A DNA stretch of 64,000 bases from Terriglobus albidus (GTDB lineage Bacteria > Acidobacteriota > Terriglobia > Terriglobales > Acidobacteriaceae): the NCBI RefSeq assembly GCF_025685425.1, contig NZ_JAGTAS010000048.1, positions 124,001 through 188,000 on the forward strand. The letters run 5' to 3'. The position numbers were made by a program, and so were the translations under genes. Positions 1 to 64,000 of the stretch are shown here, piece after piece; positions within the stretch are counted from its first letter, which is position 1; each line of letters opens with the position of its first letter. A model generated the notes under the pieces. That model made no database searches. It saw only the letters and a list, made by a program, of their open reading frames with translations, and had not been told where the DNA came from.

Positions 1-198
1 GATCTCCCGCTCAATGGCATCGTGATGCGATGTTCGTCCGGGCAGAATGGTGTAGCCGTAGCGCTTCTGCAGCTCGTGTTCTTCAGTGGGTAGAGCGGGC
101 CGGTCGTAGAACTCCAGCAGCACCAGGCCGTTGTCTTCGGCCATGGCGATCATCAGTCCGAGCGGAGTCTGAAAGATGCTGGAGTAGAGCTTCTTCAT
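1..198 (-). CDS. ogt: Methylated-DNA--protein-cysteine methyltransferase, N-terminal part (cut by window edge)
   Basis: Only the first 66 codons are present, read leftwards from the ATG at 196-198; the gene runs off the left edge. The start MKKLYSSIFQTPLG and the following GLVLLEFYDRP resemble the ribonuclease-H-like N-terminal domain of Ogt/MGMT proteins, which repair O6-alkylguanine by transferring the alkyl group to an active-site cysteine. The catalytic PCHR region would lie outside the window, so activity cannot be judged. It starts 49 bases after the hisA stop in the same direction and may be cotranscribed with the histidine operon. A complete Ada protein is encoded separately at 21101-22183. 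Confidence 0.7.
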   Translation of the reverse strand, partial: MKKLYSSIFQTPLGLMIAMAEDNGLVLLEFYDRPALPTEEHELQKRYGYTILPGRTSHHDAIEREI

Positions 199-247
199 GA
201 CACAACCGTGTTTTGATCATAGATCGTCTGCCGGCCCACCGCGAGCG

Positions 248-943
248 TCAGGCGTCCATCGCTCCCGAGTAGACGGCCATACCGACAACAGCGTCCACGC
301 CAAAGGCGTCGAGATCATCGACTTCCTGCTTCGAGCGGATACCACCGGCGACAATCAACTGCTTCGTGGTCGTGGCGCGCAGAATGGCGGCGGTATCGAT
401 GGGGAAGCCCTGCATGGTGCCCTCGGTATCGACGTGGGTGTAGAGGAAGGCAGCGCAGTACGGTTCCAGCCATGTGATGGCCTCTTCCGGCGTGAGATCG
501 ACGTTGGCCTGCCATCCGCGTACGGCAACTTTGCCGTTTTTGGTATCGACAGAGAAGACCAGGTTCTCTTCGCCCACTTCCTTCTGGAGGGATGCGGCGA
601 AGTCCTTGCGGATTAATTGGTCGGGTTTGGCGTCCGGCTCGGTGTTGAAGAGCGAACTACCGAAGATCACACGCTTGGCTCCGCTATCCAGCAGTGCACG
701 GGCATCGTCGGCGGTGCGAATGCCGCCACCTACCTGTACCGGCAGACGCTTCGCGATGTCGTGGATCAGCGCACGGTTGTCGCCCTTGCGCATAGCGGCG
801 TCTAGATCGATCAACTGTACGAGCGGATACTTGCTGAAGCGATTAATCCAGTAGTCGAAGTCATCGAAGCTCAGCTTCAGCTCCGCTCCCTGGCGAAGCT
901 GCACAATCTTTCCGTTCATCAGGTCAATGGATGGAATCAGCAC
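248..943 (-). CDS. hisA: Phosphoribosylformimino-AICAR-ribotide isomerase HisA
   Basis: Cytoplasmic TIM-barrel enzyme of histidine biosynthesis that isomerises ProFAR to PRFAR, the substrate of HisF-HisH. The 231-residue product has the catalytic Asp in IPSIDLMNGK near the N terminus, the phosphate-binding VGGGIRT loop, the second Asp in SVDTKNGK and the C-terminal VAGGIRS loop. The start is GTG at 943, giving the usual short N terminus. It is the last his gene of the operon, separated from hisF by 184 bases that hold a dispersed repeat, whereas most other junctions in the operon overlap. That gap suggests a later insertion between two originally adjacent genes. Confidence 0.95.
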   Translation of the reverse strand: MLIPSIDLMNGKIVQLRQGAELKLSFDDFDYWINRFSKYPLVQLIDLDAAMRKGDNRALIHDIAKRLPVQVGGGIRTADDARALLDSGAKRVIFGSSLFNTEPDAKPDQLIRKDFAASLQKEVGEENLVFSVDTKNGKVAVRGWQANVDLTPEEAITWLEPYCAAFLYTHVDTEGTMQGFPIDTAAILRATTTKQLIVAGGIRSKQEVDDLDAFGVDAVVGMAVYSGAMDA

Positions 944-1054
944 GTCACGACAACCTTTCTAACGTTGAATCTTACTCATTTTTGTTTTGTCATCCTGAGC
1001 TTAGCGAAGGACGCGCCGTCTTATCTTTCCTCTGAAGCAGGCAATCACTCAACC

Positions 1055-1122
1055 CCACCCATACGGTACGTCTTCAACTTTCAACCTTTAACTTTCAACG
1101 CGAAACTCGCGAAGCGAGTTTC
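1055..1122 (-). repeat. Post-stop GTTGAAA heptad array with terminal hairpin, hisF-hisA gap
   Basis: Read on the minus strand, the hisF stop is followed within a few bases by a hairpin with arms GAAACTCGC/GCGAGTTTC (1102-1122), then GTTGAAA GTTAAAG GTTGAAA GTTGAAG and the word ACGTACCGTATGGG. The same order occurs after ada at 21041-21103. Just beyond it, 985-1010 resembles a TCATCCTGAGC-type dispersed word. Function unknown. Confidence 0.7.
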
Positions 1123-1127
1123 GCCCC

Positions 1128-1907
1128 TCAGCACGGCAGTCTCATCGGGATGCCGCTTTTCGCCAGTTCTTCTTTTAGCGCGCGGCTTGAGGTGACACCG
1201 AAGTGAAAGATGCTCGCCGCCAGCGCCGCATCGGCTTTGCCGCGAGTAAAGACATCGGCGAAGTGCTGCGCAGTGCCCGCACCACCACTGGCGATGACGG
1301 GAATCTGTACCGCCGCGGAGACAGCAGCGGTCAGCTCACAGTCGAAGCCCGCGCGTGTTCCATCGGAATCCATGCTGGTCAGCAGAATCTCACCTGCGCC
1401 ACGATCTTCCGCCTCACGCGCCCAATCGACGACCTTGCGGCCTGTGGGCTTGCGTCCACCGGCAACGTAGACCTCGGCGTTGCGGACCGGATCAGGTGAG
1501 TCAGCAGCACGACGTGCATCGATAGCAACGACAACGGCCTGTGCCCCGAAGGCTCCGCCGATCTCACCGATCAACTCCGGCCGCGCGATAGCGGCAGAGT
1601 TGATGCTGATCTTGTCCGCGCCTGCGGTGAAGACTGCCTCGGCTTCCTGGGCAGAACGAATCCCACCACCGACGGTGAACGGAATGAAGAGCTGCGATGC
1701 GGCGCGGCGCACGGTGTCGATCAGCGTGGCGCGGCCTTCATGTGTGGCGGTGATGTCGAGCAGGACGATCTCGTCCGCTCCCGCGGCGGCATGGCGATGT
1801 GCCAGCTCCGCGGGATCACCGGCGTCGATAATGTCAACGAACTGAATCCCTTTGACGACGCGTCCGTCACGGACGTCGAGGCAGGCGATGATGCGTTTGG
1901 TCAGCAT
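1128..1907 (-). CDS. hisF: Imidazole glycerol phosphate synthase, cyclase subunit HisF
   Basis: Synthase half of the HisF-HisH complex; it closes the imidazole ring from PRFAR using ammonia delivered by HisH, releasing IGP and AICAR. The 259-residue product starts [16 protein letters not shown] with the catalytic Asp, has VGGGIRS and the second Asp in VVAIDARR, and ends in the ASGGAGT phosphate loop. The ATG at 1907 was chosen because it overlaps the stop of the upstream ycxB-like gene as ATGCTGA, a typical coupled junction; a longer in-frame reading to 1955 would add 16 residues foreign to the family. The last codons lie next to a dispersed hairpin repeat. Confidence 0.96.
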
Positions 1908-2434
1908 TTTGTAGAGGCCACCTTGGATTGCAGGAACACGACAAATTGGTCCCAATCAGTTGGAGTGAGGTTCTCACGCGGAATGCAAAGAAACTTGGTT
2001 TTTGTAAAAAGAACCAAGGCGAGTTTGTCGTTCGAGACGACGCGGCAGAACGCCTGCCAAGTCCATTCACTGCTCGCAACCCCAGCTATCTCTGTATGTA
2101 CTCCCGCGTCAGAAAATACCAGGAAGCAATCTCTGCGCGTAACCTTGCCCGGAAAGATATTACGGTAAGCACGACGGAAGCAGTACCACCGGAGGCCCCA
2201 TAGAAAAATGGCGTATCCAAGAGGCATGAGGATGGCGAAATAGTCCGGAGGGTTCTCTGACGGATCGTTCATTCTGACTGCAGCCAGAATTGCCGCCAAG
2301 AGGAGACAACTGATAGGAAGCACGAACCAGATAAGCCCGTAGAAGATGGCGGTCCGGATATTCTTCTTCCGAAATAACTGGTTTGCCTCCATGTACAGCG
2401 GATAGGTGAATTCGTAGCGTGCTTCGAAGTCCAT
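1901..2434 (-). CDS. YcxB-like membrane protein embedded in the his operon
   Basis: A 177-residue protein with two predicted membrane segments (about residues 28-52 and 66-84) followed by a soluble domain of about 80 residues resembling the YcxB-like C-terminal domain (aromatic-rich strands, then [19 protein letters not shown]). No enzymatic role is known for this family. It starts 3 bases after the hisH stop (TGA-TCG-ATG) and its own stop overlaps the hisF start, so it is embedded between two genes whose products form one complex. The product has no evident link to histidine synthesis. Domain assignment is by eye and moderate. Confidence 0.75.
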
Positions 2435-2437
2435 CGA

Positions 2438-3046
2438 TCACATCTCCAGAAAATTCTTCAACAACTGCAAACCGGTATCGCTAGATTTCTCCGGATGGAA
2501 CTGCACGCCCATCACGTTGTCGCGTTCGACGGCAGCGGTGAACGCTCCACCGTAGTTCGTTACCGCAGCCGTATCTTCGCTTACCGGAGCACGCCAGGAG
2601 TGCGTGTAGTACACAAAGCTGCCATCGGAGATGCCGCGCAGCAGTCGCGAATCCGGGCGAATCTGCTCCAGCGAATTCCAGCCGACGTGCGGACTCTTCA
2701 GCTCTGCGCCTTTCCATGCCGCGGGGAAGCGTTCGCAACGGCCGTTGAAGTGGCACAGGCCATCGGTTGAGGGCGCCTCGGTCGAACCGACATAGAGCCA
2801 CTGCAGTCCAACGCAGATGCCGAGGAACGGGGTGCCCTTGGCTGCCGCTTCGCGCGTTGCTTCCGTCAGCTTCAGATCATGCAGCAGTTGTGTCGCCTGA
2901 AAGTGCCCGACGCCAGGAAGCACGATCTTTTGTGCACGACGAACAACATCAGGAGACTGCGTGACCTCGGTCTCCGCACCAAGGTAGTTCAACGCTTTCA
3001 CAACGCTAGTGAGGTTTCCGGCTTTGTAGTCGATAACAGCGATCAT
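2438..3046 (-). CDS. hisH: Imidazole glycerol phosphate synthase, glutaminase subunit HisH
   Basis: Class I glutamine amidotransferase that supplies ammonia to HisF. In the 202-residue product the nucleophile Cys is about residue 78 (GICVGLQ) and the His/Glu of the triad are about 184 and 186 (VQFHPEKSSDTG); the oxyanion region LPGVGHF is at about 43. The ATG at 3046 overlaps the stop of the upstream small gene as ATGA, which decides this start over an 11-residue extension. The subunit genes hisH and hisF are separated here by the ycxB-like gene. Confidence 0.95.
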   Translation of the reverse strand: MIAVIDYKAGNLTSVVKALNYLGAETEVTQSPDVVRRAQKIVLPGVGHFQATQLLHDLKLTEATREAAAKGTPFLGICVGLQWLYVGSTEAPSTDGLCHFNGRCERFPAAWKGAELKSPHVGWNSLEQIRPDSRLLRGISDGSFVYYTHSWRAPVSEDTAAVTNYGGAFTAAVERDNVMGVQFHPEKSSDTGLQLLKNFLEM

Positions 3047-3387
3047 GCTTTTGACCAGTACTGGCGGAGCGCTCTCCACTCACCAGTTCGTTGAGCGTTC
3101 AATATTTTTCCGAGAGGAACATCCGGTCTTTTGCGAAAGAGATTCCGTTCCCCGGCTTTGATGGCATCGCGCGTGGATTGTTCAGCTGCAATAGCAGCAT
3201 CTTCATCGACGAAATGGCCCGCGTCATAAAGTGGTCGCTTGGCGGCACGACGGAGAGCATGCTGTCCAAGCCGCTTGCCGAGAGGAATGCGTCTACGACT
3301 GGCCTTATCATTTTCGCCGTAAAAGTTACGGCGATCATGCAGAAGGCTCAGCCGCTTCTTTTCGACAGGCGACTTGACCGTACTCAT
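3043..3387 (-). CDS. Hypothetical 114-residue basic protein between hisB and hisH
   Basis: No recognisable family. The product is rich in Arg and Lys with some acidic residues, has no signal peptide or membrane segment, and looks mostly helical (for example [19 protein letters not shown]). Its reality is supported by junctions: its ATG overlaps the hisB stop as ATGA, and its own TGA overlaps the hisH start as ATGA. Two such overlaps in one small frame are unlikely by chance. It could be a small regulatory or structural protein, or a degraded remnant kept for translational coupling; nothing in the sequence decides. Confidence 0.6.
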
Positions 3388-4046
3388 AGCAATCCCTTCG
3401 TGCTCGGCAGAATCTCTGCCATGCGCTCATCGCGGCTGCAGGCTCCGCGTAGCGCGCGTGCAAACGCCTTGAAGATCGCCTCAATCTTGTGATGGTTGCT
3501 GCGGCCATACATTGTCTTCACGTGTACATTCGCACGCGCACCACGCGCGAAGCCGTCGAAGAAGTCGGCCAGCAGCTCGGCCTGGAAGTCACCGACGAGG
3601 CGAGTCTTCACCTTGTCATCGACCACGTAGGCCACGCGGCCTGAGAGATCGACCGCGGCAACCGCTAGCGTCTCATCCATCGCCATCACGAAGTAGCCGG
3701 CGCGTAGGATGCCCTTTTTGTTGCCCAGGGCCTTATCGAAGGCCTCGCCCAGCGCAATGCCCACATCTTCCACCGTGTGGTGCTGATCGACATCCAGATC
3801 GCCGTTGCAAGTCAGCGTCAGGTCGAAGCCGCCGTGGCGGGTGAAGAGCTCCAGCATGTGATCGAAGAAGCGGATTCCGGTAGTGACCTTATAGACACCG
3901 GTACCGTCGATATTCAGCTTCAGCGCGATCTGCGTCTCGGTCGTATCGCGCTTGACGGTTCCCGTACGTGCCTTCAGCGGCTTTACTGCAGGGGCTGGGG
4001 CGGCGGCGGCGACGGGTTTCTTCTTTGTGGTTTTACTCGTACTCAT
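3384..4046 (-). CDS. hisB: Imidazoleglycerol-phosphate dehydratase HisB
   Basis: Manganese enzyme converting imidazole glycerol phosphate to imidazole acetol phosphate. The 220-residue monofunctional protein has the metal-binding motifs [25 protein letters not shown] and [13 protein letters not shown]. An N-terminal stretch of about 30 residues rich in Lys, Ala and Pro precedes the domain and is absent from most homologues; it may be an unstructured tail. The start overlaps the hisC stop by 14 bases. There is no fused histidinol-phosphatase domain, so that step must be encoded elsewhere. Confidence 0.95.
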
Positions 4047-5169
4047 GTTCTTCTCCGCTTGTTCCTTTGCTCAGGCCTGCCTCGGCCGGAGTCCAGTTCA
4101 TGGCATGGATCGCCAGTTTCAGCGCAGCCAGGCCGCGCTCTACATGATCATTCGGACCGATGGTGATGCGCACACACCCTGACAGTCCAGGATCGTTTGA
4201 CCGGTCACGCAGCAGCACACCGTGCGCGCGGGCATCGGCGACAAACTGTTTGTGGCGCGGCCCGATCCGCATCAGGATGAAGTTCGCATGCGAGGGATAG
4301 TAGGGAATTCCAAGCTCATCCAGACCTTTGGCCAGGCGCTCACGACCAACGCGAATCTGGTCGGCATACCACTCGAGATAAACATCGTCGTCGAGCGACG
4401 CTTCCAGCGCCGCCAGGGCTACGCCGTTCACGTTGTACGGCGAAGCGGCCTTGCGCAGATGCGTCATCAATTCGGTCGAAGCTATCAGTGCTCCGGCGCG
4501 CAGGTTCGCCAGACCGTAGGCCTTGGAGAAGGTGCGTGCGACGATTACGTTCGGCAGCGAAGCAAGCTCGTCCAGAATGGTCTCGCCGAAGAAGTGGTAG
4601 TAGGCCTCATCCACCAGAACAGCCGCCTGCGGAGCCATATTCGCGATATTGCGGATCTGCTCTTTCGTCATCGTCGTGCCCGTCGGGTTGTTCGGTGAGC
4701 ACAGAATGATGAGCCTGGTCTTCTCGTTGATCGCGGCAACAAAGCGCTCATACGGAAAGGCCAGTGTCTTGTCAGCCAGAATGCGATGCAGCTTTGCTCC
4801 CATAGCCAGTACGTTGACGTCGTACATGAAGAAACTGGGGACCGCGACTACCGCCTCATCGCCTTCGTTCAGGAAGGTGAAGGTCACCAGGTGAATGGCT
4901 TCATCGACAGCATTGGTCAGCAGCACCTGGCTCGCATGCAGGCCGAGGTGCTTGGCAAGCTTACGTTCTACCGGCTGGCGTTCGGGATAGATGGTGAAGC
5001 TCTCCGCCGAAAGCGAGCGAATGCGTTCCAGCACCTTCGGCGAGGGAGCGAAGGTGTTCTCGTTGAAGTCCAGGCGCAGCCCGGTACGTCCGGCCAGCGG
5101 CGGATGATACTCCGGCATCTCGTCGATGGCTTTACGCGGCTTTACCTGCGACTTGAGTGCTGCGCTCAT
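4033..5169 (-). CDS. hisC: Histidinol-phosphate aminotransferase HisC
   Basis: PLP-dependent fold-type I aminotransferase that converts imidazole acetol phosphate to L-histidinol phosphate with glutamate. The 378-residue product shows the substrate region [14 protein letters not shown], the CSPNNPTG motif, VDEAYYHF, and the PLP lysine in [16 protein letters not shown]. The ATG at 5169 overlaps the hisD stop as ATGA; the frame stays open far upstream inside hisD, but that extension is an out-of-frame shadow. Translational coupling to hisD is likely. Confidence 0.95.
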
Positions 5170-6428
5170 GGCTTCAACCTCACACGGACACTTTCGGCGT
5201 GACCCACCAGGCCCTCGGCCTCGGCCATTGCAATGGCGTGCGGCCCCAGCTTGGCCAATCCCTTCGCGGTGTACTGCTGCACCGTGATCAGTTTTACGAA
5301 GTCCATCACCGAGAGCCCGCCGCGCAATCTGCCGGTGCGGCCTGTCGGCAGCACATGGTTCGGGCCGGAGACGTAGTCGCCCATCGATTGTGGCGAGTGC
5401 GGCCCGATGAAGACTGATCCGGCATTGCGAACCCACTGCAGATCCTCAGGCCGGTCGACGGTCAGATGTTCCGGAGCCAACAGATTGGTCAGCGCCTGGG
5501 CTTCCATCGGCGTCTCGCAGACAAAGATGGTGCCGCGCGCCTCCAGCGACTGTTTCGCCAGCTTGTTCTTCCGCGCCAGAGCCTTGGCCTGCTTCTGTAC
5601 CTCTTTGGCCAACGGCTCATTGGTCGTGATGAAGATCGCCAGCGTCTCCGGATCGTGCTCGGCCTGCGCCACCAAGTCGGTCGCAATGCCCTGGGCATCG
5701 CCAAGATCGCTGGTGACTACAATCTCTGTCGGTCCGGCAGGCATGTCGATGCCGCAGTCCTGCGAGACCAACTGCTTCGCCGCAGTGACGTATAGATTGC
5801 CGGGACCGACGATGCGTGTGACCGGCGGCGTGGAGTCGGTGCCGTAGGCCATCATCGCGATCGCCTGCGCTCCGCCCACACGATAGAACTCGCTAACGCC
5901 GCAGAGATGCGCAGCTGCCAGTGTCTCCTGCCCGGGCTTCGGCGAGCAGACCACGATGCGCTCCACACCCGCGACCTGCGCCGGCAGCGTCGTCATCAGC
6001 AGCGTGGAGGGCAGGGGATAGCGGCCGCCGGGAACATAGCAGCCGACGGCGTCGAGCGGACGGACGATCTGTCCGGTGCGGACGCCGCTTGCGGGTTCAA
6101 TGATCCACTCCTCGGGCATCTGCGCTTCGGCAAAGGCGTGAATGTTGGCCGCGGCCTCTTTCATCGCTGCCTTCAGATGCTTCGGCAGGGCGTTCCACGC
6201 GGCTTCCATCTCGGCGGGGTCGACCAGGATGTCCTGCTCCGGCTGCAGGCCGTCGAACTGCTGGGCATACTCGCGCACGGCTTTGTCGCCCTTACGCTTC
6301 ACATCGGTGACGATCTTCTTCACCGCGGGAGCGACCGAGGCGGTGGAGGTTGCTCCACGCGCCGCGATCTCCTGGATAACCGTCGTTGCCTCAGCCGCTG
6401 ATTTGCCGAAGGTGCGGATCAGCTTCAT
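5166..6428 (-). CDS. hisD: Histidinol dehydrogenase HisD
   Basis: Zinc-dependent NAD enzyme performing the last two oxidations, L-histidinol to L-histidine. The 420-residue product contains the HisD hallmarks GCYVPGGRYPLPST, GPGNLYVTAAKQLV, DMPAGPTEIVV, LVAQAEHDP and APEHLTV, and the zinc region GDYVSGPNHVLPT. Its start codon shares a base with the hisG stop (TAATG), indicating tight coupling. Full-length compared with the family. Confidence 0.96.
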   Translation of the reverse strand: MKLIRTFGKSAAEATTVIQEIAARGATSTASVAPAVKKIVTDVKRKGDKAVREYAQQFDGLQPEQDILVDPAEMEAAWNALPKHLKAAMKEAAANIHAFAEAQMPEEWIIEPASGVRTGQIVRPLDAVGCYVPGGRYPLPSTLLMTTLPAQVAGVERIVVCSPKPGQETLAAAHLCGVSEFYRVGGAQAIAMMAYGTDSTPPVTRIVGPGNLYVTAAKQLVSQDCGIDMPAGPTEIVVTSDLGDAQGIATDLVAQAEHDPETLAIFITTNEPLAKEVQKQAKALARKNKLAKQSLEARGTIFVCETPMEAQALTNLLAPEHLTVDRPEDLQWVRNAGSVFIGPHSPQSMGDYVSGPNHVLPTGRTGRLRGGLSVMDFVKLITVQQYTAKGLAKLGPHAIAMAEAEGLVGHAESVRVRLKP

Positions 6429-7303
6429 TAAAGAACCACCTTGCTCAGCGGATACTCGACAATACCGGTGCCGCCCGCTGCCTTGAGCTTGGGAATCACC
6501 TCGCGCACGGTCGACTCATCCAGAATGGTGTTCACCGCCACCCACTCCGAGTTTGACAGGTGCGAGATGGTCGGCGAGTTCAAAGCCGGTAGTACCGCCA
6601 GCACATCCTTCAGGTTGTCGTTCTTCACGTTCAGCATCAGGCCGACCTGTGTCTGTGCGGCCATGGCGCCGTTGAGCATGAGGCTGATGTTCTGGATCTT
6701 CTCGCGCTTCCAGTCATCCTGCCACGCGGTCTTGTTGGCGATGAGCTGGGTCTCGCTCTCCATCAGGGTCTCGATGATGCGCAGACGGTTGGCGCGCAGC
6801 GAGCTTCCGGTCTCGGTTACCTCGACGATGGCGTCGGCCAGCATCGGGGGTTTCACTTCGGTCGCGCCCCACGAGAACTCCACCTTGACGGGGATGTTCT
6901 TCTCGGCGAAATAGCGCTTGGTGAACTCCACCAGCTCGGTGGCGATGATCTTTCCGGCCAGATCCTCGGGCTTCTGGAAGGGCGAATCTTCCGGAACCGC
7001 GAGTACCCACTTCACCTTCTGGCGGCTCTGCTTGGAGTAGGTGAGCGAGGTGACACGCTCTACATCCGACAGGTTCTCCAGCACCCAGTCATTGCCGGTC
7101 AGGCCGGCATCCAGAGCGCCGTGTTCGACATAGCGGGCCATCTCCTGCGCGCGGACCAGCATGCACTCGATGTCTCCATCGTTGATGGTGGGGAAGTAGG
7201 AGCGGCCGCTCGCGTAAATCTCCCAGCCCGCGCGCTGGAACAGTGCAATGGTTGCGTCCTGCAGGCTGCCCTTCGGAATACCAAGCTTCAGTTTGTTCGC
7301 CAT
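6428..7303 (-). CDS. hisG: ATP phosphoribosyltransferase HisG (long form)
   Basis: Catalyses the first committed step, condensing ATP and PRPP, and is the usual point of histidine feedback inhibition. At 291 residues it is the long form, with a C-terminal regulatory domain (from about residue 215) as well as the two periplasmic-binding-like catalytic lobes; no HisZ partner is needed. Visible motifs are GIPKGSLQ at the N terminus, the lobe sequence [12 protein letters not shown], and the PRPP-site-like [16 protein letters not shown]. It starts 3 bases after the hisI stop and overlaps hisD by one base. Confidence 0.95.
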
Positions 7304-7306
7304 GAC

Positions 7307-7648
7307 TTACTTCGTCTCCTGCTGAATCGGTTTGGTGAAGCAGCTTACGGTGCCCTCGTGGCACACCAGGCCGTCGCCGTCGACGGTCACCTTGAAGAGC
7401 AGCGCATCGCTGTCGCAGTCGGTCGAGATCGACACAATGCGCAGGCGATTGCCGCTGGTTTCGCCCTTCATCCACAGCTTCTGGCGCGTGCGTGACCAGA
7501 AGGTGACGAAGCCGCTCTCCAGCGATTTCTGATAGCTGGTCTCATTCAAAAAGCCAAGCATCAGCACCTGGCCGGTGTTCGCGTCCTGCACAATGCCGGG
7601 GACGAGTCCGTTTTCTTTTGCGAAGTCGAGCTGTATGGGTTCTGCCAT
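7307..7648 (-). CDS. hisI: Phosphoribosyl-AMP cyclohydrolase HisI
   Basis: Metal-dependent hydrolase opening the adenine ring of PR-AMP. The 113-residue protein is monofunctional: it has the DCDSDALLF metal cluster and the downstream zinc-ligand pattern CHEGTVSC, and no HisE domain, so PR-ATP pyrophosphohydrolase is missing from this window. The ATG at 7648 with AGGA just upstream fits the family N terminus better than the longer reading to 7696, whose extra codons fall in the attenuator region. First structural gene of the operon, directly behind the leader and terminator hairpin. Confidence 0.94.
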   Translation of the reverse strand: MAEPIQLDFAKENGLVPGIVQDANTGQVLMLGFLNETSYQKSLESGFVTFWSRTRQKLWMKGETSGNRLRIVSISTDCDSDALLFKVTVDGDGLVCHEGTVSCFTKPIQQETK

Positions 7649-7693
7649 GTCCTGCTTTCCGTTTCTTGCCGTGCGCATCAGCCGCAGACACAA

Positions 7694-7728
7694 CAAAGCC
7701 CGCTGGCTTTGCGCATCAGCGGGCTTTG
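7694..7728 (-). terminator. Intrinsic terminator of the his attenuator
   Basis: Read on the minus strand, the arms AAAGCCCGCT and AGCGGGCTTT (plus an outer C-G pair) form an 11-bp perfect stem, followed by TTGTTGTGT. It lies 23 bases after the stop of the His-rich leader peptide and 45 bases before hisI, exactly where an attenuator terminator is expected. The T tract is short, so termination strength is uncertain. Confidence 0.75.
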
Positions 7729-7750
7729 AATCCTTCGAGTGTCTCTGTGC

Positions 7751-7834
7751 TTACTTCTGAACCGCACCGGACACCGCCGCCGACACGCTGATCGCGTGAT
7801 GGTGATGGTGGCCATGATGGTGCACAAAGCGCAT
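7751..7834 (-). CDS. hisL: Histidine-rich leader peptide of the his attenuator
   Basis: A 27-codon frame starts at the ATG at 7832-7834 and ends with TAA at 7751-7753. It begins MRFVHHHGHHHHHA: eight histidine codons within nine positions. It sits between a sigma-70-like promoter and a terminator hairpin ahead of hisI. By analogy with enterobacterial hisL, ribosome stalling at these codons when charged tRNA-His is scarce would prevent the terminator from forming. The alternative antiterminator pairing was not worked out in detail, so the switch itself is inferred. Confidence 0.85.
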   Translation of the reverse strand: MRFVHHHGHHHHHAISVSAAVSGAVQK

Positions 7835-7847
7835 ATCTCTACTTTCG

Positions 7848-7877
7848 AAAGTACCGAAGACGCCTCCGTTTTGTCAA
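7848..7877 (-). promoter_or_regulatory. hisLp: Probable his operon promoter
   Basis: On the minus strand a perfect TTGACA (7872-7877) is followed after 18 bases by TACTTT (7848-7853). Transcription would begin just before the leader peptide ATG at 7834. The -35 hexamer contains the TGA stop of the upstream glutaminyl cyclase gene. The -10 match is weak (3 of 6). Confidence 0.5.
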
Positions 7878-8674
7878 TTTGTCTTCTGTTTCGTGCCGGT
7901 CGAAGCGGCTTTAGGAACGGCTTTAATCTCGAAGATCTTCGGCCAGTTTTTGCCGGTCACGAAGATACGGTTCTGCTTTGCGTCATAGGCGATCCCGTTC
8001 AGGACCGACTCACTGTCCCGCCGCTGGTCTGCAGGAAGAATGCCGGTCAGGTCGATCCAGCCAAGAACCCGGCCGGTCGCAGGTGAGATGCGGGCAATCC
8101 GGTCCGAATGCCAGACGTTCGCATAGATTTCACCCTTGATGTATTCCAGCTCATTGAGTTGTTTTACCGGCTGGCCATCATCGCGGACCGTAATCGTGTG
8201 CCGCACTTTGAAGGTGACCGGATCGCGAAAATACAGCGTCGCCGAGCCATCGCTGGTGATGATCTCCCGGTTAGACCGGGTCATGCCCCAGCCCTCGCCC
8301 TCGTAAGTGAACTGCCTTATCGGCCTGAGGGAGAACCGGTCGTAGATGAAACCGGTATGCGTCTCCCAGGTCCATTGGTAGAGGTTCGCGCCCCAGTCCA
8401 CGATGCCTTCCCCGAAATATTGCGACGGCAGCGTGGTGGTCTGCTGCAGCACCTTGCCAGTTGCAGGATCGGTCACCGCCAGGCGCGAGTCGCCTTCGCG
8501 CCCCGTGCCCTCATAGAACATGCCATCCCGGTAGAAGAAGCCCTCAGTGTAGTTATCCGTCGCATGCGGATACGTTGCAACCACGCGATATCCCGCGACC
8601 GGCGCTGCAGCCAGAGGAAGAGCCGACAACCCAATACAGAAGCAGAGAAGCAATCGGATTGTCTGGTTACTCAT
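7874..8674 (-). CDS. Secreted glutaminyl-peptide cyclotransferase (glutaminyl cyclase 2 type)
   Basis: Five-bladed beta-propeller enzyme of the plant/bacterial type that cyclises N-terminal glutamine of peptides to pyroglutamate. The 266-residue precursor has a signal peptide (about residues 1-24, ending PLAAA). Family motifs visible are YTEGFFYRDG, EGTGREGDSRL, FGEGIVDW, LNELEYIKGEIYANVW and the C-terminal VLNGIAYD. Its likely site is the periplasm. The stop codon overlaps the his promoter, so readthrough from this gene could enter the his leader. Confidence 0.88.
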   Translation of the reverse strand: MSNQTIRLLLCFCIGLSALPLAAAPVAGYRVVATYPHATDNYTEGFFYRDGMFYEGTGREGDSRLAVTDPATGKVLQQTTTLPSQYFGEGIVDWGANLYQWTWETHTGFIYDRFSLRPIRQFTYEGEGWGMTRSNREIITSDGSATLYFRDPVTFKVRHTITVRDDGQPVKQLNELEYIKGEIYANVWHSDRIARISPATGRVLGWIDLTGILPADQRRDSESVLNGIAYDAKQNRIFVTGKNWPKIFEIKAVPKAASTGTKQKTN

Positions 8675-8749
8675 TTCTTATTCCTCACAAGGATCCTTGT
8701 ATCTCCGAACAATTAGGGTCACCAGAAGAATTGGGGTTACCCAAACAAT

Positions 8750-8887
8750 TGGGTGCCCCATATCTGGCGGCTTTATCGCCAGATGTGGGTGCGGTGCCAC
8801 AGGCCGGATGTCTCATTACCTACTGTTGGACAGGACATGGAATCCTGCAAACCCACATCTCGGCTATGCCGAGATATGGGGCACCCA
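8750..8887. repeat. GGGTGCCCCATATCT inverted-repeat element, copy 1
   Basis: Outer arms TGGGTGCCCCATATCT (from 8750) and AGATATGGGGCACCCA (to 8887) flank inner hairpins CTGGCGGctttatCGCCAG and CTCGGCtatGCCGAG. The inner sequences TGTGGGT and ACCCACA also pair, so the whole unit can fold as a long cruciform. It is closely related to the unit at 12915-13040. Confidence 0.75.
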
Positions 8888-8907
8888 GACATAGCCAGCC
8901 TTAGCAT

Positions 8908-8980
8908 TTCAACGTTCAACTTTTAACTCTTATCCCGCCATGCCGTACGTCTTCAACTTTTAACTTTCAACTTTTAACTC
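8908..8980 (-). repeat. GTTGAAA heptad array not next to a stop codon
   Basis: On the minus strand it reads GTTAAAA GTTGAAA GTTAAAA GTTGAAG then ACGTACGGCATGG, followed by a second, decayed array. It lies between two divergent genes and is the only clear copy not directly downstream of a stop codon. Confidence 0.65.
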
Positions 8981-9022
8981 TATTTCTGTTACTCTGGCGG
9001 CCCATTTGGGAGGAGGAAACGT

Positions 9023-9388
9023 ATGTTGAAGTTCCATCGCATTGCGTTGTTGCTGGTACTGATCCCTCTGTTGTATTCCCCCGCTGCGCCGGCACAGGCA
9101 CAGAGCAAGCCCGCTAAGCCTGCCGCAACTTCTAAACCGGCTGCAACTGCCCCTGGCAAGCCGGCAGCGGGTTCCGCCGCAGCGTCTGCTTCCGGCCTGG
9201 TCGACATCAATAGCGCAACCGCCGACCAGCTCAAGGCCATTCCCGGCATTGGCGATGTCTACTCCAAAAAGATCATCGACGGCCGCCCCTATGCCAACAA
9301 GACGCAACTCGTCAGCAAAAATATCCTTCCGCAGGGCGTCTATGACAAGGTGAAAGACAAGATCATCGCCAAGCAGGCGAAGAAGTAG
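9023..9388 (+). CDS. Secreted helix-hairpin-helix protein (ComEA-like), copy 1
   Basis: A 121-residue exported protein: signal peptide about 1-26 (ending PAQA), a Pro/Ala/Lys linker to about residue 58, then a helix-hairpin-helix domain with the ComEA-type sequence DINSATADQLKAIPGIGDVY and a second half GRPYANKTQLVSKNILP. Such domains bind DNA non-specifically through the backbone; in competence systems ComEA captures DNA outside the inner membrane. No comEC or pilus genes are nearby, so a DNA-uptake role is only inferred. A close paralogue follows at 9566. Strong Shine-Dalgarno GGGAGGAGG. Confidence 0.85.
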   Translation: MLKFHRIALLLVLIPLLYSPAAPAQAQSKPAKPAATSKPAATAPGKPAAGSAAASASGLVDINSATADQLKAIPGIGDVYSKKIIDGRPYANKTQLVSKNILPQGVYDKVKDKIIAKQAKK

Positions 9389-9565
9389 ATCCTGGCTCAG
9401 GCGCCTGCCTCGGAACAGCGGGTATTCGGAGCACCCCCGAGGCACGCGCCATCTGACAATTTGCCGATACGGCTTTCTACGCCAGCCAGGGCTGCTGAAA
9501 AAAGCTCGTGCCAGCGATTGGGGGCTCATGGTAGTCTTCTCTGGATTCTTGGAGACTGTTGAGCA

Positions 9566-9928
9566 ATGATCTCTCCCCGAAAACTGCTGCCATATCTGTT
9601 GGCGCTCGGGCTCTCTGCCTTTGTCTGCCTTACTGACGCCGCACTACCCCCTGTCGAGGCTCAGCAGATTGCCCCTGATGGAACCGAGACCGCTCCCGCT
9701 AAGCTGGACCTCAATGCTGCATCACCCGAACAGCTCAAATCGCTGGGACTGGGCGACAACTACGTTCGCCGCGTCATTGCAGGCCGTCCTTACACGGCGA
9801 AGAACCAGCTCGTAAGCCGTGGCGTTCTGCCGCAGGATGCGTACGAACCCATCAAAGAGCGGCTGGTCGCGCATCACTCCTTGCAGGAGCATCACTCCTC
9901 ACAGGAGCATCACTCCTCACAGCAATAG
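9566..9928 (+). CDS. Secreted helix-hairpin-helix protein (ComEA-like), copy 2
   Basis: A 120-residue paralogue of the preceding gene with signal peptide (about 1-33) and the helix-hairpin-helix domain (LDLNAASPEQLKSLGLGDNY, then GRPYTAKNQLVSRGVLP). In place of the usual PGIG hairpin it has GLGD, which may weaken DNA binding. The C terminus is a run of short tandem repeats of HHSSQE type, encoded by nearly identical 15-base units, and the TAG stop is the first three bases of a MITE-like element at 9926. The tail may therefore be of recent slippage or insertion origin. Confidence 0.82.
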   Translation: MISPRKLLPYLLALGLSAFVCLTDAALPPVEAQQIAPDGTETAPAKLDLNAASPEQLKSLGLGDNYVRRVIAGRPYTAKNQLVSRGVLPQDAYEPIKERLVAHHSLQEHHSSQEHHSSQQ

Positions 9929-10040
9929 AGCATTTCCCTGTAGGTGTAGTCCAGAGTATCCGCATCTATGGGCGTTTTCTGCAATGAAAACGCCGCTGCA
10001 CGCCCCTTCCGGGATACCCAGCAACAGGGAAAATGCTCTA
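9926..10040. repeat. MITE-like element, copy 1 (complete)
   Basis: 115 bp with terminal inverted repeats TAGAGCATTTCCCTGT and ACAGGGAAAATGCTCTA, and an inner palindrome around GCGTTTTCTGCAATGAAAACGC. Its left TAG is the stop codon of the upstream gene. No transposase frame is inside, so any movement would need a transposase supplied in trans. Confidence 0.8.
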
Positions 10041-10084
10041 ACTGCTCCGTAAACCATTCGGTCTGCTCGTTCGTCTTCGATGCC

Positions 10085-10198
10085 AGGAGCATTTCCCTGT
10101 GGATGTTGTGTAGGGCGTTCGCATCTATGGACGTTTTCCGCAATGAAAACGCCGCTGCACGCTCCTTCCGGGATACCCAGCAACAGGGAAATGCTCTA
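10085..10198. repeat. MITE-like element, copy 2
   Basis: About 114 bp in the same orientation as copy 1, 45 bases downstream. The left end is altered (AGGAGCATTTCCCTGT), the right end is intact (ACAGGGAAATGCTCTA), and the inner palindrome GCGTTTTCCGCAATGAAAACGC is conserved apart from one base. Confidence 0.78.
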
Positions 10199-10216
10199 GG
10201 ATGAGCACCGACACGG

Positions 10217-12859
10217 ATGCATACATTTTCCCCATCACGGCCGAGGCACCGCTCTGCCGTCGTGCAGTATCTGCTGCTCCTGCTCATCGCCGCCATGGCC
10301 CTGGGGCAATGGGGAAATACCGCGTACCGCATCGTGCGGGGCATCTTCGGCGCGGAGCGCGGAATTCGAGCTCCCTTCGGCCTGAACAACGGTGTGATCG
10401 AGGGGATGAGCCCCTTTCTTCGCCATGCGGGTCTGCAGATCGGTGACCGTGTGCTTGCGGTCAACGGGCACGCGTTGACCGGTGAGGCCGTTCTGCTGCG
10501 GGAGTTTGCCCACGCACATCTCGGTGACACCATCAAGGTGGAGGTGCAGCATCCCGATGGGAAACATCAGACGGTAAGCTGGCAACTCATCACGCCGCAG
10601 CGCCGCCGTGGCGGAGGCAGGCCCGCAGGATGGATCGGCCCATTGCTGCTGCTTGTTATTCTTCCCCTGGCCTTTCTTCTTGTTGGCCTCTGGGTGGTCC
10701 TTGCCAAGCCGCATGACCTCAGCGCATGGCTCGTCCTTGGCATCCTGCCTTACTTTGAGGCGCTCCTCTCTCCGGCTAACCCACAAGGGGACTGGACCAT
10801 CTGGTTTGCCCCCTTCTGGAATGAGACCGCACAGATGGCTATGCCCATCTGCCTGATGTGGTTTGGCGTTCTCTTTCCGGAGCGTGCCGGCCTCGATCGC
10901 CGGGCTCCATGGATCAAGTGGCTGTTGAGCATCTCTTTGCTTATCCTGATACCCTTCAACCTGCTTCACAGCTATGCGCGCCTCTGGAACCTGGCGCTCG
11001 ATCGCGCCATGAGCGCGTGGTTTTTGCCGACCGACCGCATCCAGAGCTTTCTCAGCATTCTCTGTGTTGCCTATTTCTTCGTTCTTTTCAGCCACAAGAT
11101 CTTCGCCGAAAAGGTCGGCGCCGACTCCGGCCGCCGTCTGCGCCTGCTCTTCTGGGGATCGCTTATCGGGCTCACTCCCTTTGGCGCCATGGTCATCTAC
11201 ACGCTCGTTACCGGTGAAGATGTCAGCGAGACCTTCCCGCAGTGGCTCAGCTTCGGCATCGTCTTGGTCCTGACAATCTTTCCGCTCTCACTCGCTTATG
11301 CGCTGGTCGTACAGCGGGCCATGGATGTTCGCCTGATCGTCCGCCAGGGAACGAAGTATGCCTTTGCGCGCTACACACTCTTCGGTATCCGCGCGCTGCT
11401 TGGGGTGCTCTTCTCCTGGCGTCTGGCGCTCTTCTTCTCCGCTTCGGGCACGCATCGCACATTACGTGATGTCGTTCTGGTTCTCCTTCTGCTCGGTCTC
11501 TTCTTCGCCTTTCGCGGCGTACTCTCCAGACGGCTGCAGCAGGAGATCGACCGCCGCTTCTTCCGCGAGGCCTATTCCGCCGAACAGGTGCTCAGCGAGC
11601 TCTCGGAACAGGCGCACAACTTCACAGAGACCGGGCCGCTACTCAGCACCATCACCCAGCGCATCAGCGACACGCTGCACATCGAGCGCATGGCAGTCTT
11701 CCTGCGTGGCCGCGGCGATGTCTTCCGCCTGCAGGCCGCGATCGGCGTCGATCTGACCTCGCCCGTCCTGTTACCGGCGCATTCAGCAACGGTCAATACG
11801 CTCTCCCGCGAAAAGCGCCCGGCGGCGATGCGCATCGACGACAGCTCTCACTGGCTGCTCGAAGCCAGCGATACAGAACGTGCCGCCCTCAGTGAGTTTC
11901 AGACTGAGCTGCTGGTTCCCCTGCCGGGCCGTGGACGCCTCATTGGCGTGATGGCTCTTGGTCCCAAGCGCAGCGAAGAGCCGTACTCTCGCACGGATCG
12001 CCGTCTATTGGAGAGCGTCGCCTCGCAGACCGGTCTTGCGCTTGAGAATGCGGAGTTGCTCCAGTCTCTCGCGCACGAAGCTGCCCAACGCGAGCGTGTC
12101 ACGCGCGATATCGAGATCGCACGCGAGGTGCAGGAACGTCTCTTTCCACAGAGCTATCCGGAATTCGAGGGCGTGGATGTTGCCGGCTACTGTCGCCCGG
12201 CGCAGGAGATCGGCGGCGACTACTACGACGTCATGGAAGTGAAGCGCGAGAGCGACGATGGTTCGCCGCAGCCGCGTCTGCTCGGCCTGGCCATCGGAGA
12301 CGTCTCGGGCAAAGGCATCTCGGCCGCGTTGTTGATGGCGAGTCTTCGCGCAAGTCTGCGAGGTCTCACGCTCGTCGGCTCTTCCGATCTCGGCGAGCTG
12401 ATGGGGCACATCAACAAGCTGGTTTATGACGGCAGCACCGCCAACCGCTACGCCACCTTCTTCTACGCTGAGTATGATCCCACGAGCCGCCGTCTCTGCT
12501 ACGCCAACGGCGGACATAATCCACCCGTAATCCTGCGCGGCGATCAGGTCATCGAGCTTGAAGTAACCGGCATGGTGATCGGCCTGCTGGAGAGTGATAC
12601 CGGGTACAAACAGCGGGATGTCTATCTCGAACCCGGAGACATCCTTCTGCTCTTCACCGACGGCATCTCTGAAGCCATGGACGACGGCGACGAAGAATGG
12701 GGCGAGTGCCGCATGATCGCCGCAGCTCAACAGGAACGCGCCCGCGGAGCGCTGACAGCAGAAGGCCTGTTACGCGCCCTCTATCGCCGCGCTGACGAGT
12801 TCGCAAATGGCGCTCCCCAGCACGACGACATGACACTGGTAGTGATGCGAGTCAGCTAA
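10217..12859 (+). CDS. Membrane-bound PDZ/GAF/SpoIIE-type serine phosphatase
   Basis: An 880-residue signalling protein. Order: one N-terminal membrane segment (about 16-35), a PDZ-like domain (about 50-115, GLQIGDRVLAVNGHAL), eight or nine membrane helices (about 135-430), a GAF-like sensor domain (about 455-620) and a C-terminal PP2C-type SpoIIE phosphatase domain (about 640-880) with its metal-binding segments EIGGDYYDV, LAIGDVSGKGI, ATFFYAEYD and LLLFTDGISEAMD. Such enzymes usually dephosphorylate anti-sigma-factor antagonists (partner-switching), but no such partner gene is nearby. The start is uncertain: AGGATGAG lies about 10 bases before the chosen ATG. Confidence 0.88.
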   Translation: MHTFSPSRPRHRSAVVQYLLLLLIAAMALGQWGNTAYRIVRGIFGAERGIRAPFGLNNGVIEGMSPFLRHAGLQIGDRVLAVNGHALTGEAVLLREFAHAHLGDTIKVEVQHPDGKHQTVSWQLITPQRRRGGGRPAGWIGPLLLLVILPLAFLLVGLWVVLAKPHDLSAWLVLGILPYFEALLSPANPQGDWTIWFAPFWNETAQMAMPICLMWFGVLFPERAGLDRRAPWIKWLLSISLLILIPFNLLHSYARLWNLALDRAMSAWFLPTDRIQSFLSILCVAYFFVLFSHKIFAEKVGADSGRRLRLLFWGSLIGLTPFGAMVIYTLVTGEDVSETFPQWLSFGIVLVLTIFPLSLAYALVVQRAMDVRLIVRQGTKYAFARYTLFGIRALLGVLFSWRLALFFSASGTHRTLRDVVLVLLLLGLFFAFRGVLSRRLQQEIDRRFFREAYSAEQVLSELSEQAHNFTETGPLLSTITQRISDTLHIERMAVFLRGRGDVFRLQAAIGVDLTSPVLLPAHSATVNTLSREKRPAAMRIDDSSHWLLEASDTERAALSEFQTELLVPLPGRGRLIGVMALGPKRSEEPYSRTDRRLLESVASQTGLALENAELLQSLAHEAAQRERVTRDIEIAREVQERLFPQSYPEFEGVDVAGYCRPAQEIGGDYYDVMEVKRESDDGSPQPRLLGLAIGDVSGKGISAALLMASLRASLRGLTLVGSSDLGELMGHINKLVYDGSTANRYATFFYAEYDPTSRRLCYANGGHNPPVILRGDQVIELEVTGMVIGLLESDTGYKQRDVYLEPGDILLLFTDGISEAMDDGDEEWGECRMIAAAQQERARGALTAEGLLRALYRRADEFANGAPQHDDMTLVVMRVS

Positions 12860-12902
12860 AGCAGTTGCTAGTTGCTGGTTCCTGGTTGCTAGTTGTTGAT
12901 GC
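12860..12902 (+). repeat. Post-stop heptad array, variant GTTGCTA
   Basis: Directly after the phosphatase stop, in gene direction, come GTTGCTA GTTGCTG GTTCCTG GTTGCTA GTTGTTG: a clean 7-nt period with the GTTG core but different filler bases from the GTTGAAA arrays. Confidence 0.6.
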
Positions 12903-12914
12903 CTGTACTTAGAA

Positions 12915-13040
12915 GAACTGGGTGCCCCATATCTGGCGGCTTTATCGCCAAATGTGGGTTTGCAGTCACCGAGTCCCGCTGGGAACAGGCATCCTCCAAA
13001 CCCACATCTCGGCGTAGCCGAGATATGGGGCACCCAGTTC
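12915..13040. repeat. GGGTGCCCC inverted-repeat element, copy 2 (20-bp perfect arms)
   Basis: 126 bp. The arms GAACTGGGTGCCCCATATCT (12915-12934) and its exact complement (13021-13040) are 20 bp and perfect. Inside are GGCGGctttatCGCC and CTCGGCgtaGCCGAG hairpins and paired TGTGGGTTTG/CCAAACCCACA segments. It contains no frame of useful length. Confidence 0.8.
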
Positions 13041-13143
13041 AACGTTGTCCATACCGTACGTCTTCAACCTTCAACTTGTAACTTCAACTCTTCTCGCCCA
13101 TGCCTTAACGCTTTAACTTTTAACTTTCAACTTTAACTCTTCT
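13041..13143 (-). repeat. Post-stop double GTTGAAA array behind the LssY_C gene
   Basis: On the minus strand, from 3 bases beyond the LssY_C gene stop: GTTGAAA GTTAAAA GTTAAAG then CGTTAAGGCATGGG, followed by GTTACAA GTTGAAG GTTGAAG and ACGTACGGTATGG. Two complete modules in tandem, abutting the 20-bp-arm element. Confidence 0.7.
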
Positions 13144-13145
13144 CG

Positions 13146-14300
13146 CTACTTCAACATCATCACCAGAATCCGCCCATCAGAATGAAACTCTCCACCGGTC
13201 GCGGTCTTTCCGCTCGAAAACGGATTATCCGGCAACACATAGGCTGCTGACGAAAACACGCCGGCGGCATCGAAGCTATCGAGGACGAACTTGCGCTCGA
13301 TGTCGATATCGGGATCGATGTGGTGGGTCACCTGCCCGTTGCGCTCATCTTTCTCAAAGCCGTTGTCATGCGTCGCCGATCCTACCCATAGCGGCACACC
13401 GTTGACCGTCTTACCGCTGTTCCATACGCGGAGATGATGCCGCACGGCGACGACGCTGATCGCCTCCGCTCGCGCATAGGACAAGTCTTGTGGCCGGTTG
13501 AAGAGATACAGTGTGCTCATCGGCATCTCCAGGTAAGCCTCATGCTCCAACGTGGAGATGATGCCATGCACGATGGCGGCATCGACGGACCGATCTACCT
13601 GTAACCAGCCGGCCGCCTTAAAGGCCTGCTCCACCTGTCCACGCGTGCCTATCAGGGCGAAGTTCACCATGTCGCCGACATTCCCCTGCTGATCTGTCAC
13701 GCGACGTGGGATCTCGGCGAAGGTCTCTGGAGAGATCAGCGAGGTAAGGTCCTGCAGCGGCGCCGCCAGTGCCTTCGGTGCGACTGCCTGTGGTTTGGGG
13801 AACTCCAGCTTGACGGTAAAGCTGCCTGTGGCTGAGATGCTTTCTGGAAGATTGACTCCAAGGTAAAGATGGCCGGAGGTGGGCGCCGTGACGGTGTCGC
13901 CTTCGCCAATGGGGAAGGGAATGGACGCTCCAGCATCGCTGACGCGTCCAATCAGTGATCCGACAGGAGCTGTGTTCATGGGAAAGCTTGCCAGCAGGTC
14001 GCGCCAGCCTCGATTGACACCTGCGGGCCCTGTCTTGCGGCCATCTGCAAGCTGAAAGCTTCCCTTTGCGCTCAGCTTCAGCGGCTCGCCCGCAGCCACG
14101 GTAACGCCGGTATCCAACCACGCCGTGTTAGCGACCGTAAAGCTATAGGACGACTTGCGTTGGGGAAGGGGCTGCGTCCCCAGTCTGGCCCGCATGCTGG
14201 GAATCGCGGTGACGCGTTGCTGCGGCGCCTCCTGTTGTTGCGCCAGGACGGCGGTGGAGAGAGCAAGGGGCCATGCCAGATAGGAGGGGAGCTTCACCAT
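13146..14300 (-). CDS. Secreted LecA-like/LssY_C domain protein
   Basis: A 384-residue exported protein: signal peptide (about 1-20), then a galactose-binding LecA (PA-IL)-like beta domain (about 45-165; WLDTGVTVAAGEPLKL, GSLIGRV, TAPTSGHLYLGVN), then an LssY C-terminal domain (about 215-384; DMVNFALIGT, AGWLQVDRSVD, LYLFNRPQDLSYARA, WVGSATHDNG). The LssY_C domain is of unknown biochemical function. The combination suggests an envelope protein that binds sugar. The ATG at 14300 was chosen because it begins a typical signal peptide; upstream in-frame codons lack one. Divergently transcribed from the DUF4397 gene. Confidence 0.82.
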   Translation of the reverse strand: MVKLPSYLAWPLALSTAVLAQQQEAPQQRVTAIPSMRARLGTQPLPQRKSSYSFTVANTAWLDTGVTVAAGEPLKLSAKGSFQLADGRKTGPAGVNRGWRDLLASFPMNTAPVGSLIGRVSDAGASIPFPIGEGDTVTAPTSGHLYLGVNLPESISATGSFTVKLEFPKPQAVAPKALAAPLQDLTSLISPETFAEIPRRVTDQQGNVGDMVNFALIGTRGQVEQAFKAAGWLQVDRSVDAAIVHGIISTLEHEAYLEMPMSTLYLFNRPQDLSYARAEAISVVAVRHHLRVWNSGKTVNGVPLWVGSATHDNGFEKDERNGQVTHHIDPDIDIERKFVLDSFDAAGVFSSAAYVLPDNPFSSGKTATGGEFHSDGRILVMMLK

Positions 14301-14397
14301 ACGACTTTCGTTCTGGGGAGTAACGACTTTCTCCCTAGGTTGATAACCCGGAATCAGGTACTCTGTTGCAAGCAGTCCACACGACTTAGACAGGCCA

Positions 14398-15144
14398 ATG
14401 AAACCAGACGTTGCACAGTTCTTTAAGCGCGTCGCCGCCGCGACCGCTCTGGCCGCCGCGACGCTTGGTTTCGGTGGCTGCCAGGGTGTCACCGGCAGCA
14501 CCGCCACCTCGCAGATCCGTTTCATTGACGCTTCTATTGATGCCGGCGGTCTGGATATGTACATGGGCAACACCGCCGTCACCTACAACGTAGGTTTTGG
14601 CACCATTACGTCGTACGTCCCGGCAACACCAGCTACCTACGTCATCACCGCGAATACCGCCGGCACCCGCCAAGCCCTGGCCACGACGCGCGCGACCCTG
14701 GCCAACAGCAAACAGTACACCGTCCTGATCGGCAACGTCGTCGCCAGCCTGGGCGCAACGGTGCTTACTGACCAGTCGCAGCCAGCTCCTTCGGGTCAGA
14801 TCGCCATCCGCTTCCTCAACCAGTCCACTGCGGTTGGCAATGTTGATATCTACATGGTTCCGTCAGGGACGGCTGTCACTGCCGTCTCGGCGTTGCAGAG
14901 CAACGTCGGCTTCAATACCAATACCGGCTACCTGAACATACCAGTCGGTACTTATACGCTCTACATCGTTAGTAACGGAACGGCGCTCACCACTACCACC
15001 ACGACGCTCTATACCGGAGCATCGACAGCTTATCCGCAAGGTTCCGCACGCACCATCGTGATCCTCGATCGCCAGCTTGTGACCACCCCTGCGCTGAACG
15101 TCATTGTGGCCAACGACTACGACTCTGCGACCGCGACCCAATAG
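14398..15144 (+). CDS. DUF4397-type lipoprotein
   Basis: A 248-residue secreted protein with an N-terminal export signal and a possible lipobox (FGGC, Cys at about 28), then two DUF4397-like beta modules (QIRFIDASIDAGGLDMYM and AIRFLNQSTAVGNVDIYMV). Rich in Thr, Ala and Val, basic residues scarce. DUF4397 proteins are surface-associated with unknown function. No operon partner; the gene downstream also encodes an exported protein. Confidence 0.8.
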   Translation: MKPDVAQFFKRVAAATALAAATLGFGGCQGVTGSTATSQIRFIDASIDAGGLDMYMGNTAVTYNVGFGTITSYVPATPATYVITANTAGTRQALATTRATLANSKQYTVLIGNVVASLGATVLTDQSQPAPSGQIAIRFLNQSTAVGNVDIYMVPSGTAVTAVSALQSNVGFNTNTGYLNIPVGTYTLYIVSNGTALTTTTTTLYTGASTAYPQGSARTIVILDRQLVTTPALNVIVANDYDSATATQ

Positions 15145-15267
15145 TGGACCGGATGTCGCGCTTCTGCGCGAAAAATAAACTTCGCAACATGGCGTATCTC
15201 CCCGTGTCTTCTCTCTCCGTAGGCAGGCGCTTCATCCCTGCTACTGCAATTGAAGGAGATTCCCCGT

Positions 15268-15591
15268 ATGAAGAAGTTCGCTTCCCTCGCTCTTACTACA
15301 CTGGTCGCCGTTGCTCCCACCCTCGTCCTCGCACAAAGTTCGCAGGAGATTCGTAATCGCAAGATCAACCAGCAGGACCGCATCGCCCAGGGCGTCCGCT
15401 CCGGCGAGCTGACCCCTCGTGAGACCTCACACCTGGAACACCAGGAGGCAGCCATCAATCACGAAGAACGCGCGATGCGCGCCCAGAACAACGGCCACCT
15501 CACCGCCGCCGACCGCCGCGTAATCAACAAGCAGCAGAACGCCGAGTCCAAACGGATCTATCGCGACAAACACAACGCCCGCGTCCGCTAA
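15268..15591 (+). CDS. Small secreted charged protein with two internal repeats
   Basis: A 107-residue precursor with signal peptide (about 1-22, ending VLA|QS). The mature part is highly charged and nearly all helical, with two related units of about 33 residues: GVRSGELTPRETSHLEHQEA and AQNNGHLTAADRRVINKQQN. Each holds a G-x-LT-x-x-(E/D) turn between helices. I recognise the type as a recurring acidobacterial exported protein but know no function. Start chosen for the Shine-Dalgarno GAAGGAG (15252-15258) and the signal peptide. Confidence 0.78.
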   Translation: MKKFASLALTTLVAVAPTLVLAQSSQEIRNRKINQQDRIAQGVRSGELTPRETSHLEHQEAAINHEERAMRAQNNGHLTAADRRVINKQQNAESKRIYRDKHNARVR

Positions 15592-15619
15592 GCAGATGCG
15601 CGACAGACGGGTGCGGACC

Positions 15620-15733
15620 AACTGGGTGCCCCATATCTCGGCAAAGCCGAGATGTGGGTTTGCAGCGATAAAGCGCCCAGACACCACCGCAACGAGCGAG
15701 TTCGTTGCGGACCCCGGATATGGCGCACCCGAT
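15620..15733. repeat. GGGTGCCCC inverted-repeat element, copy 3 (degenerate)
   Basis: Left arm AACTGGGTGCCCCATATCT with hairpin CTCGGCaaaGCCGAG, inner TGTGGGTTTG, a second hairpin CGCAACGAgcgagTTCGTTGCG, and a decayed right arm GGATATGGCGCACCC. Lies just downstream of the small secreted protein gene. Confidence 0.7.
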
Positions 15734-15769
15734 TCTACTGAGCCGTTGAATCGATCTATCCCTCAAATG

Positions 15770-15799
15770 AAAAGCCCCTCGATGTACCGAGGGGCTTTT
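15770..15799. terminator. Bidirectional intrinsic terminator
   Basis: Arms AAAAGCCCCTCG (15770-15781) and CGAGGGGCTTTT (15788-15799) form a perfect 12-bp stem with a 6-base loop. A-rich on one side and T-rich on the other, so it can serve ahcY on the minus strand and the convergent genes on the plus strand. Confidence 0.88.
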
Positions 15800-15836
15800 A
15801 CCATTCAACTATTCAACGATTCCATCATTCAACTAC
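15800..15836 (-). repeat. Post-stop GTTGAAT array between ahcY and its terminator
   Basis: On the minus strand after the ahcY stop: GTTGAATGAT, GGAATC, GTTGAATA, GTTGAATG, leading straight into the terminator stem. An octamer variant of the GTTGAAA arrays. Confidence 0.6.
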
Positions 15837-17267
15837 TTAGTACCGATAATGCTCCGCCTTGAACGGGCCTTCCACCGGCACGCCGATGTAATCAGCCTGC
15901 TTCTGTGAAAGAGTCGTCAGCTTAACGCCGATCTTCTCCAGGTGCAGGCGGGCGACTTCTTCGTCCAGCTTCTTCGGCAGAACATACACGCCAACTTTGT
16001 AGGTGTCCTTGTTCTTCCAGAGGTCGAGCTGAGCCAGCGTCTGGTTGGAGAAGCTGTTCGACATCACGAAGCTCGGATGGCCCGTCGCGCAACCCAGGTT
16101 CACCAGGCGGCCTTCAGCGAGCACGAAGATCGAGTTGCCGGAGGGGAAGGTGTACTTGTCGACCTGCGGCTTGATATTCAGCTTGGTGACGCCGGTTGCG
16201 GCGTTCAGGCGGTCCATCTGGATCTCGTTGTCGAAGTGGCCGATGTTGCAGACGATGGCCTGATCCTTCATCTGCTCCATGTGCTCGAAGGTGATGATGT
16301 CCACGTTGCCGGTGCAGGTGACGTAGATATCTCCACGGCCGAGAGTCTCCTCAATGGTCGTGACCTCGAAGCCTTCCATCGCAGCCTGCAGCGCATTGAT
16401 GGGGTCGATCTCGGTGACGATCACGCGGGCGCCCATACCGCGCAGCGAATGTGCTGATCCCTTGCCCACATCGCCATAACCGCAGATCACAGCAACCTTG
16501 CCGGCCACCATCACGTCGGTGGCGCGCTTGATGCCGTCTGCCAGCGATTCGCGGCAGCCATAGAGGTTGTCGAACTTCGACTTGGTCACGGAGTCGTTCA
16601 CATTGATGGCCGGTACCAGCAGCTTGCCCTGCTCCATCATCTTGTACAGGCGGTGAACGCCGGTCGTGGTCTCCTCGGAGACGCCACGCCACTCCTTGGC
16701 CACATCGTGCCAGCGGTTGGGGCTCAGTGCCAGCACCTTCTTCAGCAGCGCCTTGATCACGCGCTCCTCTTCGCTGCCGCCCTCGGAGTCGACGAACGAG
16801 CGATCGCCGTTCTCCAGGTCATAGCCCTTGTGGATCAGCAGGGTCACGTCGCCACCGTCATCGACGACGAGCTGTGGTCCCAGACCGCCGGGGAAGCTCA
16901 GCGCCTGGTCGGTGCACCACCAGTACTCTTCCAGGGTCTCGCCCTTCCAGGCAAAGACAGGCACGCCGGCAGCGGCAATGGCTGCGGCAGCGTGGTCCTG
17001 CGTGGAGAAGATGTTGCAGCTTGCCCAGCGCACATCGGCGCCCAGCTCCACGAGCGTCTCGATCAGCACGGCGGTCTGGATGGTCATGTGCAGCGATCCG
17101 GTGACGCGCACGCCCTTCAGCGGCTTGGCGGGGGCATACTTCGCGCGGATTGACATCAGGCCGGGCATCTCCTGCTCGGCGATGGTGATCTCCTTGCGTC
17201 CCCAGTCGGCCAGCGAGATGTCGGCAACTTTGTAGGGCAGTGTCTGTTCCAGAGTGGCTGTGGACAT
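15837..17267 (-). CDS. ahcY: Adenosylhomocysteinase
   Basis: NAD-dependent hydrolase splitting S-adenosylhomocysteine into adenosine and homocysteine, relieving product inhibition of methyltransferases. The 476-residue protein is full length: [32 protein letters not shown] with the active-site Lys, the NAD loop [21 protein letters not shown] and the C-terminal [11 protein letters not shown]. It works with metK (35952-37148) in the S-adenosylmethionine cycle. The leader was checked for an SAH riboswitch; no convincing one was seen. A dispersed array and a strong terminator follow the stop. Confidence 0.97.
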
Positions 17268-17410
17268 AGATACCTCTTAAGAAATTTGGGATAGAAAATT
17301 TCCCGCCTCAGAATAGCACCCGGATTGCACTACCTTTCGTGCAACCGGCGGGAACGGGGAATCCGTGCAGCGAGCGGGGCAAACAGCGCACTCAAGCGCC
17401 TGATAATAGG

Positions 17411-17567
17411 TTACCGCGCAAACGCCCGATCTTCTATGAACAGTGCCTGTGCGCTACCGGGCGCAATGCCCGCTTTCCTGTGCACAAGGTGCTTGTGGAC
17501 TACCGGGCGCAACGCCCGATCTCCTATGCACGGTGCCTGTGCGCTACCGGGCGCAATGCTGATCGGG
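17411..17567. repeat. Tandem repeat, about 3.5 units of 43-46 bp
   Basis: Units beginning CTACCGGGCGCAA start at 17454, 17500 and 17544, with a diverged first unit at 17411. Each continues as GCCCGATCTCCTATGCA and GTGCCTGTGCG-like words. The last unit enters the 3' end of the adjacent minus-strand gene and provides its TAG stop. Unit divergence and the lack of spacer structure argue against CRISPR. Confidence 0.7.
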
Positions 17568-17807
17568 GTCTTCGTGCTGGTCGCTCATCCAGCGGTTCAT
17601 CAGCGTCGCCGCGCACTGGGCGCCGCAGAGATGCTTCACGGTCTTGTCGTGGGAGTGGCTGGTATCGAAGCGGGAGAACTTGATGACCGGGATAGTGTCG
17701 TCGGGGGAGGACCCGGGAATACAGTCGCTGAATGAGAGCCACCACAGGTCGCGCTCTCCCTTCTTATTGCCGCAAACGTCACACTCGTAGCTTTCGGTAT
17801 AGGACAT
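17544..17807 (-). CDS. Hypothetical small protein with CxxC and HxCxxxC motifs
   Basis: An 87-residue protein, unrecognised. It begins MSYTESYECDVCGNKKGE and later has HLCGAQCAATLMNRWM; the CDVC and CGAQC pairs could bind one zinc ion. The fold may resemble small DUF-type zinc ribbons. Its last codons overlap a tandem repeat, so the C terminus (DPDQHCAR) may be repeat-derived. The ATG at 17807 fits the conserved-looking start; an ATG six codons further upstream is also in frame. Confidence 0.6.
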   Translation of the reverse strand: MSYTESYECDVCGNKKGERDLWWLSFSDCIPGSSPDDTIPVIKFSRFDTSHSHDKTVKHLCGAQCAATLMNRWMSDQHEDPDQHCAR

Positions 17808-17848
17808 ATGGGGGCAACGTATCACAGTGCCCCACGAGGAAACAGCCT

Positions 17849-18517
17849 CTAAATAAGGATTCCAGCAGCCCGGCGAATATCGATCGGCTCCAGAATCGGG
17901 TTGGGATATCCCTTCCGGGCCACCGCCAGCATCGCCTTACCCACCTCGCGGGTGGTGACAATCTGCTTCGGGAACATTCGCATCAGCAGCGGAACAAGCG
18001 GACTGACAAGAAGATAGATCGCGTTATAGAGCGGCGTCTTGGTCCTGATGCCGTCCAATGGACGGATCATGCCGGGACGGAACATGAAGGCATCGGCGAA
18101 GGGAAGCCGCAGTAGCGCCTCCTCCAGCTCACCCTTCACCCGCGCCCACATGGTGCGGCTATTGACGTCTGTTCCGCTGCCGGAGACATAGCAGAATGTC
18201 GCCTGAGGACTCTGTTTCGCCACCAGGGAGGCGATCTTCATTGCCAGGTCATAGGTGATGTAGCGATAGTCCGCCTCCGACATACGAAAGGAAGAGACAC
18301 CAAGCGGAAAGAAGACCGCATCGAAACTGGTCAACTCGTCGGTCACGGTAGCGATATCGAAGAGGTTGGGCAGCAGAATGTCTTTAAGCTTCGGGTGCTT
18401 CTGCGGCAACGGCGACCGCCCAATGGAGACAACCTCTGCCACATCGGCAGCCCGCAAACATTCCAGCAGGATGCCCTGTCCTACCATCCCACTGGCTCCA
18501 AAGATCAACACCCGCAT
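17849..18517 (-). CDS. NAD(P)-binding short-chain epimerase-like protein
   Basis: A 222-residue Rossmann protein starting MRVLIFGASGMVGQGIL, with the dinucleotide loop GASGMVG. Later motifs (FCYVSGSGTD, MWARVKGELEEALLRLPF, FRPGMIRPLDGI) resemble the HTATIP2/NAD(P)H-binding group of atypical short-chain dehydrogenases: conserved Ser/Lys but no strict YxxxK. Substrate unknown. The ATG at 18517 is preferred; a TTG two codons upstream is possible. A Leu/Val-rich stretch near residue 165 may associate with the membrane. Confidence 0.75.
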   Translation of the reverse strand: MRVLIFGASGMVGQGILLECLRAADVAEVVSIGRSPLPQKHPKLKDILLPNLFDIATVTDELTSFDAVFFPLGVSSFRMSEADYRYITYDLAMKIASLVAKQSPQATFCYVSGSGTDVNSRTMWARVKGELEEALLRLPFADAFMFRPGMIRPLDGIRTKTPLYNAIYLLVSPLVPLLMRMFPKQIVTTREVGKAMLAVARKGYPNPILEPIDIRRAAGILI

Positions 18518-18592
18518 ATCCAATAGATGTCATCGAGCCTACATATGGACGCAAAAGAAAATGCACGGCTGCTTATTGATATTGATACAGAG

Positions 18593-18655
18593 ATCCGGGT
18601 GCCCTATGTCCCGTTTCTGGGACATGGGCATTCGAGCGAAGCTCGAATTGCTTTT
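18593..18655. repeat. Palindromic module, GGGTGCCCTATGTCCC type
   Basis: GGGTGCCCTATGTCCC pairs with GGGACATGGGC through a short loop, followed by the palindrome ATTCGAGCgaaGCTCGAAT. The latter word also occurs at 26829-26846 and, altered, at 57115-57131. Lies downstream of the NmrA gene array. Confidence 0.55.
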
Positions 18656-18685
18656 GGGGAGCTGTGCAAGCCTCCCCAAAAGCTC

Positions 18686-18722
18686 ATGTCTTCGCGCTTT
18701 AACTTCCGACTTGCAACTCGTT
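18686..18722 (-). repeat. GTTGCAA array supplying the NmrA gene tail and stop
   Basis: On the minus strand GTTGCAA GTCGGAA GTTAAAG then CGCGAAGACATGAGC. The first two units encode the last residues (LQVGS) of the NmrA-like protein, and the TAA inside GTTAAAG is its stop codon. Confidence 0.6.
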
Positions 18723-19544
18723 CGCATGATCTTTCGCGTATGCCTCCAGTGACAACGCGGGCTTCCCGGTCAACTCCGTTACATCACCCGTCACTCCAGC
18801 CATATATCCCGCACGCACCGGGGCGAAGATGGTCGCCAGGAACTTCCCATACTCCTCCGGCACACCGGCCGAGGTCAGCATTGCAATAAACGCCTCATCG
18901 CTCATTGCGGTATAGCCGATCTCTTTTCCAGTGGCTTTCGACAGGATCTTTGCAGCCTCGGCATAACTCAGAGCCTCGGGACCGGTCAGGTTGAAGGCAC
19001 GTCCATCAAACTTATTGGTCGTCAGGGCAGCTACGGCTGAAGCCGCAATATCGCGTGCATCGATGAAGCTGGTCTTGCCATCTCCTGCCGGAAGCTGAAT
19101 CTGCCCATGGACGATGCCGGCCTTCCAGAAGGTATGGAAGTTATCATCAAACCAGTTGGGCCGCAGAATCACATAGCGTGAGCCCGAAGCTTCGATCTTC
19201 CGCTCGATCCTGCGATAAGGAATGCTTTCATCCGCATCCGCTCCCAGCACGCTGAGAAAAACCAGCTTCACCTTCTGTGCGGCAGCTGCGTCCACGACAG
19301 GCGCGACAAGGCTGAAGGCATCCGGATATCCGCTGGGGACTAGCAAAAACGCGCGATCCACGCCAGCAAACAGCGCATCGAAGTCCACCGGAGCGCCATA
19401 CTCAAACGCCACCGGCTCCGCGTCCAGAATTGCTTTGCCCCCGCGAGTGGCTGCTTTCACCCGCTCACCCTTTTCCAGCAGGCCCTTCACTACCGGAACC
19501 CCCAGTGTTCCGCTTGCACCAAATACCAGCACCGATCCGCTCAT
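18699..19544 (-). CDS. NmrA-family NAD(P)-binding protein
   Basis: A 281-residue atypical short-chain dehydrogenase with the nucleotide loop VFGASGTLGVPV at the N terminus, FLSVLGADADESIPYRRIE, RPNWFDDNF and GRAFNLTGPEALSYAEAA, typical of the NmrA/azoreductase-like group. It may bind NAD(P) as a redox sensor or reduce quinones. It is divergent from an HxlR regulator (19642), a pairing commonly seen for quinone/electrophile-responsive systems. Start MSGSVLVFGASG chosen at 19544; longer in-frame readings run through a palindrome that looks regulatory. Confidence 0.85.
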   Translation of the reverse strand: MSGSVLVFGASGTLGVPVVKGLLEKGERVKAATRGGKAILDAEPVAFEYGAPVDFDALFAGVDRAFLLVPSGYPDAFSLVAPVVDAAAAQKVKLVFLSVLGADADESIPYRRIERKIEASGSRYVILRPNWFDDNFHTFWKAGIVHGQIQLPAGDGKTSFIDARDIAASAVAALTTNKFDGRAFNLTGPEALSYAEAAKILSKATGKEIGYTAMSDEAFIAMLTSAGVPEEYGKFLATIFAPVRAGYMAGVTGDVTELTGKPALSLEAYAKDHANELQVGS

Positions 19545-19560
19545 ATAAAATCTCTCCTGC

Positions 19561-19581
19561 CTGGTTTCCTTCAGAAACCAG
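19561..19581. promoter_or_regulatory. Possible HxlR operator
   Basis: Inverted repeat CTGGTTTC-cttca-GAAACCAG lies in the 97-base intergenic region between the NmrA-like gene and its divergent HxlR regulator; a second palindrome TCTCGCGAGA is at 19604-19613. Position fits a shared operator; binding is inferred. Confidence 0.4.
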
Positions 19582-19641
19582 ATATCTGGGAGTAATCTTA
19601 AGCTCTCGCGAGATTCGCGCAAGAAGGCACTTTTTTCTTAC

Positions 19642-20067
19642 ATGGTTACCGCAAAGAAACCGGCAGCGAAGCCACAGGACCATCGCATTCCCCGGCCCTA
19701 CGACGTGTACAACAAAGACTGCCCCACGCGCATGGTGCTCGACCGTATCGCCGATAAATGGGCTCTGCTCATTCTGGATTGTCTGCGCGACGGTCCCATC
19801 CGCTTCAACCAGTTGCGCCGCGAGCTGACGGGCATCTCGCAGAAGGTGCTCTCCGAAGCTCTGCGCAAGCTGGAACGTGACGGTCTGCTCAAACGCAAGG
19901 TCTATCCCACGGTGCCGGTCTCAGTCGAATACTCACTCACCCCACTGGGCACAAAGCTCTCGCATCCTGTAGCAGCGCTAGCGCACTGGGCCGAACAACA
20001 TATGCCCCTGGTGCTGAAAGCCCAACAGAAGTACGACGCGCTCGCGCAGGAACGCAAGCGTTCTTAG
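19642..20067 (+). CDS. HxlR-family transcriptional regulator
   Basis: A 141-residue winged-helix DNA-binding protein. After a basic 25-residue tail it has the HxlR signature CPTRMVLDRIADKWALLIL, RFNQLRRELTGISQKVLSEALRKLERDGLLKRK and the wing VPVSVEYSLTPLG. The Cys at about residue 27 (NKDCPTR) matches the redox- or electrophile-sensing cysteine found in many HxlR/QorR members. Probably controls the divergent NmrA-like gene and itself. Confidence 0.92.
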   Translation: MVTAKKPAAKPQDHRIPRPYDVYNKDCPTRMVLDRIADKWALLILDCLRDGPIRFNQLRRELTGISQKVLSEALRKLERDGLLKRKVYPTVPVSVEYSLTPLGTKLSHPVAALAHWAEQHMPLVLKAQQKYDALAQERKRS

Positions 20068-20085
20068 GACCGCCTTCGGCGAGAT

Positions 20086-20113
20086 GGTTGAATCTTTGAA
20101 TCGTTGAATTGTA
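20086..20113 (+). repeat. Post-stop GTTGAATC octad array
   Basis: Eighteen bases after the HxlR stop, in gene direction: GTTGAATC TTTGAATC GTTGAATT. An 8-nt variant of the post-stop arrays; it ends just before the nitrilase Shine-Dalgarno GAGGAG. Confidence 0.5.
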
Positions 20114-20129
20114 CTGAGGAGTTGTTCCC

Positions 20130-21005
20130 ATGCTGAAAGTCGCCGTGGCCCAGGCCGGTAGTGTGATGTTCGATACGCCCCGCACAATAGAGAAGGTGGA
20201 AATGCTCTCCCGCAAAGCGGCCGCGCAAGGCGGGCAACTGCTGGTGCTTCCGGAGGCCATGCTTGGCGGCTATCCCAAAGGGCTTTCGTTCGGAGCGACC
20301 GTGGGCAATCGCACGGACGAAGGCCGCGAACTCTTCCGCCGCTACATGGAAGCCGCGATTCGTTGTCCCGGTCCCGAGACCGCGAAGCTCGAGTCTCTGG
20401 CGCATGAATTGAACCTGCACATCGTCACCGGGGCCGTCGAACGTGACGGCAATACGCTCTACTGCATCTCGCTGGTCATCACACCAAATGGCGGCGTTGT
20501 CGCCAAACATCGGAAGCTCATGCCTACAGGCAGCGAACGACTGATCTGGGGTTTCGGTGGAGGCGACACCATGCAGGTGGTTCAGACAGAGGTCGGCCGC
20601 ATCGGTACGGCGATCTGCTGGGAGAACTACATGCCGCTCTATCGGCAACACCTCTACAACCAGGGTGTGGAGCTATGGTGTGCGCCAACCGTGGATGCGC
20701 GTGAGATGTGGCAGACCAGCATGCGGCACATCGCATACGAGGGCCGTTGTTTTGTCCTCAGTGCCTGCCAGCAACTGGCGACCTCCGATTGGCCTGTAGA
20801 CCTGCAGGGAATCGGCGGAGAGATCCACGGTCGAAGTCTCATTGTCTCCCCACGTGGTGAGCTGCTCGGCGGGCCAATGGCAGAACCGGACCTCCTCTTC
20901 GCCGATCTCGATCTGGACGAGATCCAACGCGGTAAATTCGACCTCGATGTCGCCGGGCACTACAGCCGCCCCGACATCTTCCGCTTCGAACCACGTTGCG
21001 ATTAG
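20130..21005 (+). CDS. Nitrilase / carbon-nitrogen hydrolase
   Basis: A 291-residue cytosolic enzyme of the nitrilase superfamily. The catalytic triad is visible: Glu about 42 (LLVLPEAMLGGYP), Lys about 129 (VAKHRKLMPTGSER) and Cys about 163 (GTAICWENYMPL). The CWENYMP context and GYPKG segment are typical of true nitrilases acting on aliphatic or arylaliphatic nitriles rather than amidases. Natural substrate unknown. Stands alone between the regulator and ada, preceded by a good Shine-Dalgarno. Confidence 0.88.
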   Translation: MLKVAVAQAGSVMFDTPRTIEKVEMLSRKAAAQGGQLLVLPEAMLGGYPKGLSFGATVGNRTDEGRELFRRYMEAAIRCPGPETAKLESLAHELNLHIVTGAVERDGNTLYCISLVITPNGGVVAKHRKLMPTGSERLIWGFGGGDTMQVVQTEVGRIGTAICWENYMPLYRQHLYNQGVELWCAPTVDAREMWQTSMRHIAYEGRCFVLSACQQLATSDWPVDLQGIGGEIHGRSLIVSPRGELLGGPMAEPDLLFADLDLDEIQRGKFDLDVAGHYSRPDIFRFEPRCD

Positions 21006-21040
21006 CGACAAACTGGGTGCCCATGTGCAGATGGATGCAC

Positions 21041-21103
21041 CCATGCAGCACGTCTTCAACTTTCAACTTGCAACTTTCAACGCGTAACTCGCAAAGCGAG
21101 TTA
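21041..21103 (-). repeat. Post-stop GTTGAAA array and hairpin overlapping the ada stop
   Basis: On the minus strand the ada TAA stop lies inside a hairpin with arms GTAACTCGC/GCGAGTTAC, followed by GTTGAAA GTTGCAA GTTGAAA GTTGAAG and ACGTGCTGCATGGG. Same module order as behind hisF. A short GGGTGCCCATGTGC word follows at 21014-21030. Confidence 0.72.
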
Positions 21104-22183
21104 CACCCCTTCCATTTCCAGCAATCTCTTCTTCCTCTCCACGCCCCACCGATAGCCAGTGAGCTTGCCATCACTCCCAATGACGCGATGGCAAGGAATG
21201 GCCACAGCCACTGGATTCGTCGCACACGCACGGGCTACGGCGCGGGTTGCTGTGGGTTGTCCCATGGACTTCGCCACCTCGGCATAGGTACGTGTCTCTC
21301 CGCGAGGGATTTCGCGCAGCACCTTCCACACGCGTTGCTGAAAGACCGTCGCCCTCAGGTCCAGCGGCAGATCAAGCTCATGGGGAGCCGACCTTAGCTG
21401 TGCCAGGACAAAGCGAACACCCTGTGTCAGCAGCGGATCATCTTCCTCTGAAGCAATCTCTGCATGCGGGAACCGGGCGCGAAGATCAATTTCTAATTGA
21501 TATGCCGAGTCTCCGAAAGCGATGGAGCAGATGCCCTTATCGGTTGCCGCCACCAGCACCAGACCAAGCGAGCACTCGCTGGTGATAAAGCGGATCGTCA
21601 GTCCCTGTGCTCCTCGTCCTGCCTCGCCCGGCGTCATACCCAGAGCTTCCGCAGCCTGGTACATGCGACTCGGCGAAGAGAAGCCTGCTTCATAGGTCGC
21701 GTCTGTCACCCGTCCCTGGGGCAGGTGTTTGCGCAGGCGTTCCAGCTTCTTTGCTGCCGCGAACTCCTTCGGCGTGACGCCGAGAATGCGTTTGAAATTC
21801 TTCTGCAGCGAGAAGGGGCTGGTTTTGGTAATCCGGGCTAGCTCATCCAGCGTGACCGTTTCGTCGCTGTGGCTGGCGAGATACGCCGCCGCGCGGCTGA
21901 CCGGCTCGGCAAAGCGATCATGCGGACGCTCTGTCGGCCGGCAGCGCTTGCAGGCGCGGAAGCCCGCTGCCGCAGCCTGGGCGGTGCTGTCAAAGAAGCG
22001 GATCTGCGTGCGATTGGGCCTGCGGCTGGGGCAGGACGGACGGCAGAAAATCCCGGTCGACTGCACGCCGTAGACAAAATCGGCGGTAGCGTCGCGGTCG
22101 AGCACCTGCTTCCAGCGGGTGTCTTCGATCGTTGTCGGGACTGCAGCCGGGGTGGAGGGGCGAACTGCCATAGCGAGGTTCAT
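21101..22183 (-). CDS. ada: Bifunctional Ada: methylphosphotriester and O6-methylguanine repair / regulator
   Basis: A 360-residue adaptive-response protein. N-terminal zinc domain with Cys at about 47, 51, 78 and 81 (GIFCRPSCPSR, FRACKRCRP), of which the first would accept methyl from phosphotriesters; AraC-type HTH about 100-185 (LDELARITKTSPFSLQKNFKRI); C-terminal O6-methyltransferase with the active Cys at about 331 (AIPCHRVIGSDGKLTGYRWG). Methylated Ada would activate repair genes. ATG at 22183 is preferred because AGGA lies upstream; a TTG five codons earlier is possible. The stop lies within a dispersed hairpin repeat. Confidence 0.95.
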   Translation of the reverse strand: MNLAMAVRPSTPAAVPTTIEDTRWKQVLDRDATADFVYGVQSTGIFCRPSCPSRRPNRTQIRFFDSTAQAAAAGFRACKRCRPTERPHDRFAEPVSRAAAYLASHSDETVTLDELARITKTSPFSLQKNFKRILGVTPKEFAAAKKLERLRKHLPQGRVTDATYEAGFSSPSRMYQAAEALGMTPGEAGRGAQGLTIRFITSECSLGLVLVAATDKGICSIAFGDSAYQLEIDLRARFPHAEIASEEDDPLLTQGVRFVLAQLRSAPHELDLPLDLRATVFQQRVWKVLREIPRGETRTYAEVAKSMGQPTATRAVARACATNPVAVAIPCHRVIGSDGKLTGYRWGVERKKRLLEMEGV

Positions 22184-22289
22184 GTCAGTATCCTGCAACG
22201 ATCAGCCAGATGGCCACATCCCGTTTCTTGCCGGCAAAGTCCAACGAAGGCGAATTTGTCGGACGGGCCCTGGCATCTAACGGCGCAGT

Positions 22290-23777
22290 ATGTGCCGCCG
22301 AGTCGTCCTTGCCGTGCTGTTGTGGTGTGCCGTACTTCCCGCTGTAGCGCAACGGGAAGAGACGGTGCGTGTCGATGCCCATGCCGAGGCCAAACCCTTT
22401 CCCCACTTCTGGGAAGAGATGTTCGGCTCCGGTCGTGCGATTCTTTCGCTTCGCCAGAGCTACCGGGATGACCTCGCCGCGGTCCACGCTGCTACCGGGG
22501 TGAAGTACATCCGCTTCCACGCTATCCTGCACGACGAGCTGGGTGTCTATGACGAGGACAGACACGGCAATCCGGTCTACAACTTCAACTACATCGATCA
22601 GGTCTACGATGGTCTGCGCGCTGCAGGCGTCCGTCCGGTGGTTGAGCTCAGCTTTATGCCGAAGAAGCTGGCCTTCAACCCCGACGCACTGCATCCCTTC
22701 TGGTACAAGCAGAATGTCTCTCCGCCTAAAGACATCAAGCTCTGGAACGACCTAATGACAGCGCTCGCCCGGCATCTGGTGGAGCGTTACGGCATCGACG
22801 AGGTGGCGCAGTGGTACTTCGAAGTGTGGAACGAACCCAATATCGACTTCTGGGGTGGCGTTCCCCGTGGCGAAACCTACTTCGATCTCTACGCCAACAC
22901 CGCGCGATCTCTGAAAGCCGTGAATTCACGCCTTCGTGTCGGAGGTCCGGCAACCGCCGCCGCAGCCTGGATTCCGGAGTTCCTCGTCTTCTGTTCCCGG
23001 AACCACGTTCCGGTGGACTTCGTCTCGACCCACGGCTATGCAGATGAGCCTGTGAAGCGCCTGCTCGGCACCGACGAGGTGATTGCGCCGGAAGATCGCG
23101 TCGCTGCCGCTGTCGCAAAAGTGCGGCGCCAGATCGACTCTTCGCCCATGCCGCATCTCCCCTTGCTTTGGACCGAATGGAACGTCTATCCCGCTCATAA
23201 TGCGCGCGAGACGCCATATGTCGGCCCTGCGCTGGCGAATACCATTCGCGAGAGCGATGGCAACGTCGACTATCTCTCCTTCTGGACCTTCTCTGAGGTC
23301 TTTGAAGAGGGAGGTCCGGCGCGGGCTCCCTTTACGCAGTTCGGCATCCGTGCGATGGGTGGGATCAACAAACCCGCTTTCTATGACTTCGCGCTGCTGC
23401 ATAAGCTCGGCGACCAGCGCATCCCCAACCCGTCGAAGAACGCGATCGTCACTCGTCAGCCGGACGGCCGATTGGCCATCGCTCTATGGAACCTGGTTGA
23501 TCCCGAGACGCAGCCGCAAGATAGTACGGTTATCTTGCAGGTCCAGGGTGTCAATGCGAACGCCGAGGTCAGCATCCAGCGTGTCGATGAGACGCATAGT
23601 AACGTTGCGCCCTTCTACAAAGCGATGGGAAGTCCGGTAAGCCCTACGGCCGCCCAGGCGGCGGAGCTCAACAGCAAGACCGCTCTCGAAGAGCCCGAGC
23701 ATATGCGGTTGACGAACGGCGCTGTTCGTCTGCAGCTCACGCCAAATGCGCTGCTTCTGGTGACGGTTGGGAAATAG
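22290..23777 (+). CDS. Secreted GH39 glycosidase (beta-xylosidase-like)
   Basis: A 495-residue exported glycoside hydrolase: signal peptide about 1-21 (ending AVAQ), then a TIM barrel with the GH39 acid/base Glu about 182 (YFEVWNEPNIDFW) and nucleophile Glu about 296 (LLWTEWNVYPA), and a beta-sandwich C-terminal domain (about 385-495). Expected to cleave beta-xylosides or related oligosaccharides by a retaining mechanism outside the cytoplasm. Neighbours give no substrate clue, but the window also encodes a GH105 and rhamnose genes. Confidence 0.9.
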   Translation: MCRRVVLAVLLWCAVLPAVAQREETVRVDAHAEAKPFPHFWEEMFGSGRAILSLRQSYRDDLAAVHAATGVKYIRFHAILHDELGVYDEDRHGNPVYNFNYIDQVYDGLRAAGVRPVVELSFMPKKLAFNPDALHPFWYKQNVSPPKDIKLWNDLMTALARHLVERYGIDEVAQWYFEVWNEPNIDFWGGVPRGETYFDLYANTARSLKAVNSRLRVGGPATAAAAWIPEFLVFCSRNHVPVDFVSTHGYADEPVKRLLGTDEVIAPEDRVAAAVAKVRRQIDSSPMPHLPLLWTEWNVYPAHNARETPYVGPALANTIRESDGNVDYLSFWTFSEVFEEGGPARAPFTQFGIRAMGGINKPAFYDFALLHKLGDQRIPNPSKNAIVTRQPDGRLAIALWNLVDPETQPQDSTVILQVQGVNANAEVSIQRVDETHSNVAPFYKAMGSPVSPTAAQAAELNSKTALEEPEHMRLTNGAVRLQLTPNALLLVTVGK

Positions 23778-23859
23778 ATGCATCCTCTTCGCGGCGGCGG
23801 GCTTCTAACGAGATCAAACACGTCTGTTTCGGAAATTCTTACTCCCAGCGCGAGGGAAC

Positions 23860-25446
23860 ATGGCTTCAGCCGCCGCTACGGTGGACCAATCCAGCGTCGT
23901 CACCCAGGGGGTAAACCCGTGGCTCATTGCCGCGTCGGTGATGCTGGCCACCTTCATGGAGGTTCTGGACACCTCCATCGCCGCTGTCGCGCTGCCTTAT
24001 ATTGCAGGATCGCTATCGGCTTCGACCGATGAAGCCACCTGGGTGCTGACCAGCTATCTGGTGTCGAATGCGATCGTTCTGCCGGCCTCCAACTGGTGCA
24101 GCCTTCGTTTCGGACGGAAACGCTTTCTCATCTCCTGCGTCACCATCTTCACGATTGCCAGCTTCTTCTGCGGAGCGGCTCCGAGTCTTGCGCTCATGCT
24201 TCTGGCTCGTGTGATTCAGGGTGCCGGCGGGGGAGCGCTGCAACCTCTCTCGCAGGCCATCCTGCTCGAGTCATTCCCGCCGGCGAAACGAGGCGCGGCA
24301 ATGGCTGTGTTCGCACTCGGTGTCGTCGTCGCTCCTGTCATCGGTCCCACGCTCGGCGGCTGGCTGACCGATACGTACTCCTGGCGATACGCCTTCTACA
24401 TCAATATTCCAGTCGGCCTTCTGGCGGTCTTCATGATCGGCCGCTTCGTGAAGGATCCCCCTTACATCGCCAAGGCGAAGGTGCCACCGTTCGACATGAT
24501 CGGCTTCGGCACCCTCTGCGTCTGGACCGGTTGCCTCCAGATCATTCTCGATAAGGGACAGGAAGACGATTGGTTCGGAGCTATCTGGATTCGTTGGGCC
24601 GCTACATTCCTGGTGGTTTCGCTGATCTGGTTCATCATTCATTCCTGGCGGGCACGTGAGCCGCTTGTCTGCCTTCAGATTCTGAAGAACCGTAACTTCG
24701 GCGTGGGCTGCCTGCTGATTCTGCTCTTCGGCATGGCCATCTATTCGACGGTAACCGTGCTTCCGCTCTTCTACCAGGAGTTGCTGGGCTATACCGCCTT
24801 TACCGCGGGTCTCGTTGTGGCTCCGCGCGGACTTGGGGCGATCTTTGGTTCATTCCTGGTGGGTCAGATCTCGTCGAAGATCGATAACCGCGTTCTGCTA
24901 ACGCTCGGGTTCCTGGTTTTCGGACTGACGACGCTTTACTTCGGCAACATTACTCTGGAGATCTCGCCGACCACACTCTTCTGGCCCATTGTCATCACCG
25001 GTATCGCCCTGGCCTTCGTCTTTGTGCCCATCAGCACTATGGCCTACGGGACGTTACGCAACGACCAGATCGGCAACGCCTCCGGACTTTTCAACCTGAT
25101 GCGCAATGTCGGTGGCTCTATCGGTATCTCGATCGCGCAAACACTGCTGGTGCGCCGTGCCGCTCTCCATCAGAACGAGATCACGAACTATGTCCCGATT
25201 ACCGGCGCTCAATTCCAGCAGGCCGTGCAGTCGCTGCAGAGGGTGCTGGCAGGCTCCTTCCTTGGCCCGGCCAATGCCGCTACCGGAGCCAACGCTAATC
25301 TCTATCAGCAACTTATCCGGCAGGCCATGTACTGGTCGTTCGTCGATGTCTTCCGGTTACTGTCGTTGCTGTGCCTGGCCTGTGTCGTTATCGTGTGGTT
25401 CTTCCAGAAGGTCAAAGGAAAGGGGCCACCGGCCGGGGCGCACTAG
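23860..25446 (+). CDS. DHA2-family MFS exporter (EmrB/QacA type)
   Basis: A 528-residue inner-membrane protein with about 14 membrane helices. Diagnostic sequences: LATFMEVLDTSIAAVALPYI (DHA2 motif D1), GRKRFLISC (loop 2-3) and APVIGPTLGGWLTDTYSWRYAFYINIPVG (motif C with the PxxGPxxGG core, split across two helices). Such pumps export drugs or amphipathic compounds by proton antiport, often with an EmrA-type adaptor; none is adjacent. Good Shine-Dalgarno AGGGA; 82 bases after GH39, so cotranscription is possible. Confidence 0.9.
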   Translation: MASAAATVDQSSVVTQGVNPWLIAASVMLATFMEVLDTSIAAVALPYIAGSLSASTDEATWVLTSYLVSNAIVLPASNWCSLRFGRKRFLISCVTIFTIASFFCGAAPSLALMLLARVIQGAGGGALQPLSQAILLESFPPAKRGAAMAVFALGVVVAPVIGPTLGGWLTDTYSWRYAFYINIPVGLLAVFMIGRFVKDPPYIAKAKVPPFDMIGFGTLCVWTGCLQIILDKGQEDDWFGAIWIRWAATFLVVSLIWFIIHSWRAREPLVCLQILKNRNFGVGCLLILLFGMAIYSTVTVLPLFYQELLGYTAFTAGLVVAPRGLGAIFGSFLVGQISSKIDNRVLLTLGFLVFGLTTLYFGNITLEISPTTLFWPIVITGIALAFVFVPISTMAYGTLRNDQIGNASGLFNLMRNVGGSIGISIAQTLLVRRAALHQNEITNYVPITGAQFQQAVQSLQRVLAGSFLGPANAATGANANLYQQLIRQAMYWSFVDVFRLLSLLCLACVVIVWFFQKVKGKGPPAGAH

Positions 25447-25978
25447 TAAGTGTTCTCCTTGGGGTATAGAGATTGATTCTTTGCGAGGCCCGGATGCTCC
25501 TTCCATTACACCAAACGACCCAACTGTTCGGTTCAGACTCCCTTTTTACAGATCTATAGCGATGGGAGGATACCTCTAGGTTCGCGCCTGCGGCGCGAAT
25601 GCCTTGCTCCGGGGCCCCCGGCCAGCTCTGCTGGCTGGGGTGGTTAAGGGGACGGCTTCAGCCGTCCCGTACTGAGCCCAGAAGAAATGCGGCTTTAGCC
25701 GCTGAGGTCATGGTTTGGTACCTCAGCGGCTAAAGCCGCGTTTCTTGCCAACTTTATACGGCACGGCTGAAAGCCGTGCCCTTAAGCAAAACAGGGGTCC
25801 TCAATCTTAAAGTTCGTGCATAAATCATGAAGAGCTTTGCCTTCCGAAGCGTTGAAAGAGCAGGTCCTTCGCTTCCTGCACCAGCCAGCGAAGCTGGCCG
25901 GGACCCCGTTCGCTCGGGATGACAAGATTTATGACGAGAACTTCTGAGACATCACACTAGCGACTAGAATGTTGCCCG
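25447..25978. repeat. Non-coding region with REP-like palindromes
   Basis: A 532-base gap without a gene. It contains TTCGCGCCtgcgGCGCGAA (about 25580-25599), GACGGCTTCAGCCGTC (25651-25666), a large palindrome GCGGCTTTAGCCGCTGAGG/CCTCAGCGGCTAAAGCCGC (25690-25739) and GGCACGGCTgaAAGCCGTGCC (25760-25780). The same words recur at 44150-44205, 58200-58370 and 62190-62510. The rest (25790-25978) shows only a CGCTCGGGATGACAAG-like word. Confidence 0.75.
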
Positions 25979-26335
25979 ATGACTCCCGCCGATTTCCGCA
26001 GGATCGCGCTCTCACTTCCCGGCGCCGAAGAAGGCTCGCATATGGGCGCTACTGATTTTCGTGTCGGTGGACGTATTTTTGCGACACTCGCCGCCGAGGC
26101 AAAGGGTTATGGCAACCTGATGCTTGACCCGGAGACGCAGCAGCCCCTGGTGGAAGCGCTCCCCGAGATTTTTCTGCCCGTTCCCGGTGGCTGGGGACGC
26201 AATGGAGCCACCCACATGGTGCTGGCAGCAGCCAGTGAAGACCAGATCCGCGGAGCATTGATGACAGCACACCGCCTGCGCGTCGCGAAGAATGCGAAGA
26301 CCGCGAAACCGCGCTCCCGCAAAAAGCTTGATTGA
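25979..26335 (+). CDS. MmcQ/YjbR family protein
   Basis: A 118-residue cytosolic protein beginning MTPADFRRIALSLPGAEEGSHMG with the family pattern of an N-terminal LPG-x-E, then FRVGGRIFATL and the C-terminal NGATHMVLAAASEDQIRGALMTAHRL. YjbR-like proteins share a fold with DNA-binding CyaY-like domains; their role is unclear. Basic C-terminal tail. Probably followed in transcription by the VOC protein gene 60 bases downstream. Confidence 0.85.
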   Translation: MTPADFRRIALSLPGAEEGSHMGATDFRVGGRIFATLAAEAKGYGNLMLDPETQQPLVEALPEIFLPVPGGWGRNGATHMVLAAASEDQIRGALMTAHRLRVAKNAKTAKPRSRKKLD

Positions 26336-26395
26336 GAATTAACTTGACTGAGAATTAACTTGCCCGGGGCTGCGCGGCAGGAGCACTCTTCCCGC

Positions 26396-26752
26396 ATGGC
26401 AAAGCTACCCTTCGTACACCTTGAACTGACGACGCCGGATCTGGCCGCAGCAAAGGCTTTCTACGGCGAGTTATGCGGATGGACCTATCAGGATCACCAG
26501 ATGCCCGTTGGGGTCTACTCCATCTTCCAGACCGACTCCGGCCCGGGGGGCGGCATGTTTACCATGCCCGGAGCTCCCACCCAGTGGACCCCCTACATCG
26601 GCGTAGAAAACCTGAAGGAGTCGACCGATAAGGCTGTCTCTCTTGGCGCGAAGCTCCTGCATGGAGATACGGTGGAGGGAATGGGCGCCTTCTCGATCCT
26701 GCTTGATCCCACCGGTGCGATGTTTGCCCTTTGGGAACCGAAAAAAGCCTAG
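26396..26752 (+). CDS. VOC-family (glyoxalase-like) protein
   Basis: A 118-residue protein with the vicinal-oxygen-chelate beta-alpha-beta-beta-beta repeat: FVHLELTTPDLAAAKAFYGELCGW in the first half, PYIGVENLKESTDKAVSLGAKLLHG and FSILLDPTGAMFALWEPKKA in the second. Matches the subgroup often annotated as hydroxylase/glyoxalase-like. Metal ligands would be His (VHLEL) and Glu (ALWEP) if a metal is bound. Start ATG at 26396 gives the family N terminus. Confidence 0.87.
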   Translation: MAKLPFVHLELTTPDLAAAKAFYGELCGWTYQDHQMPVGVYSIFQTDSGPGGGMFTMPGAPTQWTPYIGVENLKESTDKAVSLGAKLLHGDTVEGMGAFSILLDPTGAMFALWEPKKA

Positions 26753-26920
26753 AGCTACTCTAGGTGCATCGACAAATTCCAGATAGCCGATACTCTGGGC
26801 GCCCATCCATCGCAATGTGATCGGTGGGATGTTCGAGCGAAGCTCGAATCGGTGGGACCCCGCTGCTCCCACCAGTTTCGGTCATGCTGTGTCAGATCAA
26901 CTGAATTTGTCGATACGCCC

Positions 26921-26941
26921 TAGCAACAGGGAAATGCTCTA
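26921..26941. repeat. MITE-like element, right-end fragment
   Basis: Only the terminal sequence TAGCAACAGGGAAATGCTCTA is present. On the minus strand its TAG is the stop codon of the glycosyltransferase gene, so the protein ends exactly at the element terminus. Confidence 0.7.
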
Positions 26942-28513
26942 CTCGTCGTCCAGCGAGACCTTTGCCTCGCCATCGCGAAGCGAGGTGGCCATAAACTGTG
27001 GCCGCCTCCGAGTCCTCTTTTTTGCGGGTGCGGGCGTCGACGGCTTGGGGTCAAGACGATAGACGATGAGCAGGTTGCGCTCCGGGTCGTCGAGGGCTGG
27101 GTATTCGGCCACCCGCGTTAGCTTATATAGCGGCGACAGGGCGTCCATCTTGTCATCCTCCACCAGGTTCCAGGTGATGAACCATCCAGGTTTATAGGCG
27201 GCGACACGCTGGTCGAGCGCCATAGTGCCGAAGTCGTCGCAGATGGCCGGCAACCCGGTCATCAAGGCAAGGTTCGATCCGGAGATGGAGAGGACCAGAT
27301 GGTTTCCTCGCGGGTCTGCGTCAATCAAGGATCGGATGCGGCGCGCCGCATTCAGGTAGGTGTACTCCGGCGTGCGCACATAGTGGATCGTCTTTGCCGC
27401 ATGCAGCACGGCGACGATCGCCAGTGCCGCAGCAGCAGCGCCACGTACCATCGCACGGTCCTCAGAGAGCAGTGTCAGAGAGATGGCCAACAGGATTGTT
27501 AGCGGAACCGCCACGACCAGGTAATACCTGGGCTGAAGATTGTTGTGATACGCCAGGAAAAAGAAGTAGCCGCCTACCCATAACAAAAGCGAGACATATA
27601 GCGGGTTGCGCCAGACCTTCCGATGGGTTACGACCACGGCCGCAAGCGCGACGGCAACCAGGAAGTAGGAGGCCCGTCCCATCCACATGCCGTCGCGGAA
27701 GGTATTGGCGATCACCTTCCACAAAGGCTCTTTATCGAAGCTGGTGTATTGGTTTGCGCTGAACAGGTAGCGGTAGTCGGCCAGGTAATGTGGCCGGACG
27801 AAGAGCAGGAAGTATCCGCCCCAGATCGCGGCGGCAATTACGCCTGCCGGCAGGGCAAACCGCAGCGCCACTCGCCAGTTGTATTCAGACTGCGCAAAGA
27901 CCATCCAGAAGATAGCAGGGAGCAGAAAGACTGCCGTCGTCTTGGTCAGCACCATGAGGGGCAGAATGATGCCAAGAGCCAGCACCGGCAGCCATCGCGC
28001 GCGTCCCGTTGCTGCCGGCTGCAGGAAAGATCCTGCGTACAGACCGAGCAGGGTAAGCAGGATGAGCAGCGGTTCCAGGATGGCGAGCCGGCTGAATGCG
28101 TAGATGAACGGACTTACCGTCAGAAGCAAGACCGCTATCGCAGGCACCAGCGAGCCCTGGCGCATACGGCGAAGCAGCAGATAGGTCACGATAAGGATGC
28201 TGCCGAAGACTCCAATCGCCAGGCCGCGTGCCGTGGCCAGGCTGACGCCGAAGATGGAGAAGACGATGGCTTCCAGAAGGGGCCAGACGGGGAGTGCGAC
28301 GGCAGGATTGAAGTCGCCTGAGACGTACCAGTTCCCGCGCAGGAAGTAGCGGATAGCGGCATCGCCGTACCAGCCTTCGTCCGTGTACTTGGCCCAGTCC
28401 ATCCAAGGGGAGTGGTTGGGGAAGTCAGCAGTCGGGTGTACGGCGTGCAACGCGAAGAACATTGCCGCGACAGCCAGCAGGGTTCCACGAAGAACACGGT
28501 AATTTCCGTTCAC
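26939..28513 (-). CDS. GT39/ArnT-like membrane glycosyltransferase
   Basis: A 524-residue integral membrane protein with about ten to twelve helices. The early loop has YTDEGWYGDAAIRYFLRGNW, whose acidic DE pair matches the catalytic loop of polyprenyl-phosphate-sugar transferases of the PMT/ArnT superfamily; WPLLEAIVFSIFGVS follows. The C-terminal part (about 410-524) is soluble. Probably transfers a sugar from a lipid carrier to a glycan, lipid or protein on the periplasmic side. GTG start. The stop comes from a MITE-like terminus and the last 30 residues are very basic then acidic. Confidence 0.8.
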   Translation of the reverse strand: MNGNYRVLRGTLLAVAAMFFALHAVHPTADFPNHSPWMDWAKYTDEGWYGDAAIRYFLRGNWYVSGDFNPAVALPVWPLLEAIVFSIFGVSLATARGLAIGVFGSILIVTYLLLRRMRQGSLVPAIAVLLLTVSPFIYAFSRLAILEPLLILLTLLGLYAGSFLQPAATGRARWLPVLALGIILPLMVLTKTTAVFLLPAIFWMVFAQSEYNWRVALRFALPAGVIAAAIWGGYFLLFVRPHYLADYRYLFSANQYTSFDKEPLWKVIANTFRDGMWMGRASYFLVAVALAAVVVTHRKVWRNPLYVSLLLWVGGYFFFLAYHNNLQPRYYLVVAVPLTILLAISLTLLSEDRAMVRGAAAAALAIVAVLHAAKTIHYVRTPEYTYLNAARRIRSLIDADPRGNHLVLSISGSNLALMTGLPAICDDFGTMALDQRVAAYKPGWFITWNLVEDDKMDALSPLYKLTRVAEYPALDDPERNLLIVYRLDPKPSTPAPAKKRTRRRPQFMATSLRDGEAKVSLDDE

Positions 28514-28603
28514 GTATGGGATTTTAACGGATCATCCTGGCAGTCCATATAGCCGTCTCCAGAAGTGCGGTGCAGGCAGCAGCTTTTGCCGTGAAATGTC
28601 GTC

Positions 28604-28646
28604 TTAGAAAATTTCCCTGTTGCCGGGTATCCCGGAAGGGAGATAG
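28604..28646. repeat. MITE-like element, left-end fragment
   Basis: TTAGAAAATTTCCCTGT followed by TGCCGGGTATCCCGGAAGG matches the reverse-oriented element family for about 40 bases and then stops. It lies 40 bases past the ABC permease stop. Confidence 0.6.
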
Positions 28647-28685
28647 CAACGCTGGAAGCTTACGCGGGTGAGAAGCGACGAGTCC

Positions 28686-29789
28686 CTATTCGTATGCGAG
28701 TGCTTCGATGGGATCTTTTGCCGCAGCTTTCAGCGCCGGATAGAGCGCGCCGAAGAGAGCTCCAGCGAGTGCCAGAAGAGTTGCAATGACGATCCAATGT
28801 CCGGTCAGCTCGAAGTCCATGGTGGGGAACTTCGCATGCAGACCTGCCCGGATGCCGAACGTCGCAGCAATGCCCAAAGCGATGCCGCAGATCGCGAGCA
28901 GACTGCTTTCGCGGAGGACGATGCCGACGATGGTTGCTCTGGAGGCGCCGAGCGACTTCAGGATGCCGATTTCGCGGGTGCGTTCCATGACCGCGGTGTA
29001 CATGGACTGAAAGATCACGAGGAAGCCAATGATGATCGCGATGCCAATGACGGTGCGAAGGCCCACGTTGAAGCCCGGGTACTTATCGGGCGCCAGGCTG
29101 GAGAGCAGCTCTTCCATGGTCTGAACGTCATATTGTTCCATGCCCGGAGTCGCCTTGATCTCAGCGCGAACGGCGTCGCTGTTTTTGATGTCGTCGAGTT
29201 TGAGATAGAAATAGCTGGCCTTGCCCTCGGTACCGATCAGCTGTCCCATGGTGTCAAGCGGGATAAACTTGCGGCCACCCTTGCCATGCTCGACGATGCC
29301 GCTGATATGAAAGGTGTGGTTGAGGATCTCGATGGGGTCACCCACCTTCCTCCCCTTTCCACGGGCAGCTTCGTAGTCGTCAATGACGGCGTCATCCGGA
29401 CCCTGGAAGGGGCCTCCCGCGATAAAGGTGAACGGGCGGAGAGCGTCATAGCTCTTAAAATCGATGCCGTAGATATTTTCCAGCGTCGCCCCGGAGGAGA
29501 GCTTGATATTGACCGGTGCAGCCACCGTGACATGCGGGAGTGCACGCAGGACATCCGCAACCTTGATGGAAGCCGCGGCGCCGCTCACGCCGATCAGATT
29601 GGATGCCGTACCGGGATGCGTCACCATGTCAGCGCCAATGCCGCTGGTCCTTACCTTCTGTCCATTCAGCATGCCGAACATGATTGCCGCGATGGACAGG
29701 ATCATGATGACTTCAATGGCCACGGCGAAGACGCTGATCAGCGAGCGTAGCGGCCTGTGGACGAGGTTTCCAATAACCAGCTTATTCAT
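28686..29789 (-). CDS. ABC transporter permease, FtsX/MacB type
   Basis: A 367-residue inner-membrane permease: N-terminal helix (about 15-40), a MacB-like periplasmic core domain (about 45-235) and three C-terminal helices (about 250-360) in the FtsX fold, with the cytoplasmic segment MERTREIGILKSLGASRATIVGIVLRESSLL typical of the family, and DPIEALAYE at the end. Such proteins couple an ATPase to export or envelope stress. No ATPase or membrane-fusion gene lies next to it, so its partners are elsewhere. Confidence 0.88.
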   Translation of the reverse strand: MNKLVIGNLVHRPLRSLISVFAVAIEVIMILSIAAIMFGMLNGQKVRTSGIGADMVTHPGTASNLIGVSGAAASIKVADVLRALPHVTVAAPVNIKLSSGATLENIYGIDFKSYDALRPFTFIAGGPFQGPDDAVIDDYEAARGKGRKVGDPIEILNHTFHISGIVEHGKGGRKFIPLDTMGQLIGTEGKASYFYLKLDDIKNSDAVRAEIKATPGMEQYDVQTMEELLSSLAPDKYPGFNVGLRTVIGIAIIIGFLVIFQSMYTAVMERTREIGILKSLGASRATIVGIVLRESSLLAICGIALGIAATFGIRAGLHAKFPTMDFELTGHWIVIATLLALAGALFGALYPALKAAAKDPIEALAYE

Positions 29790-29809
29790 GCTTTTGCAGT
29801 GTATCGCCT

Positions 29810-29925
29810 TAGAGCGTTTTCCCTGTTACGAAGTATCCCGGAAGGGGAGTACAGCGGCGTTTTCATTGGGGAAAACGCCCATAAATGCGGCAGCCCTAGC
29901 TTACATCTACAGGGAAAATGCTTTA
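29810..29925. repeat. MITE-like element, copy 3
   Basis: About 116 bp: left TAGAGCGTTTTCCCTGT, inner palindrome GGCGTTTTCATTGGGGAAAACGCC, right ACAGGGAAAATGCTTTA. It directly abuts copy 4, sharing the TA at the junction, as expected if one inserted at the TA edge of the other or if a unit duplicated. Confidence 0.75.
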
Positions 29926-30040
29926 ATCGCATTTTCCCTGTTACTGGGTATCCCGGAAGGGGAGTACAGCAGCGTTTTCATTGGGGAAAACGCCCATAAA
30001 TGCGGCAGCCCTAGCTTACATCTACAGGGAAAATGCTCTA
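29925..30040. repeat. MITE-like element, copy 4
   Basis: About 116 bp and nearly identical in its interior to copy 3, with left AATCGCATTTTCCCTGT and an intact right end ACAGGGAAAATGCTCTA. On the minus strand its terminal TAG (30038-30040) is the stop codon of the O-antigen-polymerase-like gene. Confidence 0.77.
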
Positions 30041-31534
30041 GCTTTGCGTTTCACGAACGAATCCTGGCTGCCTGCGGCCTTGCATGATCGCTGTGCGACT
30101 GCGCGGGAGCAGCAGGCCGCCGATGAGTGGAAGTACATATACGGTGAAATAGGCGAGCCCGATCAGCACAGGCGTCATGAACGTGACCATCGAAGTAGGC
30201 GTATCAAGCAGGCCTTCATTGGCGCCATGCGCAGAAACCAACGTATATAAGAGGCCCCAGGGGGTCTCGCGAACGTCGCCTCCCACCGAATCGATGACCG
30301 CAAACACGATGATGTAGATGAAAGGACAGACGAAGAAGAGGCTGTTCCAGCCGTCCATCCCAAATGCCTCTGTAACTGGCGAAAACGAGACGCCTGTCGT
30401 GACGTCATCGTCGGCAAGTACTCCGATGCGATGGGCGTAAAAATTCCCCCAGGTTGTCAAGGGCTTATCGGGCCATAAAAAGTGAGGCACTGCGTTGTAC
30501 AAGTACGTCCAAAGCGGGGTGTAGCCGAGTTTGCCGTCGTTAATGACCGTTTCGAGCATGGCGTCATCCCAGCTGATCATCTGGAGGCGCTCGAGAAATG
30601 CTCCCACTGGTGCGTCGTAAAACAGCGGTTCGTTTTCCTTGCTCTTCGTGTCGCCTGCTTCTGAAGAGAGTTCGGCTCGAAATTCGTCGATACGGGAGAG
30701 GTTGTTGATTGCTTTATCGACAGCGCTGCCTGGGGTAAATCTGTCATTACGGCCTCCCTGCGCATATGGCACCAGGTAGTACACGATTCCTGCGCCCGCG
30801 ATGAGGAGGAAAGCGATCTGCCGGATAGAGAGCCTGCCGCCGCTGGCGGCCACAGCGATCAGCCAGGCGACAAGGCCCGCCAGCATTCCTTCTTTGGAGT
30901 ACATCAGAATGCCGACGGACACAAAGGTGTAAGCGCCGGCGAAGACTGCAATTAAGCTCACATTCTTGCGTCCTCCGCTGCGCTTGACTGTGTCGTACGT
31001 ACTGATCAGGATGGCAAGAGGTAGGAAGCTGTTCAGACGATGCAGCGCACTGGCAAAGGAGCCATTTTCAAGGCCGGAGATCGCTGAGAAGATATCAATG
31101 CCGACGGCGATGATGATGCAACCGATGGTCGCCTGCCGGGCGCTGGCGGGTGTAATGAGGCCGCTGAGAATGGCAGGTTTTTTGGTCAACGGCCGCTTCA
31201 CATACACAGCAACCAGCAGGACGAAGACGAAGCCGACGTTGGCCAGGATGGTGGTTTCAGGCACACGCAGCCTGCTGTCAGCCGCTTCCCACAAGATGGC
31301 CTTCATCACAAAACCAAGCAACGCTGTCAGGACGACATGGAAGAAGATGTAGCCGCCGCTTGGCGTCGACAGACCGCCTGCTGCATTGAAGGCCAGGGTC
31401 GCGACCATAACGTATGCAAATACGCCCAGCGCGAAAAAGGTCGATGTACCCTGAAGTACTTCGAGGAGGCAGAGCACGATGGCGAACAGGATTGCGCCCC
31501 ACAGGGGAACCTTGGTTGGGAAGGGGATTCGCAC
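30038..31534 (-). CDS. O-antigen-polymerase-like membrane protein
   Basis: A 498-residue protein with about twelve membrane helices and one large loop (about 260-350), the layout of Wzy/oligosaccharide-repeat-unit polymerases. The loop ends with FLWPDKPLTTWGNFYAHRIG and is followed by TTGVSFSPVTEAFGMDGW, patterns seen in this group. It would polymerise repeat units of a surface polysaccharide in the periplasm. Near a GT39-like transferase and three acyltransferases, consistent with an envelope-glycan role. GTG start; stop provided by a MITE terminus. Confidence 0.75.
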   Translation of the reverse strand: MRIPFPTKVPLWGAILFAIVLCLLEVLQGTSTFFALGVFAYVMVATLAFNAAGGLSTPSGGYIFFHVVLTALLGFVMKAILWEAADSRLRVPETTILANVGFVFVLLVAVYVKRPLTKKPAILSGLITPASARQATIGCIIIAVGIDIFSAISGLENGSFASALHRLNSFLPLAILISTYDTVKRSGGRKNVSLIAVFAGAYTFVSVGILMYSKEGMLAGLVAWLIAVAASGGRLSIRQIAFLLIAGAGIVYYLVPYAQGGRNDRFTPGSAVDKAINNLSRIDEFRAELSSEAGDTKSKENEPLFYDAPVGAFLERLQMISWDDAMLETVINDGKLGYTPLWTYLYNAVPHFLWPDKPLTTWGNFYAHRIGVLADDDVTTGVSFSPVTEAFGMDGWNSLFFVCPFIYIIVFAVIDSVGGDVRETPWGLLYTLVSAHGANEGLLDTPTSMVTFMTPVLIGLAYFTVYVLPLIGGLLLPRSRTAIMQGRRQPGFVRETQS

Positions 31535-31634
31535 GCTACTGCTAGTCTAGTCGATAGAGCGGGGCTTCCTCTTTTGACTCGGTAGGATTCTGTCTCTATG
31601 CTCAAGAAAATAATATTCGGGTGACGGGGAGACC

Positions 31635-32060
31635 ATGGTGAACGGATCCATGGCTGGATTCGGAGAGCAACTGCGGCGTGCACGTGCGGAACGTGGAATC
31701 TCGCTGGAAATGATCTCCGAGAGGACAAAAATTGCTGTCCGCCATCTGGAATCCCTGGAAGAGGATCGTTTCAAAGACCTGCCTGGCGGAGTGTTCAACC
31801 GCGGCATGGTGCGCAGCTATGCTCGCGTGGTCGGCCTCGATGAGCAGGAATGGCATGACCGCTTTATGGAGAGCTATCGCAGTAGTGGCTCTCTAAAGCA
31901 CGATGACGCCGACTGGCTCGCATTTACCGAAAATATGGCGAACCCCGATCAGGCCGCTGATCCCGCAATTCGACTACGGTGGGCCGGCGTTGGGCTGATG
32001 GGGCTCCTGTTCCTGTTCCTGGCGGCGCTGGCATGGTATCTGCTTAATCGCCGTCTTTGA
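31635..32060 (+). CDS. RodZ-like HTH membrane protein
   Basis: A 141-residue protein with an N-terminal helix-turn-helix of the HTH_25 type (MAGFGEQLRRARAERGISLEMISERTKI, KDLPGGVFNRGMVRSYAR) and one C-terminal membrane helix (about 115-137). RodZ proteins link MreB to the membrane through this architecture, but the periplasmic domain is missing here. It could be a short RodZ variant or a membrane-anchored regulator. Good Shine-Dalgarno GGGGA upstream of ATG-GTG; transcribed alone. Confidence 0.82.
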   Translation: MVNGSMAGFGEQLRRARAERGISLEMISERTKIAVRHLESLEEDRFKDLPGGVFNRGMVRSYARVVGLDEQEWHDRFMESYRSSGSLKHDDADWLAFTENMANPDQAADPAIRLRWAGVGLMGLLFLFLAALAWYLLNRRL

Positions 32061-32266
32061 TCAGCGAAGTGATCGTTTCCCCATCAGCCGCACAAAATCT
32101 TCGTTGACAATCCTGTTACGGCATATTCAACTGCTTGCAACAGAAGGACCATCCTCGCGGCGCAGCCAAAACCTCTGAATGGCGCGTCAGCACCCCTATT
32201 CCCAACTTAGTTGTTTTTGTTTGGCGATTCCTCTTTTGTTCGCCATTTCGAGGAGGCAGTTCCACT

Positions 32267-35200
32267 ATGAAGCGCATTTTGCAGTATTTGTGTACCGTCG
32301 CGGCTGTACTGCTGCTGACCGGTATGCCCGCCTTGGCGCAGTCCGTGACAGGCAGCATCAGCGGTACGGTGACCGATCCAACCGGAGCAGTGATTCCGGG
32401 TGCGACGGTCACTCTTACCAATACCGACACCAATCAGATCATCCGCACCATCACTACCGGGAACTCCGGTACTTATTCCGCAACCTCTCTGCCATTGGGT
32501 ACCTATACGGTAGTGATCGAGGGCCCAGGCTTCTCCAGGCAGGTCGTCAACAAACTCGTGCTCCACGTCAACGATGCGTTGACCGTGAACGGTGCTCTCA
32601 AGCCAGGATCGACGGCAACCACCGTGGAGATTTCTGCCGATCAGGTTCAGCTTAACTTCGAGAATGCAACTGTGGCATCTCTGATCAACGGGGTGCAGAT
32701 GAAGGAACTGATTCTGAATAACCGCAACTACGAGCAACTCCTGGCACTTCAACCGGGCGTAGTTTACGGCGGCACCAGCGATCAACTCTATATCGGTAAC
32801 TCGCTGCCGAGCGGAACGACGGCGACGGTGGCCTTCTCTGTCAGCGGGAACCGCTCTTCCACGAATAATTGGACGATTGACGGCACCACGAACGTTGATC
32901 GTGGATCGAACCTGACGCTGCTTAGCTATCCCAGTGTCGACGCTATCGCCGAGTTCAAAACGCTACGCAACACCTATACGGCGGAGTTCGGCGGCAGCGT
33001 TGGCGGTCAGGTCAACGTTGTTACCCGCGGCGGGTCGAATAAGTTTCATGGCACGCTGTACGAGTTCTTCCGCAACGATGTCTTCAATGCGAACAACTAC
33101 TTTTCCAAGCTCAACGGTACAGTCCGCGCTCCGCTTCGTTACAACGACTTCGGAGGTACGGTCGGCGGTCCGATCTGGCGAGATCACACCTTCTTCTTCT
33201 TCTCCGGCGAATATCGCCGCGTCATCAATTACTCGCCGCTGACGCAGAATGGTGTTCCAACCGCTGCTGAGCGTCAGGGCAACTTCGGTTCCAGTACAGT
33301 CTGTACCCGCGTCAATATCGTCAGTGCGTCGAGCGCCAACTGCGGTAGCACTGGTACGGTGGTTCCTACCAGCAACATGGATGCGACTGCCCTTGCATAT
33401 GTAAAGGACATGTTCAATCCAGATGGCAGCAAGGTGCTTCTGCCGAATGCGCCAGCACTGGGGCCGAACTACATCATCTCCAACCAGCGGGCGCTCTATA
33501 ACGAGAATCAGGAGATTGCTCGTATTGACCATACGATCGGCAAAGTTCTGCTAACCGGCCGCATGATCTATGACGAGATTCCGACCCTCGAGCCGGGTGG
33601 CGCGTTTACCAATGCCTCCAGCCTTCCGGGCAATGGAAACACACTTAACCAGAGCAACACGAACTCCCCCGGACATAACTATCTTGGACGTGCCACGTGG
33701 ACGGCGACTCCGACTCTGGTTGTCGAAGGTGGTTATGACTATAGCTACGGCGCAATCCTGAGCACGCCAAGTGGATATATCTCGCAGAAGGCCTCCCCGG
33801 ATATTCAACCGACCCTGCCTTTTGCGACAACTCTGGGAATTGTCCCCACCTTCACCATGACCGGCGCAGTCGCCGGTACAAGCTCGGGGCAGTACAACGT
33901 TCTTAGCGTGGACCACAACGTCTTTGGACAAGTGACCAAGAACTTGGGCCGTCAAACGTTGATTGGAGGCGTTACGTATCACAACTACATGAAGACGGAG
34001 AACGCGACGATCAGCAATGCCGGCGTCTTCGGATTCACAGACGCTTTCAACCCGAACACGACGACTACCAAGAACTATCAGCAGTCGTTTGCCAACTTCC
34101 TTACCGGTTACGCCGCCAGCTTCAGCCAGGCGAGTATCGCGCTGACCCCAAAGTTGAAGGCAAATATGATCGAGTGGTTTGTACAGGACAACTACAAACT
34201 GCGTCCTAATCTGACGGTAAACCTGGGTGTGCGTTATAGCTACTTTGGCCAGCCAGTTGACCAGAACCACCTGCTGTCAAATTTTGATCCTTCGCAATAT
34301 GTCGCGGCTAATGCTCCGGCTCTCGATACGAACGGTCAGATCTGCGTGACGGGCGCGGCTTGCGCCGGTGGTACGACACCCAACCCCAGCTATGACAGGC
34401 TGAACGGAATCATTCTGGGTAATGGCGGTACGAATGGCCATCAGTCACCGTACGGAGCTTCGGTCAGCCCTTCCAAGAAGATGAACTTCGCTCCGCGCAT
34501 CGGTGCTTCCTGGTCGCCGTCTGGATCGGGCAAGACTGTTATCCGCGCGGGCTATGGAATCGCTTATGACGCGACGTTGTTTGGCACATACGAGCAGAAC
34601 AGCTTCACGAATCCACCGTATGTGACTTCGCTCTCGTATACGAATGTTCGTCTGAATAACCCCGCCGCCAGTTCGCCGACGACAACCACGACGCCATCAC
34701 CAAGCGCTCTGCGTGCTACAGATCCGAACTTCCGGGTTCCGTATACGCAGCAGTGGTCGTTCGGCATCCAGCAGGAGTTGGCGAGTAATATGGTCCTCTC
34801 CGCGGATTATGTCGGTAACCATGGCGTTCATCTGCAGGGCATCGTGGACATCAACGAGGTAACGCCGGGCGCTTACACGCAGGCCCCGCTTAATTTGGCT
34901 CCAAATGCGCCTACGTTCACCTCGTCGGCTTCAGAACTGGTGCTGAACCGGATTCGCCCGTACAGGGGCTACAACGCCATCAATATGGTGAAGACGGATT
35001 TCGGTTCAAACTACAGTGGTCTGCAAGTGCAATTGCAGAAACGCTTCAAGGGTGCGAATCTGATCGACTTCAACTACACCTGGTCAAAGGCCTTGACCGA
35101 CAACCAGACGGACCGTTCGACCGCAATTCAGGATCGTACGAATCCGCGCGGCGAATACGGCCGCAGCCAGATCGACCGTCGCCATGTCTTTACCGCAGAC

Positions 35201-35764
35201 TTCGTTTATGAATTGCCGTTCTATCGTGATCAGCAAGGATTTACCGGTCATCTGCTCGGTGGATGGCAGTTTACCGGCATCGTCGCGATGAACGGAGGCC
35301 TGCCGTTCACGGCCTCGACCAGCAATCTGGATCCAGGTGGTCTCGGCTTCCTTGGCGCCAGCTCGGCCGGCGGACGTCCTGACCAGGTTGCCGACGCGAA
35401 TTCTGGTCCCGGCCTCAAGACGCGACAGAAGTGGTTCAATACGGCTGCGTTTGCTCCGGTTCCGGTAGGTCAGGCGCGTCCCGGCAATGCCCGCCGCGGC
35501 ACCATCAATGGACCTGGATTCCAGCGCTGGGATCTTGGTTTCATGCGTAACTTCAAGCTGTCGGACGGCTTCCGCGGCTCGGACCATCGCATTGATCTGC
35601 AGTTCCGCGCGGAAAGTTATAACACCTTCAATCACACCAACTGGGCTTCCATCGGAGGGACAATCTCAAACACGGGGCAGACCACGGCTGGTACGAATTA
35701 CGGTGTCATTACCTCAGCGCGCGATCCCCGTATCTTGCAGGTGGCATTGAAGTTGAACTACTAG
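32267..35764 (+). CDS. TonB-dependent receptor, Oar-like with carboxypeptidase regulatory-like domain
   Basis: A 1165-residue outer-membrane protein: signal peptide about 1-25 (GMPALAQS), a carboxypeptidase-regulatory-like domain (about 27-110; GSISGTVTDPTGAVIPGATV), a plug domain (about 120-245; VQMKELILNNRNYEQLLALQ, NRSSTNNWTIDG, NVVTRGGSNKFHG) and a long beta barrel. This architecture, large and TonB-dependent, is abundant in acidobacteria and thought to take up plant polymers or large substrates. ATG at 32267 with Shine-Dalgarno GAGGAGG; a TTGACA hexamer lies at 32105 without a clear -10. Confidence 0.93.
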   Translation: MKRILQYLCTVAAVLLLTGMPALAQSVTGSISGTVTDPTGAVIPGATVTLTNTDTNQIIRTITTGNSGTYSATSLPLGTYTVVIEGPGFSRQVVNKLVLHVNDALTVNGALKPGSTATTVEISADQVQLNFENATVASLINGVQMKELILNNRNYEQLLALQPGVVYGGTSDQLYIGNSLPSGTTATVAFSVSGNRSSTNNWTIDGTTNVDRGSNLTLLSYPSVDAIAEFKTLRNTYTAEFGGSVGGQVNVVTRGGSNKFHGTLYEFFRNDVFNANNYFSKLNGTVRAPLRYNDFGGTVGGPIWRDHTFFFFSGEYRRVINYSPLTQNGVPTAAERQGNFGSSTVCTRVNIVSASSANCGSTGTVVPTSNMDATALAYVKDMFNPDGSKVLLPNAPALGPNYIISNQRALYNENQEIARIDHTIGKVLLTGRMIYDEIPTLEPGGAFTNASSLPGNGNTLNQSNTNSPGHNYLGRATWTATPTLVVEGGYDYSYGAILSTPSGYISQKASPDIQPTLPFATTLGIVPTFTMTGAVAGTSSGQYNVLSVDHNVFGQVTKNLGRQTLIGGVTYHNYMKTENATISNAGVFGFTDAFNPNTTTTKNYQQSFANFLTGYAASFSQASIALTPKLKANMIEWFVQDNYKLRPNLTVNLGVRYSYFGQPVDQNHLLSNFDPSQYVAANAPALDTNGQICVTGAACAGGTTPNPSYDRLNGIILGNGGTNGHQSPYGASVSPSKKMNFAPRIGASWSPSGSGKTVIRAGYGIAYDATLFGTYEQNSFTNPPYVTSLSYTNVRLNNPAASSPTTTTTPSPSALRATDPNFRVPYTQQWSFGIQQELASNMVLSADYVGNHGVHLQGIVDINEVTPGAYTQAPLNLAPNAPTFTSSASELVLNRIRPYRGYNAINMVKTDFGSNYSGLQVQLQKRFKGANLIDFNYTWSKALTDNQTDRSTAIQDRTNPRGEYGRSQIDRRHVFTADFVYELPFYRDQQGFTGHLLGGWQFTGIVAMNGGLPFTASTSNLDPGGLGFLGASSAGGRPDQVADANSGPGLKTRQKWFNTAAFAPVPVGQARPGNARRGTINGPGFQRWDLGFMRNFKLSDGFRGSDHRIDLQFRAESYNTFNHTNWASIGGTISNTGQTTAGTNYGVITSARDPRILQVALKLNY

Positions 35765-35789
35765 CGACGTCTCTTCATCAGACGTCAGT

Positions 35790-35820
35790 ACGGCGGCTGC
35801 TTCGGCGGCCGTCGTTCTTT
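35790..35820 (+). terminator. Probable terminator of the TonB-dependent receptor gene
   Basis: ACGGCGGCTGCTTCGGCGGCCGT forms a stem of about nine pairs with one mismatch and a TTC-type loop, followed by CGTTCTTTTTA. It lies 26 bases beyond the stop. Confidence 0.7.
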
Positions 35821-35951
35821 TTACAGGGAAATGGCTCCGTTCGGCGGCCCAAAAGCCCCACTCGCTGCAAATCTGACCCGAAATGGGGCACAACCGCGTA
35901 AAATGAACAGTGCATCACACGAGCTGCAACGCGGCATTGGAGGAAGTAGTT

Positions 35952-37148
35952 TTGGCGACACGCGACCGTTTTCTGTTTACCAGTGAGTCCGTAACCGAGG
36001 GACACCCTGACAAGATTGCCGATCAGGTATCGGATGCAATCCTGGACGCCTGCCTTGCGCAGGATCCCTATAGCCGTGTCGCTTGTGAGACCCTCACCTG
36101 CACCGGTCTGGTGATGGTTGCCGGCGAGATCACGACCAAGGCGTATGTCGACTTCCAGACCATCGTCCGCAACACGGTCAAGGCTATCGGCTACGACGAT
36201 GCCCTGAAGGGCTTCGACTGCCAGACCTGCGCCGTCATCTCCTCGATCAACAGCCAGTCGCCTGACATCGCCCAGGGTGTGGACACCGGCGGGGCCGGCG
36301 ACCAGGGCATGATGTTCGGCTATGCCACCAACGAGACGCCGGACTTTATGCCGACCCCGATCTCGCTGGCGCACAAGCTCTCGTTCCGCCTCTCCGAGGT
36401 CCGCAAGAACGGCCTGATGCCGTATCTGCGTCCCGACGGCAAGAGCCAGGTTACGGTCGAGTATGACGAGAACCATAAGCCCGTCCGTGTAGACGCGGTG
36501 GTTATCTCGACCCAGCATGCTGAGTTCAAGGATCGTGATCCGAATTCGACGCTGACCAATGAGCAGCTTCATGCCGACATTCTGAAGAACGTCATCCAGG
36601 CGGTCATTCCCGCCGAGCTGCTGGATGCCGACACCAAGTATCACATCAACCCGACCGGCCGCTTCGTTATCGGCGGACCGATGGGTGACTCGGGCCTGAC
36701 CGGCCGCAAGATCATCGTCGACACCTATGGCGGCATGGGCCGTCACGGCGGCGGCGCCTTCTCCGGTAAGGACGCAACCAAGGTCGACCGTTCAGCCGCT
36801 TACATGGCCCGTTATATCGCCAAGAACATCGTCGCTGCCGGTCTGGCCGACCGCGCCGAAGTTCAGCTTGCTTATGCGATCGGCGTCGCCGAGCCGGTTT
36901 CGGTTCTGGTGGATACCTTCGGCACCGGCAAGGTCTCCGAGGCGAAGATCACTGAGGCTGTCCGTGCGAACTTCTCGCTGACGCCGAAGGGCATCATCGA
37001 GACCCTCGAGCTTCGCCGCCCGATCTTCAAGCAGACTGCCGCCTACGGCCACTTTGGCCGCACCGGCGATGCGTTCACCTGGGAGAAGACCGACAAGGCT
37101 GCCGCTCTGAAGGCTGCCGTACAGCAGGAAGCGGTCGCCAGCAAGTAA
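35952..37148 (+). CDS. metK: S-adenosylmethionine synthetase
   Basis: Makes S-adenosylmethionine from methionine and ATP. The 398-residue protein has the family motifs [32 protein letters not shown] and the C-terminal phosphate loop [12 protein letters not shown], and YGHFGR near the end. The start is TTG at 35952: Shine-Dalgarno GGAGGA lies seven bases upstream and the next residues are the normal N terminus; a frame extended to 35910 lacks a comparable signal. Works with AhcY. No SAM riboswitch was recognised in the leader. Confidence 0.96.
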
Positions 37149-37182
37149 TGGAATGATGGAATAAGGAATGATGCAATAAGTA
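37149..37182 (+). repeat. Post-stop GGAATGAT array before the metK terminator
   Basis: GGAATGAT GGAATAA GGAATGAT GCAATAA, a 7-8-nt period, fills the space between the metK stop and the terminator, as a GTTGAAT array does behind ahcY. Confidence 0.5.
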
Positions 37183-37210
37183 AAAGCGCCGCGCGAGCGG
37201 CGCTTTGCTT
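37183..37210 (+). terminator. Intrinsic terminator of metK
   Basis: Arms AAAGCGCCGC and GCGGCGCTTT form a perfect 10-bp stem with GCGA loop, followed by GCTTTTGG. Confidence 0.88.
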
Positions 37211-37295
37211 TTGGTAGGCTTTCACGCTCCGCGTAAGGCTATATCTATCGTGTCGCGTTCATCACGCCATTCTGACCGGCATGGTAGGTTGAAGT

Positions 37296-38381
37296 ATGCC
37301 CAAGACCGAGGTTCAGCCGCCGACGGTTTCCGGCGATAGCGGCTCCGGCAGAAAGCGCAAGCTTCTCTTCTGGGTGCTGTGTATTGCCGGCTGCTTCCAG
37401 TTCGCACAGGGATTTTCCATCACTCTGGCGCCCGCGTTTACCCTGCAGGATTTCGCCTATGGTCACGTTGAGAGCCCGTACCGCCGGCGCATCTTCATGG
37501 AGTGGGTCTACCGGGCATTTCTGCAGCTGCATGGTACCCGGATGTTTCATCTGGGCAAGCGCACCTTTACTCCGGAGCAGCAGGTTCTGTTTCTTACCGG
37601 CTTCGTGGCGTCAATTCTGATGGTTGTGGTGACCTGGACGCTGATCCGCCACCTGCTGGGACGCCAGACCCCATGGCAATGGATCTCTCTGGCCTCCATC
37701 TATATGCTCGATACCCATGAGTTGCTCTCCTTCGATATCCGGGCACAGTTTCCTTATGATCTGACCACGCCGGTATTTTTCGGGACTGGATTGTATGCCC
37801 TGATCAGCCGTAAGCGATGGCTTTATTACGTGGCTTTTCTGGTTGGAACGCTGAATCGCGAGACGACGATGTTCCTGCCGCTGCTGTTTGTTGTCTGCTC
37901 CTTGCCGGAGGAGTTTTCCTTGCGCCAGGCATGGCGGCAAATTCGTCCTCTTGTATTAGTCGAGGCAGCCGCTCAGTTGGTGGTATGGCAGCTGATGGTG
38001 ATGTGGTGCGAGCAAATGACCGGAGGACACGGTACCGGCATAGTGATCTCCTGGCGGAACAATCTGCATATCGTCTCCAACCCAACGCACTGGCCTCTCT
38101 TTGCCAGCATCTTCGGTTTTCTCTGGATCCCTCTGGTCCTGTTTCGTGACAGAGTTTCGGATATACGGCTGCGCCGCTGCGCGTATCTGCTTCTGCTCTG
38201 GGTCGCAGTGATGTTCTATACCGGGGATCCGCTGGAGATCCGTTTATATAACGAATGGATTCCTTACATGACGGTGTGCCTGGCGCTGATTCTCAGCAAC
38301 AGCGTGCTTATCGTTAGACGAGGGAATGCGGCAGCCGACCGGCCTGCGCAGGCGGCTGAGACTATGATTGCTCATTCGTGA
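37296..38381 (+). CDS. Hypothetical polytopic membrane protein
   Basis: A 361-residue integral membrane protein with eight or nine helices; a basic N-terminal cytoplasmic tail precedes the first (about 22-45). A periplasmic loop after helix 1 carries YRRRIFMEWVYRAFLQLHG, and GTLNRETTMFLPLLF follows later; an NRET/NRE motif of this kind is seen in uncharacterised membrane proteins related to glycosyltransferase C families. No catalytic assignment is made. Monocistronic between metK and GH105. Confidence 0.75.
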   Translation: MPKTEVQPPTVSGDSGSGRKRKLLFWVLCIAGCFQFAQGFSITLAPAFTLQDFAYGHVESPYRRRIFMEWVYRAFLQLHGTRMFHLGKRTFTPEQQVLFLTGFVASILMVVVTWTLIRHLLGRQTPWQWISLASIYMLDTHELLSFDIRAQFPYDLTTPVFFGTGLYALISRKRWLYYVAFLVGTLNRETTMFLPLLFVVCSLPEEFSLRQAWRQIRPLVLVEAAAQLVVWQLMVMWCEQMTGGHGTGIVISWRNNLHIVSNPTHWPLFASIFGFLWIPLVLFRDRVSDIRLRRCAYLLLLWVAVMFYTGDPLEIRLYNEWIPYMTVCLALILSNSVLIVRRGNAAADRPAQAAETMIAHS

Positions 38382-38536
38382 GCGAGTGAATGGCGATGCA
38401 TGGGGGAGAGTTTGTCGCGCCGTTGTTAGCGCTAACTCGGCTGATTCCTCTGAAATGGCGGAAAAACGAGTGCTCAACAAATGGTGGCTCCATTCGGTAC
38501 AATCCTCTCGTTCTAGAAGGAGAAATCGTTTTTCTT

Positions 38537-39613
38537 ATGAAGCTCCGCATCCTGGCTGCCCTACCTCTCTTTGCGACGGCTCTGTTGGCTCAGAAGCCCG
38601 GTGACAAGTACTTCACGAACTGGCCGGAAAATACCGACCCCAAGATTGTGGGAAAGAAGCTGGCCGACCATTTTGTTGTGAGCCCTCACCAGTACACGGC
38701 GACGATCCACTACTCAGAGGTCGGGGCATGGTACGGATCGCTGGAGTTCTCGAAGCTCACGAACGACACGGAGCTCCGTGACAAGCTGGTCAAGAAGTTC
38801 GAGCCGCTGATGCCTGGCGGCGCCGAGGAGTCCCGTATTCCGCAACGTCGCCACGTGGATGACTCAATCTTCGGCATCGTGCCCATCGAGATCGGCATCC
38901 TGACCAAGGACGAGAAGTATGCCAGCTACGGCAAGAGCTGGGCTGACCGTCAGTGGGAGAATCCCCAGCCGGACGGTCTTTCTGCCGAGACCCGCTACTG
39001 GATCGATGACATGTATATGCTCACCATCCTGCAGCTTCAGGAGTATCGCGCTTCGGGCGATAAGAAGTACCTGAACCGCACGGCAAAGGAGATGGTGAGC
39101 TATCTCGATAAGCTGCAGCAGCCGAACGGTCTCTTTTACCATGCGCCCGATGTGCCCTACTTCTGGGGACGTGGTGATGGCTGGGTTGCTGTTGGTATGG
39201 CCGAGATGCTGCGGGACCTGCCTGACAATCACCCGGATCGCGCCCGCATCCTGAAGGGCTACAGGCTGATGATGGCCGGCCTTCTGAAGTACCAGGGCAA
39301 GGATGGCATGTGGCGTGAGCTGATCGACAAGGACGATGCCTGGCCGGAGAGTTCGAGCTCGGCAATGTTTACCTACGCCTTTATCACCGGTGTGAAGAAC
39401 GGCTGGCTGCCGGAGGCTGAGTATGGTCCTGCGGCTCGTAAGGGATGGATCGCCGTTGCTGGTTATATCGACCAGAACAGTGACATTACGCAGGTGTGCG
39501 AAGGCACGGGCAAGAAGAATGATCTTGCCTACTACTACGCTCGCCGCCGCCGCACGGGCGACTTCCACGGCCAGGAAGCCGCCATCTGGTGCACCAACGC
39601 ACTGCTGCGGTAG
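38537..39613 (+). CDS. Secreted GH105 unsaturated rhamnogalacturonyl hydrolase
   Basis: A 358-residue exported (alpha/alpha)6-barrel enzyme with signal peptide about 1-18. Motifs fit YteR/RhiN-type hydrolases: RHVDDSIFGIVPIEIG, YWIDDMYMLTILQLQEYRASGD with the catalytic Asp pair, PYFWGRGDGWVAVGMAEML and SSSAMFTYAFITGVKNGWL. It would remove the unsaturated uronic acid from lyase-made pectin fragments, leaving rhamnose-containing sugars. Start decided by Shine-Dalgarno AAGGAGAAA and the signal peptide; the open frame continues 49 codons upstream without these. Confidence 0.92.
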   Translation: MKLRILAALPLFATALLAQKPGDKYFTNWPENTDPKIVGKKLADHFVVSPHQYTATIHYSEVGAWYGSLEFSKLTNDTELRDKLVKKFEPLMPGGAEESRIPQRRHVDDSIFGIVPIEIGILTKDEKYASYGKSWADRQWENPQPDGLSAETRYWIDDMYMLTILQLQEYRASGDKKYLNRTAKEMVSYLDKLQQPNGLFYHAPDVPYFWGRGDGWVAVGMAEMLRDLPDNHPDRARILKGYRLMMAGLLKYQGKDGMWRELIDKDDAWPESSSSAMFTYAFITGVKNGWLPEAEYGPAARKGWIAVAGYIDQNSDITQVCEGTGKKNDLAYYYARRRRTGDFHGQEAAIWCTNALLR

Positions 39614-39663
39614 ATGAGTAGAGTTGAAACCAGGAGCCTTCGATGAAGAGGCTGGTCGTTTCT

Positions 39664-39801
39664 AGATGTGAACCGGTTCTCGTACAGTCTCCCAGCCGCC
39701 GCCAGCGGAGGCTGGGAGCCATCAGTAAGCAGGGCAACCAGTTCATGCGCCAGCTGCTGGTTGAAGAGCGTCGCCGGCTCGAGTGCCGTCTCTTCAAATA
39801 A
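39664..39801 (+). pseudogene. IS110-family transposase, C-terminal remnant
   Basis: The frame ending with TAA at 39799-39801 reads RLGAISKQGNQFMRQLLVEE, which matches the conserved Transposase_20 (IS116/IS110/IS902) C-terminal motif, preceded by VLVQSPSRRQ. Only about 45 codons survive; the DEDD catalytic domain is absent. No terminal repeats were recognised. The fragment indicates an old insertion in the GH105-acyltransferase gap; the rest of this 293-base gap shows no gene. Confidence 0.7.
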
Positions 39802-39906
39802 TGAGTGTTAAAAGCTGATAGGTAGAGCGGTAAAGGGTAAGCCGGGGTCAGCTATACTTGAGGAACGTCGCTCCCCAATCCAAATTCAGAGGCATCAGGT
39901 CTCCAT

Positions 39907-41109
39907 ATGAGTGCTGAACTGAGGCAGAAGTCTGTGTCCACATTTGGTCCTATCGACTTCAAGAACCGCATGCCGGCTCTGGATGGTCTGAGAGCGATGG
40001 CCATCACCATGGTTTTTTTGGAGCATTACGCCGGAGGGTCGCACGGCGGCGTGCTGCTGCGGATTGTGAACATGGTGCGCGGACACCTGGGGGTTGGTGT
40101 CGACCTGTTCTTTGTACTCTCCGGATTTCTGATTACCGGTATCTTGTACGACACGCGGGAAGACAGCTACTATTTCAAACGTTTTTTCGCCAGGCGAGCC
40201 GTCCGTATCTTCCCTGTCTACTACGGCATTTTTGCGGTGATGGGCCTGCTGACTCTTATCTTTCATTACCGCTGGTATTGGCTGCAATCCACATTCTTCG
40301 TGTATCTGGGAAATTTCTTCGGGAACTGGGACCCCCGGCTGTACAACCTGGTTTCGCCGACCAATCCCCGAGCTAATATTCAGTTCGGTCACTTCTGGTC
40401 GTTGTGCGTCGAGGAACAGTTCTACCTCGTCTGGCCATTTGTGGTTTGGATGATACGCGACCGGGTCCGGCTGATTCGGATCGCAGGTTTGATCTCCGTA
40501 TTTGCGCTGCTTGCCCGGGTTGCCATGTTCTGGCTATTCAGTCCTGAGATAGCAGAGCGGTGGGTCGTTCGGGCATTGCCGTTCCGCGCGGACGCCCTTC
40601 TGATCGGCGCGATTCTGGCGCTACTCTTACGTGGGGAGCGCGCTGCTATCTGGCAGCGCCGCATGACAGGAGTGTTTGCCGTTTCCTTGCCTGTGAGCGT
40701 CCTCATTCTGGCAATGCCTCATGCATGGCCAAACCCCTGGGAATACACGCTGGGAATGATGTTTATCGCGCTCGCTTCGGCAGGTTTGATCGCCATGACG
40801 ATTCGGACCGGCACACGTACTTTCCGTCTGTTCAATCTCCGTGGACTACGCGTGATCGGGAAGTACAGTTACGGTTTCTATGTCTTTCACTACCTCTTTG
40901 CGCAGGCGTGGATCGGCCTGCTGGTTCTGCTGGGCGACAGATTCCATTCCTTGGCCAAGGCAGGTTTGATCGCAATTCCGCTAAATTACGTCGTTACATT
41001 CCTTGCGGCGAAGTTCAGCTACGACTTGTTTGAGTCAAAGTTCCTGAAGCTCAAACGCCACTTCGAATACGATCTCGAGCAGAAGACTCACCAGCATGCA
41101 TTCCGGTAG
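39907..41109 (+). CDS. Acyltransferase-3 (OafA/YrhL-like) membrane protein 1
   Basis: A 400-residue protein with about ten membrane helices. It begins its domain with MPALDGLRAMAITMVFLEHY, carrying the conserved His of acyltransferase-3 enzymes, then VGVDLFFVLSGFLITGIL, FFARRAVRIFPVYYG and FWSLCVEEQFYLVWPFVVW. These enzymes transfer acyl groups, usually acetyl, to surface sugars or lipids. First of three such genes. ATG with weak upstream AGG. No extra SGNH domain. Confidence 0.9.
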   Translation: MSAELRQKSVSTFGPIDFKNRMPALDGLRAMAITMVFLEHYAGGSHGGVLLRIVNMVRGHLGVGVDLFFVLSGFLITGILYDTREDSYYFKRFFARRAVRIFPVYYGIFAVMGLLTLIFHYRWYWLQSTFFVYLGNFFGNWDPRLYNLVSPTNPRANIQFGHFWSLCVEEQFYLVWPFVVWMIRDRVRLIRIAGLISVFALLARVAMFWLFSPEIAERWVVRALPFRADALLIGAILALLLRGERAAIWQRRMTGVFAVSLPVSVLILAMPHAWPNPWEYTLGMMFIALASAGLIAMTIRTGTRTFRLFNLRGLRVIGKYSYGFYVFHYLFAQAWIGLLVLLGDRFHSLAKAGLIAIPLNYVVTFLAAKFSYDLFESKFLKLKRHFEYDLEQKTHQHAFR

Positions 41110-41305
41110 GTTCCGGCACATAATCTGGGTGGACACACCCGTTCCTGTAACTTCAACGAGCAAATTCGTCCAGGACACTGATACCAGGGTCTGATGCCTC
41201 TGAATTAACAGAGAAAGAACGAGTGAAGCTGTGCTTCACTCCAGCGAAACAAGCTCGCTGGGCAACCCATATGCTCGAACCATATAAGCTTCGCCATCCT
41301 GCACT

Positions 41306-41345
41306 CGAGCATTTTCCCTGTTGCTGGGTATCCCGGAAGGCGGTG
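41306..41345. repeat. MITE-like element, left-end fragment
   Basis: GAGCATTTTCCCTGT then TGCTGGGTATCCCGGAAGG, identical to the reverse-oriented family; the right half is missing and replaced by the accD-like fragment. Confidence 0.7.
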
Positions 41346-41357
41346 TGCAGCCGCGCG

Positions 41358-41465
41358 GTCTCTGCAGCGTTCCTTCTGCAGCACGGCTTCTTCGATCGCG
41401 TCGTCTCACGCCGCGAACTGAAGGACTACAACATCCGAGCTCTAAGCTTCATGAACATGCAATGA
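41358..41465 (+). pseudogene. accD: C-terminal remnant resembling acetyl-CoA carboxylase beta subunit
   Basis: The frame to the TGA at 41463-41465 reads AAFLLQHGFFDRVVSRRELK and continues DYNIRALSFMN. This resembles the end of AccD (FLLEHGxxDxIVxRxELK pattern). About 35 codons remain, without start, zinc ribbon or biotin-binding parts. Probably a gene fragment captured or left by rearrangement next to a MITE end. Recognition is by motif memory only. Confidence 0.45.
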
Positions 41466-41558
41466 CGCAGTCGCCGGAAAGCCGTTAGTATGAAAGCAGC
41501 TTTAGCGCGACGATTCACGTCGTAGGCTGCTCCGATCTCAAAATCTTTTGAGGACAAG

Positions 41559-42662
41559 TTGAAGGCTAAAACACCTAACTTCTATCGTCCAGAACTGGAT
41601 GTGTTGCGCCTCTTCGCCTTTCTTCTGGTATTTTTTCTGCATGGATGGGATGAGATTCCGAGTCGTATCCCAGAATCCATTCATATGGCCGGCCGCTTTG
41701 GCGTATGCGTTTTCTTTCTGCTGAGCGCATACCTTATCACTGAACTTCTGGAGCGGGAAGAATCCAGCACAAATGACATCCGTCTCGGCGCGTTCTATGT
41801 GCGGCGATGCCTCAGGATCTGGCCGCTCTACTTCGCCATACTTGGAGCGGAGGTAGTCACTCGCATCATTCGCCCAACCGAACCTGGATACAAGATGCGT
41901 CTGCTGGCAAATCTCCTTCTGATGGGTAACTGGTATGTCGCTGCTCACGGCTTCAGCATCGCTATTGCCAGTCCACTCTGGAGCATCTCCGTTGAGGAGC
42001 AGTTCTACGTGCTCTGGCCTTCCGTCCGTAAGTTCTTCAAGAGGAAAGGCGCCCAACTTTTCTCTATCGTGATGTTCGTAGTGGGCTACATTGCCCTCTT
42101 TTGGTTGGGCTACACCCATGCTTCGGAACGTGCTGTCTGGGTCAACAGCTTTGTACTCTTCCAGTACTTTTGCAGCGGGTGTATGCTCTCGCTCCTGCTG
42201 CGAGGCCGCGCGCCACAATGGAATATCTTTACGCGCCTCCTGGTCGTTACGGCCGGGTTGGTTCTATTTGCCGCCGCCAGTTATCTGATGTTCGTCCCCT
42301 CCAATACCAACCCGTCTGCCATTATGTCCGGATATCTTCTGGTGAATATCGGTAGTTGCGTTGTATTTCTCGGATTTCTCGGGGCATCGGAAACCTTCAG
42401 TAAAGCGAGGCCGCTGATCTATCTCGGCAAGATCTCTTACGGGCTGTATGTCTTCCATTGGATCGTCCTTCTGATCTGTTTCAAGATCTTTACGCATCTA
42501 AGAGGCAGGTTCCACGTCCCTGAGGCAGTGCTGACGGCCGCCAGACTCTCCAGCGCACTGGCGTTTACGATCCTCATAGCAGCGTTATCCTACCGCTACT
42601 TTGAAGCTCCTGTGCTTCGATTCAAACGTTTGTTCGAAGTGGTGCATACACGAGAGGTTTAG
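41559..42662 (+). CDS. Acyltransferase-3 membrane protein 2
   Basis: A 367-residue acyltransferase-3 with about ten helices: RPELDVLRLFAFLLVFFLHG (catalytic His), GVCVFFLLSAYLITELLERE, FYVRRCLRIWPLYFAIL and PLWSISVEEQFYVLWPSV. The start is TTG at 41559 after GAGGAC; no ATG fits. Only moderately similar to the gene at 39907, so probably not a recent duplicate. The stop TAG (42660-42662) is the first three bases of a MITE-like element. Confidence 0.88.
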   Translation: MKAKTPNFYRPELDVLRLFAFLLVFFLHGWDEIPSRIPESIHMAGRFGVCVFFLLSAYLITELLEREESSTNDIRLGAFYVRRCLRIWPLYFAILGAEVVTRIIRPTEPGYKMRLLANLLLMGNWYVAAHGFSIAIASPLWSISVEEQFYVLWPSVRKFFKRKGAQLFSIVMFVVGYIALFWLGYTHASERAVWVNSFVLFQYFCSGCMLSLLLRGRAPQWNIFTRLLVVTAGLVLFAAASYLMFVPSNTNPSAIMSGYLLVNIGSCVVFLGFLGASETFSKARPLIYLGKISYGLYVFHWIVLLICFKIFTHLRGRFHVPEAVLTAARLSSALAFTILIAALSYRYFEAPVLRFKRLFEVVHTREV

Positions 42663-42751
42663 AGCATTCTGCCTGTTGCTGGGTATTCCCGAAGAGGAGT
42701 GCGGCGTTTTCGATGCGGAAGCCCTACGCTACACCTACAGGGAAAATGCAC
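42660..42751. repeat. MITE-like element, internally deleted copy
   Basis: Left TAGAGCATTCTGCCTGT, then TGCTGGGTATTCCCGAAG, a shortened middle with GCGTTTTCGATGCGG, and right ACCTACAGGGAAAATGC. About 92 bp. It separates two acyltransferase genes and gives the first its stop codon. Confidence 0.72.
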
Positions 42752-42867
42752 GCATGAGCGTCGGGGAACCGATATGTGGCACTCATGGTTTGTGGCTTTT
42801 CTCTTTGTCGTATCGACAACCTACGGATGCTACACTCGCTGAAAGCCGAGCATGGAGGGCATATCGT

Positions 42868-44058
42868 TTGGAGGCCGTAGCTTCTTCTTTGGAGAGCGAG
42901 GTCCCGGCGCGGATTGCCGGTGCACCGACGAGGGCGCCCAGTATCGGGGCCTATCGAAACTTCCATCTGGATACCGTAAGAGCGATTGCCGCCGCGGTCG
43001 TTGTGCTGGACCATACGCGTAGCGTTTTCTTTCGTCCATTTGCGGCATACAAATCGATCCCACATGGGCTGCTGGTGAATCTGGTCTATACGGACCACTA
43101 TTTTGCACGTGCCGCCGTGATGCTGTTCTTCCTGTTGAGCGGCTACCTGGTCGGAATGTCCGCCTTGCGGGCAGAGAAGAAGGCACGCTTCAGCTGGCCG
43201 AGCTATCTGTTGAGCCGTCTGTCACGGCTCTGGGTGGTTCTGTTACCTGCCCTCGTCGTCACCGCAATCTTCGATTGGATTGCCATACGGTATGGTCTTC
43301 CGCACTCCCAAACTCTGGCGGAGGCGGTAGAGCAACGGTCTTTGGCCAATTTTGCCGGGACACTGTTCTTTCTTCAGAAGATCTTCGTGGCTCCTTTTGG
43401 AAGCAATGGCGCAACTTGGAGTCTTGCCTTCGAGTTCTGGTATTACATCCTGTTTCCACTGGCGGCCTTAAGTGTTCTCAGGGCAAAGCGCCGCTGGCTG
43501 CATGGGACTCTCTTTGTTTTGCTGTGCTGGCTCTGCTGGCGAGAGATTCTCGGCCGCTTTCCGATCTGGTGCGCGGGTGTACTTGTAGGTATTGTCGCGG
43601 AGCGATGGCCGATTGCTTCCGCCAGGCTTCGGCGGGTTACGGTGACTGTGTCGCTGCTGGTGCTGCTTGCTGTGGTGTTGGCCTCGGCTGCACACCGCCT
43701 TGGTGCAGTGGGAACTGACTATGCCATCATGGTGCCTTCGTTCACACTGATCTGGGCTCTGATCTCAATGCCCCGGACTGAGGTAGGCGCCTACGCAAAA
43801 ACATCGATTTTCTTTTCTGAGATGTCTTACACGCTCTATCTGACCCATCAGCCGTTTGTCGTGCTTCTCTCTGCACTATGGATTCGTGAGCGGTTCTGGC
43901 CGGCGGATCTTCCACACCTGGCAATGCTGTTTTGTGGGCCGATTGCGCTCGCCTTTGTATTCGCGTACGTGATGTATCTGCTCTTTGAGTCCCGCACGGA
44001 TGCGGTGCGTAACTGGGCCCGCCGTGCCTTGCATATCGGTCAGTCTATGCACGCGTAA
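42868..44058 (+). CDS. Acyltransferase-3 membrane protein 3
   Basis: About 396 residues, ten helices. After an N-terminal tail of about 30 residues the domain begins RNFHLDTVRAIAAAVVVLDHTRS, with FLLSGYLVGM, LSRLSRLWVVLLPALV and SLAFEFWYYILFPLAA. The EFWYY word replaces the VEEQFY of the other two copies, so it belongs to a different acyltransferase-3 subgroup. The TTG at 42868 is preferred because GGAGGG lies eight bases upstream; longer in-frame readings start at an ATG (42754) or inside the MITE and would encode low-complexity sequence. Confidence 0.82.
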   Translation: MEAVASSLESEVPARIAGAPTRAPSIGAYRNFHLDTVRAIAAAVVVLDHTRSVFFRPFAAYKSIPHGLLVNLVYTDHYFARAAVMLFFLLSGYLVGMSALRAEKKARFSWPSYLLSRLSRLWVVLLPALVVTAIFDWIAIRYGLPHSQTLAEAVEQRSLANFAGTLFFLQKIFVAPFGSNGATWSLAFEFWYYILFPLAALSVLRAKRRWLHGTLFVLLCWLCWREILGRFPIWCAGVLVGIVAERWPIASARLRRVTVTVSLLVLLAVVLASAAHRLGAVGTDYAIMVPSFTLIWALISMPRTEVGAYAKTSIFFSEMSYTLYLTHQPFVVLLSALWIRERFWPADLPHLAMLFCGPIALAFVFAYVMYLLFESRTDAVRNWARRALHIGQSMHA

Positions 44059-44146
44059 CGTGGGGCTGAGCGTGTCGTCTGTATCAGAAGGTTTGATTCT
44101 TACGAAACTCTAAGTTTAGTCCTATGCCGAAGTCCGCTCCTGTCTT

Positions 44147-44206
44147 GCTTAAGGGCACGGCTTCAAGCCGTCCCTTTGAGCAAGGCATTCGCGCCTCAGG
44201 CGCGAA
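44147..44206. repeat. REP-like palindromes behind the AAA ATPase gene
   Basis: GGCACGGCTTCAAGCCGTCCC and TTCGCGCCtcaGGCGCGAA; the second begins directly after the ATPase stop at 44207. Same words as at 25580-25780 and 62210-62290. Confidence 0.65.
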
Positions 44207-45373
44207 CTAGCGAGCGGGCCAGGCCCACTTTGGTGTGTTGAAGAGTGTGGCCGCTTCCAGCGTGGTCTCTCCGAATGACTTGATCAGATGCAGGTGAGCG
44301 CAACCAGATTCGGCGAGGACGTTTTCGATAAGTACCGGAGCATGCGAGACGACGATGATTTGCGTGTTCTTCGCGGCGGAGCGGATCAGTCTTGCCAGCG
44401 CCGGCAGCAGGTCCGGATGCAGGCTGGTCTCCGGTTCGTTGAGAACCAGAAGCTCCGGCGGCCGCGGAGTTAGAAGGGCAGCCGTCAGCAGCAGATAGCG
44501 AAGTGTTCCATCAGAGAGCTCCTTCGCGGAGAGGGGACGCAGCAGACCGTGCTGCTGCAGGCAGATGCTGAAACCGCCGCCAGTGCTTTCGATGGAGAGG
44601 CTGCTTCCAGGAAAAGCATCGTCGATGGTGCGGGCAAGTTCTTCATCGGAGCGCAGTTCGAAGATCGTCTGCAGTGCGGCGGCGAGGTTGCTGCCATCGT
44701 GATGGAGCACTGGAGAGAAAGTGCCGATCTGGGCGGAGCGTACGGGCGAGTCTGCGTCGGTGCGGAAGTGATCGTAGAAGCGCCAGCTTCGAATCGATTC
44801 GCGAACAGCAAGCATCTCCGGCGCACGCTGGGGATCGGGAATGCTGGCGAGCATGCTGTCGGTGTCAGCGAGGTGTTGGGTCAGCATGACGGGTTCTTCG
44901 TCTCTGGTCGTTGAAAGCCAGACGAAGTTATTACGGCGGTCGACCATCGCAGAGGCTTTGCGATAGATGGGGCCGTTCCAGATGCACTCCCGCTTGATGC
45001 GTGGATCCAGTCCAAACATTGTCTTGGAGGGTGTCGGGTATCCGAGGTCAATGCTGTACCCATAGAGATCGCTGCCAAAGCCGAGCTTAAGGCTTGCAGA
45101 GTTCCTGCCAGCCAATGGCTCAACTTTATGCTCTCCCTGGCGCACGCTCCGCGCGATGGTCTCAGGGCCGGCCCAGAAGGTGGAGGGCAGCCCTCCTTCA
45201 CGCGCCAGCGAACCTACCACCGCGTTTTGTGCCGCATCGGCGAGCAGGCGTAACGAACGGTAGATGTTGGACTTCCCGCTGCCGTTGGCTCCAGTGACGA
45301 CGCTGAGCTGTCCCAGGGGAAGAACGAGATCGCGAATCGAGCGATATCCCTGGATGGCGATGGTGCGGATCAT
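44207..45373 (-). CDS. AAA-family ATPase (RecF/SMC-like AAA_21)
   Basis: A 388-residue cytosolic ATPase with Walker A GANGSGKSN at about 28-36 (preceded by IQGYRSIRDLVLPLGQLSVVTG), an ABC-type signature LSDGTLRYLLL and Walker B LLVLNEPETSLHPDLLPALA, plus SHAPVLIENV. This is the overcoming-lysogenisation/RecF-like AAA_21 group, which often acts in DNA repair or defence with a nuclease partner. No such partner is fused or adjacent, so the role is open. ATG at 45373 starts the domain cleanly; the long upstream frame is unlikely. Confidence 0.85.
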   Translation of the reverse strand: MIRTIAIQGYRSIRDLVLPLGQLSVVTGANGSGKSNIYRSLRLLADAAQNAVVGSLAREGGLPSTFWAGPETIARSVRQGEHKVEPLAGRNSASLKLGFGSDLYGYSIDLGYPTPSKTMFGLDPRIKRECIWNGPIYRKASAMVDRRNNFVWLSTTRDEEPVMLTQHLADTDSMLASIPDPQRAPEMLAVRESIRSWRFYDHFRTDADSPVRSAQIGTFSPVLHHDGSNLAAALQTIFELRSDEELARTIDDAFPGSSLSIESTGGGFSICLQQHGLLRPLSAKELSDGTLRYLLLTAALLTPRPPELLVLNEPETSLHPDLLPALARLIRSAAKNTQIIVVSHAPVLIENVLAESGCAHLHLIKSFGETTLEAATLFNTPKWAWPAR

Positions 45374-45432
45374 AGATGCAGCATAGCTGGTTGCACGCCG
45401 CAAAATGGCTGATTTCTTGTAGAGAGGCGAGG

Positions 45433-46179
45433 GTGACTCCGTGCTATGCTCCCGTCGTGCCAACTATCGTTGCAGCGCCTGCTACCGAGAGATCGCGGCA
45501 CTCCGTCGTCGTGCGTGTGACGCACTGGATCACGGTGTTGTGTTTTGTGGCGCTGCTGGTGACCGGTGTCGAGATTCTTCTCTCGCATCCGCGGTTCTAT
45601 TGGGGAGAGACCGGCAATGTGAACATGCATCCGTTGTTCACACTGCATGTGCCGTCGTCCCGCGCGATGGTGCCGACTGGTTACGCCGTCCTGCCGGATC
45701 AGAATGGATGGAGCCGCTATCTGCACTTTGAGGCGGCATGGCTGATTGTCCTGACGGGTATCGTCTACGTGCTGGCAAGTCTCTGGAACGGGCATCTTCG
45801 GCGTGATCTTCTGCCGGCAGGTGAGCAGCGCAACTGGAAGGCATACGTGGCGGTGTTGGGCAGATATCTTCGCCGCGCCCCGGTGAAAGAGAGCGGCGCT
45901 TATAACGCCGTGCAAAGAGCGGTCTATCTGGGCGTGATCTTCGGTCTGCTCCCACTGCTGATCTGGACTGGTTTGGCGCTCTCGCCCGCGATTGGTTCCG
46001 TTGCTCCGTGGGCGGTGGAAGCTCTGGGTGGACGGCAATCCGCGCGCACGCTGCACTTCTTCGCAACCATTGCGTTGGTCCTGTTCTTTATCGTGCATGT
46101 GGTGATGGTGGCGCTGGCTGGTTTCTGGAGCCGAACACGGGCGATGGTGACCGGCGCCGTGAAGGAGGAACAGCTATGA
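45433..46179 (+). CDS. Cytochrome b561-type membrane subunit of a molybdoenzyme
   Basis: A di-haem b-type cytochrome of about 248 residues with four membrane helices: RVTHWITVLCFVALLVTGVE (haem-ligand His), YLHFEAAWLIVLTGIVYVL, YNAVQRAVYLGVIFGLLPL and RTLHFFATIALVLFFIVHVV. It resembles cytochromes that pass electrons between the quinone pool and periplasmic oxidoreductases. Its stop overlaps the start of the molybdoenzyme gene (ATGA), showing they form one unit. The start is uncertain: GTG at 45433 has GAGAGG upstream; GTG at 45457 is also possible. Confidence 0.85.
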   Translation: MTPCYAPVVPTIVAAPATERSRHSVVVRVTHWITVLCFVALLVTGVEILLSHPRFYWGETGNVNMHPLFTLHVPSSRAMVPTGYAVLPDQNGWSRYLHFEAAWLIVLTGIVYVLASLWNGHLRRDLLPAGEQRNWKAYVAVLGRYLRRAPVKESGAYNAVQRAVYLGVIFGLLPLLIWTGLALSPAIGSVAPWAVEALGGRQSARTLHFFATIALVLFFIVHVVMVALAGFWSRTRAMVTGAVKEEQL

Positions 46180-46931
46180 GCATGACGCGGCGCAGGATGA
46201 TTACAGCGGCCGTCGCGGCAGGAGCCGGTATCTCTGCTGCAGGCGTAGCGGTGCGGCTGGCGCGGAGATATGGGCTGGTGCCTCCTGACAGTGGCGGTAT
46301 CTACGGCCCGGGCGAGACGTTGACCTACGCCACGCAACGTTTGATGACCACACATTCGATGGCGCGTGAGTTTTCCCGCGGCATGATCTCGAAGGCTCCG
46401 TTCGCGAATGAAATGCCGCCGCTCAACGCGGAGTTCAAGCGCCATCAGGCCGCGGGCTTCAAGGAGTGGAAGCTGACGGTCGACGGCATGGTGGCGCATC
46501 CGGCATCGCTCTCGCTTGCAGATCTAAAGGCACTCCCGCTGCGCAGCCAGATTACGGAGCTGGCATGCGAGGAGGGTTGGTCGTATATCGCGGAGTGGAT
46601 TGGCGCACCGCTCTTCGAGGTGCTACACGCCGCCGGCACGCTGCCCCAGGCTCGCTACGTTGTCTATCGTTCCATCGATCGCGACTGGTGGGAGAGCATC
46701 GACATGGCCGACGCCATGCATCCGCAGACACTGCTTACCTATGGTATGAACGATGACGATCTGCCGGTCAGGTTTGGTGGACCGCTGCGTCTTCGGCTGC
46801 CACGGCAGCTTGGCTACAAGAGCCTCAAGTTTGTCGATTCCATTACCATAACGGACTCAATGAAGCACTTCGGCAAGGGGCTGGGATCAGCTTCGCCGGA
46901 GGGCGGATATGCCTGGTACGCAGGCATTTAG
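46176..46931 (+). CDS. Tat-exported sulfite-oxidase-type molybdopterin oxidoreductase
   Basis: A 251-residue protein with a twin-arginine signal (MTRRRMITAAVAAGAG), so exported folded to the periplasm. The molybdopterin domain of the sulfite oxidase/MsrP type follows: WKLTVDGMVAHPASLSLADL, then ITELACEEGWSYIAEWIGAP with the molybdenum-ligand Cys about 131, and GGPLRLRLPRQLGYKSLKF. The dimerisation domain of sulfite oxidases is absent. Together with the overlapping cytochrome b gene it probably forms a quinone-linked reductase or dehydrogenase; substrate unknown. Confidence 0.9.
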   Translation: MSMTRRRMITAAVAAGAGISAAGVAVRLARRYGLVPPDSGGIYGPGETLTYATQRLMTTHSMAREFSRGMISKAPFANEMPPLNAEFKRHQAAGFKEWKLTVDGMVAHPASLSLADLKALPLRSQITELACEEGWSYIAEWIGAPLFEVLHAAGTLPQARYVVYRSIDRDWWESIDMADAMHPQTLLTYGMNDDDLPVRFGGPLRLRLPRQLGYKSLKFVDSITITDSMKHFGKGLGSASPEGGYAWYAGI

Positions 46932-46957
46932 ACTGCGTTGGCTTGCAATACCCGCTG

Positions 46958-47070
46958 TAGAGCATTTTCCCTGTAGGTGTAGTCCAGAGGATCTGCATTA
47001 TGGGCGTTTTCCGCAATGAAAACGCCGCTACGCCCTTTTCGGGATACCCAGGACCAGGGAAAATGCTCTA
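46958..47070. repeat. MITE-like element, copy 5 (complete)
   Basis: 113 bp with left TAGAGCATTTTCCCTGT, inner palindrome GCGTTTTCCGCAATGAAAACGC and right CAGGGAAAATGCTCTA. It lies 26 bases beyond the molybdoenzyme stop and is the copy with the least altered ends. Confidence 0.8.
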
Positions 47071-47126
47071 GACACCGGGCTTCTGTGATTTCGGCATCTA
47101 AACAAAGGAAAGCCGCTGGTGAACCC

Positions 47127-48005
47127 ATGCTCATACGCTCTGAATTCGATATTCAGTTCCAGCTTCCTGCGCCGGTGACGATGCTTGCCATGTTGGATCT
47201 GCATCCGTCGGTGGATGCCTTTGCACGTGAAGTGACGCCGCTTGCCGTGGAACACGTTGACGGCGTGGAGGTGTCGCGGCTGGTAACGGAGAAGTACCTG
47301 GACAACTTTGGCAATCGCTGTTCACGGGTGCATCTGCCTGCAGGCGCGGTGCGGCTGAGCGGATCAAATGTGGTGGAGATCGAGGGCGCACCGGATGCGG
47401 TGAAAGAAGATGCGCAGCAGGCCGAGGTGCGGGATCTTCCTGCCGCGGCACTGCCGTTTCTGTTTGCCAGCCGGTATTGCGAGGTAGACCGGATGTGCGG
47501 TCTCGCCTGCGATCTTTTCGGAGGAATGCCGAAGGGATGGCCGCTGGCGGCGGCCATCCGTGACTGGGTACACGATCATGTCCGCTTTGACTACAACGCC
47601 GCGCGGCCTACCAAGACGGCGCTTGATGTCTTCACGGAACGGGTCGGCGTCTGCCGCGACTTCCAGCATCTGGCGATTACACTGACGCGGGCCATGAACC
47701 TGCCGGCACGATATGTCGCCGGGTATCTCGGCGACATTCGATCGCCTTATGCCGGGCCGGGCGATTTCTCAGCGTGGTACGAGATCTTTCTCGATGGCCG
47801 CTGGTGGACGATGGATGCACGTCACAACCATCCGCGCATCGGCCGCGTGTTGATGGCAACAGGCCGCGACGCGACCGATGTGGCGATTACGACGACCTTC
47901 GGTGTCGCCAATCTGACTCACTTTTATGTGGAATCGAATGAGACGGATGGCGAGGGGAATCTGATCCTGCCGCCAGGACATCCTGAGACTTCAATCGCAG
48001 CCTAA
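47127..48005 (+). CDS. Transglutaminase-like domain protein
   Basis: A 292-residue protein without signal peptide. N-terminal beta-rich domain (about 1-130), then a transglutaminase-like core: Cys about 176 in TERVGVCRDFQHLAITLTRA and WYEIFLDGRWWTMDARHNHP, the Asp of the triad. The position where most members have His-Ala-Trp reads FSAWYEIF, so Ser stands in place of the catalytic His; some relatives share this. Either the His of ARHNH serves instead or the enzyme is not a transglutaminase or protease. Probably cytosolic. Start ATG with distant AAAGGAAAG. Confidence 0.82.
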   Translation: MLIRSEFDIQFQLPAPVTMLAMLDLHPSVDAFAREVTPLAVEHVDGVEVSRLVTEKYLDNFGNRCSRVHLPAGAVRLSGSNVVEIEGAPDAVKEDAQQAEVRDLPAAALPFLFASRYCEVDRMCGLACDLFGGMPKGWPLAAAIRDWVHDHVRFDYNAARPTKTALDVFTERVGVCRDFQHLAITLTRAMNLPARYVAGYLGDIRSPYAGPGDFSAWYEIFLDGRWWTMDARHNHPRIGRVLMATGRDATDVAITTTFGVANLTHFYVESNETDGEGNLILPPGHPETSIAA

Positions 48006-48045
48006 AAGGCAGTTGGGAGTTAACAGTTGCCGGTTGCCAGTTTTG
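48006..48045 (+). repeat. Post-stop heptad array, variant GTTGGGA
   Basis: After the transglutaminase stop, in gene direction: GTTGGGA GTTAACA GTTGCCG GTTGCCA GTTTTGA. Clear 7-nt spacing of GTT; followed by CCACCCTAGCG, a word also seen at 53532. Confidence 0.55.
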
Positions 48046-48083
48046 AGTATTCCGTACCCACCCTAGCGTTGCTGTCAAGTTCC

Positions 48084-48125
48084 AGGACAATCCTTTACAG
48101 ATCGTTATCAGGACATCCTTTACAC
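48084..48125. repeat. Direct repeat AGGACAxTCCTTTACA
   Basis: AGGACAATCCTTTACA (48084-48099) recurs as AGGACATCCTTTACA (48110-48124), preceded by TGTCAAGT. The pattern recalls terminal sequences of insertion elements of the IS481/IS3 kind, but no transposase lies near, so identity is unproven. Confidence 0.35.
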
Positions 48126-48150
48126 ATTTGGCATAGGTAGCCAGCTGTCT

Positions 48151-48921
48151 CTATTTCTGGCTGGGTGCCCTTTGGTCGATGATGGGGAAGCCGTCCGGAA
48201 GATCGAAGAGTTTGGGGTCCGGGGGAGCCGTGCTGATCTCGGCTACGGTGAAGGTCTGGTGGCCGGAACGCGGGTCGTTGCGGATAGAGAGCAGGTTGAT
48301 GCCGAGCTGCTCGGAGTACCAGTACTCCCGGGTGATGACCCAGGGCTGGGAGTTCCCCAGGACGCCCGGTTTCAGAGTGGTGGTCACGCGGACCCCGTGG
48401 GTATCGATCCCCAGGATGAACCGGCGGCCCAGGTCCTCGCGCGTCGTGGAGCCCGCCGGGAAGCTCTGGACGCCCGGATCGAAGGTGGGGTCCACATCGA
48501 CCGGATCGTTATACGGCAGCATGTAGCAGACCTTCTTATAGGGATGGCAGTTGTAGAAGACATGCGCCGCTGGATCCCCGTGCTGCCACCAGGAGAGATA
48601 GGAGTTTCCTCGGCTGCCAACGGGGCCAAGGAGGCGGCGCTCCTCGAAGATCCGGCCCTGCGCGTCTCGGGCGATGAAGCGGTGGTTGGTCACGGTGGTG
48701 GTATTGCCGTCGGCGTAGGTCCGCACCCATTCGGTATTGAGGGTCAGGGCAAACGGGGCACCCGGCTTGGGAGGGATGTAGATGCTCTCCAGCACCTCGG
48801 AGGTGCCGCCGTCAGGCGGCCGGACCGGAGGCCTGGGCGCGGCGTCCTGCGGAGCGCCAGTCGCGGGCTGTTGGGCAAGCAGTGTGGCAGACAAAAGAGT
48901 GAGGCAAACCGTTCGCAGCAT
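48151..48921 (-). CDS. Hypothetical secreted protein
   Basis: A 256-residue exported protein: signal peptide about 1-16, a Pro/Ala-rich stretch (to about 45), then a beta-rich region with two Cys (NCHPYKKVCYML) that could form a disulfide. Motifs such as RFIARDAQGRIFEERRLLGP and TREYWYSEQLGINLLSIRNDP recur in acidobacterial secreted proteins of no known function. The C terminus ends LPDGFPIIDQ. Convergent with the transglutaminase gene. Confidence 0.75.
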   Translation of the reverse strand: MLRTVCLTLLSATLLAQQPATGAPQDAAPRPPVRPPDGGTSEVLESIYIPPKPGAPFALTLNTEWVRTYADGNTTTVTNHRFIARDAQGRIFEERRLLGPVGSRGNSYLSWWQHGDPAAHVFYNCHPYKKVCYMLPYNDPVDVDPTFDPGVQSFPAGSTTREDLGRRFILGIDTHGVRVTTTLKPGVLGNSQPWVITREYWYSEQLGINLLSIRNDPRSGHQTFTVAEISTAPPDPKLFDLPDGFPIIDQRAPSQK

Positions 48922-48979
48922 TGAGCCTCCAACGGCAGCAGTATCGTTCGGTTTTGAGCGGAAGGAAAGGGAAAAAGAG

Positions 48980-49044
48980 CTTGAAACCTCGGCGAGGGGT
49001 AGCGCATCAGATAAGTTGACAGTAACTCACTCAATGTTCAGAAT
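48980..49044 (+). promoter_or_regulatory. Possible dnaK promoters
   Basis: CTTGAAA at 48980-48986 followed 15 bases later by GCGCATCA resembles a sigma-32-type promoter. A sigma-70-like pair TTGACA (49016-49021), 17-base spacer, CAGAAT (49039-49044) follows. No CIRCE element was found. Both assignments rest on sequence only. Confidence 0.4.
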
Positions 49045-49109
49045 AGAGACTGTCGAGGGATGGAATTTGCGTCCTTCGGGACGGATTTCAGAGGGTTTAG
49101 GAGCAGGCT

Positions 49110-51023
49110 ATGGGCAAGATTATTGGGATTGACCTCGGTACCACCAACTCGTGCGTCGCCGTGATGGAAGGTGGCGAGCCAAAGGTGATTCCGAATGAAG
49201 AGGGCGGCCGTACGACGCCGTCTATCGTCGCCTTTACCAAGAGCGGCGAACGTCTGGTGGGCCAGGTGGCCAAGCGGCAGGCGATTACCAATCCGCAGAA
49301 CACGATTTATTCCATCAAGCGCTTTATGGGGCGCCGTCCGAACGAGATTTCGGAAGAGCAGAAGATGGTGCCCTATAAGGTCGTTGCCAAGGGCGACAAC
49401 GTAGTAGTTGAGGCGCAGGGCAAGGAGTACACCGCGCCCGAGATCAGCGCGATGATTCTGCAGAAGCTGAAGAAGGCTGCGGAGGACTACCTGGGTCAGT
49501 CGGTCACGGAAGCCGTCATCACGGTTCCGGCATACTTCAACGACGCCCAGCGTCAGGCCACCAAGGACGCCGGCCGGATCGCGGGCCTGGATGTGAAGCG
49601 TATCGTCAACGAGCCGACTGCGGCTGCGCTGGCGTATGGCCTGGACAAGAAGAAGGACGAAACCATCGCCGTGTATGACTTCGGCGGCGGTACCTTCGAT
49701 ATCTCGATCCTGGAAGTGGGCGAGGGCGTCATTGAGGTGAAGTCGACCAATGGTGACACGCACCTGGGCGGTGACAACCTTGACCAGCGCATCGTGGACT
49801 GGCTGATCGCGGAGTTCAAGCAGGACGAGGGCATGGACCTGAGCGCCAAGGGCAACGAAATGGCCCTGCAGCGCCTGAAGGACGCGGCCGAGAAGGCGAA
49901 GATCGAGCTCTCCACCACCATGGAGACGGAGATCAATCTGCCCTTTATCACTGCAGATGCGACCGGACCGAAGCACCTGGTGAAGAAGCTAACCCGTGCG
50001 AAGTTCGAGTCGCTGGTTGAGGATCTGCTGCAGCGTTCCGTTGGACCCTGCAAGCAGGCAATGGCCGACGCGGGCGTGGATGCCAGCAAGATCGACGAAG
50101 TGGTTCTCGTCGGTGGACAGACCCGCATGCCGCGCATGCAGCAGCTGGTGAAGGAGCTCTTTGGCAAGGAGCCGCATAAGGGTGTGAACCCGGATGAGGT
50201 GGTTGCCATTGGTGCTGCGATCCAGGGCGGCGTGTTGACCGGCGATGTGAAGGATCTGCTGCTGCTCGATGTAACGCCGCTGACACTGGCGATCGAGACG
50301 CAGGGCGGCGTGGCCACTCCGATGATTCCGCGCAACACCACTATTCCGACGAAGAAGAGCGAGACCTTCTCGACGGCGGCGGATAACCAGACCGAGGTGG
50401 AGGTGCACATTACGCAGGGCGAGCGTCCTCTGGCGAGCCAGAACCGCACGCTGGGCAAGTTCAAGCTGGGCGGTATCATGCCGGCTCCGCGTGGTGTGCC
50501 GCAGATCGAGGTCACCTTCGACATCGATGCGAACGGCATTCTGAACGTGACGGCGAAGGACAATGCCACCGGCAAGGACGCGAAGATCACCATCACCAGC
50601 TCGTCGGGCCTGAGCAAGGACGAGGTGGAGCGCATGGCTAAGGAAGCCGAGGCGAATGCCGCGGAAGACAAGAACAAGCGCGAGGAGATCGAGGCTCGCA
50701 ACCAGCTCGACTCACTGGTCTACAACATCGAGAAGATGTTGAAGGAGAGCGGCGAGAAGGTACAGGCCGCGGATAAGAGCGAGGTCGAATCCGCTCTGTC
50801 TGATGCCAAGCAGACGTTGGTTGGAACGCCTTCGGTCAGTGACCTGAAGGCGGCGCACGAGAAGCTGACGGCGGCGAGCCATAAGCTGGCGGAGGCCATG
50901 TATAAGGCCAACGCTTCGGGCGCTCCTACTGACGGTGCAGCAGCGGCTGCGGGAACGACCGAGCAGCCGAAGAAGGACGAGGGCGTGATCGACGCCGAAT
51001 ATGTAGACGTCGATCAGAAGTAA
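49110..51023 (+). CDS. dnaK: Chaperone DnaK (Hsp70)
   Basis: ATP-dependent chaperone that binds unfolded segments and cycles with DnaJ and GrpE. The 637-residue protein has the N-terminal [31 protein letters not shown], the phosphate loop [14 protein letters not shown] and VGGQTRMP, the substrate-binding domain ([17 protein letters not shown]) and a C-terminal tail ending [14 protein letters not shown]. Shine-Dalgarno TAGGAG. Starts a four-gene run with a small protein, a DNA glycosylase and dnaJ; grpE is not in the window. Confidence 0.98.
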
Positions 51024-51047
51024 GAACTGCAATCGCTGAGAAGCATG

Positions 51048-51084
51048 TGCGGGCGCTCTTGAGGTTTGATTCAGAGCGCCCGCA
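51048..51084 (+). terminator. Large hairpin after dnaK
   Basis: TGCGGGCGCTCT and AGAGCGCCCGCA form a perfect 12-bp stem with a 13-base loop. No T tract follows, so it may act as an RNA-stability or partial-termination element separating dnaK from the three downstream genes. Confidence 0.6.
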
Positions 51085-51158
51085 GTGTCTCTGGCGGCAA
51101 CAACGAAGTGCAGGATTTGGGGTTTATAGAAACAGCAGGTGGGAGGAGAGGTAACGAT

Positions 51159-51329
51159 ATGAACACGGTGATCTGGAAATGCGAACAGTTTGTAGGTGGC
51201 AAGATGCGCCAGCAGAACATGTTTGAGACGGAAGACCAGGCGCGCGAGTTTGTTCGTAAGTTCTCCGAAGTAGCTCCGGATGTGATCTTCCGCATCGAGC
51301 CGATGCCGTTAGAGCATGTGTGGAATTAA
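51159..51329 (+). CDS. Small hypothetical protein between dnaK and nei
   Basis: A 56-residue protein beginning MNTVIWKCEQFVGGKMRQQN with strong Shine-Dalgarno GGGAGGAGAG. Predicted beta-beta-alpha-beta: strands at VIWKCE and VIFRIEPM, helix EDQAREFVRKF. No family recognised, but the good ribosome site and orderly amphipathic pattern support a real gene. Lies 42 bases before the glycosylase gene. Confidence 0.65.
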   Translation: MNTVIWKCEQFVGGKMRQQNMFETEDQAREFVRKFSEVAPDVIFRIEPMPLEHVWN

Positions 51330-51370
51330 GAGTGTTCTAAGAACGTATCTGCGAGGTAGAGCGGAGATTC

Positions 51371-52252
51371 ATGCCGGAAGGAAACGAGATTCACCGTTGG
51401 GCGGAGAGGCATACCAAAGCGTTCGTCGGGAAGAAGCTTCATGTTGAAGCTCCCGGCGGACGCTTTGCTGATGCCGATGCTATCGATGGCAAGACACTGA
51501 AAAAAATTCATGCAGTGGGTAAGCATCTCGGCTATGAGTTTGGGCCGGATGCGATTCTGCATGTTCATCTCGGCCGTTATGGTGACTGGACGGAAGGTGT
51601 CGGTGAGCTGCCGCCGGTGAAGGGAGCTTTGCGGGTACGGCTGTCACGCAAGCCGACGGGGCGAGCCGCCGCCGACGAAGCTACAACGCGGCATGGATGG
51701 TATTCGGAGGACGATGGATCAACTTCGCTGGAGCCTGCGGATGTGGATTGGATCGAGCTGCGAGGGCCCTCCGACTGCTCGCTCTATGACCGAGAGCAAT
51801 GGAAGAAGTTGCTGGCGCGGTTGGGGCCTGATGCGTTGAACGGCGACGATCCTGAGCCCGCGTTTGCGAAGATTGCGCGGTCGAAGACGCCGATTGCGGC
51901 GCTTCTGATGGACCAGTCGGTGCTTTCAGGCATCGGAAATATCTATCGCGCGGAGCTGTTGTATCGGGCGCGCTTGTCGCCCTTTCTTGCCGGTAAGGAT
52001 GTGCCAAGGAAGACCGTTGAGGCGATGTGGAACGATTCCATTCCGCTGCTTAAGGCAGGTATGGTGGATCGAAGGATTGTGACGACCCTGCCGAAGCATC
52101 GTCCGCACAGTGAAGGAAAGCCCTTGAAGCCGGAGGTGCACTATGTCTACCGGCGGCACGGCAAGCCATGTTGGGTGTGCGGTACGAAGGTGCAGCGGCA
52201 GGAGATGGCGGGGCGCAGTTTGTATTGGTGTCCGACGTGCCAGGCGGAGTAA
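51371..52252 (+). CDS. nei: Fpg/Nei-family DNA glycosylase (endonuclease VIII-like)
   Basis: Base-excision-repair enzyme of 293 residues. It has the catalytic start PEG (Pro2 nucleophile, Glu3), an N-terminal beta sandwich, the helix-two-turn-helix with DQSVLSGIGNIYRAELLYRA, and a C-terminal zinc finger with Cys at about 267, 270, 287 and 290 (CWVCGT, WCPTC). The HLGRYGDW segment and PEGNEIHRW start fit the Nei branch, which removes oxidised pyrimidines. Start MPEG is fixed by the mechanism. Confidence 0.9.
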   Translation: MPEGNEIHRWAERHTKAFVGKKLHVEAPGGRFADADAIDGKTLKKIHAVGKHLGYEFGPDAILHVHLGRYGDWTEGVGELPPVKGALRVRLSRKPTGRAAADEATTRHGWYSEDDGSTSLEPADVDWIELRGPSDCSLYDREQWKKLLARLGPDALNGDDPEPAFAKIARSKTPIAALLMDQSVLSGIGNIYRAELLYRARLSPFLAGKDVPRKTVEAMWNDSIPLLKAGMVDRRIVTTLPKHRPHSEGKPLKPEVHYVYRRHGKPCWVCGTKVQRQEMAGRSLYWCPTCQAE

Positions 52253-52270
52253 GTTTAAGGAAATCGGATT

Positions 52271-53479
52271 ATGGCAACGACGCAGCAGAAGGATTACTAC
52301 GGCGCACTTGGCGTGAAGAAGACGGCGACAGCGGATGAGGTCCGCAAAGCCTTCCGTAAGCTTGCGCGTAAGTATCACCCCGACGTGAATCCCGGGGACA
52401 AGAAGGCCGAGGAGAAGTTCAAGGAGATCTCGGAGGCGAACGATATCCTCTCGGATCCGAAGAAGCGCAAGATCTACGATCAGCTCGGTTTCTACTCCGA
52501 CAATATCGATCCTGCAGCCGCCGAGGCCTATGCACGCGGCGGCGCAGGCGCAGGCGCACGCGGCGCCGGCGGTCAGGGCGTTCCGTTTGATTTCGGGGGC
52601 TTTGATTTTTCTGGTTTCACCGGTGGCGGTGGCCGTCAGCAGCAGCCGCAGGAGAGCGAATCGAGCGGTTGGGGCAGCTTCCGCGATATCTTTGGCGGCA
52701 TCTTCAATGGCGGCCGCGACCGCGATGAAGGCCCGCAGCCCGGCACGGATATCGAGTACCAGGTAACGGTCGATTTCTGGACCGCTATTCGCGGTGGAAC
52801 GACGCGGCTTGAGATCCAGCGGCAGGAGGTCTGCCCGACGTGTCACGGACGCTCGACGACGGGCGGAAGCATGACGTGTCCGGAGTGCCATGGCAGCGGC
52901 CAGGTAACGCAGATGGGTGGCCGGATGAAGTTCAACCTGCAGTGCCCGCGCTGCGGTGGAACCGGGAAGGTGCAGAACGATTGCGGCACCTGCCACGGGC
53001 AGGGCGTCGTGCTGAAGCGCGAGCCCGTGGAGTTCCGCATCAAGGCGGGCACGCGCGACGGACAACGCATTCGCCTGGCGGGTAAGGGTAATGCAGGCCT
53101 GCATGGCGGGCCTGCGGGCGATCTGTACCTGATCATCAAGGTTGGGGAAAATCCTGTCTTCTCACGTGTCGCGGATGACATCTACGTCACCGTTCCGGTC
53201 ACCGTCACCGAGGCGGCGCTGGGAGCGAAGGTTGAGGTGCCTACGATTGATGGCCGGGCGCATCTGAAGATTCCGCCGGGCACACAGACGGGGCAGAAGT
53301 TGCGTCTGCGGGAGAAGGGTGTGCCCTCGGCTACACGCGAGGGTACGCGTGGCGACCAGATCGTTGAGGTTAAGATTGCGGTGCCGAAGGTGCAGGATGA
53401 GCGCTCGAAGGAGATTCTGCGTGAGCTTGCCAAGCTGAATCCTGAGGACCCGCGTGAGGAGATCTTCAGCAAGGTATAA
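52271..53479 (+). CDS. dnaJ: Chaperone DnaJ-type co-chaperone
   Basis: A 402-residue J-protein of type I: J domain with HPD at 36-38 ([12 protein letters not shown]), a Gly/Phe-rich region (about 85-140), a zinc-finger region of four repeats ([32 protein letters not shown]) and the C-terminal beta domains. It delivers substrates to DnaK and stimulates its ATPase. Starts 18 bases after nei, with AAGGAAAT upstream, so it is very likely cotranscribed with it. The last part is charged and ends PREEIFSKV. Confidence 0.96.
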
Positions 53480-53850
53480 GGACGTTTCGCGTGTACCGAC
53501 GAACTACTTCCAGTCGGATGATACTGCCACACCCGCCCACCCTAGCGTTGCGAACGTTCACCCCAACGAACACAGTTCGTCGGGGACCCCGAGGGTGGGG
53601 CACCCGGGTAGGGACACAGATTAAAGCGCTGAAGGCGCGCTCTATACCAGCCTGGGGCAACGCCCCAGGTTTCAGGCGACCAGGAAACGAAGGGCTGAAG
53701 GCCCGCTCTATAATCACCCACTCTAGGCTCACGAACAGCGTTGTTAGTTAACTACTACATGCGTCGAGAAATACGATTTCAGTAAGGGAATACATTGCGC
53801 GTGTTGGTAAACACTCAAATGCAACCGAAGAACGAGAAGGCGATCTAAAC
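53480..53850. repeat. Non-coding gap with GGGTGGGGCACCC-type palindromes
   Basis: A 371-base gap. 53532-53612 has CCACCCTAGCG, the arms AACGAACACAGTTCGT and GGGTGGGGCACCC. Then come AGCGCTgaAGGCGCGCT (about 53625), CCTGGGGCAACGCCCCAGG (about 53653-53671) and GGGCTgaAGGCCC (about 53692). A short TTAGTTAACTA palindrome follows at 53745. No gene was seen. Confidence 0.65.
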
Positions 53851-54630
53851 ATGCCGTTGCGTGAAGTGCTTGCGACTCGCTATGCCGTGCCGTTGCGTGA
53901 GGGCGGAAGTCTGCCTGCGATTGTGGAGGCGGACGATGATGGCATGTATGTCGTCAAATTTCGTGGCGCAGGGCAGGGCGTAAAGGCTCTGCTGGCCGAG
54001 ATCGTTGCCGGCGAGATTGCGCGAACCGTTGGCCTGCGCGTACCGGAACTGGTCTTTGTCGAGATCGATGCGGCGCTGGGACGCAACTATCCCGATGAGG
54101 AGATCCGTGATCTGTTGAAGGCCTCTACCGGGCGCAACCTGGGCATGGATTATCTGCCCGGATCGACGATGTTCGAGGTTGCCGCCGGGGACTGTGCGAC
54201 GGCTGAGGTTGCGTCAATGGCGGTGTGGCTCGATGCTTTTGTTATGAATGTCGATCGCACGCCGCGAAATCCGAATCTTCTGTGCTGGGGAGGCAATTTG
54301 TGGTTCATCGATCACGGAGCGGCGCTCTATGTGCAGCACGACTGGGCATCGATGATGGAGAAAGCGGCGAGCCCCTTCAGCGCCATCCGCGATCATGTGT
54401 TGTTGCCGTGGGCGACTGATGTAAAGGCCGCTGGGAAGATAGCCCGTACCCGGCTAAGCCGAGGCGAGTTTGAGCGTATTCTCGCTTTGGTGCCGGATGC
54501 ATGGCTGGAGCCGGAGGAGGGGGCTGATACTCCTGACGCCAAGCGTGCGCTGTATGTGGAGTTCCTGATGAAGCGGCTCGATGATGCCGATCGCTTCGAA
54601 GAGGAGGCAACGCGTGCGCGCCTCGTTTGA
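53851..54630 (+). CDS. HipA-like kinase domain protein
   Basis: A 259-residue protein matching the HipA-like kinase family (HipA_2): GMYVVKFRGAGQGVKALLAEIVAGEIA, then NVDRTPRNPNLL with a catalytic-Asp-type loop and LWFIDHGAALYV, the metal-binding DHG. Unlike HipA toxins it lacks the N-terminal subdomain and no HipB antitoxin is adjacent. Its 3' end overlaps the DUF3037 gene, a pair conserved in many bacteria. Possibly phosphorylates a protein; target unknown. Confidence 0.82.
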   Translation: MPLREVLATRYAVPLREGGSLPAIVEADDDGMYVVKFRGAGQGVKALLAEIVAGEIARTVGLRVPELVFVEIDAALGRNYPDEEIRDLLKASTGRNLGMDYLPGSTMFEVAAGDCATAEVASMAVWLDAFVMNVDRTPRNPNLLCWGGNLWFIDHGAALYVQHDWASMMEKAASPFSAIRDHVLLPWATDVKAAGKIARTRLSRGEFERILALVPDAWLEPEEGADTPDAKRALYVEFLMKRLDDADRFEEEATRARLV

Positions 54631-55000
54631 TTACGCCGTTATTCGCATTGTTCCCCGCGTCGAGCGTGAGGAGTTCATCAACGTGGGTGTGATCGTGCTC
54701 TGCCTGGAGAAGCGTTATCTCGCGGCGAAGACGATGCTGGATGAAGAGCGCCTGAAAGCCCTGTGGCCGCAGGCCGATCTCGGCGCCATCCGTCTGCACC
54801 TGGAAGCCGTGGAGAAGATCGCCGCCGGTGATGAATCTGCCGGCCCGCTGGCGAAGATGGAGTTGAAGGCCCGCTTCCATTGGCTTACTTCGCCACGCAG
54901 TACGATTCTCCAGACCAGCCCGGTGCGGACAGGCGTGTGTGAAGGCACTGAAGATCTGGTGGAGAGCCTGCTGCGGCAGCTCGTCATCGCCAATCCCTGA
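54614..55000 (+). CDS. DUF3037 protein, partner of HipA-like kinase
   Basis: A 128-residue protein starting with GTG at 54614 after GAGGAGG. It has the DUF3037 pattern SFDYAVIRIVPRVEREEFINVGVIVLC, LGAIRLHLEAVEKIA and SPRSTILQTSPVRTGVCEG. Function unknown. It overlaps the HipA-like gene by 17 bases, indicating translational coupling and probably a joint function. Soluble. Confidence 0.85.
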   Translation: MRASFDYAVIRIVPRVEREEFINVGVIVLCLEKRYLAAKTMLDEERLKALWPQADLGAIRLHLEAVEKIAAGDESAGPLAKMELKARFHWLTSPRSTILQTSPVRTGVCEGTEDLVESLLRQLVIANP

Positions 55001-55068
55001 AAAATTCGTAGGCTCTCGTAAGGCCTCGCGATATGGTGATTGCAGTCGACACATATCGGAGGCATCTT

Positions 55069-56994
55069 GTGAAACTGCACGTCCTCGTTCTGGCCGCAAT
55101 GGTCGCATCCTGTGCTGCGCAGGAGAAGCCGAAGTATCCTGCGTATCCCAGTGAGACGCCGGATACGCTGAAACCGACTGAGACAGGCTTCGACTATACG
55201 CGCCGCGAAGCGATGATTCCGATGCGCGATGGCGTGAAGCTGCATACGGTCATCCTGGTGCCGAAGTCGGCGACGATAGCCAAGAAAGCTCCCATCCTGA
55301 TGACGCGCACACCGTACAGCGCCAATGTCCTGACGGCGAACCGCGCCAGCGCGCATCTGGGTGTAGCTCTGTATGGGTATGACAATGCTGTCGATACGAT
55401 TGTGGGCGGCGGATATATCCGCGTGGTGCAGGACATTCGCGGTAAGTACGGCTCCGAGGGCGACTACGTGATGAACCGTCCGGTGCAAGGCCCGCTGAAT
55501 CCCACGCCCGTAGACGACTCGACTGATACCTACGACGCCATTGACTGGCTGGTGAAGAACATCCCCGAGTGCAATGGGAGGGTTGGAACTCTGGGCATCA
55601 GTTACGACGGCTTCGAGCCGTTGATGGCGGCCTATCATCCGCATCCGGCGCTGAAGGTGACGGTGCCGATGAACCCGATGGTCGATGGGTGGAGGGGCGA
55701 TGACTGGTTCCACAATGGCGCCTTCCGTCAGCAGAATCTGCCGTATATCTACGAACAGGAAGGCTCGCGCTCCAACGACTACAAGTGGTGGTCCGACGCT
55801 TTCGATGAGTACGACTTCTGGATGAAGGCGGGTTCAGCCGGAGAGATGGGCAGGCGACATGGAGCGGAGCAGGTTGGCTTCTGGCGGAATATCCTGGCGC
55901 ATCCGGCGTATGACGAGTGGTGGCAACAGCAGGCTGTCGACAATCTGCTGGCCAAGGAGCCGCTGGCGGTTCCCATGATGCTGGTGCATAGCCTGTGGGA
56001 CCAGGAAGATATCTATGGCGACATCGCGGTGTACAAGGCGCTGTCGGCGCAGCCGGCCAACAAGGGCAAGCTCTTCCTGGTGATGGGCCCCTGGCACCAC
56101 GGGCAGGAGATCGAAGAGGCCAGCAATATGGCCGATATCCGCTGGGGAAGCGCCACCGGCACTTACTTCATGCGCAAGGTGCTGCTGCCGTTCCTCGACC
56201 ATTACCTGAAGGACGATGCTCCGGCGATGGACGTGGCGCCGGTAACGGCGTTCGAGACCGGTACCAATGAGTGGCGCAAGCTGAAGAGCTGGCCGGCGGG
56301 ATGCGAAGGAACCTGCAGCATCGAGAAGAAGGATTTGTACCTCGGTAAAGGGCTGGCAGCAACCTGGAGTGCGCCAGTGAATAAAACCGGTGAGTTTGAA
56401 GAGTACGTCTCCGATCCGGCGAAGCCGGTGCCATTCCGTGCGCGTCCGAATCAGCCCATTGGATACACGCCTCCGCTGACATGGGTGAACTGGCTGGTGG
56501 ATGACCAGCGTGAGGCTTCCGGCAGAACGGATGTGCTGAGCTATGTCAGCCAGCCGCTGACCGAGCCCTTGAAGATCAGCGGACAGCCGCTGGTGAAGCT
56601 GCTGGCCTCAACGTCGGGTACGGATTCGGACTGGGTGGTGAAGCTCATCGATCTCTATCCCGATGAAGTGGCTGAGCAGCCCGAGATGGGTGGATATCAG
56701 CTTGCGGTTGCGATGGATATCTTTCGTGGCCGCTATCGCGAGAGCTTTGCGACCGCCAAACCGATCGAGGCGAATAAGCCGCTCGAGTACCGCTGGGAGC
56801 TGCCGACGGCGAACCATGTTTTTCTGCCGGGACACCGCATCATGGTGCAGGTCCAGTCGAGCTGGTTCCCACTCTATGACCGCAATCCGCAGAAGTTTGT
56901 GCCGAATATCTTCTGGGCGAAGCCTGAGGATTATGTGAAGGCGACGCAGCGGATCTATGCCGGGAGTGCGGTGGAATTGCCTGTAGTCAAGTAG
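55069..56994 (+). CDS. CocE/NonD-type alpha/beta hydrolase
   Basis: A 641-residue exported hydrolase of the cocaine esterase/alpha-amino-acid ester hydrolase family. N-terminal signal with a lipobox-like VASC (Cys about 17), then the alpha/beta domain with nucleophile Ser about 178 (LGISYDGFEP), SLWDQEDIYGD carrying the acid, WHHGQE carrying the His, and a C-terminal jelly-roll domain (about 440-641). Likely acts on esters or beta-lactam-like amides outside the cytoplasm. GTG start with CGGAGG six bases upstream. Confidence 0.9.
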   Translation: MKLHVLVLAAMVASCAAQEKPKYPAYPSETPDTLKPTETGFDYTRREAMIPMRDGVKLHTVILVPKSATIAKKAPILMTRTPYSANVLTANRASAHLGVALYGYDNAVDTIVGGGYIRVVQDIRGKYGSEGDYVMNRPVQGPLNPTPVDDSTDTYDAIDWLVKNIPECNGRVGTLGISYDGFEPLMAAYHPHPALKVTVPMNPMVDGWRGDDWFHNGAFRQQNLPYIYEQEGSRSNDYKWWSDAFDEYDFWMKAGSAGEMGRRHGAEQVGFWRNILAHPAYDEWWQQQAVDNLLAKEPLAVPMMLVHSLWDQEDIYGDIAVYKALSAQPANKGKLFLVMGPWHHGQEIEEASNMADIRWGSATGTYFMRKVLLPFLDHYLKDDAPAMDVAPVTAFETGTNEWRKLKSWPAGCEGTCSIEKKDLYLGKGLAATWSAPVNKTGEFEEYVSDPAKPVPFRARPNQPIGYTPPLTWVNWLVDDQREASGRTDVLSYVSQPLTEPLKISGQPLVKLLASTSGTDSDWVVKLIDLYPDEVAEQPEMGGYQLAVAMDIFRGRYRESFATAKPIEANKPLEYRWELPTANHVFLPGHRIMVQVQSSWFPLYDRNPQKFVPNIFWAKPEDYVKATQRIYAGSAVELPVVK

Positions 56995-57065
56995 TTGCAA
57001 GTTGAAGACCTACGGCATGGGTGGGCGAGTTAAAAGTTGAAAGTTAAAAGTTAAAGCGTTAATGC
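56995..57065 (+). repeat. Post-stop GTTGAAA arrays behind the CocE gene
   Basis: The stop TAG runs into GTTGCAA GTTGAAG ACCTACGGCATGGG, then a second module GTTAAAA GTTGAAA GTTAAAA GTTAAAG ending CGTTAATGCATGG. In gene direction, with no spacer after the stop. Confidence 0.7.
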
Positions 57066-57079
57066 ATGGTTGGGTATAG

Positions 57080-57131
57080 ATCGGGTGCCCCACATAGGCG
57101 AAGCTTATGTGGGAATATCGAGCGGAGCTCG
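57080..57131. repeat. GGGTGCCCC-type palindromic module
   Basis: GGGTGCCCCACATAggcgaagcTTATGTGGG-type hairpin (57082-57111) then ATCGAGCGgaGCTCGAT. Follows the GTTGAAA arrays behind the CocE gene, as the related element does behind the LssY_C gene array. Confidence 0.6.
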
Positions 57132-57275
57132 ATCCGCTTCTTTGTTGTGACTCTGGTAGAGAAGCAGATTTCTCCGCTCCCTTCGGTCGCTGCGAAATGA
57201 CAAAACGAAAGGTTAGATTCCGGGCAGACCGCATTTTGGCTATTCCTATATGCCGATACGCCCTAGACTTGTTGC

Positions 57276-58028
57276 ATGCCGAGACGGTCTACAACGCATC
57301 ACCAGCAAAAGGGAAAGAAAGACTCAGTACGCCGGAAGGCGTACCTGCTTATCCAGAAGAAGATTGGTAACGGTCAGTTGAGGGCCGGTGAGCTGATTTC
57401 GGAAGTGGCCTTGGCCAAGGAATTGGGCAGCAGCCGCACTCCTGTCCGTGAGGCAGCCGGGCAATTGCTGGCGGAGGGCATGCTGGAGCTGAGTCCCGGT
57501 GGCGGCATTGTGGTCACGCGTCTGACGCGGCAGGGCATCACGGAGCTGTATGAGCTGCGCGAGGCGCTGGAGGTCTTTGCTGTAGGCCGCGCGGCGCAGA
57601 ATGGGGTTCGCCCAACTGACGTTGCCCGTCTGAAAGAGTTGTTGGACGAAACGCAGGCGCTGCTGAAGGAGCTGAAATCTTCCGGACAGAAAGAGCTGGA
57701 CGAAGAACAGATGCGGCGGTTTGCCGTAAGCGATCTTGGCTTCCACACACTGCTGCTGCGGCTGGCGGCCAATGAACGCCTGTTGAAGGTGGTGAATGAG
57801 ACCCGGCTGATGATTCGCATTTTCGGCATCCAGCGTAGCGGCCACCGCCGGGAAGAGTTGGAGCGAATTCATCGTCATCATAAGGAGATCCTTCAGGCGG
57901 TGATCGATGGTGAGCCGGAAGCAGCGCGCAGCCTGTTGTCACAACACATCCGGGCAAGCGCCCAGGAACGGCTGGAGGAATTTGACCTCTGGGAACGGGA
58001 ACAGCACCTCGCCAGCCTGGGCGGGTGA
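57276..58028 (+). CDS. GntR-family regulator with FCD domain
   Basis: A 250-residue transcription factor: winged helix about 17-80 (ISEVALAKELGSSRTPVREAAGQLLAEGML) and an all-helical FCD ligand domain about 90-225, with RFAVSDLGFHTLLLRLAAN and ERIHRHHKEILQAVIDG holding Asp/His metal ligands. Such proteins sense small organic acids or sugar acids. It precedes the rhamnose locus but is separated by a long repeat region, so its target is unclear. The N-terminal 16 residues are very basic. Confidence 0.88.
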   Translation: MPRRSTTHHQQKGKKDSVRRKAYLLIQKKIGNGQLRAGELISEVALAKELGSSRTPVREAAGQLLAEGMLELSPGGGIVVTRLTRQGITELYELREALEVFAVGRAAQNGVRPTDVARLKELLDETQALLKELKSSGQKELDEEQMRRFAVSDLGFHTLLLRLAANERLLKVVNETRLMIRIFGIQRSGHRREELERIHRHHKEILQAVIDGEPEAARSLLSQHIRASAQERLEEFDLWEREQHLASLGG

Positions 58029-58464
58029 AAGAAGTTGAAAGTTGAAGACGTACGGCATGGGCGGCTGAGCCCGTACACTAGGTGCCCCAACGCGAACCGC
58101 TTTTAAAGTGACCTTAGTTCCCGCCCGGGTGAGGGCCTCGCAAGAGAAGAAGAATCACGAAGATTGGGAATGGCCTCTTGACGCATTCAGGTATGAAGGG
58201 GCTGTGTGTTTCGTTTTGTTTAAGGGCACGGCTTTCAGCCGTGCCGTCAGAACGACGTTTTCGGTGGCTTTAGCCGCTGAGGGCAATCCAAAGACAGACC
58301 TCAGCGGCTGAAGCCGCGTACCTTCCGAACCGGATACGGCATGGCTGAAGCCATCCCTTAAGCAAGACCAAGCGCCGAAGGCGCTTCCATTGGCCAGCAG
58401 AGCTGGCCAATGTTCGGATCAGAAAGTATGAGAGACACCCGCCCTCAATTTTGCCGAGACTCGC
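58029..58464. repeat. Non-coding gap: heptad array then REP-like palindromes
   Basis: Begins with a post-stop array GTTGAAA GTTGAAG ACGTACGGCATGGG (58034-58063) behind the GntR gene and a lone GGTGCCCC word. From 58206 come GGCACGGCTTTCAGCCGTGCC, TTTAGCCGCTGAGG paired with CCTCAGCGGCTGAAGCC, and GGCATGGCTGAAGCCATCCC, then AGCGCCgaaGGCGCT and GGCCAGCagagCTGGCC (about 58392-58408). No gene was seen in 436 bases. Confidence 0.7.
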
Positions 58465-59562
58465 TTAGGAGCCGGAGGCTGGCAAATTCTCGCGGCTGAC
58501 GACTTCGTACTGGGTGAAGTTGTAGGGCGGTACGATCTCGCCGCGCAGCAGGGAGAGACCCAGGCGCATGAGGTATTCGCCGTACTGCGAGACCTCGTGT
58601 GAGACGGAAGCGACCGCCGGCGAGTCGTTGCGGCGGAGTTCGGCGATCATCTCTTCCACGCAGTCATGACCGGCGACGGCGACCTGCTTCTCGCGGCCGA
58701 GCTTGCGGACGGCGTCGATAGCTCCGAGAGCGGCGGTATCGTTGGCGGCTGCGATCAGGATGCGGCGGTCTTTCGGGTGGCGTTTGAGGAACTCGAGGAC
58801 GGCGGTGGAGCTTTTATCGCGCAGGCCGCGGGTGTCGATGCGGACGAAGCACTCGACCGGGGTCTCGGGCAGGCGGTTACGCAGGGCTTCGAAGACGCCG
58901 GTGATACGGCTCTGCACCATAGGGCCGGCTTCTGCGAGGTCGAGGCCGATGATCCAGTCGATCTTGCCCTTCCAGCGCTCGAGAGCATGTTCCGCCAGCA
59001 CCTCACCGACGGCATAGCCGACACGATAGTTATCGACACCGAAGTAAATGGCGTGCGGGTGCGGGATGTCGACCGCGATCATGGGAATATTGGCGGCGGC
59101 GATGCGGTCGGCAATGATGGGGGCCACATGCTGGTCGATCTGGCACTCGATGACGACATCGACTTTGTTCTGCACAAATTTTTCGGCATTGGCGACGGCG
59201 GTGGCGCCGTCGTAGGAGTTGTCCAACACCAGCAAATCGACTCCGACAGCGGCCGCAGCTTTGCGCAGGCTCTTTTCGACGGCGATGGCGAAGGGCATCT
59301 CGCTGCTCTGGCTGCCGAAGCCGAAGCGCAGCTTCTTCTGCCGGGTAACGTGCCGGTAGGTGCCGTCAGCGCTCTGCGAGACGTAACCGCGGTGTACGAA
59401 GCTCTTCAGGATGCGGTAGACGGTCGTCTTGGAAATGCCCGTCTGCTTGTGAATGGATTCGAGCGTCATACCCTGGCTCTGCTGCAGCATCTCGAGGATG
59501 TCGAGGGCCTTGGAGAGGACAGGGATCAGGTAGAGCTGCCGGCTTTTGCCTTTGGGTGCCAC
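58465..59562 (-). CDS. Regulator with IclR-type HTH fused to a sugar-binding (PBP) domain
   Basis: A 365-residue protein of unusual build: an N-terminal winged helix of IclR type (about 10-70; VLSKALDILEMLQQSQGMTLESIHKQTGISKTTVYRILKSF split by a turn) joined to a periplasmic-binding-protein domain of the LacI/RbsB class (about 77-345; DNSYDGATAVANAEKFVQN, DVPHPHAIYFG-like, LIAAANDTAALGAIDA, VAVAGHDC). The binding domain lacks a signal peptide, so it works in the cytoplasm as effector domain. Divergent rhamnose genes next door suggest rhamnose or a derivative as ligand. GTG start. Confidence 0.85.
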   Translation of the reverse strand: MAPKGKSRQLYLIPVLSKALDILEMLQQSQGMTLESIHKQTGISKTTVYRILKSFVHRGYVSQSADGTYRHVTRQKKLRFGFGSQSSEMPFAIAVEKSLRKAAAAVGVDLLVLDNSYDGATAVANAEKFVQNKVDVVIECQIDQHVAPIIADRIAAANIPMIAVDIPHPHAIYFGVDNYRVGYAVGEVLAEHALERWKGKIDWIIGLDLAEAGPMVQSRITGVFEALRNRLPETPVECFVRIDTRGLRDKSSTAVLEFLKRHPKDRRILIAAANDTAALGAIDAVRKLGREKQVAVAGHDCVEEMIAELRRNDSPAVASVSHEVSQYGEYLMRLGLSLLRGEIVPPYNFTQYEVVSRENLPASGS

Positions 59563-59611
59563 GTTCAGGTGCCTTCCATTATGAAGGAACCCGAGTAGAG
59601 CTGCCTATGGC

Positions 59612-60826
59612 TTAGGCATACGAGCTTTGGGTATTGCTGTTTTTTGCCGCCCGCTCTTCGGTAATTTTCTCCACGTAGCCGCTGGTATGCAGGGCTTCGA
59701 GGGGATTTGCGGGCAGGCCGCGCGACTGGCGCCAGTCGGCAACCAGCGGGCGAACGTCGGTGTAGAAGCAGCCGCGGAAGTGCTCCTCGGCCTCGACCAG
59801 CTTGCAGCTATCCTGCAGCTCGGCGAGCAGGTTCTGGTCGACGAGGGCGGCGCGGGCGAAGAGCTCCTGAGCCTGCATGACGGTCTGCACCATCGCCTCC
59901 ATCTTGCCCTTGAGGTTGTGGCTCTGGTCGATCATGTAGGCGATCTGATCTTCGTGCACCTCGTTCCAGGTCTTGTAGCTCAGAATCTCGTGGAAGATAC
60001 GGAAAACCTGGTAGGGATCGATCGATCCGATGGTGAGGTCGTCATCGGCAAACTTGCGGTCGTTGAAGTGGAAGCCGCCCAGGACGCCCAGATGCAGCAG
60101 CCAGGCGACGATCTGCTCGATATTGGTGCCGAGTGCATGATGTCCGGTGTCGACCAGCACGACGGCCTGCGGTCCAGCGGCCTTGGCGAGTGAGTAGGCC
60201 ATGCCCCAGTCGGCGATATCGGTGTGATAGAAGGCGGGCTCAAAGGGCTTGTACTCCACCAGCAGGCGCTGCGTCGGCGCCATCTCGTTGTGGGTTGCTT
60301 TGAGGGCCTCCTCCAGCCAGCCGATGCGGCGGGAGATGCTCTGTGTGCCGGGGTAATTCGATCCATCGGAGACCCACAGCGAGATATCGCGCGAGTCGAG
60401 AGCCCTGGCGATACGGACTGAGGTCAGCATGTGCTGCACGGCTTTTTCACGAACGGCGGGGTCAGGGTTACAAAGCGAGCCGTACTTGTACTCCTGGTCC
60501 TGGAACAGGTTCGGATTGATCGAGCCGGCGCGTACGCCGTAAGTCTGCTCCAGTTCCTTCACCTGCGCAACGCTGCCTTCACCTTCGGGCAGATCCCACA
60601 GCACATGCAGCGCGACGGTGGGCGTAATGCCGGTCAGACGGTGAACCTCGGAGGCGTCAGCGAATTTCTCGACCAGGTTAGTGGCGGCCGCCGGCTGAAT
60701 GAACTTGCCGAAGCGGGTGCCGGTATTGGCGAAGCCCCACGATGGAATCTCGATCTGGAGTCCGTCGAGAGCGCGCCACACGCGCTCCTGTTTCTCCTGC
60801 GGAAGAGATGACATGCTTCGTTCCAT
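59612..60826 (-). CDS. rhaI: L-rhamnose isomerase (RhaI/TIM-barrel type)
   Basis: Cytosolic metal-dependent isomerase converting L-rhamnose to L-rhamnulose. The 404-residue protein has the xylose-isomerase-like barrel with metal-ligand segments LLVEYKPFEP, VLVDTGHHALGTNIEQ and FHFNDRKFADDDLTIGSIDP, and ISLWVSDGSNYPG, fitting the RhaI group rather than E. coli RhaA. ATG at 60826 chosen for AAGGA eight bases upstream. Lies 49 bases upstream of the regulator gene in the same direction, so the two may be cotranscribed. Confidence 0.9.
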   Translation of the reverse strand: MERSMSSLPQEKQERVWRALDGLQIEIPSWGFANTGTRFGKFIQPAAATNLVEKFADASEVHRLTGITPTVALHVLWDLPEGEGSVAQVKELEQTYGVRAGSINPNLFQDQEYKYGSLCNPDPAVREKAVQHMLTSVRIARALDSRDISLWVSDGSNYPGTQSISRRIGWLEEALKATHNEMAPTQRLLVEYKPFEPAFYHTDIADWGMAYSLAKAAGPQAVVLVDTGHHALGTNIEQIVAWLLHLGVLGGFHFNDRKFADDDLTIGSIDPYQVFRIFHEILSYKTWNEVHEDQIAYMIDQSHNLKGKMEAMVQTVMQAQELFARAALVDQNLLAELQDSCKLVEAEEHFRGCFYTDVRPLVADWRQSRGLPANPLEALHTSGYVEKITEERAAKNSNTQSSYA

Positions 60827-60890
60827 CGTTAGGGTCCTTGGGAAATGATTTCGGTGACTGCAACGCACATACTACCAGAGTTCGAATTCA

Positions 60891-60947
60891 CATGAGAAAC
60901 TATTCACCTAATGAAGAAAGCTCATTTTTGCCTCTGAGCCTCTCATG
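60891..60947. promoter_or_regulatory. Candidate operator half-sites between rhaI and rhaT
   Basis: CATGAGA (60891-60897) and its complement TCTCATG (60941-60947) form an inverted pair in the divergent promoter region between rhaI and rhaT. A TTCGAA palindrome is at 60881-60886. Spacing fits a looped or two-site regulator; purely suggestive. Confidence 0.3.
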
Positions 60948-61000
60948 GATGTTTTTTCAGCATAGCCGTACCTATCTTTTGCAGCTAAAGGAAAGTTTGC

Positions 61001-62098
61001 ATGCCCGGACCTCTGCTCGGCGTCCTGTATCACTGGCTTGGCGGTCTTGCCTCAGCCAGTAACTTCATTCCGTTTCGCGCCATCCGGCGCTGGTCGTTCG
61101 AGATCTATTGGATTATTCAGGGCGTTGCTGCATGGCTTATCGCTCCCTCGGTGGTTGCCTGGATCTTTGTTCCGCATGTCAGTGAGATCCTCTCCCACGC
61201 TCCGCATGAGGCCATAGTCCACGCCATTCTCTATGGTGTGGCCTGGGGCTTTGGCGGCCTGACCTTTGGACTGGCGGTGCGCTATCTCGGTATCGCGCTG
61301 GGATACGCGGTTGCGCTGGGTTTCTGCACGGCCTTCGGCACCCTGATCCCGCCGATGCTGCAAGGGCAGTTCGGCATCATCGCCAGTCAGACCGGCGGAC
61401 AGATCATTCTTCTGGGTGTGGGTGTGTGCCTTCTCGCGATTGCCGTGAACGGTCTTGCCGGTTATTACAAGGATCGCGATACCGCCGGTGAGACACCGAC
61501 GAGCGAGCAGCAGAAGGATCTGTCTTTCGGGAAGGGTATCGTGGTCGCGGTCTTCGCCGGCATCATGAGCTCGTTCTTTGCCTTCGGTCTTGCCGCAGGC
61601 AAGCCGATCGGTGATATTGCTGCCGCGGAGCTGCGGGCACAGGGCAAGCTCGATCTCTGGCAGAACCTGCCGGTGTTGATCGTAGTGCTGTGGGGAGGCT
61701 TTGCGACCAACCTTGCATGGTCGGCATGGTTGATTCTGCGGAAGCGTTCGGCAGGGCAGCTTGCGGGCGCTGTTTCTGATCCTCAGGCGGGAGGCGCAAA
61801 CAAACTTACCGGCGGCCAATTAGTGAAGAACTATCTCTGCGCGGCTTCAGCCGGCATCATCTGGTACTTCCAGTTCTTCTTCTACTCGATGGGCCAGACT
61901 AAGATGGGCAAGTATGACTTTTCGAGCTGGACGCTGCATATGGCTTCGATCATCATCTTCGCAGCGATCTGGGGTGTGAGTCTGAAGGAGTGGAAGTCGG
62001 CGAGCCGGCGGGCGAAGGCTGTGCTCGCGTGCGGTGTGGGGCTGCTGATTCTGTCGACGGTGATCGTGGGATACGGGAATTATCGATCGGCGCATTGA
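61001..62098 (+). CDS. rhaT: L-rhamnose:H+ symporter RhaT
   Basis: A 365-residue inner-membrane transporter with ten helices of the RhaT family: GVLYHWLGGLASASNFIPFR, WSFEIYWIIQGVAAWLIAP, AWGFGGLTFGLAVRYLGIALGYAVALGF split over two helices, and SWTLHMASIIIFAAIWG. It imports L-rhamnose with a proton. Divergent from rhaI, preceded by Shine-Dalgarno AAAGGAAAG, followed by a strong terminator, so transcribed alone. Supplies the substrate of RhaI; rhamnulokinase and aldolase genes are not in the window. Confidence 0.92.
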   Translation: MPGPLLGVLYHWLGGLASASNFIPFRAIRRWSFEIYWIIQGVAAWLIAPSVVAWIFVPHVSEILSHAPHEAIVHAILYGVAWGFGGLTFGLAVRYLGIALGYAVALGFCTAFGTLIPPMLQGQFGIIASQTGGQIILLGVGVCLLAIAVNGLAGYYKDRDTAGETPTSEQQKDLSFGKGIVVAVFAGIMSSFFAFGLAAGKPIGDIAAAELRAQGKLDLWQNLPVLIVVLWGGFATNLAWSAWLILRKRSAGQLAGAVSDPQAGGANKLTGGQLVKNYLCAASAGIIWYFQFFFYSMGQTKMGKYDFSSWTLHMASIIIFAAIWGVSLKEWKSASRRAKAVLACGVGLLILSTVIVGYGNYRSAH

Positions 62099-62113
62099 AC
62101 AATGAGATGGGCG

Positions 62114-62150
62114 GCGGCTCGAGCTACGGCTCGAGCCGCTTTTTTGTTTT
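62114..62150 (+). terminator. Intrinsic terminator of rhaT
   Basis: Arms GCGGCTCGAG (62114-62123) and CTCGAGCCGC (62130-62139) form a perfect 10-bp stem with CTACGG loop, followed by TTTTTTTGTTTT. Confidence 0.93.
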
Positions 62151-62784
62151 GTCATCCCGTAGGGATCTACTTTTTGTCGGATTCGGGTGAAATTTGACCT
62201 CAGCGGCTAAAGCCGCCGTCTCCGTGAGCTCTGAAGGGGACGGCTGAAAGCCGTCCCCTTAAGCACGGCATTCGCGCCTGTGGCGCGAAAATAGTCGCGC
62301 TATGCGCAACGTTGGTTGAGCCGCTGCAGGAATTATCCTTGAGGGTTACACGCCTAAGCTCGAACAGGATGCAACATCAAATCCTTGCCGGCTTATTCTG
62401 GATGGCTGTCTTTCCGTTCGCGCGACGCGCGAATGTTTTGCTTAAGGGCACGGCTTTCAGCCGTGCCATCTCGACGCATGAATGAGGTGCGGCTTTAGCC
62501 GCTGAGGGCGAGGTGTGGGAGAAGCAGGTTTCTCCGCTAAGCTCCACCCGAACGGACAAAGCTCATTGGGGACCCTGAAGCACCCCATTGGAAGCCATAT
62601 GAGAAATCGTTGCCCGTACGAAATCACTGATTGGCGCCACAAGAGTCAACTATCTCAGCGTTTTATAGCCTTCTATGAGAAAACGTATTCTCCAGGAGCC
62701 AAAGATAAAACCCCATTGATATAATTCGGCCTGCGAAAATAATCGTCTATCGTTGATGATGGATTCGCAGACCGAACCGCTACT
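62151..62784. repeat. Non-coding gap: REP-like palindromes and a possible promoter
   Basis: CAGCGGCTAAAGCCGC words (about 62200), GGGGACGGCTGAAAGCCGTCCCC (62234-62257, split arms), TTCGCGCCtgtGGCGCGAA (62270-62288), GGCACGGCTttcAGCCGTGCC (62448-62468) and GGCTTTAGCCGC (62492-62503). Past 62520 little structure is seen until a TATAAT at 62720-62725. No gene was recognised in this 634-base stretch. Confidence 0.7.
62720..62770 (+). promoter_or_regulatory. Possible symporter promoter and 5' UTR hairpin
   Basis: TATAAT at 62720-62725 is a perfect -10 hexamer; no good -35 is seen. Directly after, CTGCGAA (62732-62738) and TTCGCAG (62764-62770) could pair at the start of the transcript, 15 bases before the symporter ATG. 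Inferred only. Confidence 0.35.
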
Positions 62785-64000
62785 ATGACCCATCTCGCGC
62801 TCGCGCTTTTGAGTGCCAGGCAGCTTGCTACCTTGTCCTGGCCCGACATTTTGATTTTGCTGATGTACTTCGTGCTGGTGATCTTCATCGGCTTCTACGT
62901 GAAGGACTCAGCCAACACCAGCGAAGAGTTCTTCCTTGCCGGCCGTGAGATGACGGCCTGGATTGCGGGCCTCAGCTTCGTTTCGGCGAACCTGGGTTCG
63001 CTGGAGCTGATGGGGTGGGCGGGAACGGCCTACCAGTACGGCCTGCTGGCGACGCACTGGTACTGGATCGGCGCGATTCCCGCGATGCTGTTCCTCGGCA
63101 TCGTGATGATGCCGTTCTATTACATCTCCAAGACGCACTCGGTTCCGGGTTATCTACAGCTTCGTTTCGGCGAGGGTGCGCGCGCAGTCAGCGCGGCGAC
63201 CTTCGGCATCATGACGGTGCTGATGAGCGGCGTAAACATGTACTCCATGGCGCTGGTGATGAAGGTTGTGCTCGGGTGGGATATCAACTTCTCCATCTGG
63301 GTCGGCGCCTTTACGGTCGGCCTGTATGTCATGCTTGGCGGTCTGCGTTCGGCCATCATCAATGAAGTACTGCAGTTTGTGCTCATCTGGGCGGGCGCGG
63401 CGCTGGTGCCGATTCTCGGCCTGATCGAGGCCGGCGGCTGGACCAACCTGAAGCATCAGATCGCAGCGCAGATCGGCAACGACAGCTACATGCACCTGTG
63501 GGCCAACACTGGCAGCTTCCAGGGCAACGCGATGGGCATTCACTGGACCGGCCTGGTCTTCGGTCTTGGATTCGTTATCAGCTTCGGTTACTGGACGACG
63601 GACTTCCTGGTGGTGCAGCGTGTACTCTCGGCGAACAATCTGCGTGCGGCCAAGTTGGCTCCAATCATCGGCGCCATCTTCAAGATGGCTGTGCCGCTGA
63701 TCGTTATTCTGCCGGGCGTGCTGGCGATTGCCGTGCTGCGCAATCCCGATGGAACCCTGATGCACCTGGTCTCGGAGAGCGAAGCGATCCGCACCGGCCA
63801 GCACAGCTTCAACGAAGCTCTTCCTTTGATGCTAGTGCGCTACTGCGGCCCTGGCCTGTTGGGTCTTGGTATCACTGCGCTGGTTGCAGGTTTTATGAGC
63901 GGCATGGCCGGCAACGTCAGCGCCTTCTCTACGGTGTGGACCTATGACCTGTACGGCGCCTTCATCAAGAAGGATGCCTCCGACAAGCACTACGTGACGG
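62785..64000 (+). CDS. Sodium:solute symporter (SSS family), cut by window edge
   Basis: The frame opens at ATG 62785 and stays open to the right edge, giving 405 codons without stop. At least ten helices are visible. SSS features: GFYVKDSANTSEEFFLAGRE and AWIAGLSFVSANLGSLELMGWAG (with the helix-1 unwinding region), MPFYYISKTHSVPGYLQLRFG, GLYVMLGGLRSAIINEVLQF and GFGYWTTDFLVVQRVLSA-like ISFGYWTTDFLVVQRV. This resembles sugar-type (SGLT-like) members that import solutes with sodium. Position beside rhaT suggests a carbohydrate, but the substrate is not determined. Confidence 0.88.
   Translation, partial: MTHLALALLSARQLATLSWPDILILLMYFVLVIFIGFYVKDSANTSEEFFLAGREMTAWIAGLSFVSANLGSLELMGWAGTAYQYGLLATHWYWIGAIPAMLFLGIVMMPFYYISKTHSVPGYLQLRFGEGARAVSAATFGIMTVLMSGVNMYSMALVMKVVLGWDINFSIWVGAFTVGLYVMLGGLRSAIINEVLQFVLIWAGAALVPILGLIEAGGWTNLKHQIAAQIGNDSYMHLWANTGSFQGNAMGIHWTGLVFGLGFVISFGYWTTDFLVVQRVLSANNLRAAKLAPIIGAIFKMAVPLIVILPGVLAIAVLRNPDGTLMHLVSESEAIRTGQHSFNEALPLMLVRYCGPGLLGLGITALVAGFMSGMAGNVSAFSTVWTYDLYGAFIKKDASDKHYVT

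What the first reader, a model, noticed from the sequence alone, without database searches (positions are those of the whole stretch)
9926..47070. MITE-like family whose terminal TAG serves as the stop codon of neighbouring genes
Five full or nearly full copies (9926, 10085, 29810, 29925, 46958), one deleted copy (42660) and three end fragments (26921, 28604, 41306) share terminal repeats TAGAGCATTTTCCCTGT and an inner GCGTTTTC/GAAAACGC palindrome. Four genes end exactly on the element TAG: the second helix-hairpin-helix gene, the glycosyltransferase, the O-antigen-polymerase-like gene and the second acyltransferase gene. Both ends begin TAG, so insertion at the TA of a stop codon would rebuild a stop on either side. 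This points to a TA-targeting (Tc1/mariner or IS630-like) non-autonomous element that survives at stop codons.
Basis: partly seen in the sequence, partly recalled or inferred. Interest (0 to 1): 0.78.

Follow-up and report, generated by a model that had tools for sequence, protein, structure and literature searches.

The report
Miniature transposons that double as stop codons
Soil bacteria of the Acidobacteriaceae family carry a short parasitic DNA element that, in about half of the copies examined, sits exactly in the stop codon of a host gene and supplies a replacement stop codon, which probably makes those copies harmless and lasting.

Summary
In detail: the nine listed copies or fragments are in the window, and four genes end on an element TAG. 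The family is large: 584 end matches in this 6.1 Mb genome and 423 in a closed sister genome. Element-free orthologous sites read TA at the insertion point in 18 of the 23 that align cleanly, the other five being one base off (44 examined). In related genomes, 14 of 32 IS630-type transposase loci are bounded by the same ends 1,016-1,044 bp apart (backwards control 0). The repeat is a non-autonomous IS630-type (Tc1/mariner-like) MITE; no partner was found in this draft genome or in the sister. The stop-codon link is strong: in 58 of 124 insertion units a gene ends on the element edge, against about 9% expected. Diverged relatives in eight other genomes give 22 of 44, full-length IS630 copies 2 of 14. 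In 27 of 29 element-free orthologs the gene stops at the same codon. Survivorship is the best reading: the terminal TAG rebuilds the stop, so such copies are tolerated and last. A preference at insertion is not excluded. Prior art: RUP, an IS630-linked MITE, and BOX, which encodes the stop codon of 36 pneumococcal genes.

The parts
9566..9928 (+). small helix-hairpin-helix gene whose stop codon is the element TAG (9926-9928)
   Evidence: HHH_3 E 1.2e-4, below cut-off; the G128 ortholog also ends on an element, 14 codons apart; the extra residues are a short repeated motif
9926..10040 (-). full element copy
   Evidence: profile match, 123 bits; folds at -50.7 kcal/mol, z -5.55
10085..10198 (-). 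nearly full element copy
26921..26941 (-). terminal fragment of the element; supplies the TAG stop of the gene 26939-28513
26939..28513 (-). PMT-type glycosyltransferase gene ending on the element fragment
28604..28641 (+). degraded end fragment
29810..29925 (+). first copy of a tandem pair
   Evidence: the sister genome G128 has a single copy at the orthologous place
29925..30040 (+). second copy of the tandem pair; its inner end reads ATCGC instead of GAGC
30038..31534 (-). gene without a Pfam match (reader: O-antigen-polymerase-like), stop TAG on the element edge
   Evidence: the G128 ortholog also ends on an element
41305..41360 (+). left-half fragment of the element, edge TC, not at a called stop codon
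41559..42662 (+). acyltransferase gene (Acyl_transf_3) whose stop is the element TAG
   Evidence: no ortholog in the G128 stretches fetched
42660..42753 (+). internally deleted element copy (94 bp) keeping the TAG edge
46958..47070 (-). full element copy, not at a called stop codon

Best explanation
The repeat is a ~116-bp non-autonomous transposon (MITE) of the IS630 (Tc1/mariner-like) type. It has 17-bp terminal inverted repeats around a central hairpin and inserts at TA dinucleotides, best at CTAG, duplicating the TA. It was presumably moved in trans by a transposase of an IS630 group that is still found in related Acidobacteriaceae; that transposase was not found in this genome or its sister. 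Each end reads TAG, so a copy that enters the TA of a TAA or TAG stop codon rebuilds a stop codon at the same place. Such copies cost almost nothing. Copies in genes are removed, and copies elsewhere between genes are removed more often. After long times about half of the survivors sit exactly in stop codons. Shown: the TA target, the terminal repeats shared with IS630 elements, the stop enrichment and the conserved stop position. Inferred: mobilisation in trans, and survivorship rather than targeted insertion as the cause of the enrichment.
For: TA target: 18 of 23 cleanly aligned element-free sites are TA, 5 are one base off, 21 of 44 were unscorable. IS630 ends: 14 of 32 loci carry paired TAGAGCATTTTC-like ends 1,016-1,044 bp apart; the backwards control gives 0 and 20 shuffles give 0-2. 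Positions 13-29, not used in that search, match the MITE right end at 7-14 of 17 (mean 10.2, 0 of 2,000 shuffles) and the left end at 4-11 (mean 7.4, 2 of 2,000) in 26 ends of 13 elements. IS and MITE share C or T before the TA: 14 of 14 IS left edges, 46 of 53 MITEs. Stop enrichment: 36 of 74 units here against 8.6% expected, 22 of 50 in G128 against 8.9%; in convergent regions 13 of 17 and 11 of 14 against 18% and 15.5%. It repeats in diverged families: 22 of 44 in eight genomes against 7.5%. Stop position identical in 27 of 29 element-free orthologs. Survivorship: full-length IS630 copies are at stops in only 2 of 14 (Fisher p 0.023 against 80 of 168 MITEs); the share at stops rises from 11 of 31 in the best-scoring quartile to 19 of 31 in the most diverged; one G128 copy sits in a Tyr TAC codon seven codons before the normal stop and shortens the protein.
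Against: Stop TAs are still 2.6 times hotter than TAs 1-25 bp downstream after allowing for local target sequence (p 5e-4), although a copy just behind a stop should be about as harmless. Copies shared by both genomes are not more often at stops than lineage-specific ones (7 of 15 against 18 of 44). The IS comparison rests on 14 copies, mostly in draft genomes, and 5 of the 14 have a stop inside the matched transposase stretch, so they are not all young. Six of the 27 same-position orthologs use TGA, against 6 of 69 in the background, which a pure TA-stop model does not predict. On the IS630 link: the transposase query was chosen because its locus had a matching end, and of the 32 DDE_3 loci first examined only one had a paired matching end at both sides (a script with a flaw that can skip hits). 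No partner was found in the genome, and no transposition was observed.
Confidence: 0.63

Rival explanations
1. Targeted insertion: the transposase or a host factor favours TA sites in stop codons (by sequence context, DNA shape or transcription state), so the enrichment arises at insertion.
For: Even the best-scoring quartile has 11 of 31 at stops, and lineage-specific copies 18 of 44. Stop TAs remain 2.6-fold hotter than TAs 1-25 bp downstream after target-sequence correction; stratified by 4-mer, 38 are observed at stops against 11.5 expected (82 of 124 units usable).
Against: Full-length IS630 copies with the same ends and the same C/T-before-TA preference are at stops in only 2 of 14. The share at stops is higher among diverged copies. 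Insertion into a sense Tyr codon near a C-terminus occurs.
Confidence: 0.26
2. Positive selection: the element is kept at stop codons because its hairpin, starting in the stop codon itself, stabilises or ends the mRNA.
For: One copy folds far better than its shuffles. In some other genera the central hairpin has different letters (15 of 33 copies have a stem that at most 5% of shuffles reach). Pairs covary (13 cells changed on both sides, 0 of 500 shuffles), but 10 of those 13 cells are one change in the terminal repeat of related G116 rows.
Against: Copies at stops are more diverged, not better conserved, than others (mean profile score 106.9 against 113.3, p 0.024). By eye there is no T-run terminator signature, and two of the four window stops are held by a lone ~20-bp end and by a copy that has lost half of the central hairpin.
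Confidence: 0.08
3. REP/REPIN-type repeat moved by a RAYT (Y1) transposase.
For: The genome has 10 Y1-type transposase matches, and the element is palindromic and sometimes tandem.
Against: Only two of the 10 Y1 loci have a clear element copy within the ~1.5 kb flank, and these two carry their own, different palindromes (by eye). The element has long terminal repeats and a TA target, which RAYT REPs do not (recalled).
Confidence: 0.02

Closest known systems
RUP (repeat unit of pneumococcus), proposed to be mobilised by IS630-Spn1
   Same: ~107-bp non-coding MITE, TA at the ends and as target, terminal repeats like those of an IS630 element, over 100 copies (PMC2229807, passages; PMC3049150, passages); over-represented between convergent genes, read there as weak selection downstream of genes
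   Different: Different sequence and phylum; the passages seen do not report stop-codon insertion for RUP; here no related IS630 was found in the genome
BOX elements of Streptococcus pneumoniae
   Same: In 36 of the 58 genes overlapping BOX, the BOX repeat encodes the stop codon at the extreme 3' end, without strong evidence of truncation (PMC3049150, passages)
   Different: BOX is modular (boxA/B/C) and linked to ISSpn2, not IS630; that passage gives no comparison with available sites; here the stop is the TA-duplicated TAG edge and the share is about half in several genera
MITEs of Haloquadratum walsbyi
   Same: MITEs with strain-specific insertions although no functional copy of the matching transposase was found in the genome (PMC3119063, passages)
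   Different: Archaeon; its ~110-bp 'short mobile repeats', a separate class there, make no target duplication
RIME / Bru-RS palindromic repeats of Rhizobiales (recalled, not tested)
   Same: ~100-bp intergenic palindromes with ends of the type GAGCAT... (recalled)
   Different: Not compared by sequence here

Membership tests
IS630/Tc1-mariner-type MITE | short non-coding element with terminal inverted repeats | tested here: met
   ~116 bp, 17-bp repeats, too short for a transposase
IS630/Tc1-mariner-type MITE | TA target duplicated on insertion | tested here: met
   18 of 23 cleanly aligned empty sites TA, 5 one base off; 21 of 44 unscorable;
IS630/Tc1-mariner-type MITE | ends shared with an element encoding a DDE transposase of the family | tested here: met
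   14 of 32 loci in related genomes, backwards control 0; e.g. a 1,024-bp element in G263, same genus (L242; its matched transposase stretch holds one stop)
IS630/Tc1-mariner-type MITE | autonomous partner in the same genome | tested here: not met
   one IS630 with unrelated ends (TATTGATTCCTG) and one partial at a contig end; no relative of the matching group at E 1e-30 in G000 (58 contigs) or closed G128. Not required of a MITE
IS630/Tc1-mariner-type MITE | mobilisation in trans | not testable with these tools
   needs a transposition assay
REP / RAYT repeat | repeat flanks a Y1 transposase gene | tested here: not met
   10 Y1 loci; two have a clear element copy within the ~1.5 kb flank, and those carry other palindromes of their own
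RUP | sequence membership of the pneumococcal family | not tested
   no RUP sequence was fetched
BOX | boxA-boxB-boxC modules | not tested
   not compared; the architecture here is one unit with a central hairpin
Rfam RNA family | match to a curated family at the element | tested here: not met
   at gathering thresholds only Acido-Lenti-1, elsewhere in the window

The most novel reading that the evidence does not exclude
The element has a true insertion preference for stop codons beyond local sequence: a transposon whose TAG ends and target choice together make gene ends its niche, so that it spreads to hundreds of copies without breaking genes.
Probability: 0.24. Interest if true: 0.75.

Novelty: new variant of a known kind. 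Interest (0 to 1): 0.52.

Why it matters
It gives a countable case of a 'safe haven' for a DNA parasite made by three letters: ends that spell a stop codon. If the sampled share of about half holds for the roughly 300 copies, well over a hundred host genes in this genome take their stop codon from a transposon. The TA-stop niche makes a general question testable: how far do selection after insertion and choice at insertion each shape where transposons sit? It also warns annotators that gene ends and repeat edges can coincide for a biological reason.

Tried and rejected
RAYT/REP origin: of 10 Y1 transposase loci, two have a clear element copy in the flank, and these carry their own palindromes. 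The IS630 of this genome as partner: its ends differ. G085 locus L157 as a possible autonomous end: ordinary genes on either side, judged from the open frames. Pairs of copies 1.5-1.7 kb apart in G158 as composite transposons: open frames between them do not look like a transposase (not searched against a library). Local target sequence as the whole cause of the stop excess: rejected by 4-mer and 6-mer stratification, 38 observed against 11.5-11.8 (42 of 124 units dropped because an edge no longer reads TA). Lock-in (the TAG edge kept after the rest is deleted): 10 of 27 TA-preceded lone ends are stops, against 59 of 248 edges of full units, Fisher p 0.16. A lower stop share among lineage-specific copies was expected under survivorship and not found.

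Script flaw: searches used a fuzzy-match flag that can skip hits. The counts that matter were redone without it; one search replaces the 23 of 46 and 1 of 12.

Changed on checking: the confidence in the best explanation went from 0.66 to 0.63 and in targeting from 0.24 to 0.26, because 5 of the 14 full-length IS630 copies have a stop inside the matched transposase stretch, which weakens the argument that they are young.

Literature: eight full-text searches were answered. Only the listed top rows (5 to 20 per search, of up to 1,476 papers) were seen, as titles and abstract starts. Six papers were opened for passages; none was read whole. Among these I saw no report of stop-codon enrichment for IS630-type MITEs or of this family in Acidobacteria. 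The library is open-access only.

Full report
What is in the window. The terminal repeat TAGAGCATTTTCCCTGT occurs 10 times with up to 3 mismatches against 0.06 expected. A profile built from 24 copies finds the listed full, deleted and two of the three partial copies; the third, at 26921, is a ~20-bp end. Genes 9566-9928, 26939-28513, 30038-31534 and 41559-42662 end on an element TAG. Two of these four stops are now held by a lone end and by an internally deleted copy.

Scale. The end has 584 matches with up to 2 mismatches in the 6,104,258-base genome (291 forward, 293 reverse; backwards control 0). Of 200 genomes drawn from the same family, this one included, 80 have at least one match, but single matches are near background (the backwards control also hits once or twice in some genomes); 12 of 200 have ten or more. 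The sister genome G128 has 423, and the other six same-genus genomes have none to two. Exact 34-base matches in the named genome collection lie in 11 stretches of two Acidobacteria metagenome-assembled genomes; records very near the window's genome may be left out there. The family is therefore patchy and has burst in a few lineages.

Anatomy. The unit is ~116 bp: 17-bp terminal repeats and a central hairpin (GGCGTTTTC/GAAAACGCC); one copy folds at -50.7 kcal/mol, z -5.55. In some other genomes a central hairpin has different letters, for example GCAGCTTTTC/GAAAAGCTGC. In 15 of 33 such copies the best stem is reached by at most 5% of shuffles; in the others it is not distinctive. In a 32-row alignment 13 cells have changes on both sides of a pair (0 of 500 shuffles), but 10 of them are one change in the terminal repeat of related G116 rows, another measure is at chance (145 of 500), and one row is off register. 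The case for a conserved structure is therefore modest. Both orientations occur. Some copies form head-to-tail arrays of ~114-bp units whose inner ends read mostly (R)TCGC instead of GAGC. One four-copy array faces an empty TA in G128, and the pair at 29810-30040 is a single copy in G128.

Target. Flanks of intact left edges show C or T before the TA (46 of 53), and intact right edges a G/T-C-G bias behind it (45 copies). The most used 4-mer per site is CTAG. Comparing 864 kb of this genome with 1.26 Mb of G128 gave 44 element-free orthologous sites. Of these 23 align cleanly at the junction: 18 TA, 2 CA, 2 TG, 1 GA; the other 21 have gaps or low identity. This fits TA duplication with later point changes.

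The mobiliser. This genome has two DDE_3 (IS630) matches: one element with unrelated ends and one partial at a contig end. In 17 genomes that carry the repeat, 10 have DDE_3 matches. Of 32 DDE_3 loci then examined, one, a 1,025-bp element in G062, had paired matching ends and a few more had one. I chose one of these, in G133, as query because of its matching end. Against 398 family genomes it found relatives in 51 (E 1e-30), none in G000 or G128. Of 32 loci examined (30 from this search, two), 14 have paired TAGAGCATTTTC-like ends 1,016-1,044 bp apart; the backwards pattern gives 0 and 20 shuffles give 0-2. One is in G263, of the same genus. Positions 13-29, not used to find them, match the MITE right end at 7-14 of 17 (mean 10.2; 0 of 2,000 shuffles) and the left end at 4-11 (mean 7.4; 2 of 2,000), for 26 ends of 13 elements, which are related to each other. 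The MITE is thus IS630-type. Its present partner, if any, was not found; G000 is a draft in 58 contigs, G128 is closed.

Stop codons. Genes were called with a simple codon-usage caller (86% coding in the first set). In the two genomes 58 of 124 insertion units have a gene whose stop codon is the element edge: 36 of 74 and 22 of 50, where stop TAs make up 8.6% and 8.9% of non-coding plus stop TAs (p 3e-19 and 6e-11). The C28 stretches were picked because they held element matches (20 of 43 units at stops); the contiguous first 400 kb of C39 gives 13 of 26 and the window 3 of 5. In convergent regions the figures are 13 of 17 and 11 of 14 against 18% and 15.5%. In 58 loci from eight other genomes with diverged relatives, 42 hold a qualifying full copy; 22 of 44 copies are at stops against 7.5% (p 7e-14; 16 loci had none). 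Of 59 stop edges, 39 had a usable ortholog (16 none, 4 low identity). Of 29 element-free orthologs, 27 stop at the same codon and two are 5 and 7 codons longer; ten orthologs also end on an element, eight of them at the same codon. In a background sample 92 of 102 genes keep their end. So the copies sit in true, old stop codons rather than truncating genes.

Why stop codons. Local sequence explains part: stop TAs are 1.66 times more favourable targets. After that correction they are 2.6 times hotter than TAs 1-25 bp downstream and 5.2 times hotter than TAs 26-200 bp downstream. Survivorship is favoured by the low share among full-length IS630 copies (2 of 14), by the higher share among diverged MITE copies, and by the sense-codon insertion near a C-terminus. 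Against it stand the residual 2.6-fold excess over close neighbours, the equal shares among shared and lineage-specific copies, the TGA excess in orthologs (6 of 27 against 6 of 69), and the fact that 5 of the 14 IS copies have a stop in the matched stretch and so are not all young. I put survivorship at about twice the odds of targeting.

What is known. RUP is a MITE with TA at its ends, proposed to be moved by IS630-Spn1 (PMC2229807, passages). For BOX, Croucher and co-workers report that the repeat encodes the stop codon at the 3' end of 36 pneumococcal genes without strong evidence of truncation (PMC3049150, passages). They also find BOX, RUP and IS elements over-represented between convergent genes and point to weak selection downstream of genes, which is the same line of thought as survivorship. 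A 2024 review of prokaryotic MITEs has no 'stop codon' in its main text (PMC10969869, term search). The class of event is therefore known. What I did not find in print, in the searches named under Tried and rejected, is the quantified TA-stop niche, its repetition across genera, and this acidobacterial family.

Noticed in passing
window 53625-53669 (-): Acido-Lenti-1 RNA, above the Rfam gathering score.
   Followed up: no
L106 5262-5720 and 8761-9102; window 29810-30040: Head-to-tail arrays of 2-4 units with a changed inner end (mostly (R)TCGC for GAGC); copy number differs between sister species at the window pair, so arrays expand or contract.
   Followed up: partly
G000 and G128 stretches: Non-stop insertions also peak 11-25 bp upstream of start codons (13 insertions on 737 TA sites, against 7 on 931 at 26-50 bp), as if edges just outside the ribosome-binding site were another tolerated place.
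   Followed up: no
L065, L069: Y1 (RAYT-like) transposase genes flanked by their own palindromes (GGCTTCAGCC / GGCTTTAGCC type, seen by eye), a second repeat family in this genome.
   Followed up: partly
L199 (G062:C2) 1020-2007: The 1,025-bp IS630 element has two overlapping open frames, as if the transposase were made by frameshifting or were broken.
   Followed up: no
27 same-position, element-free orthologs: Six use TGA, more than in the background (6 of 69 TAG/TAA genes), although a TA insertion needs TAA or TAG.
   Followed up: no
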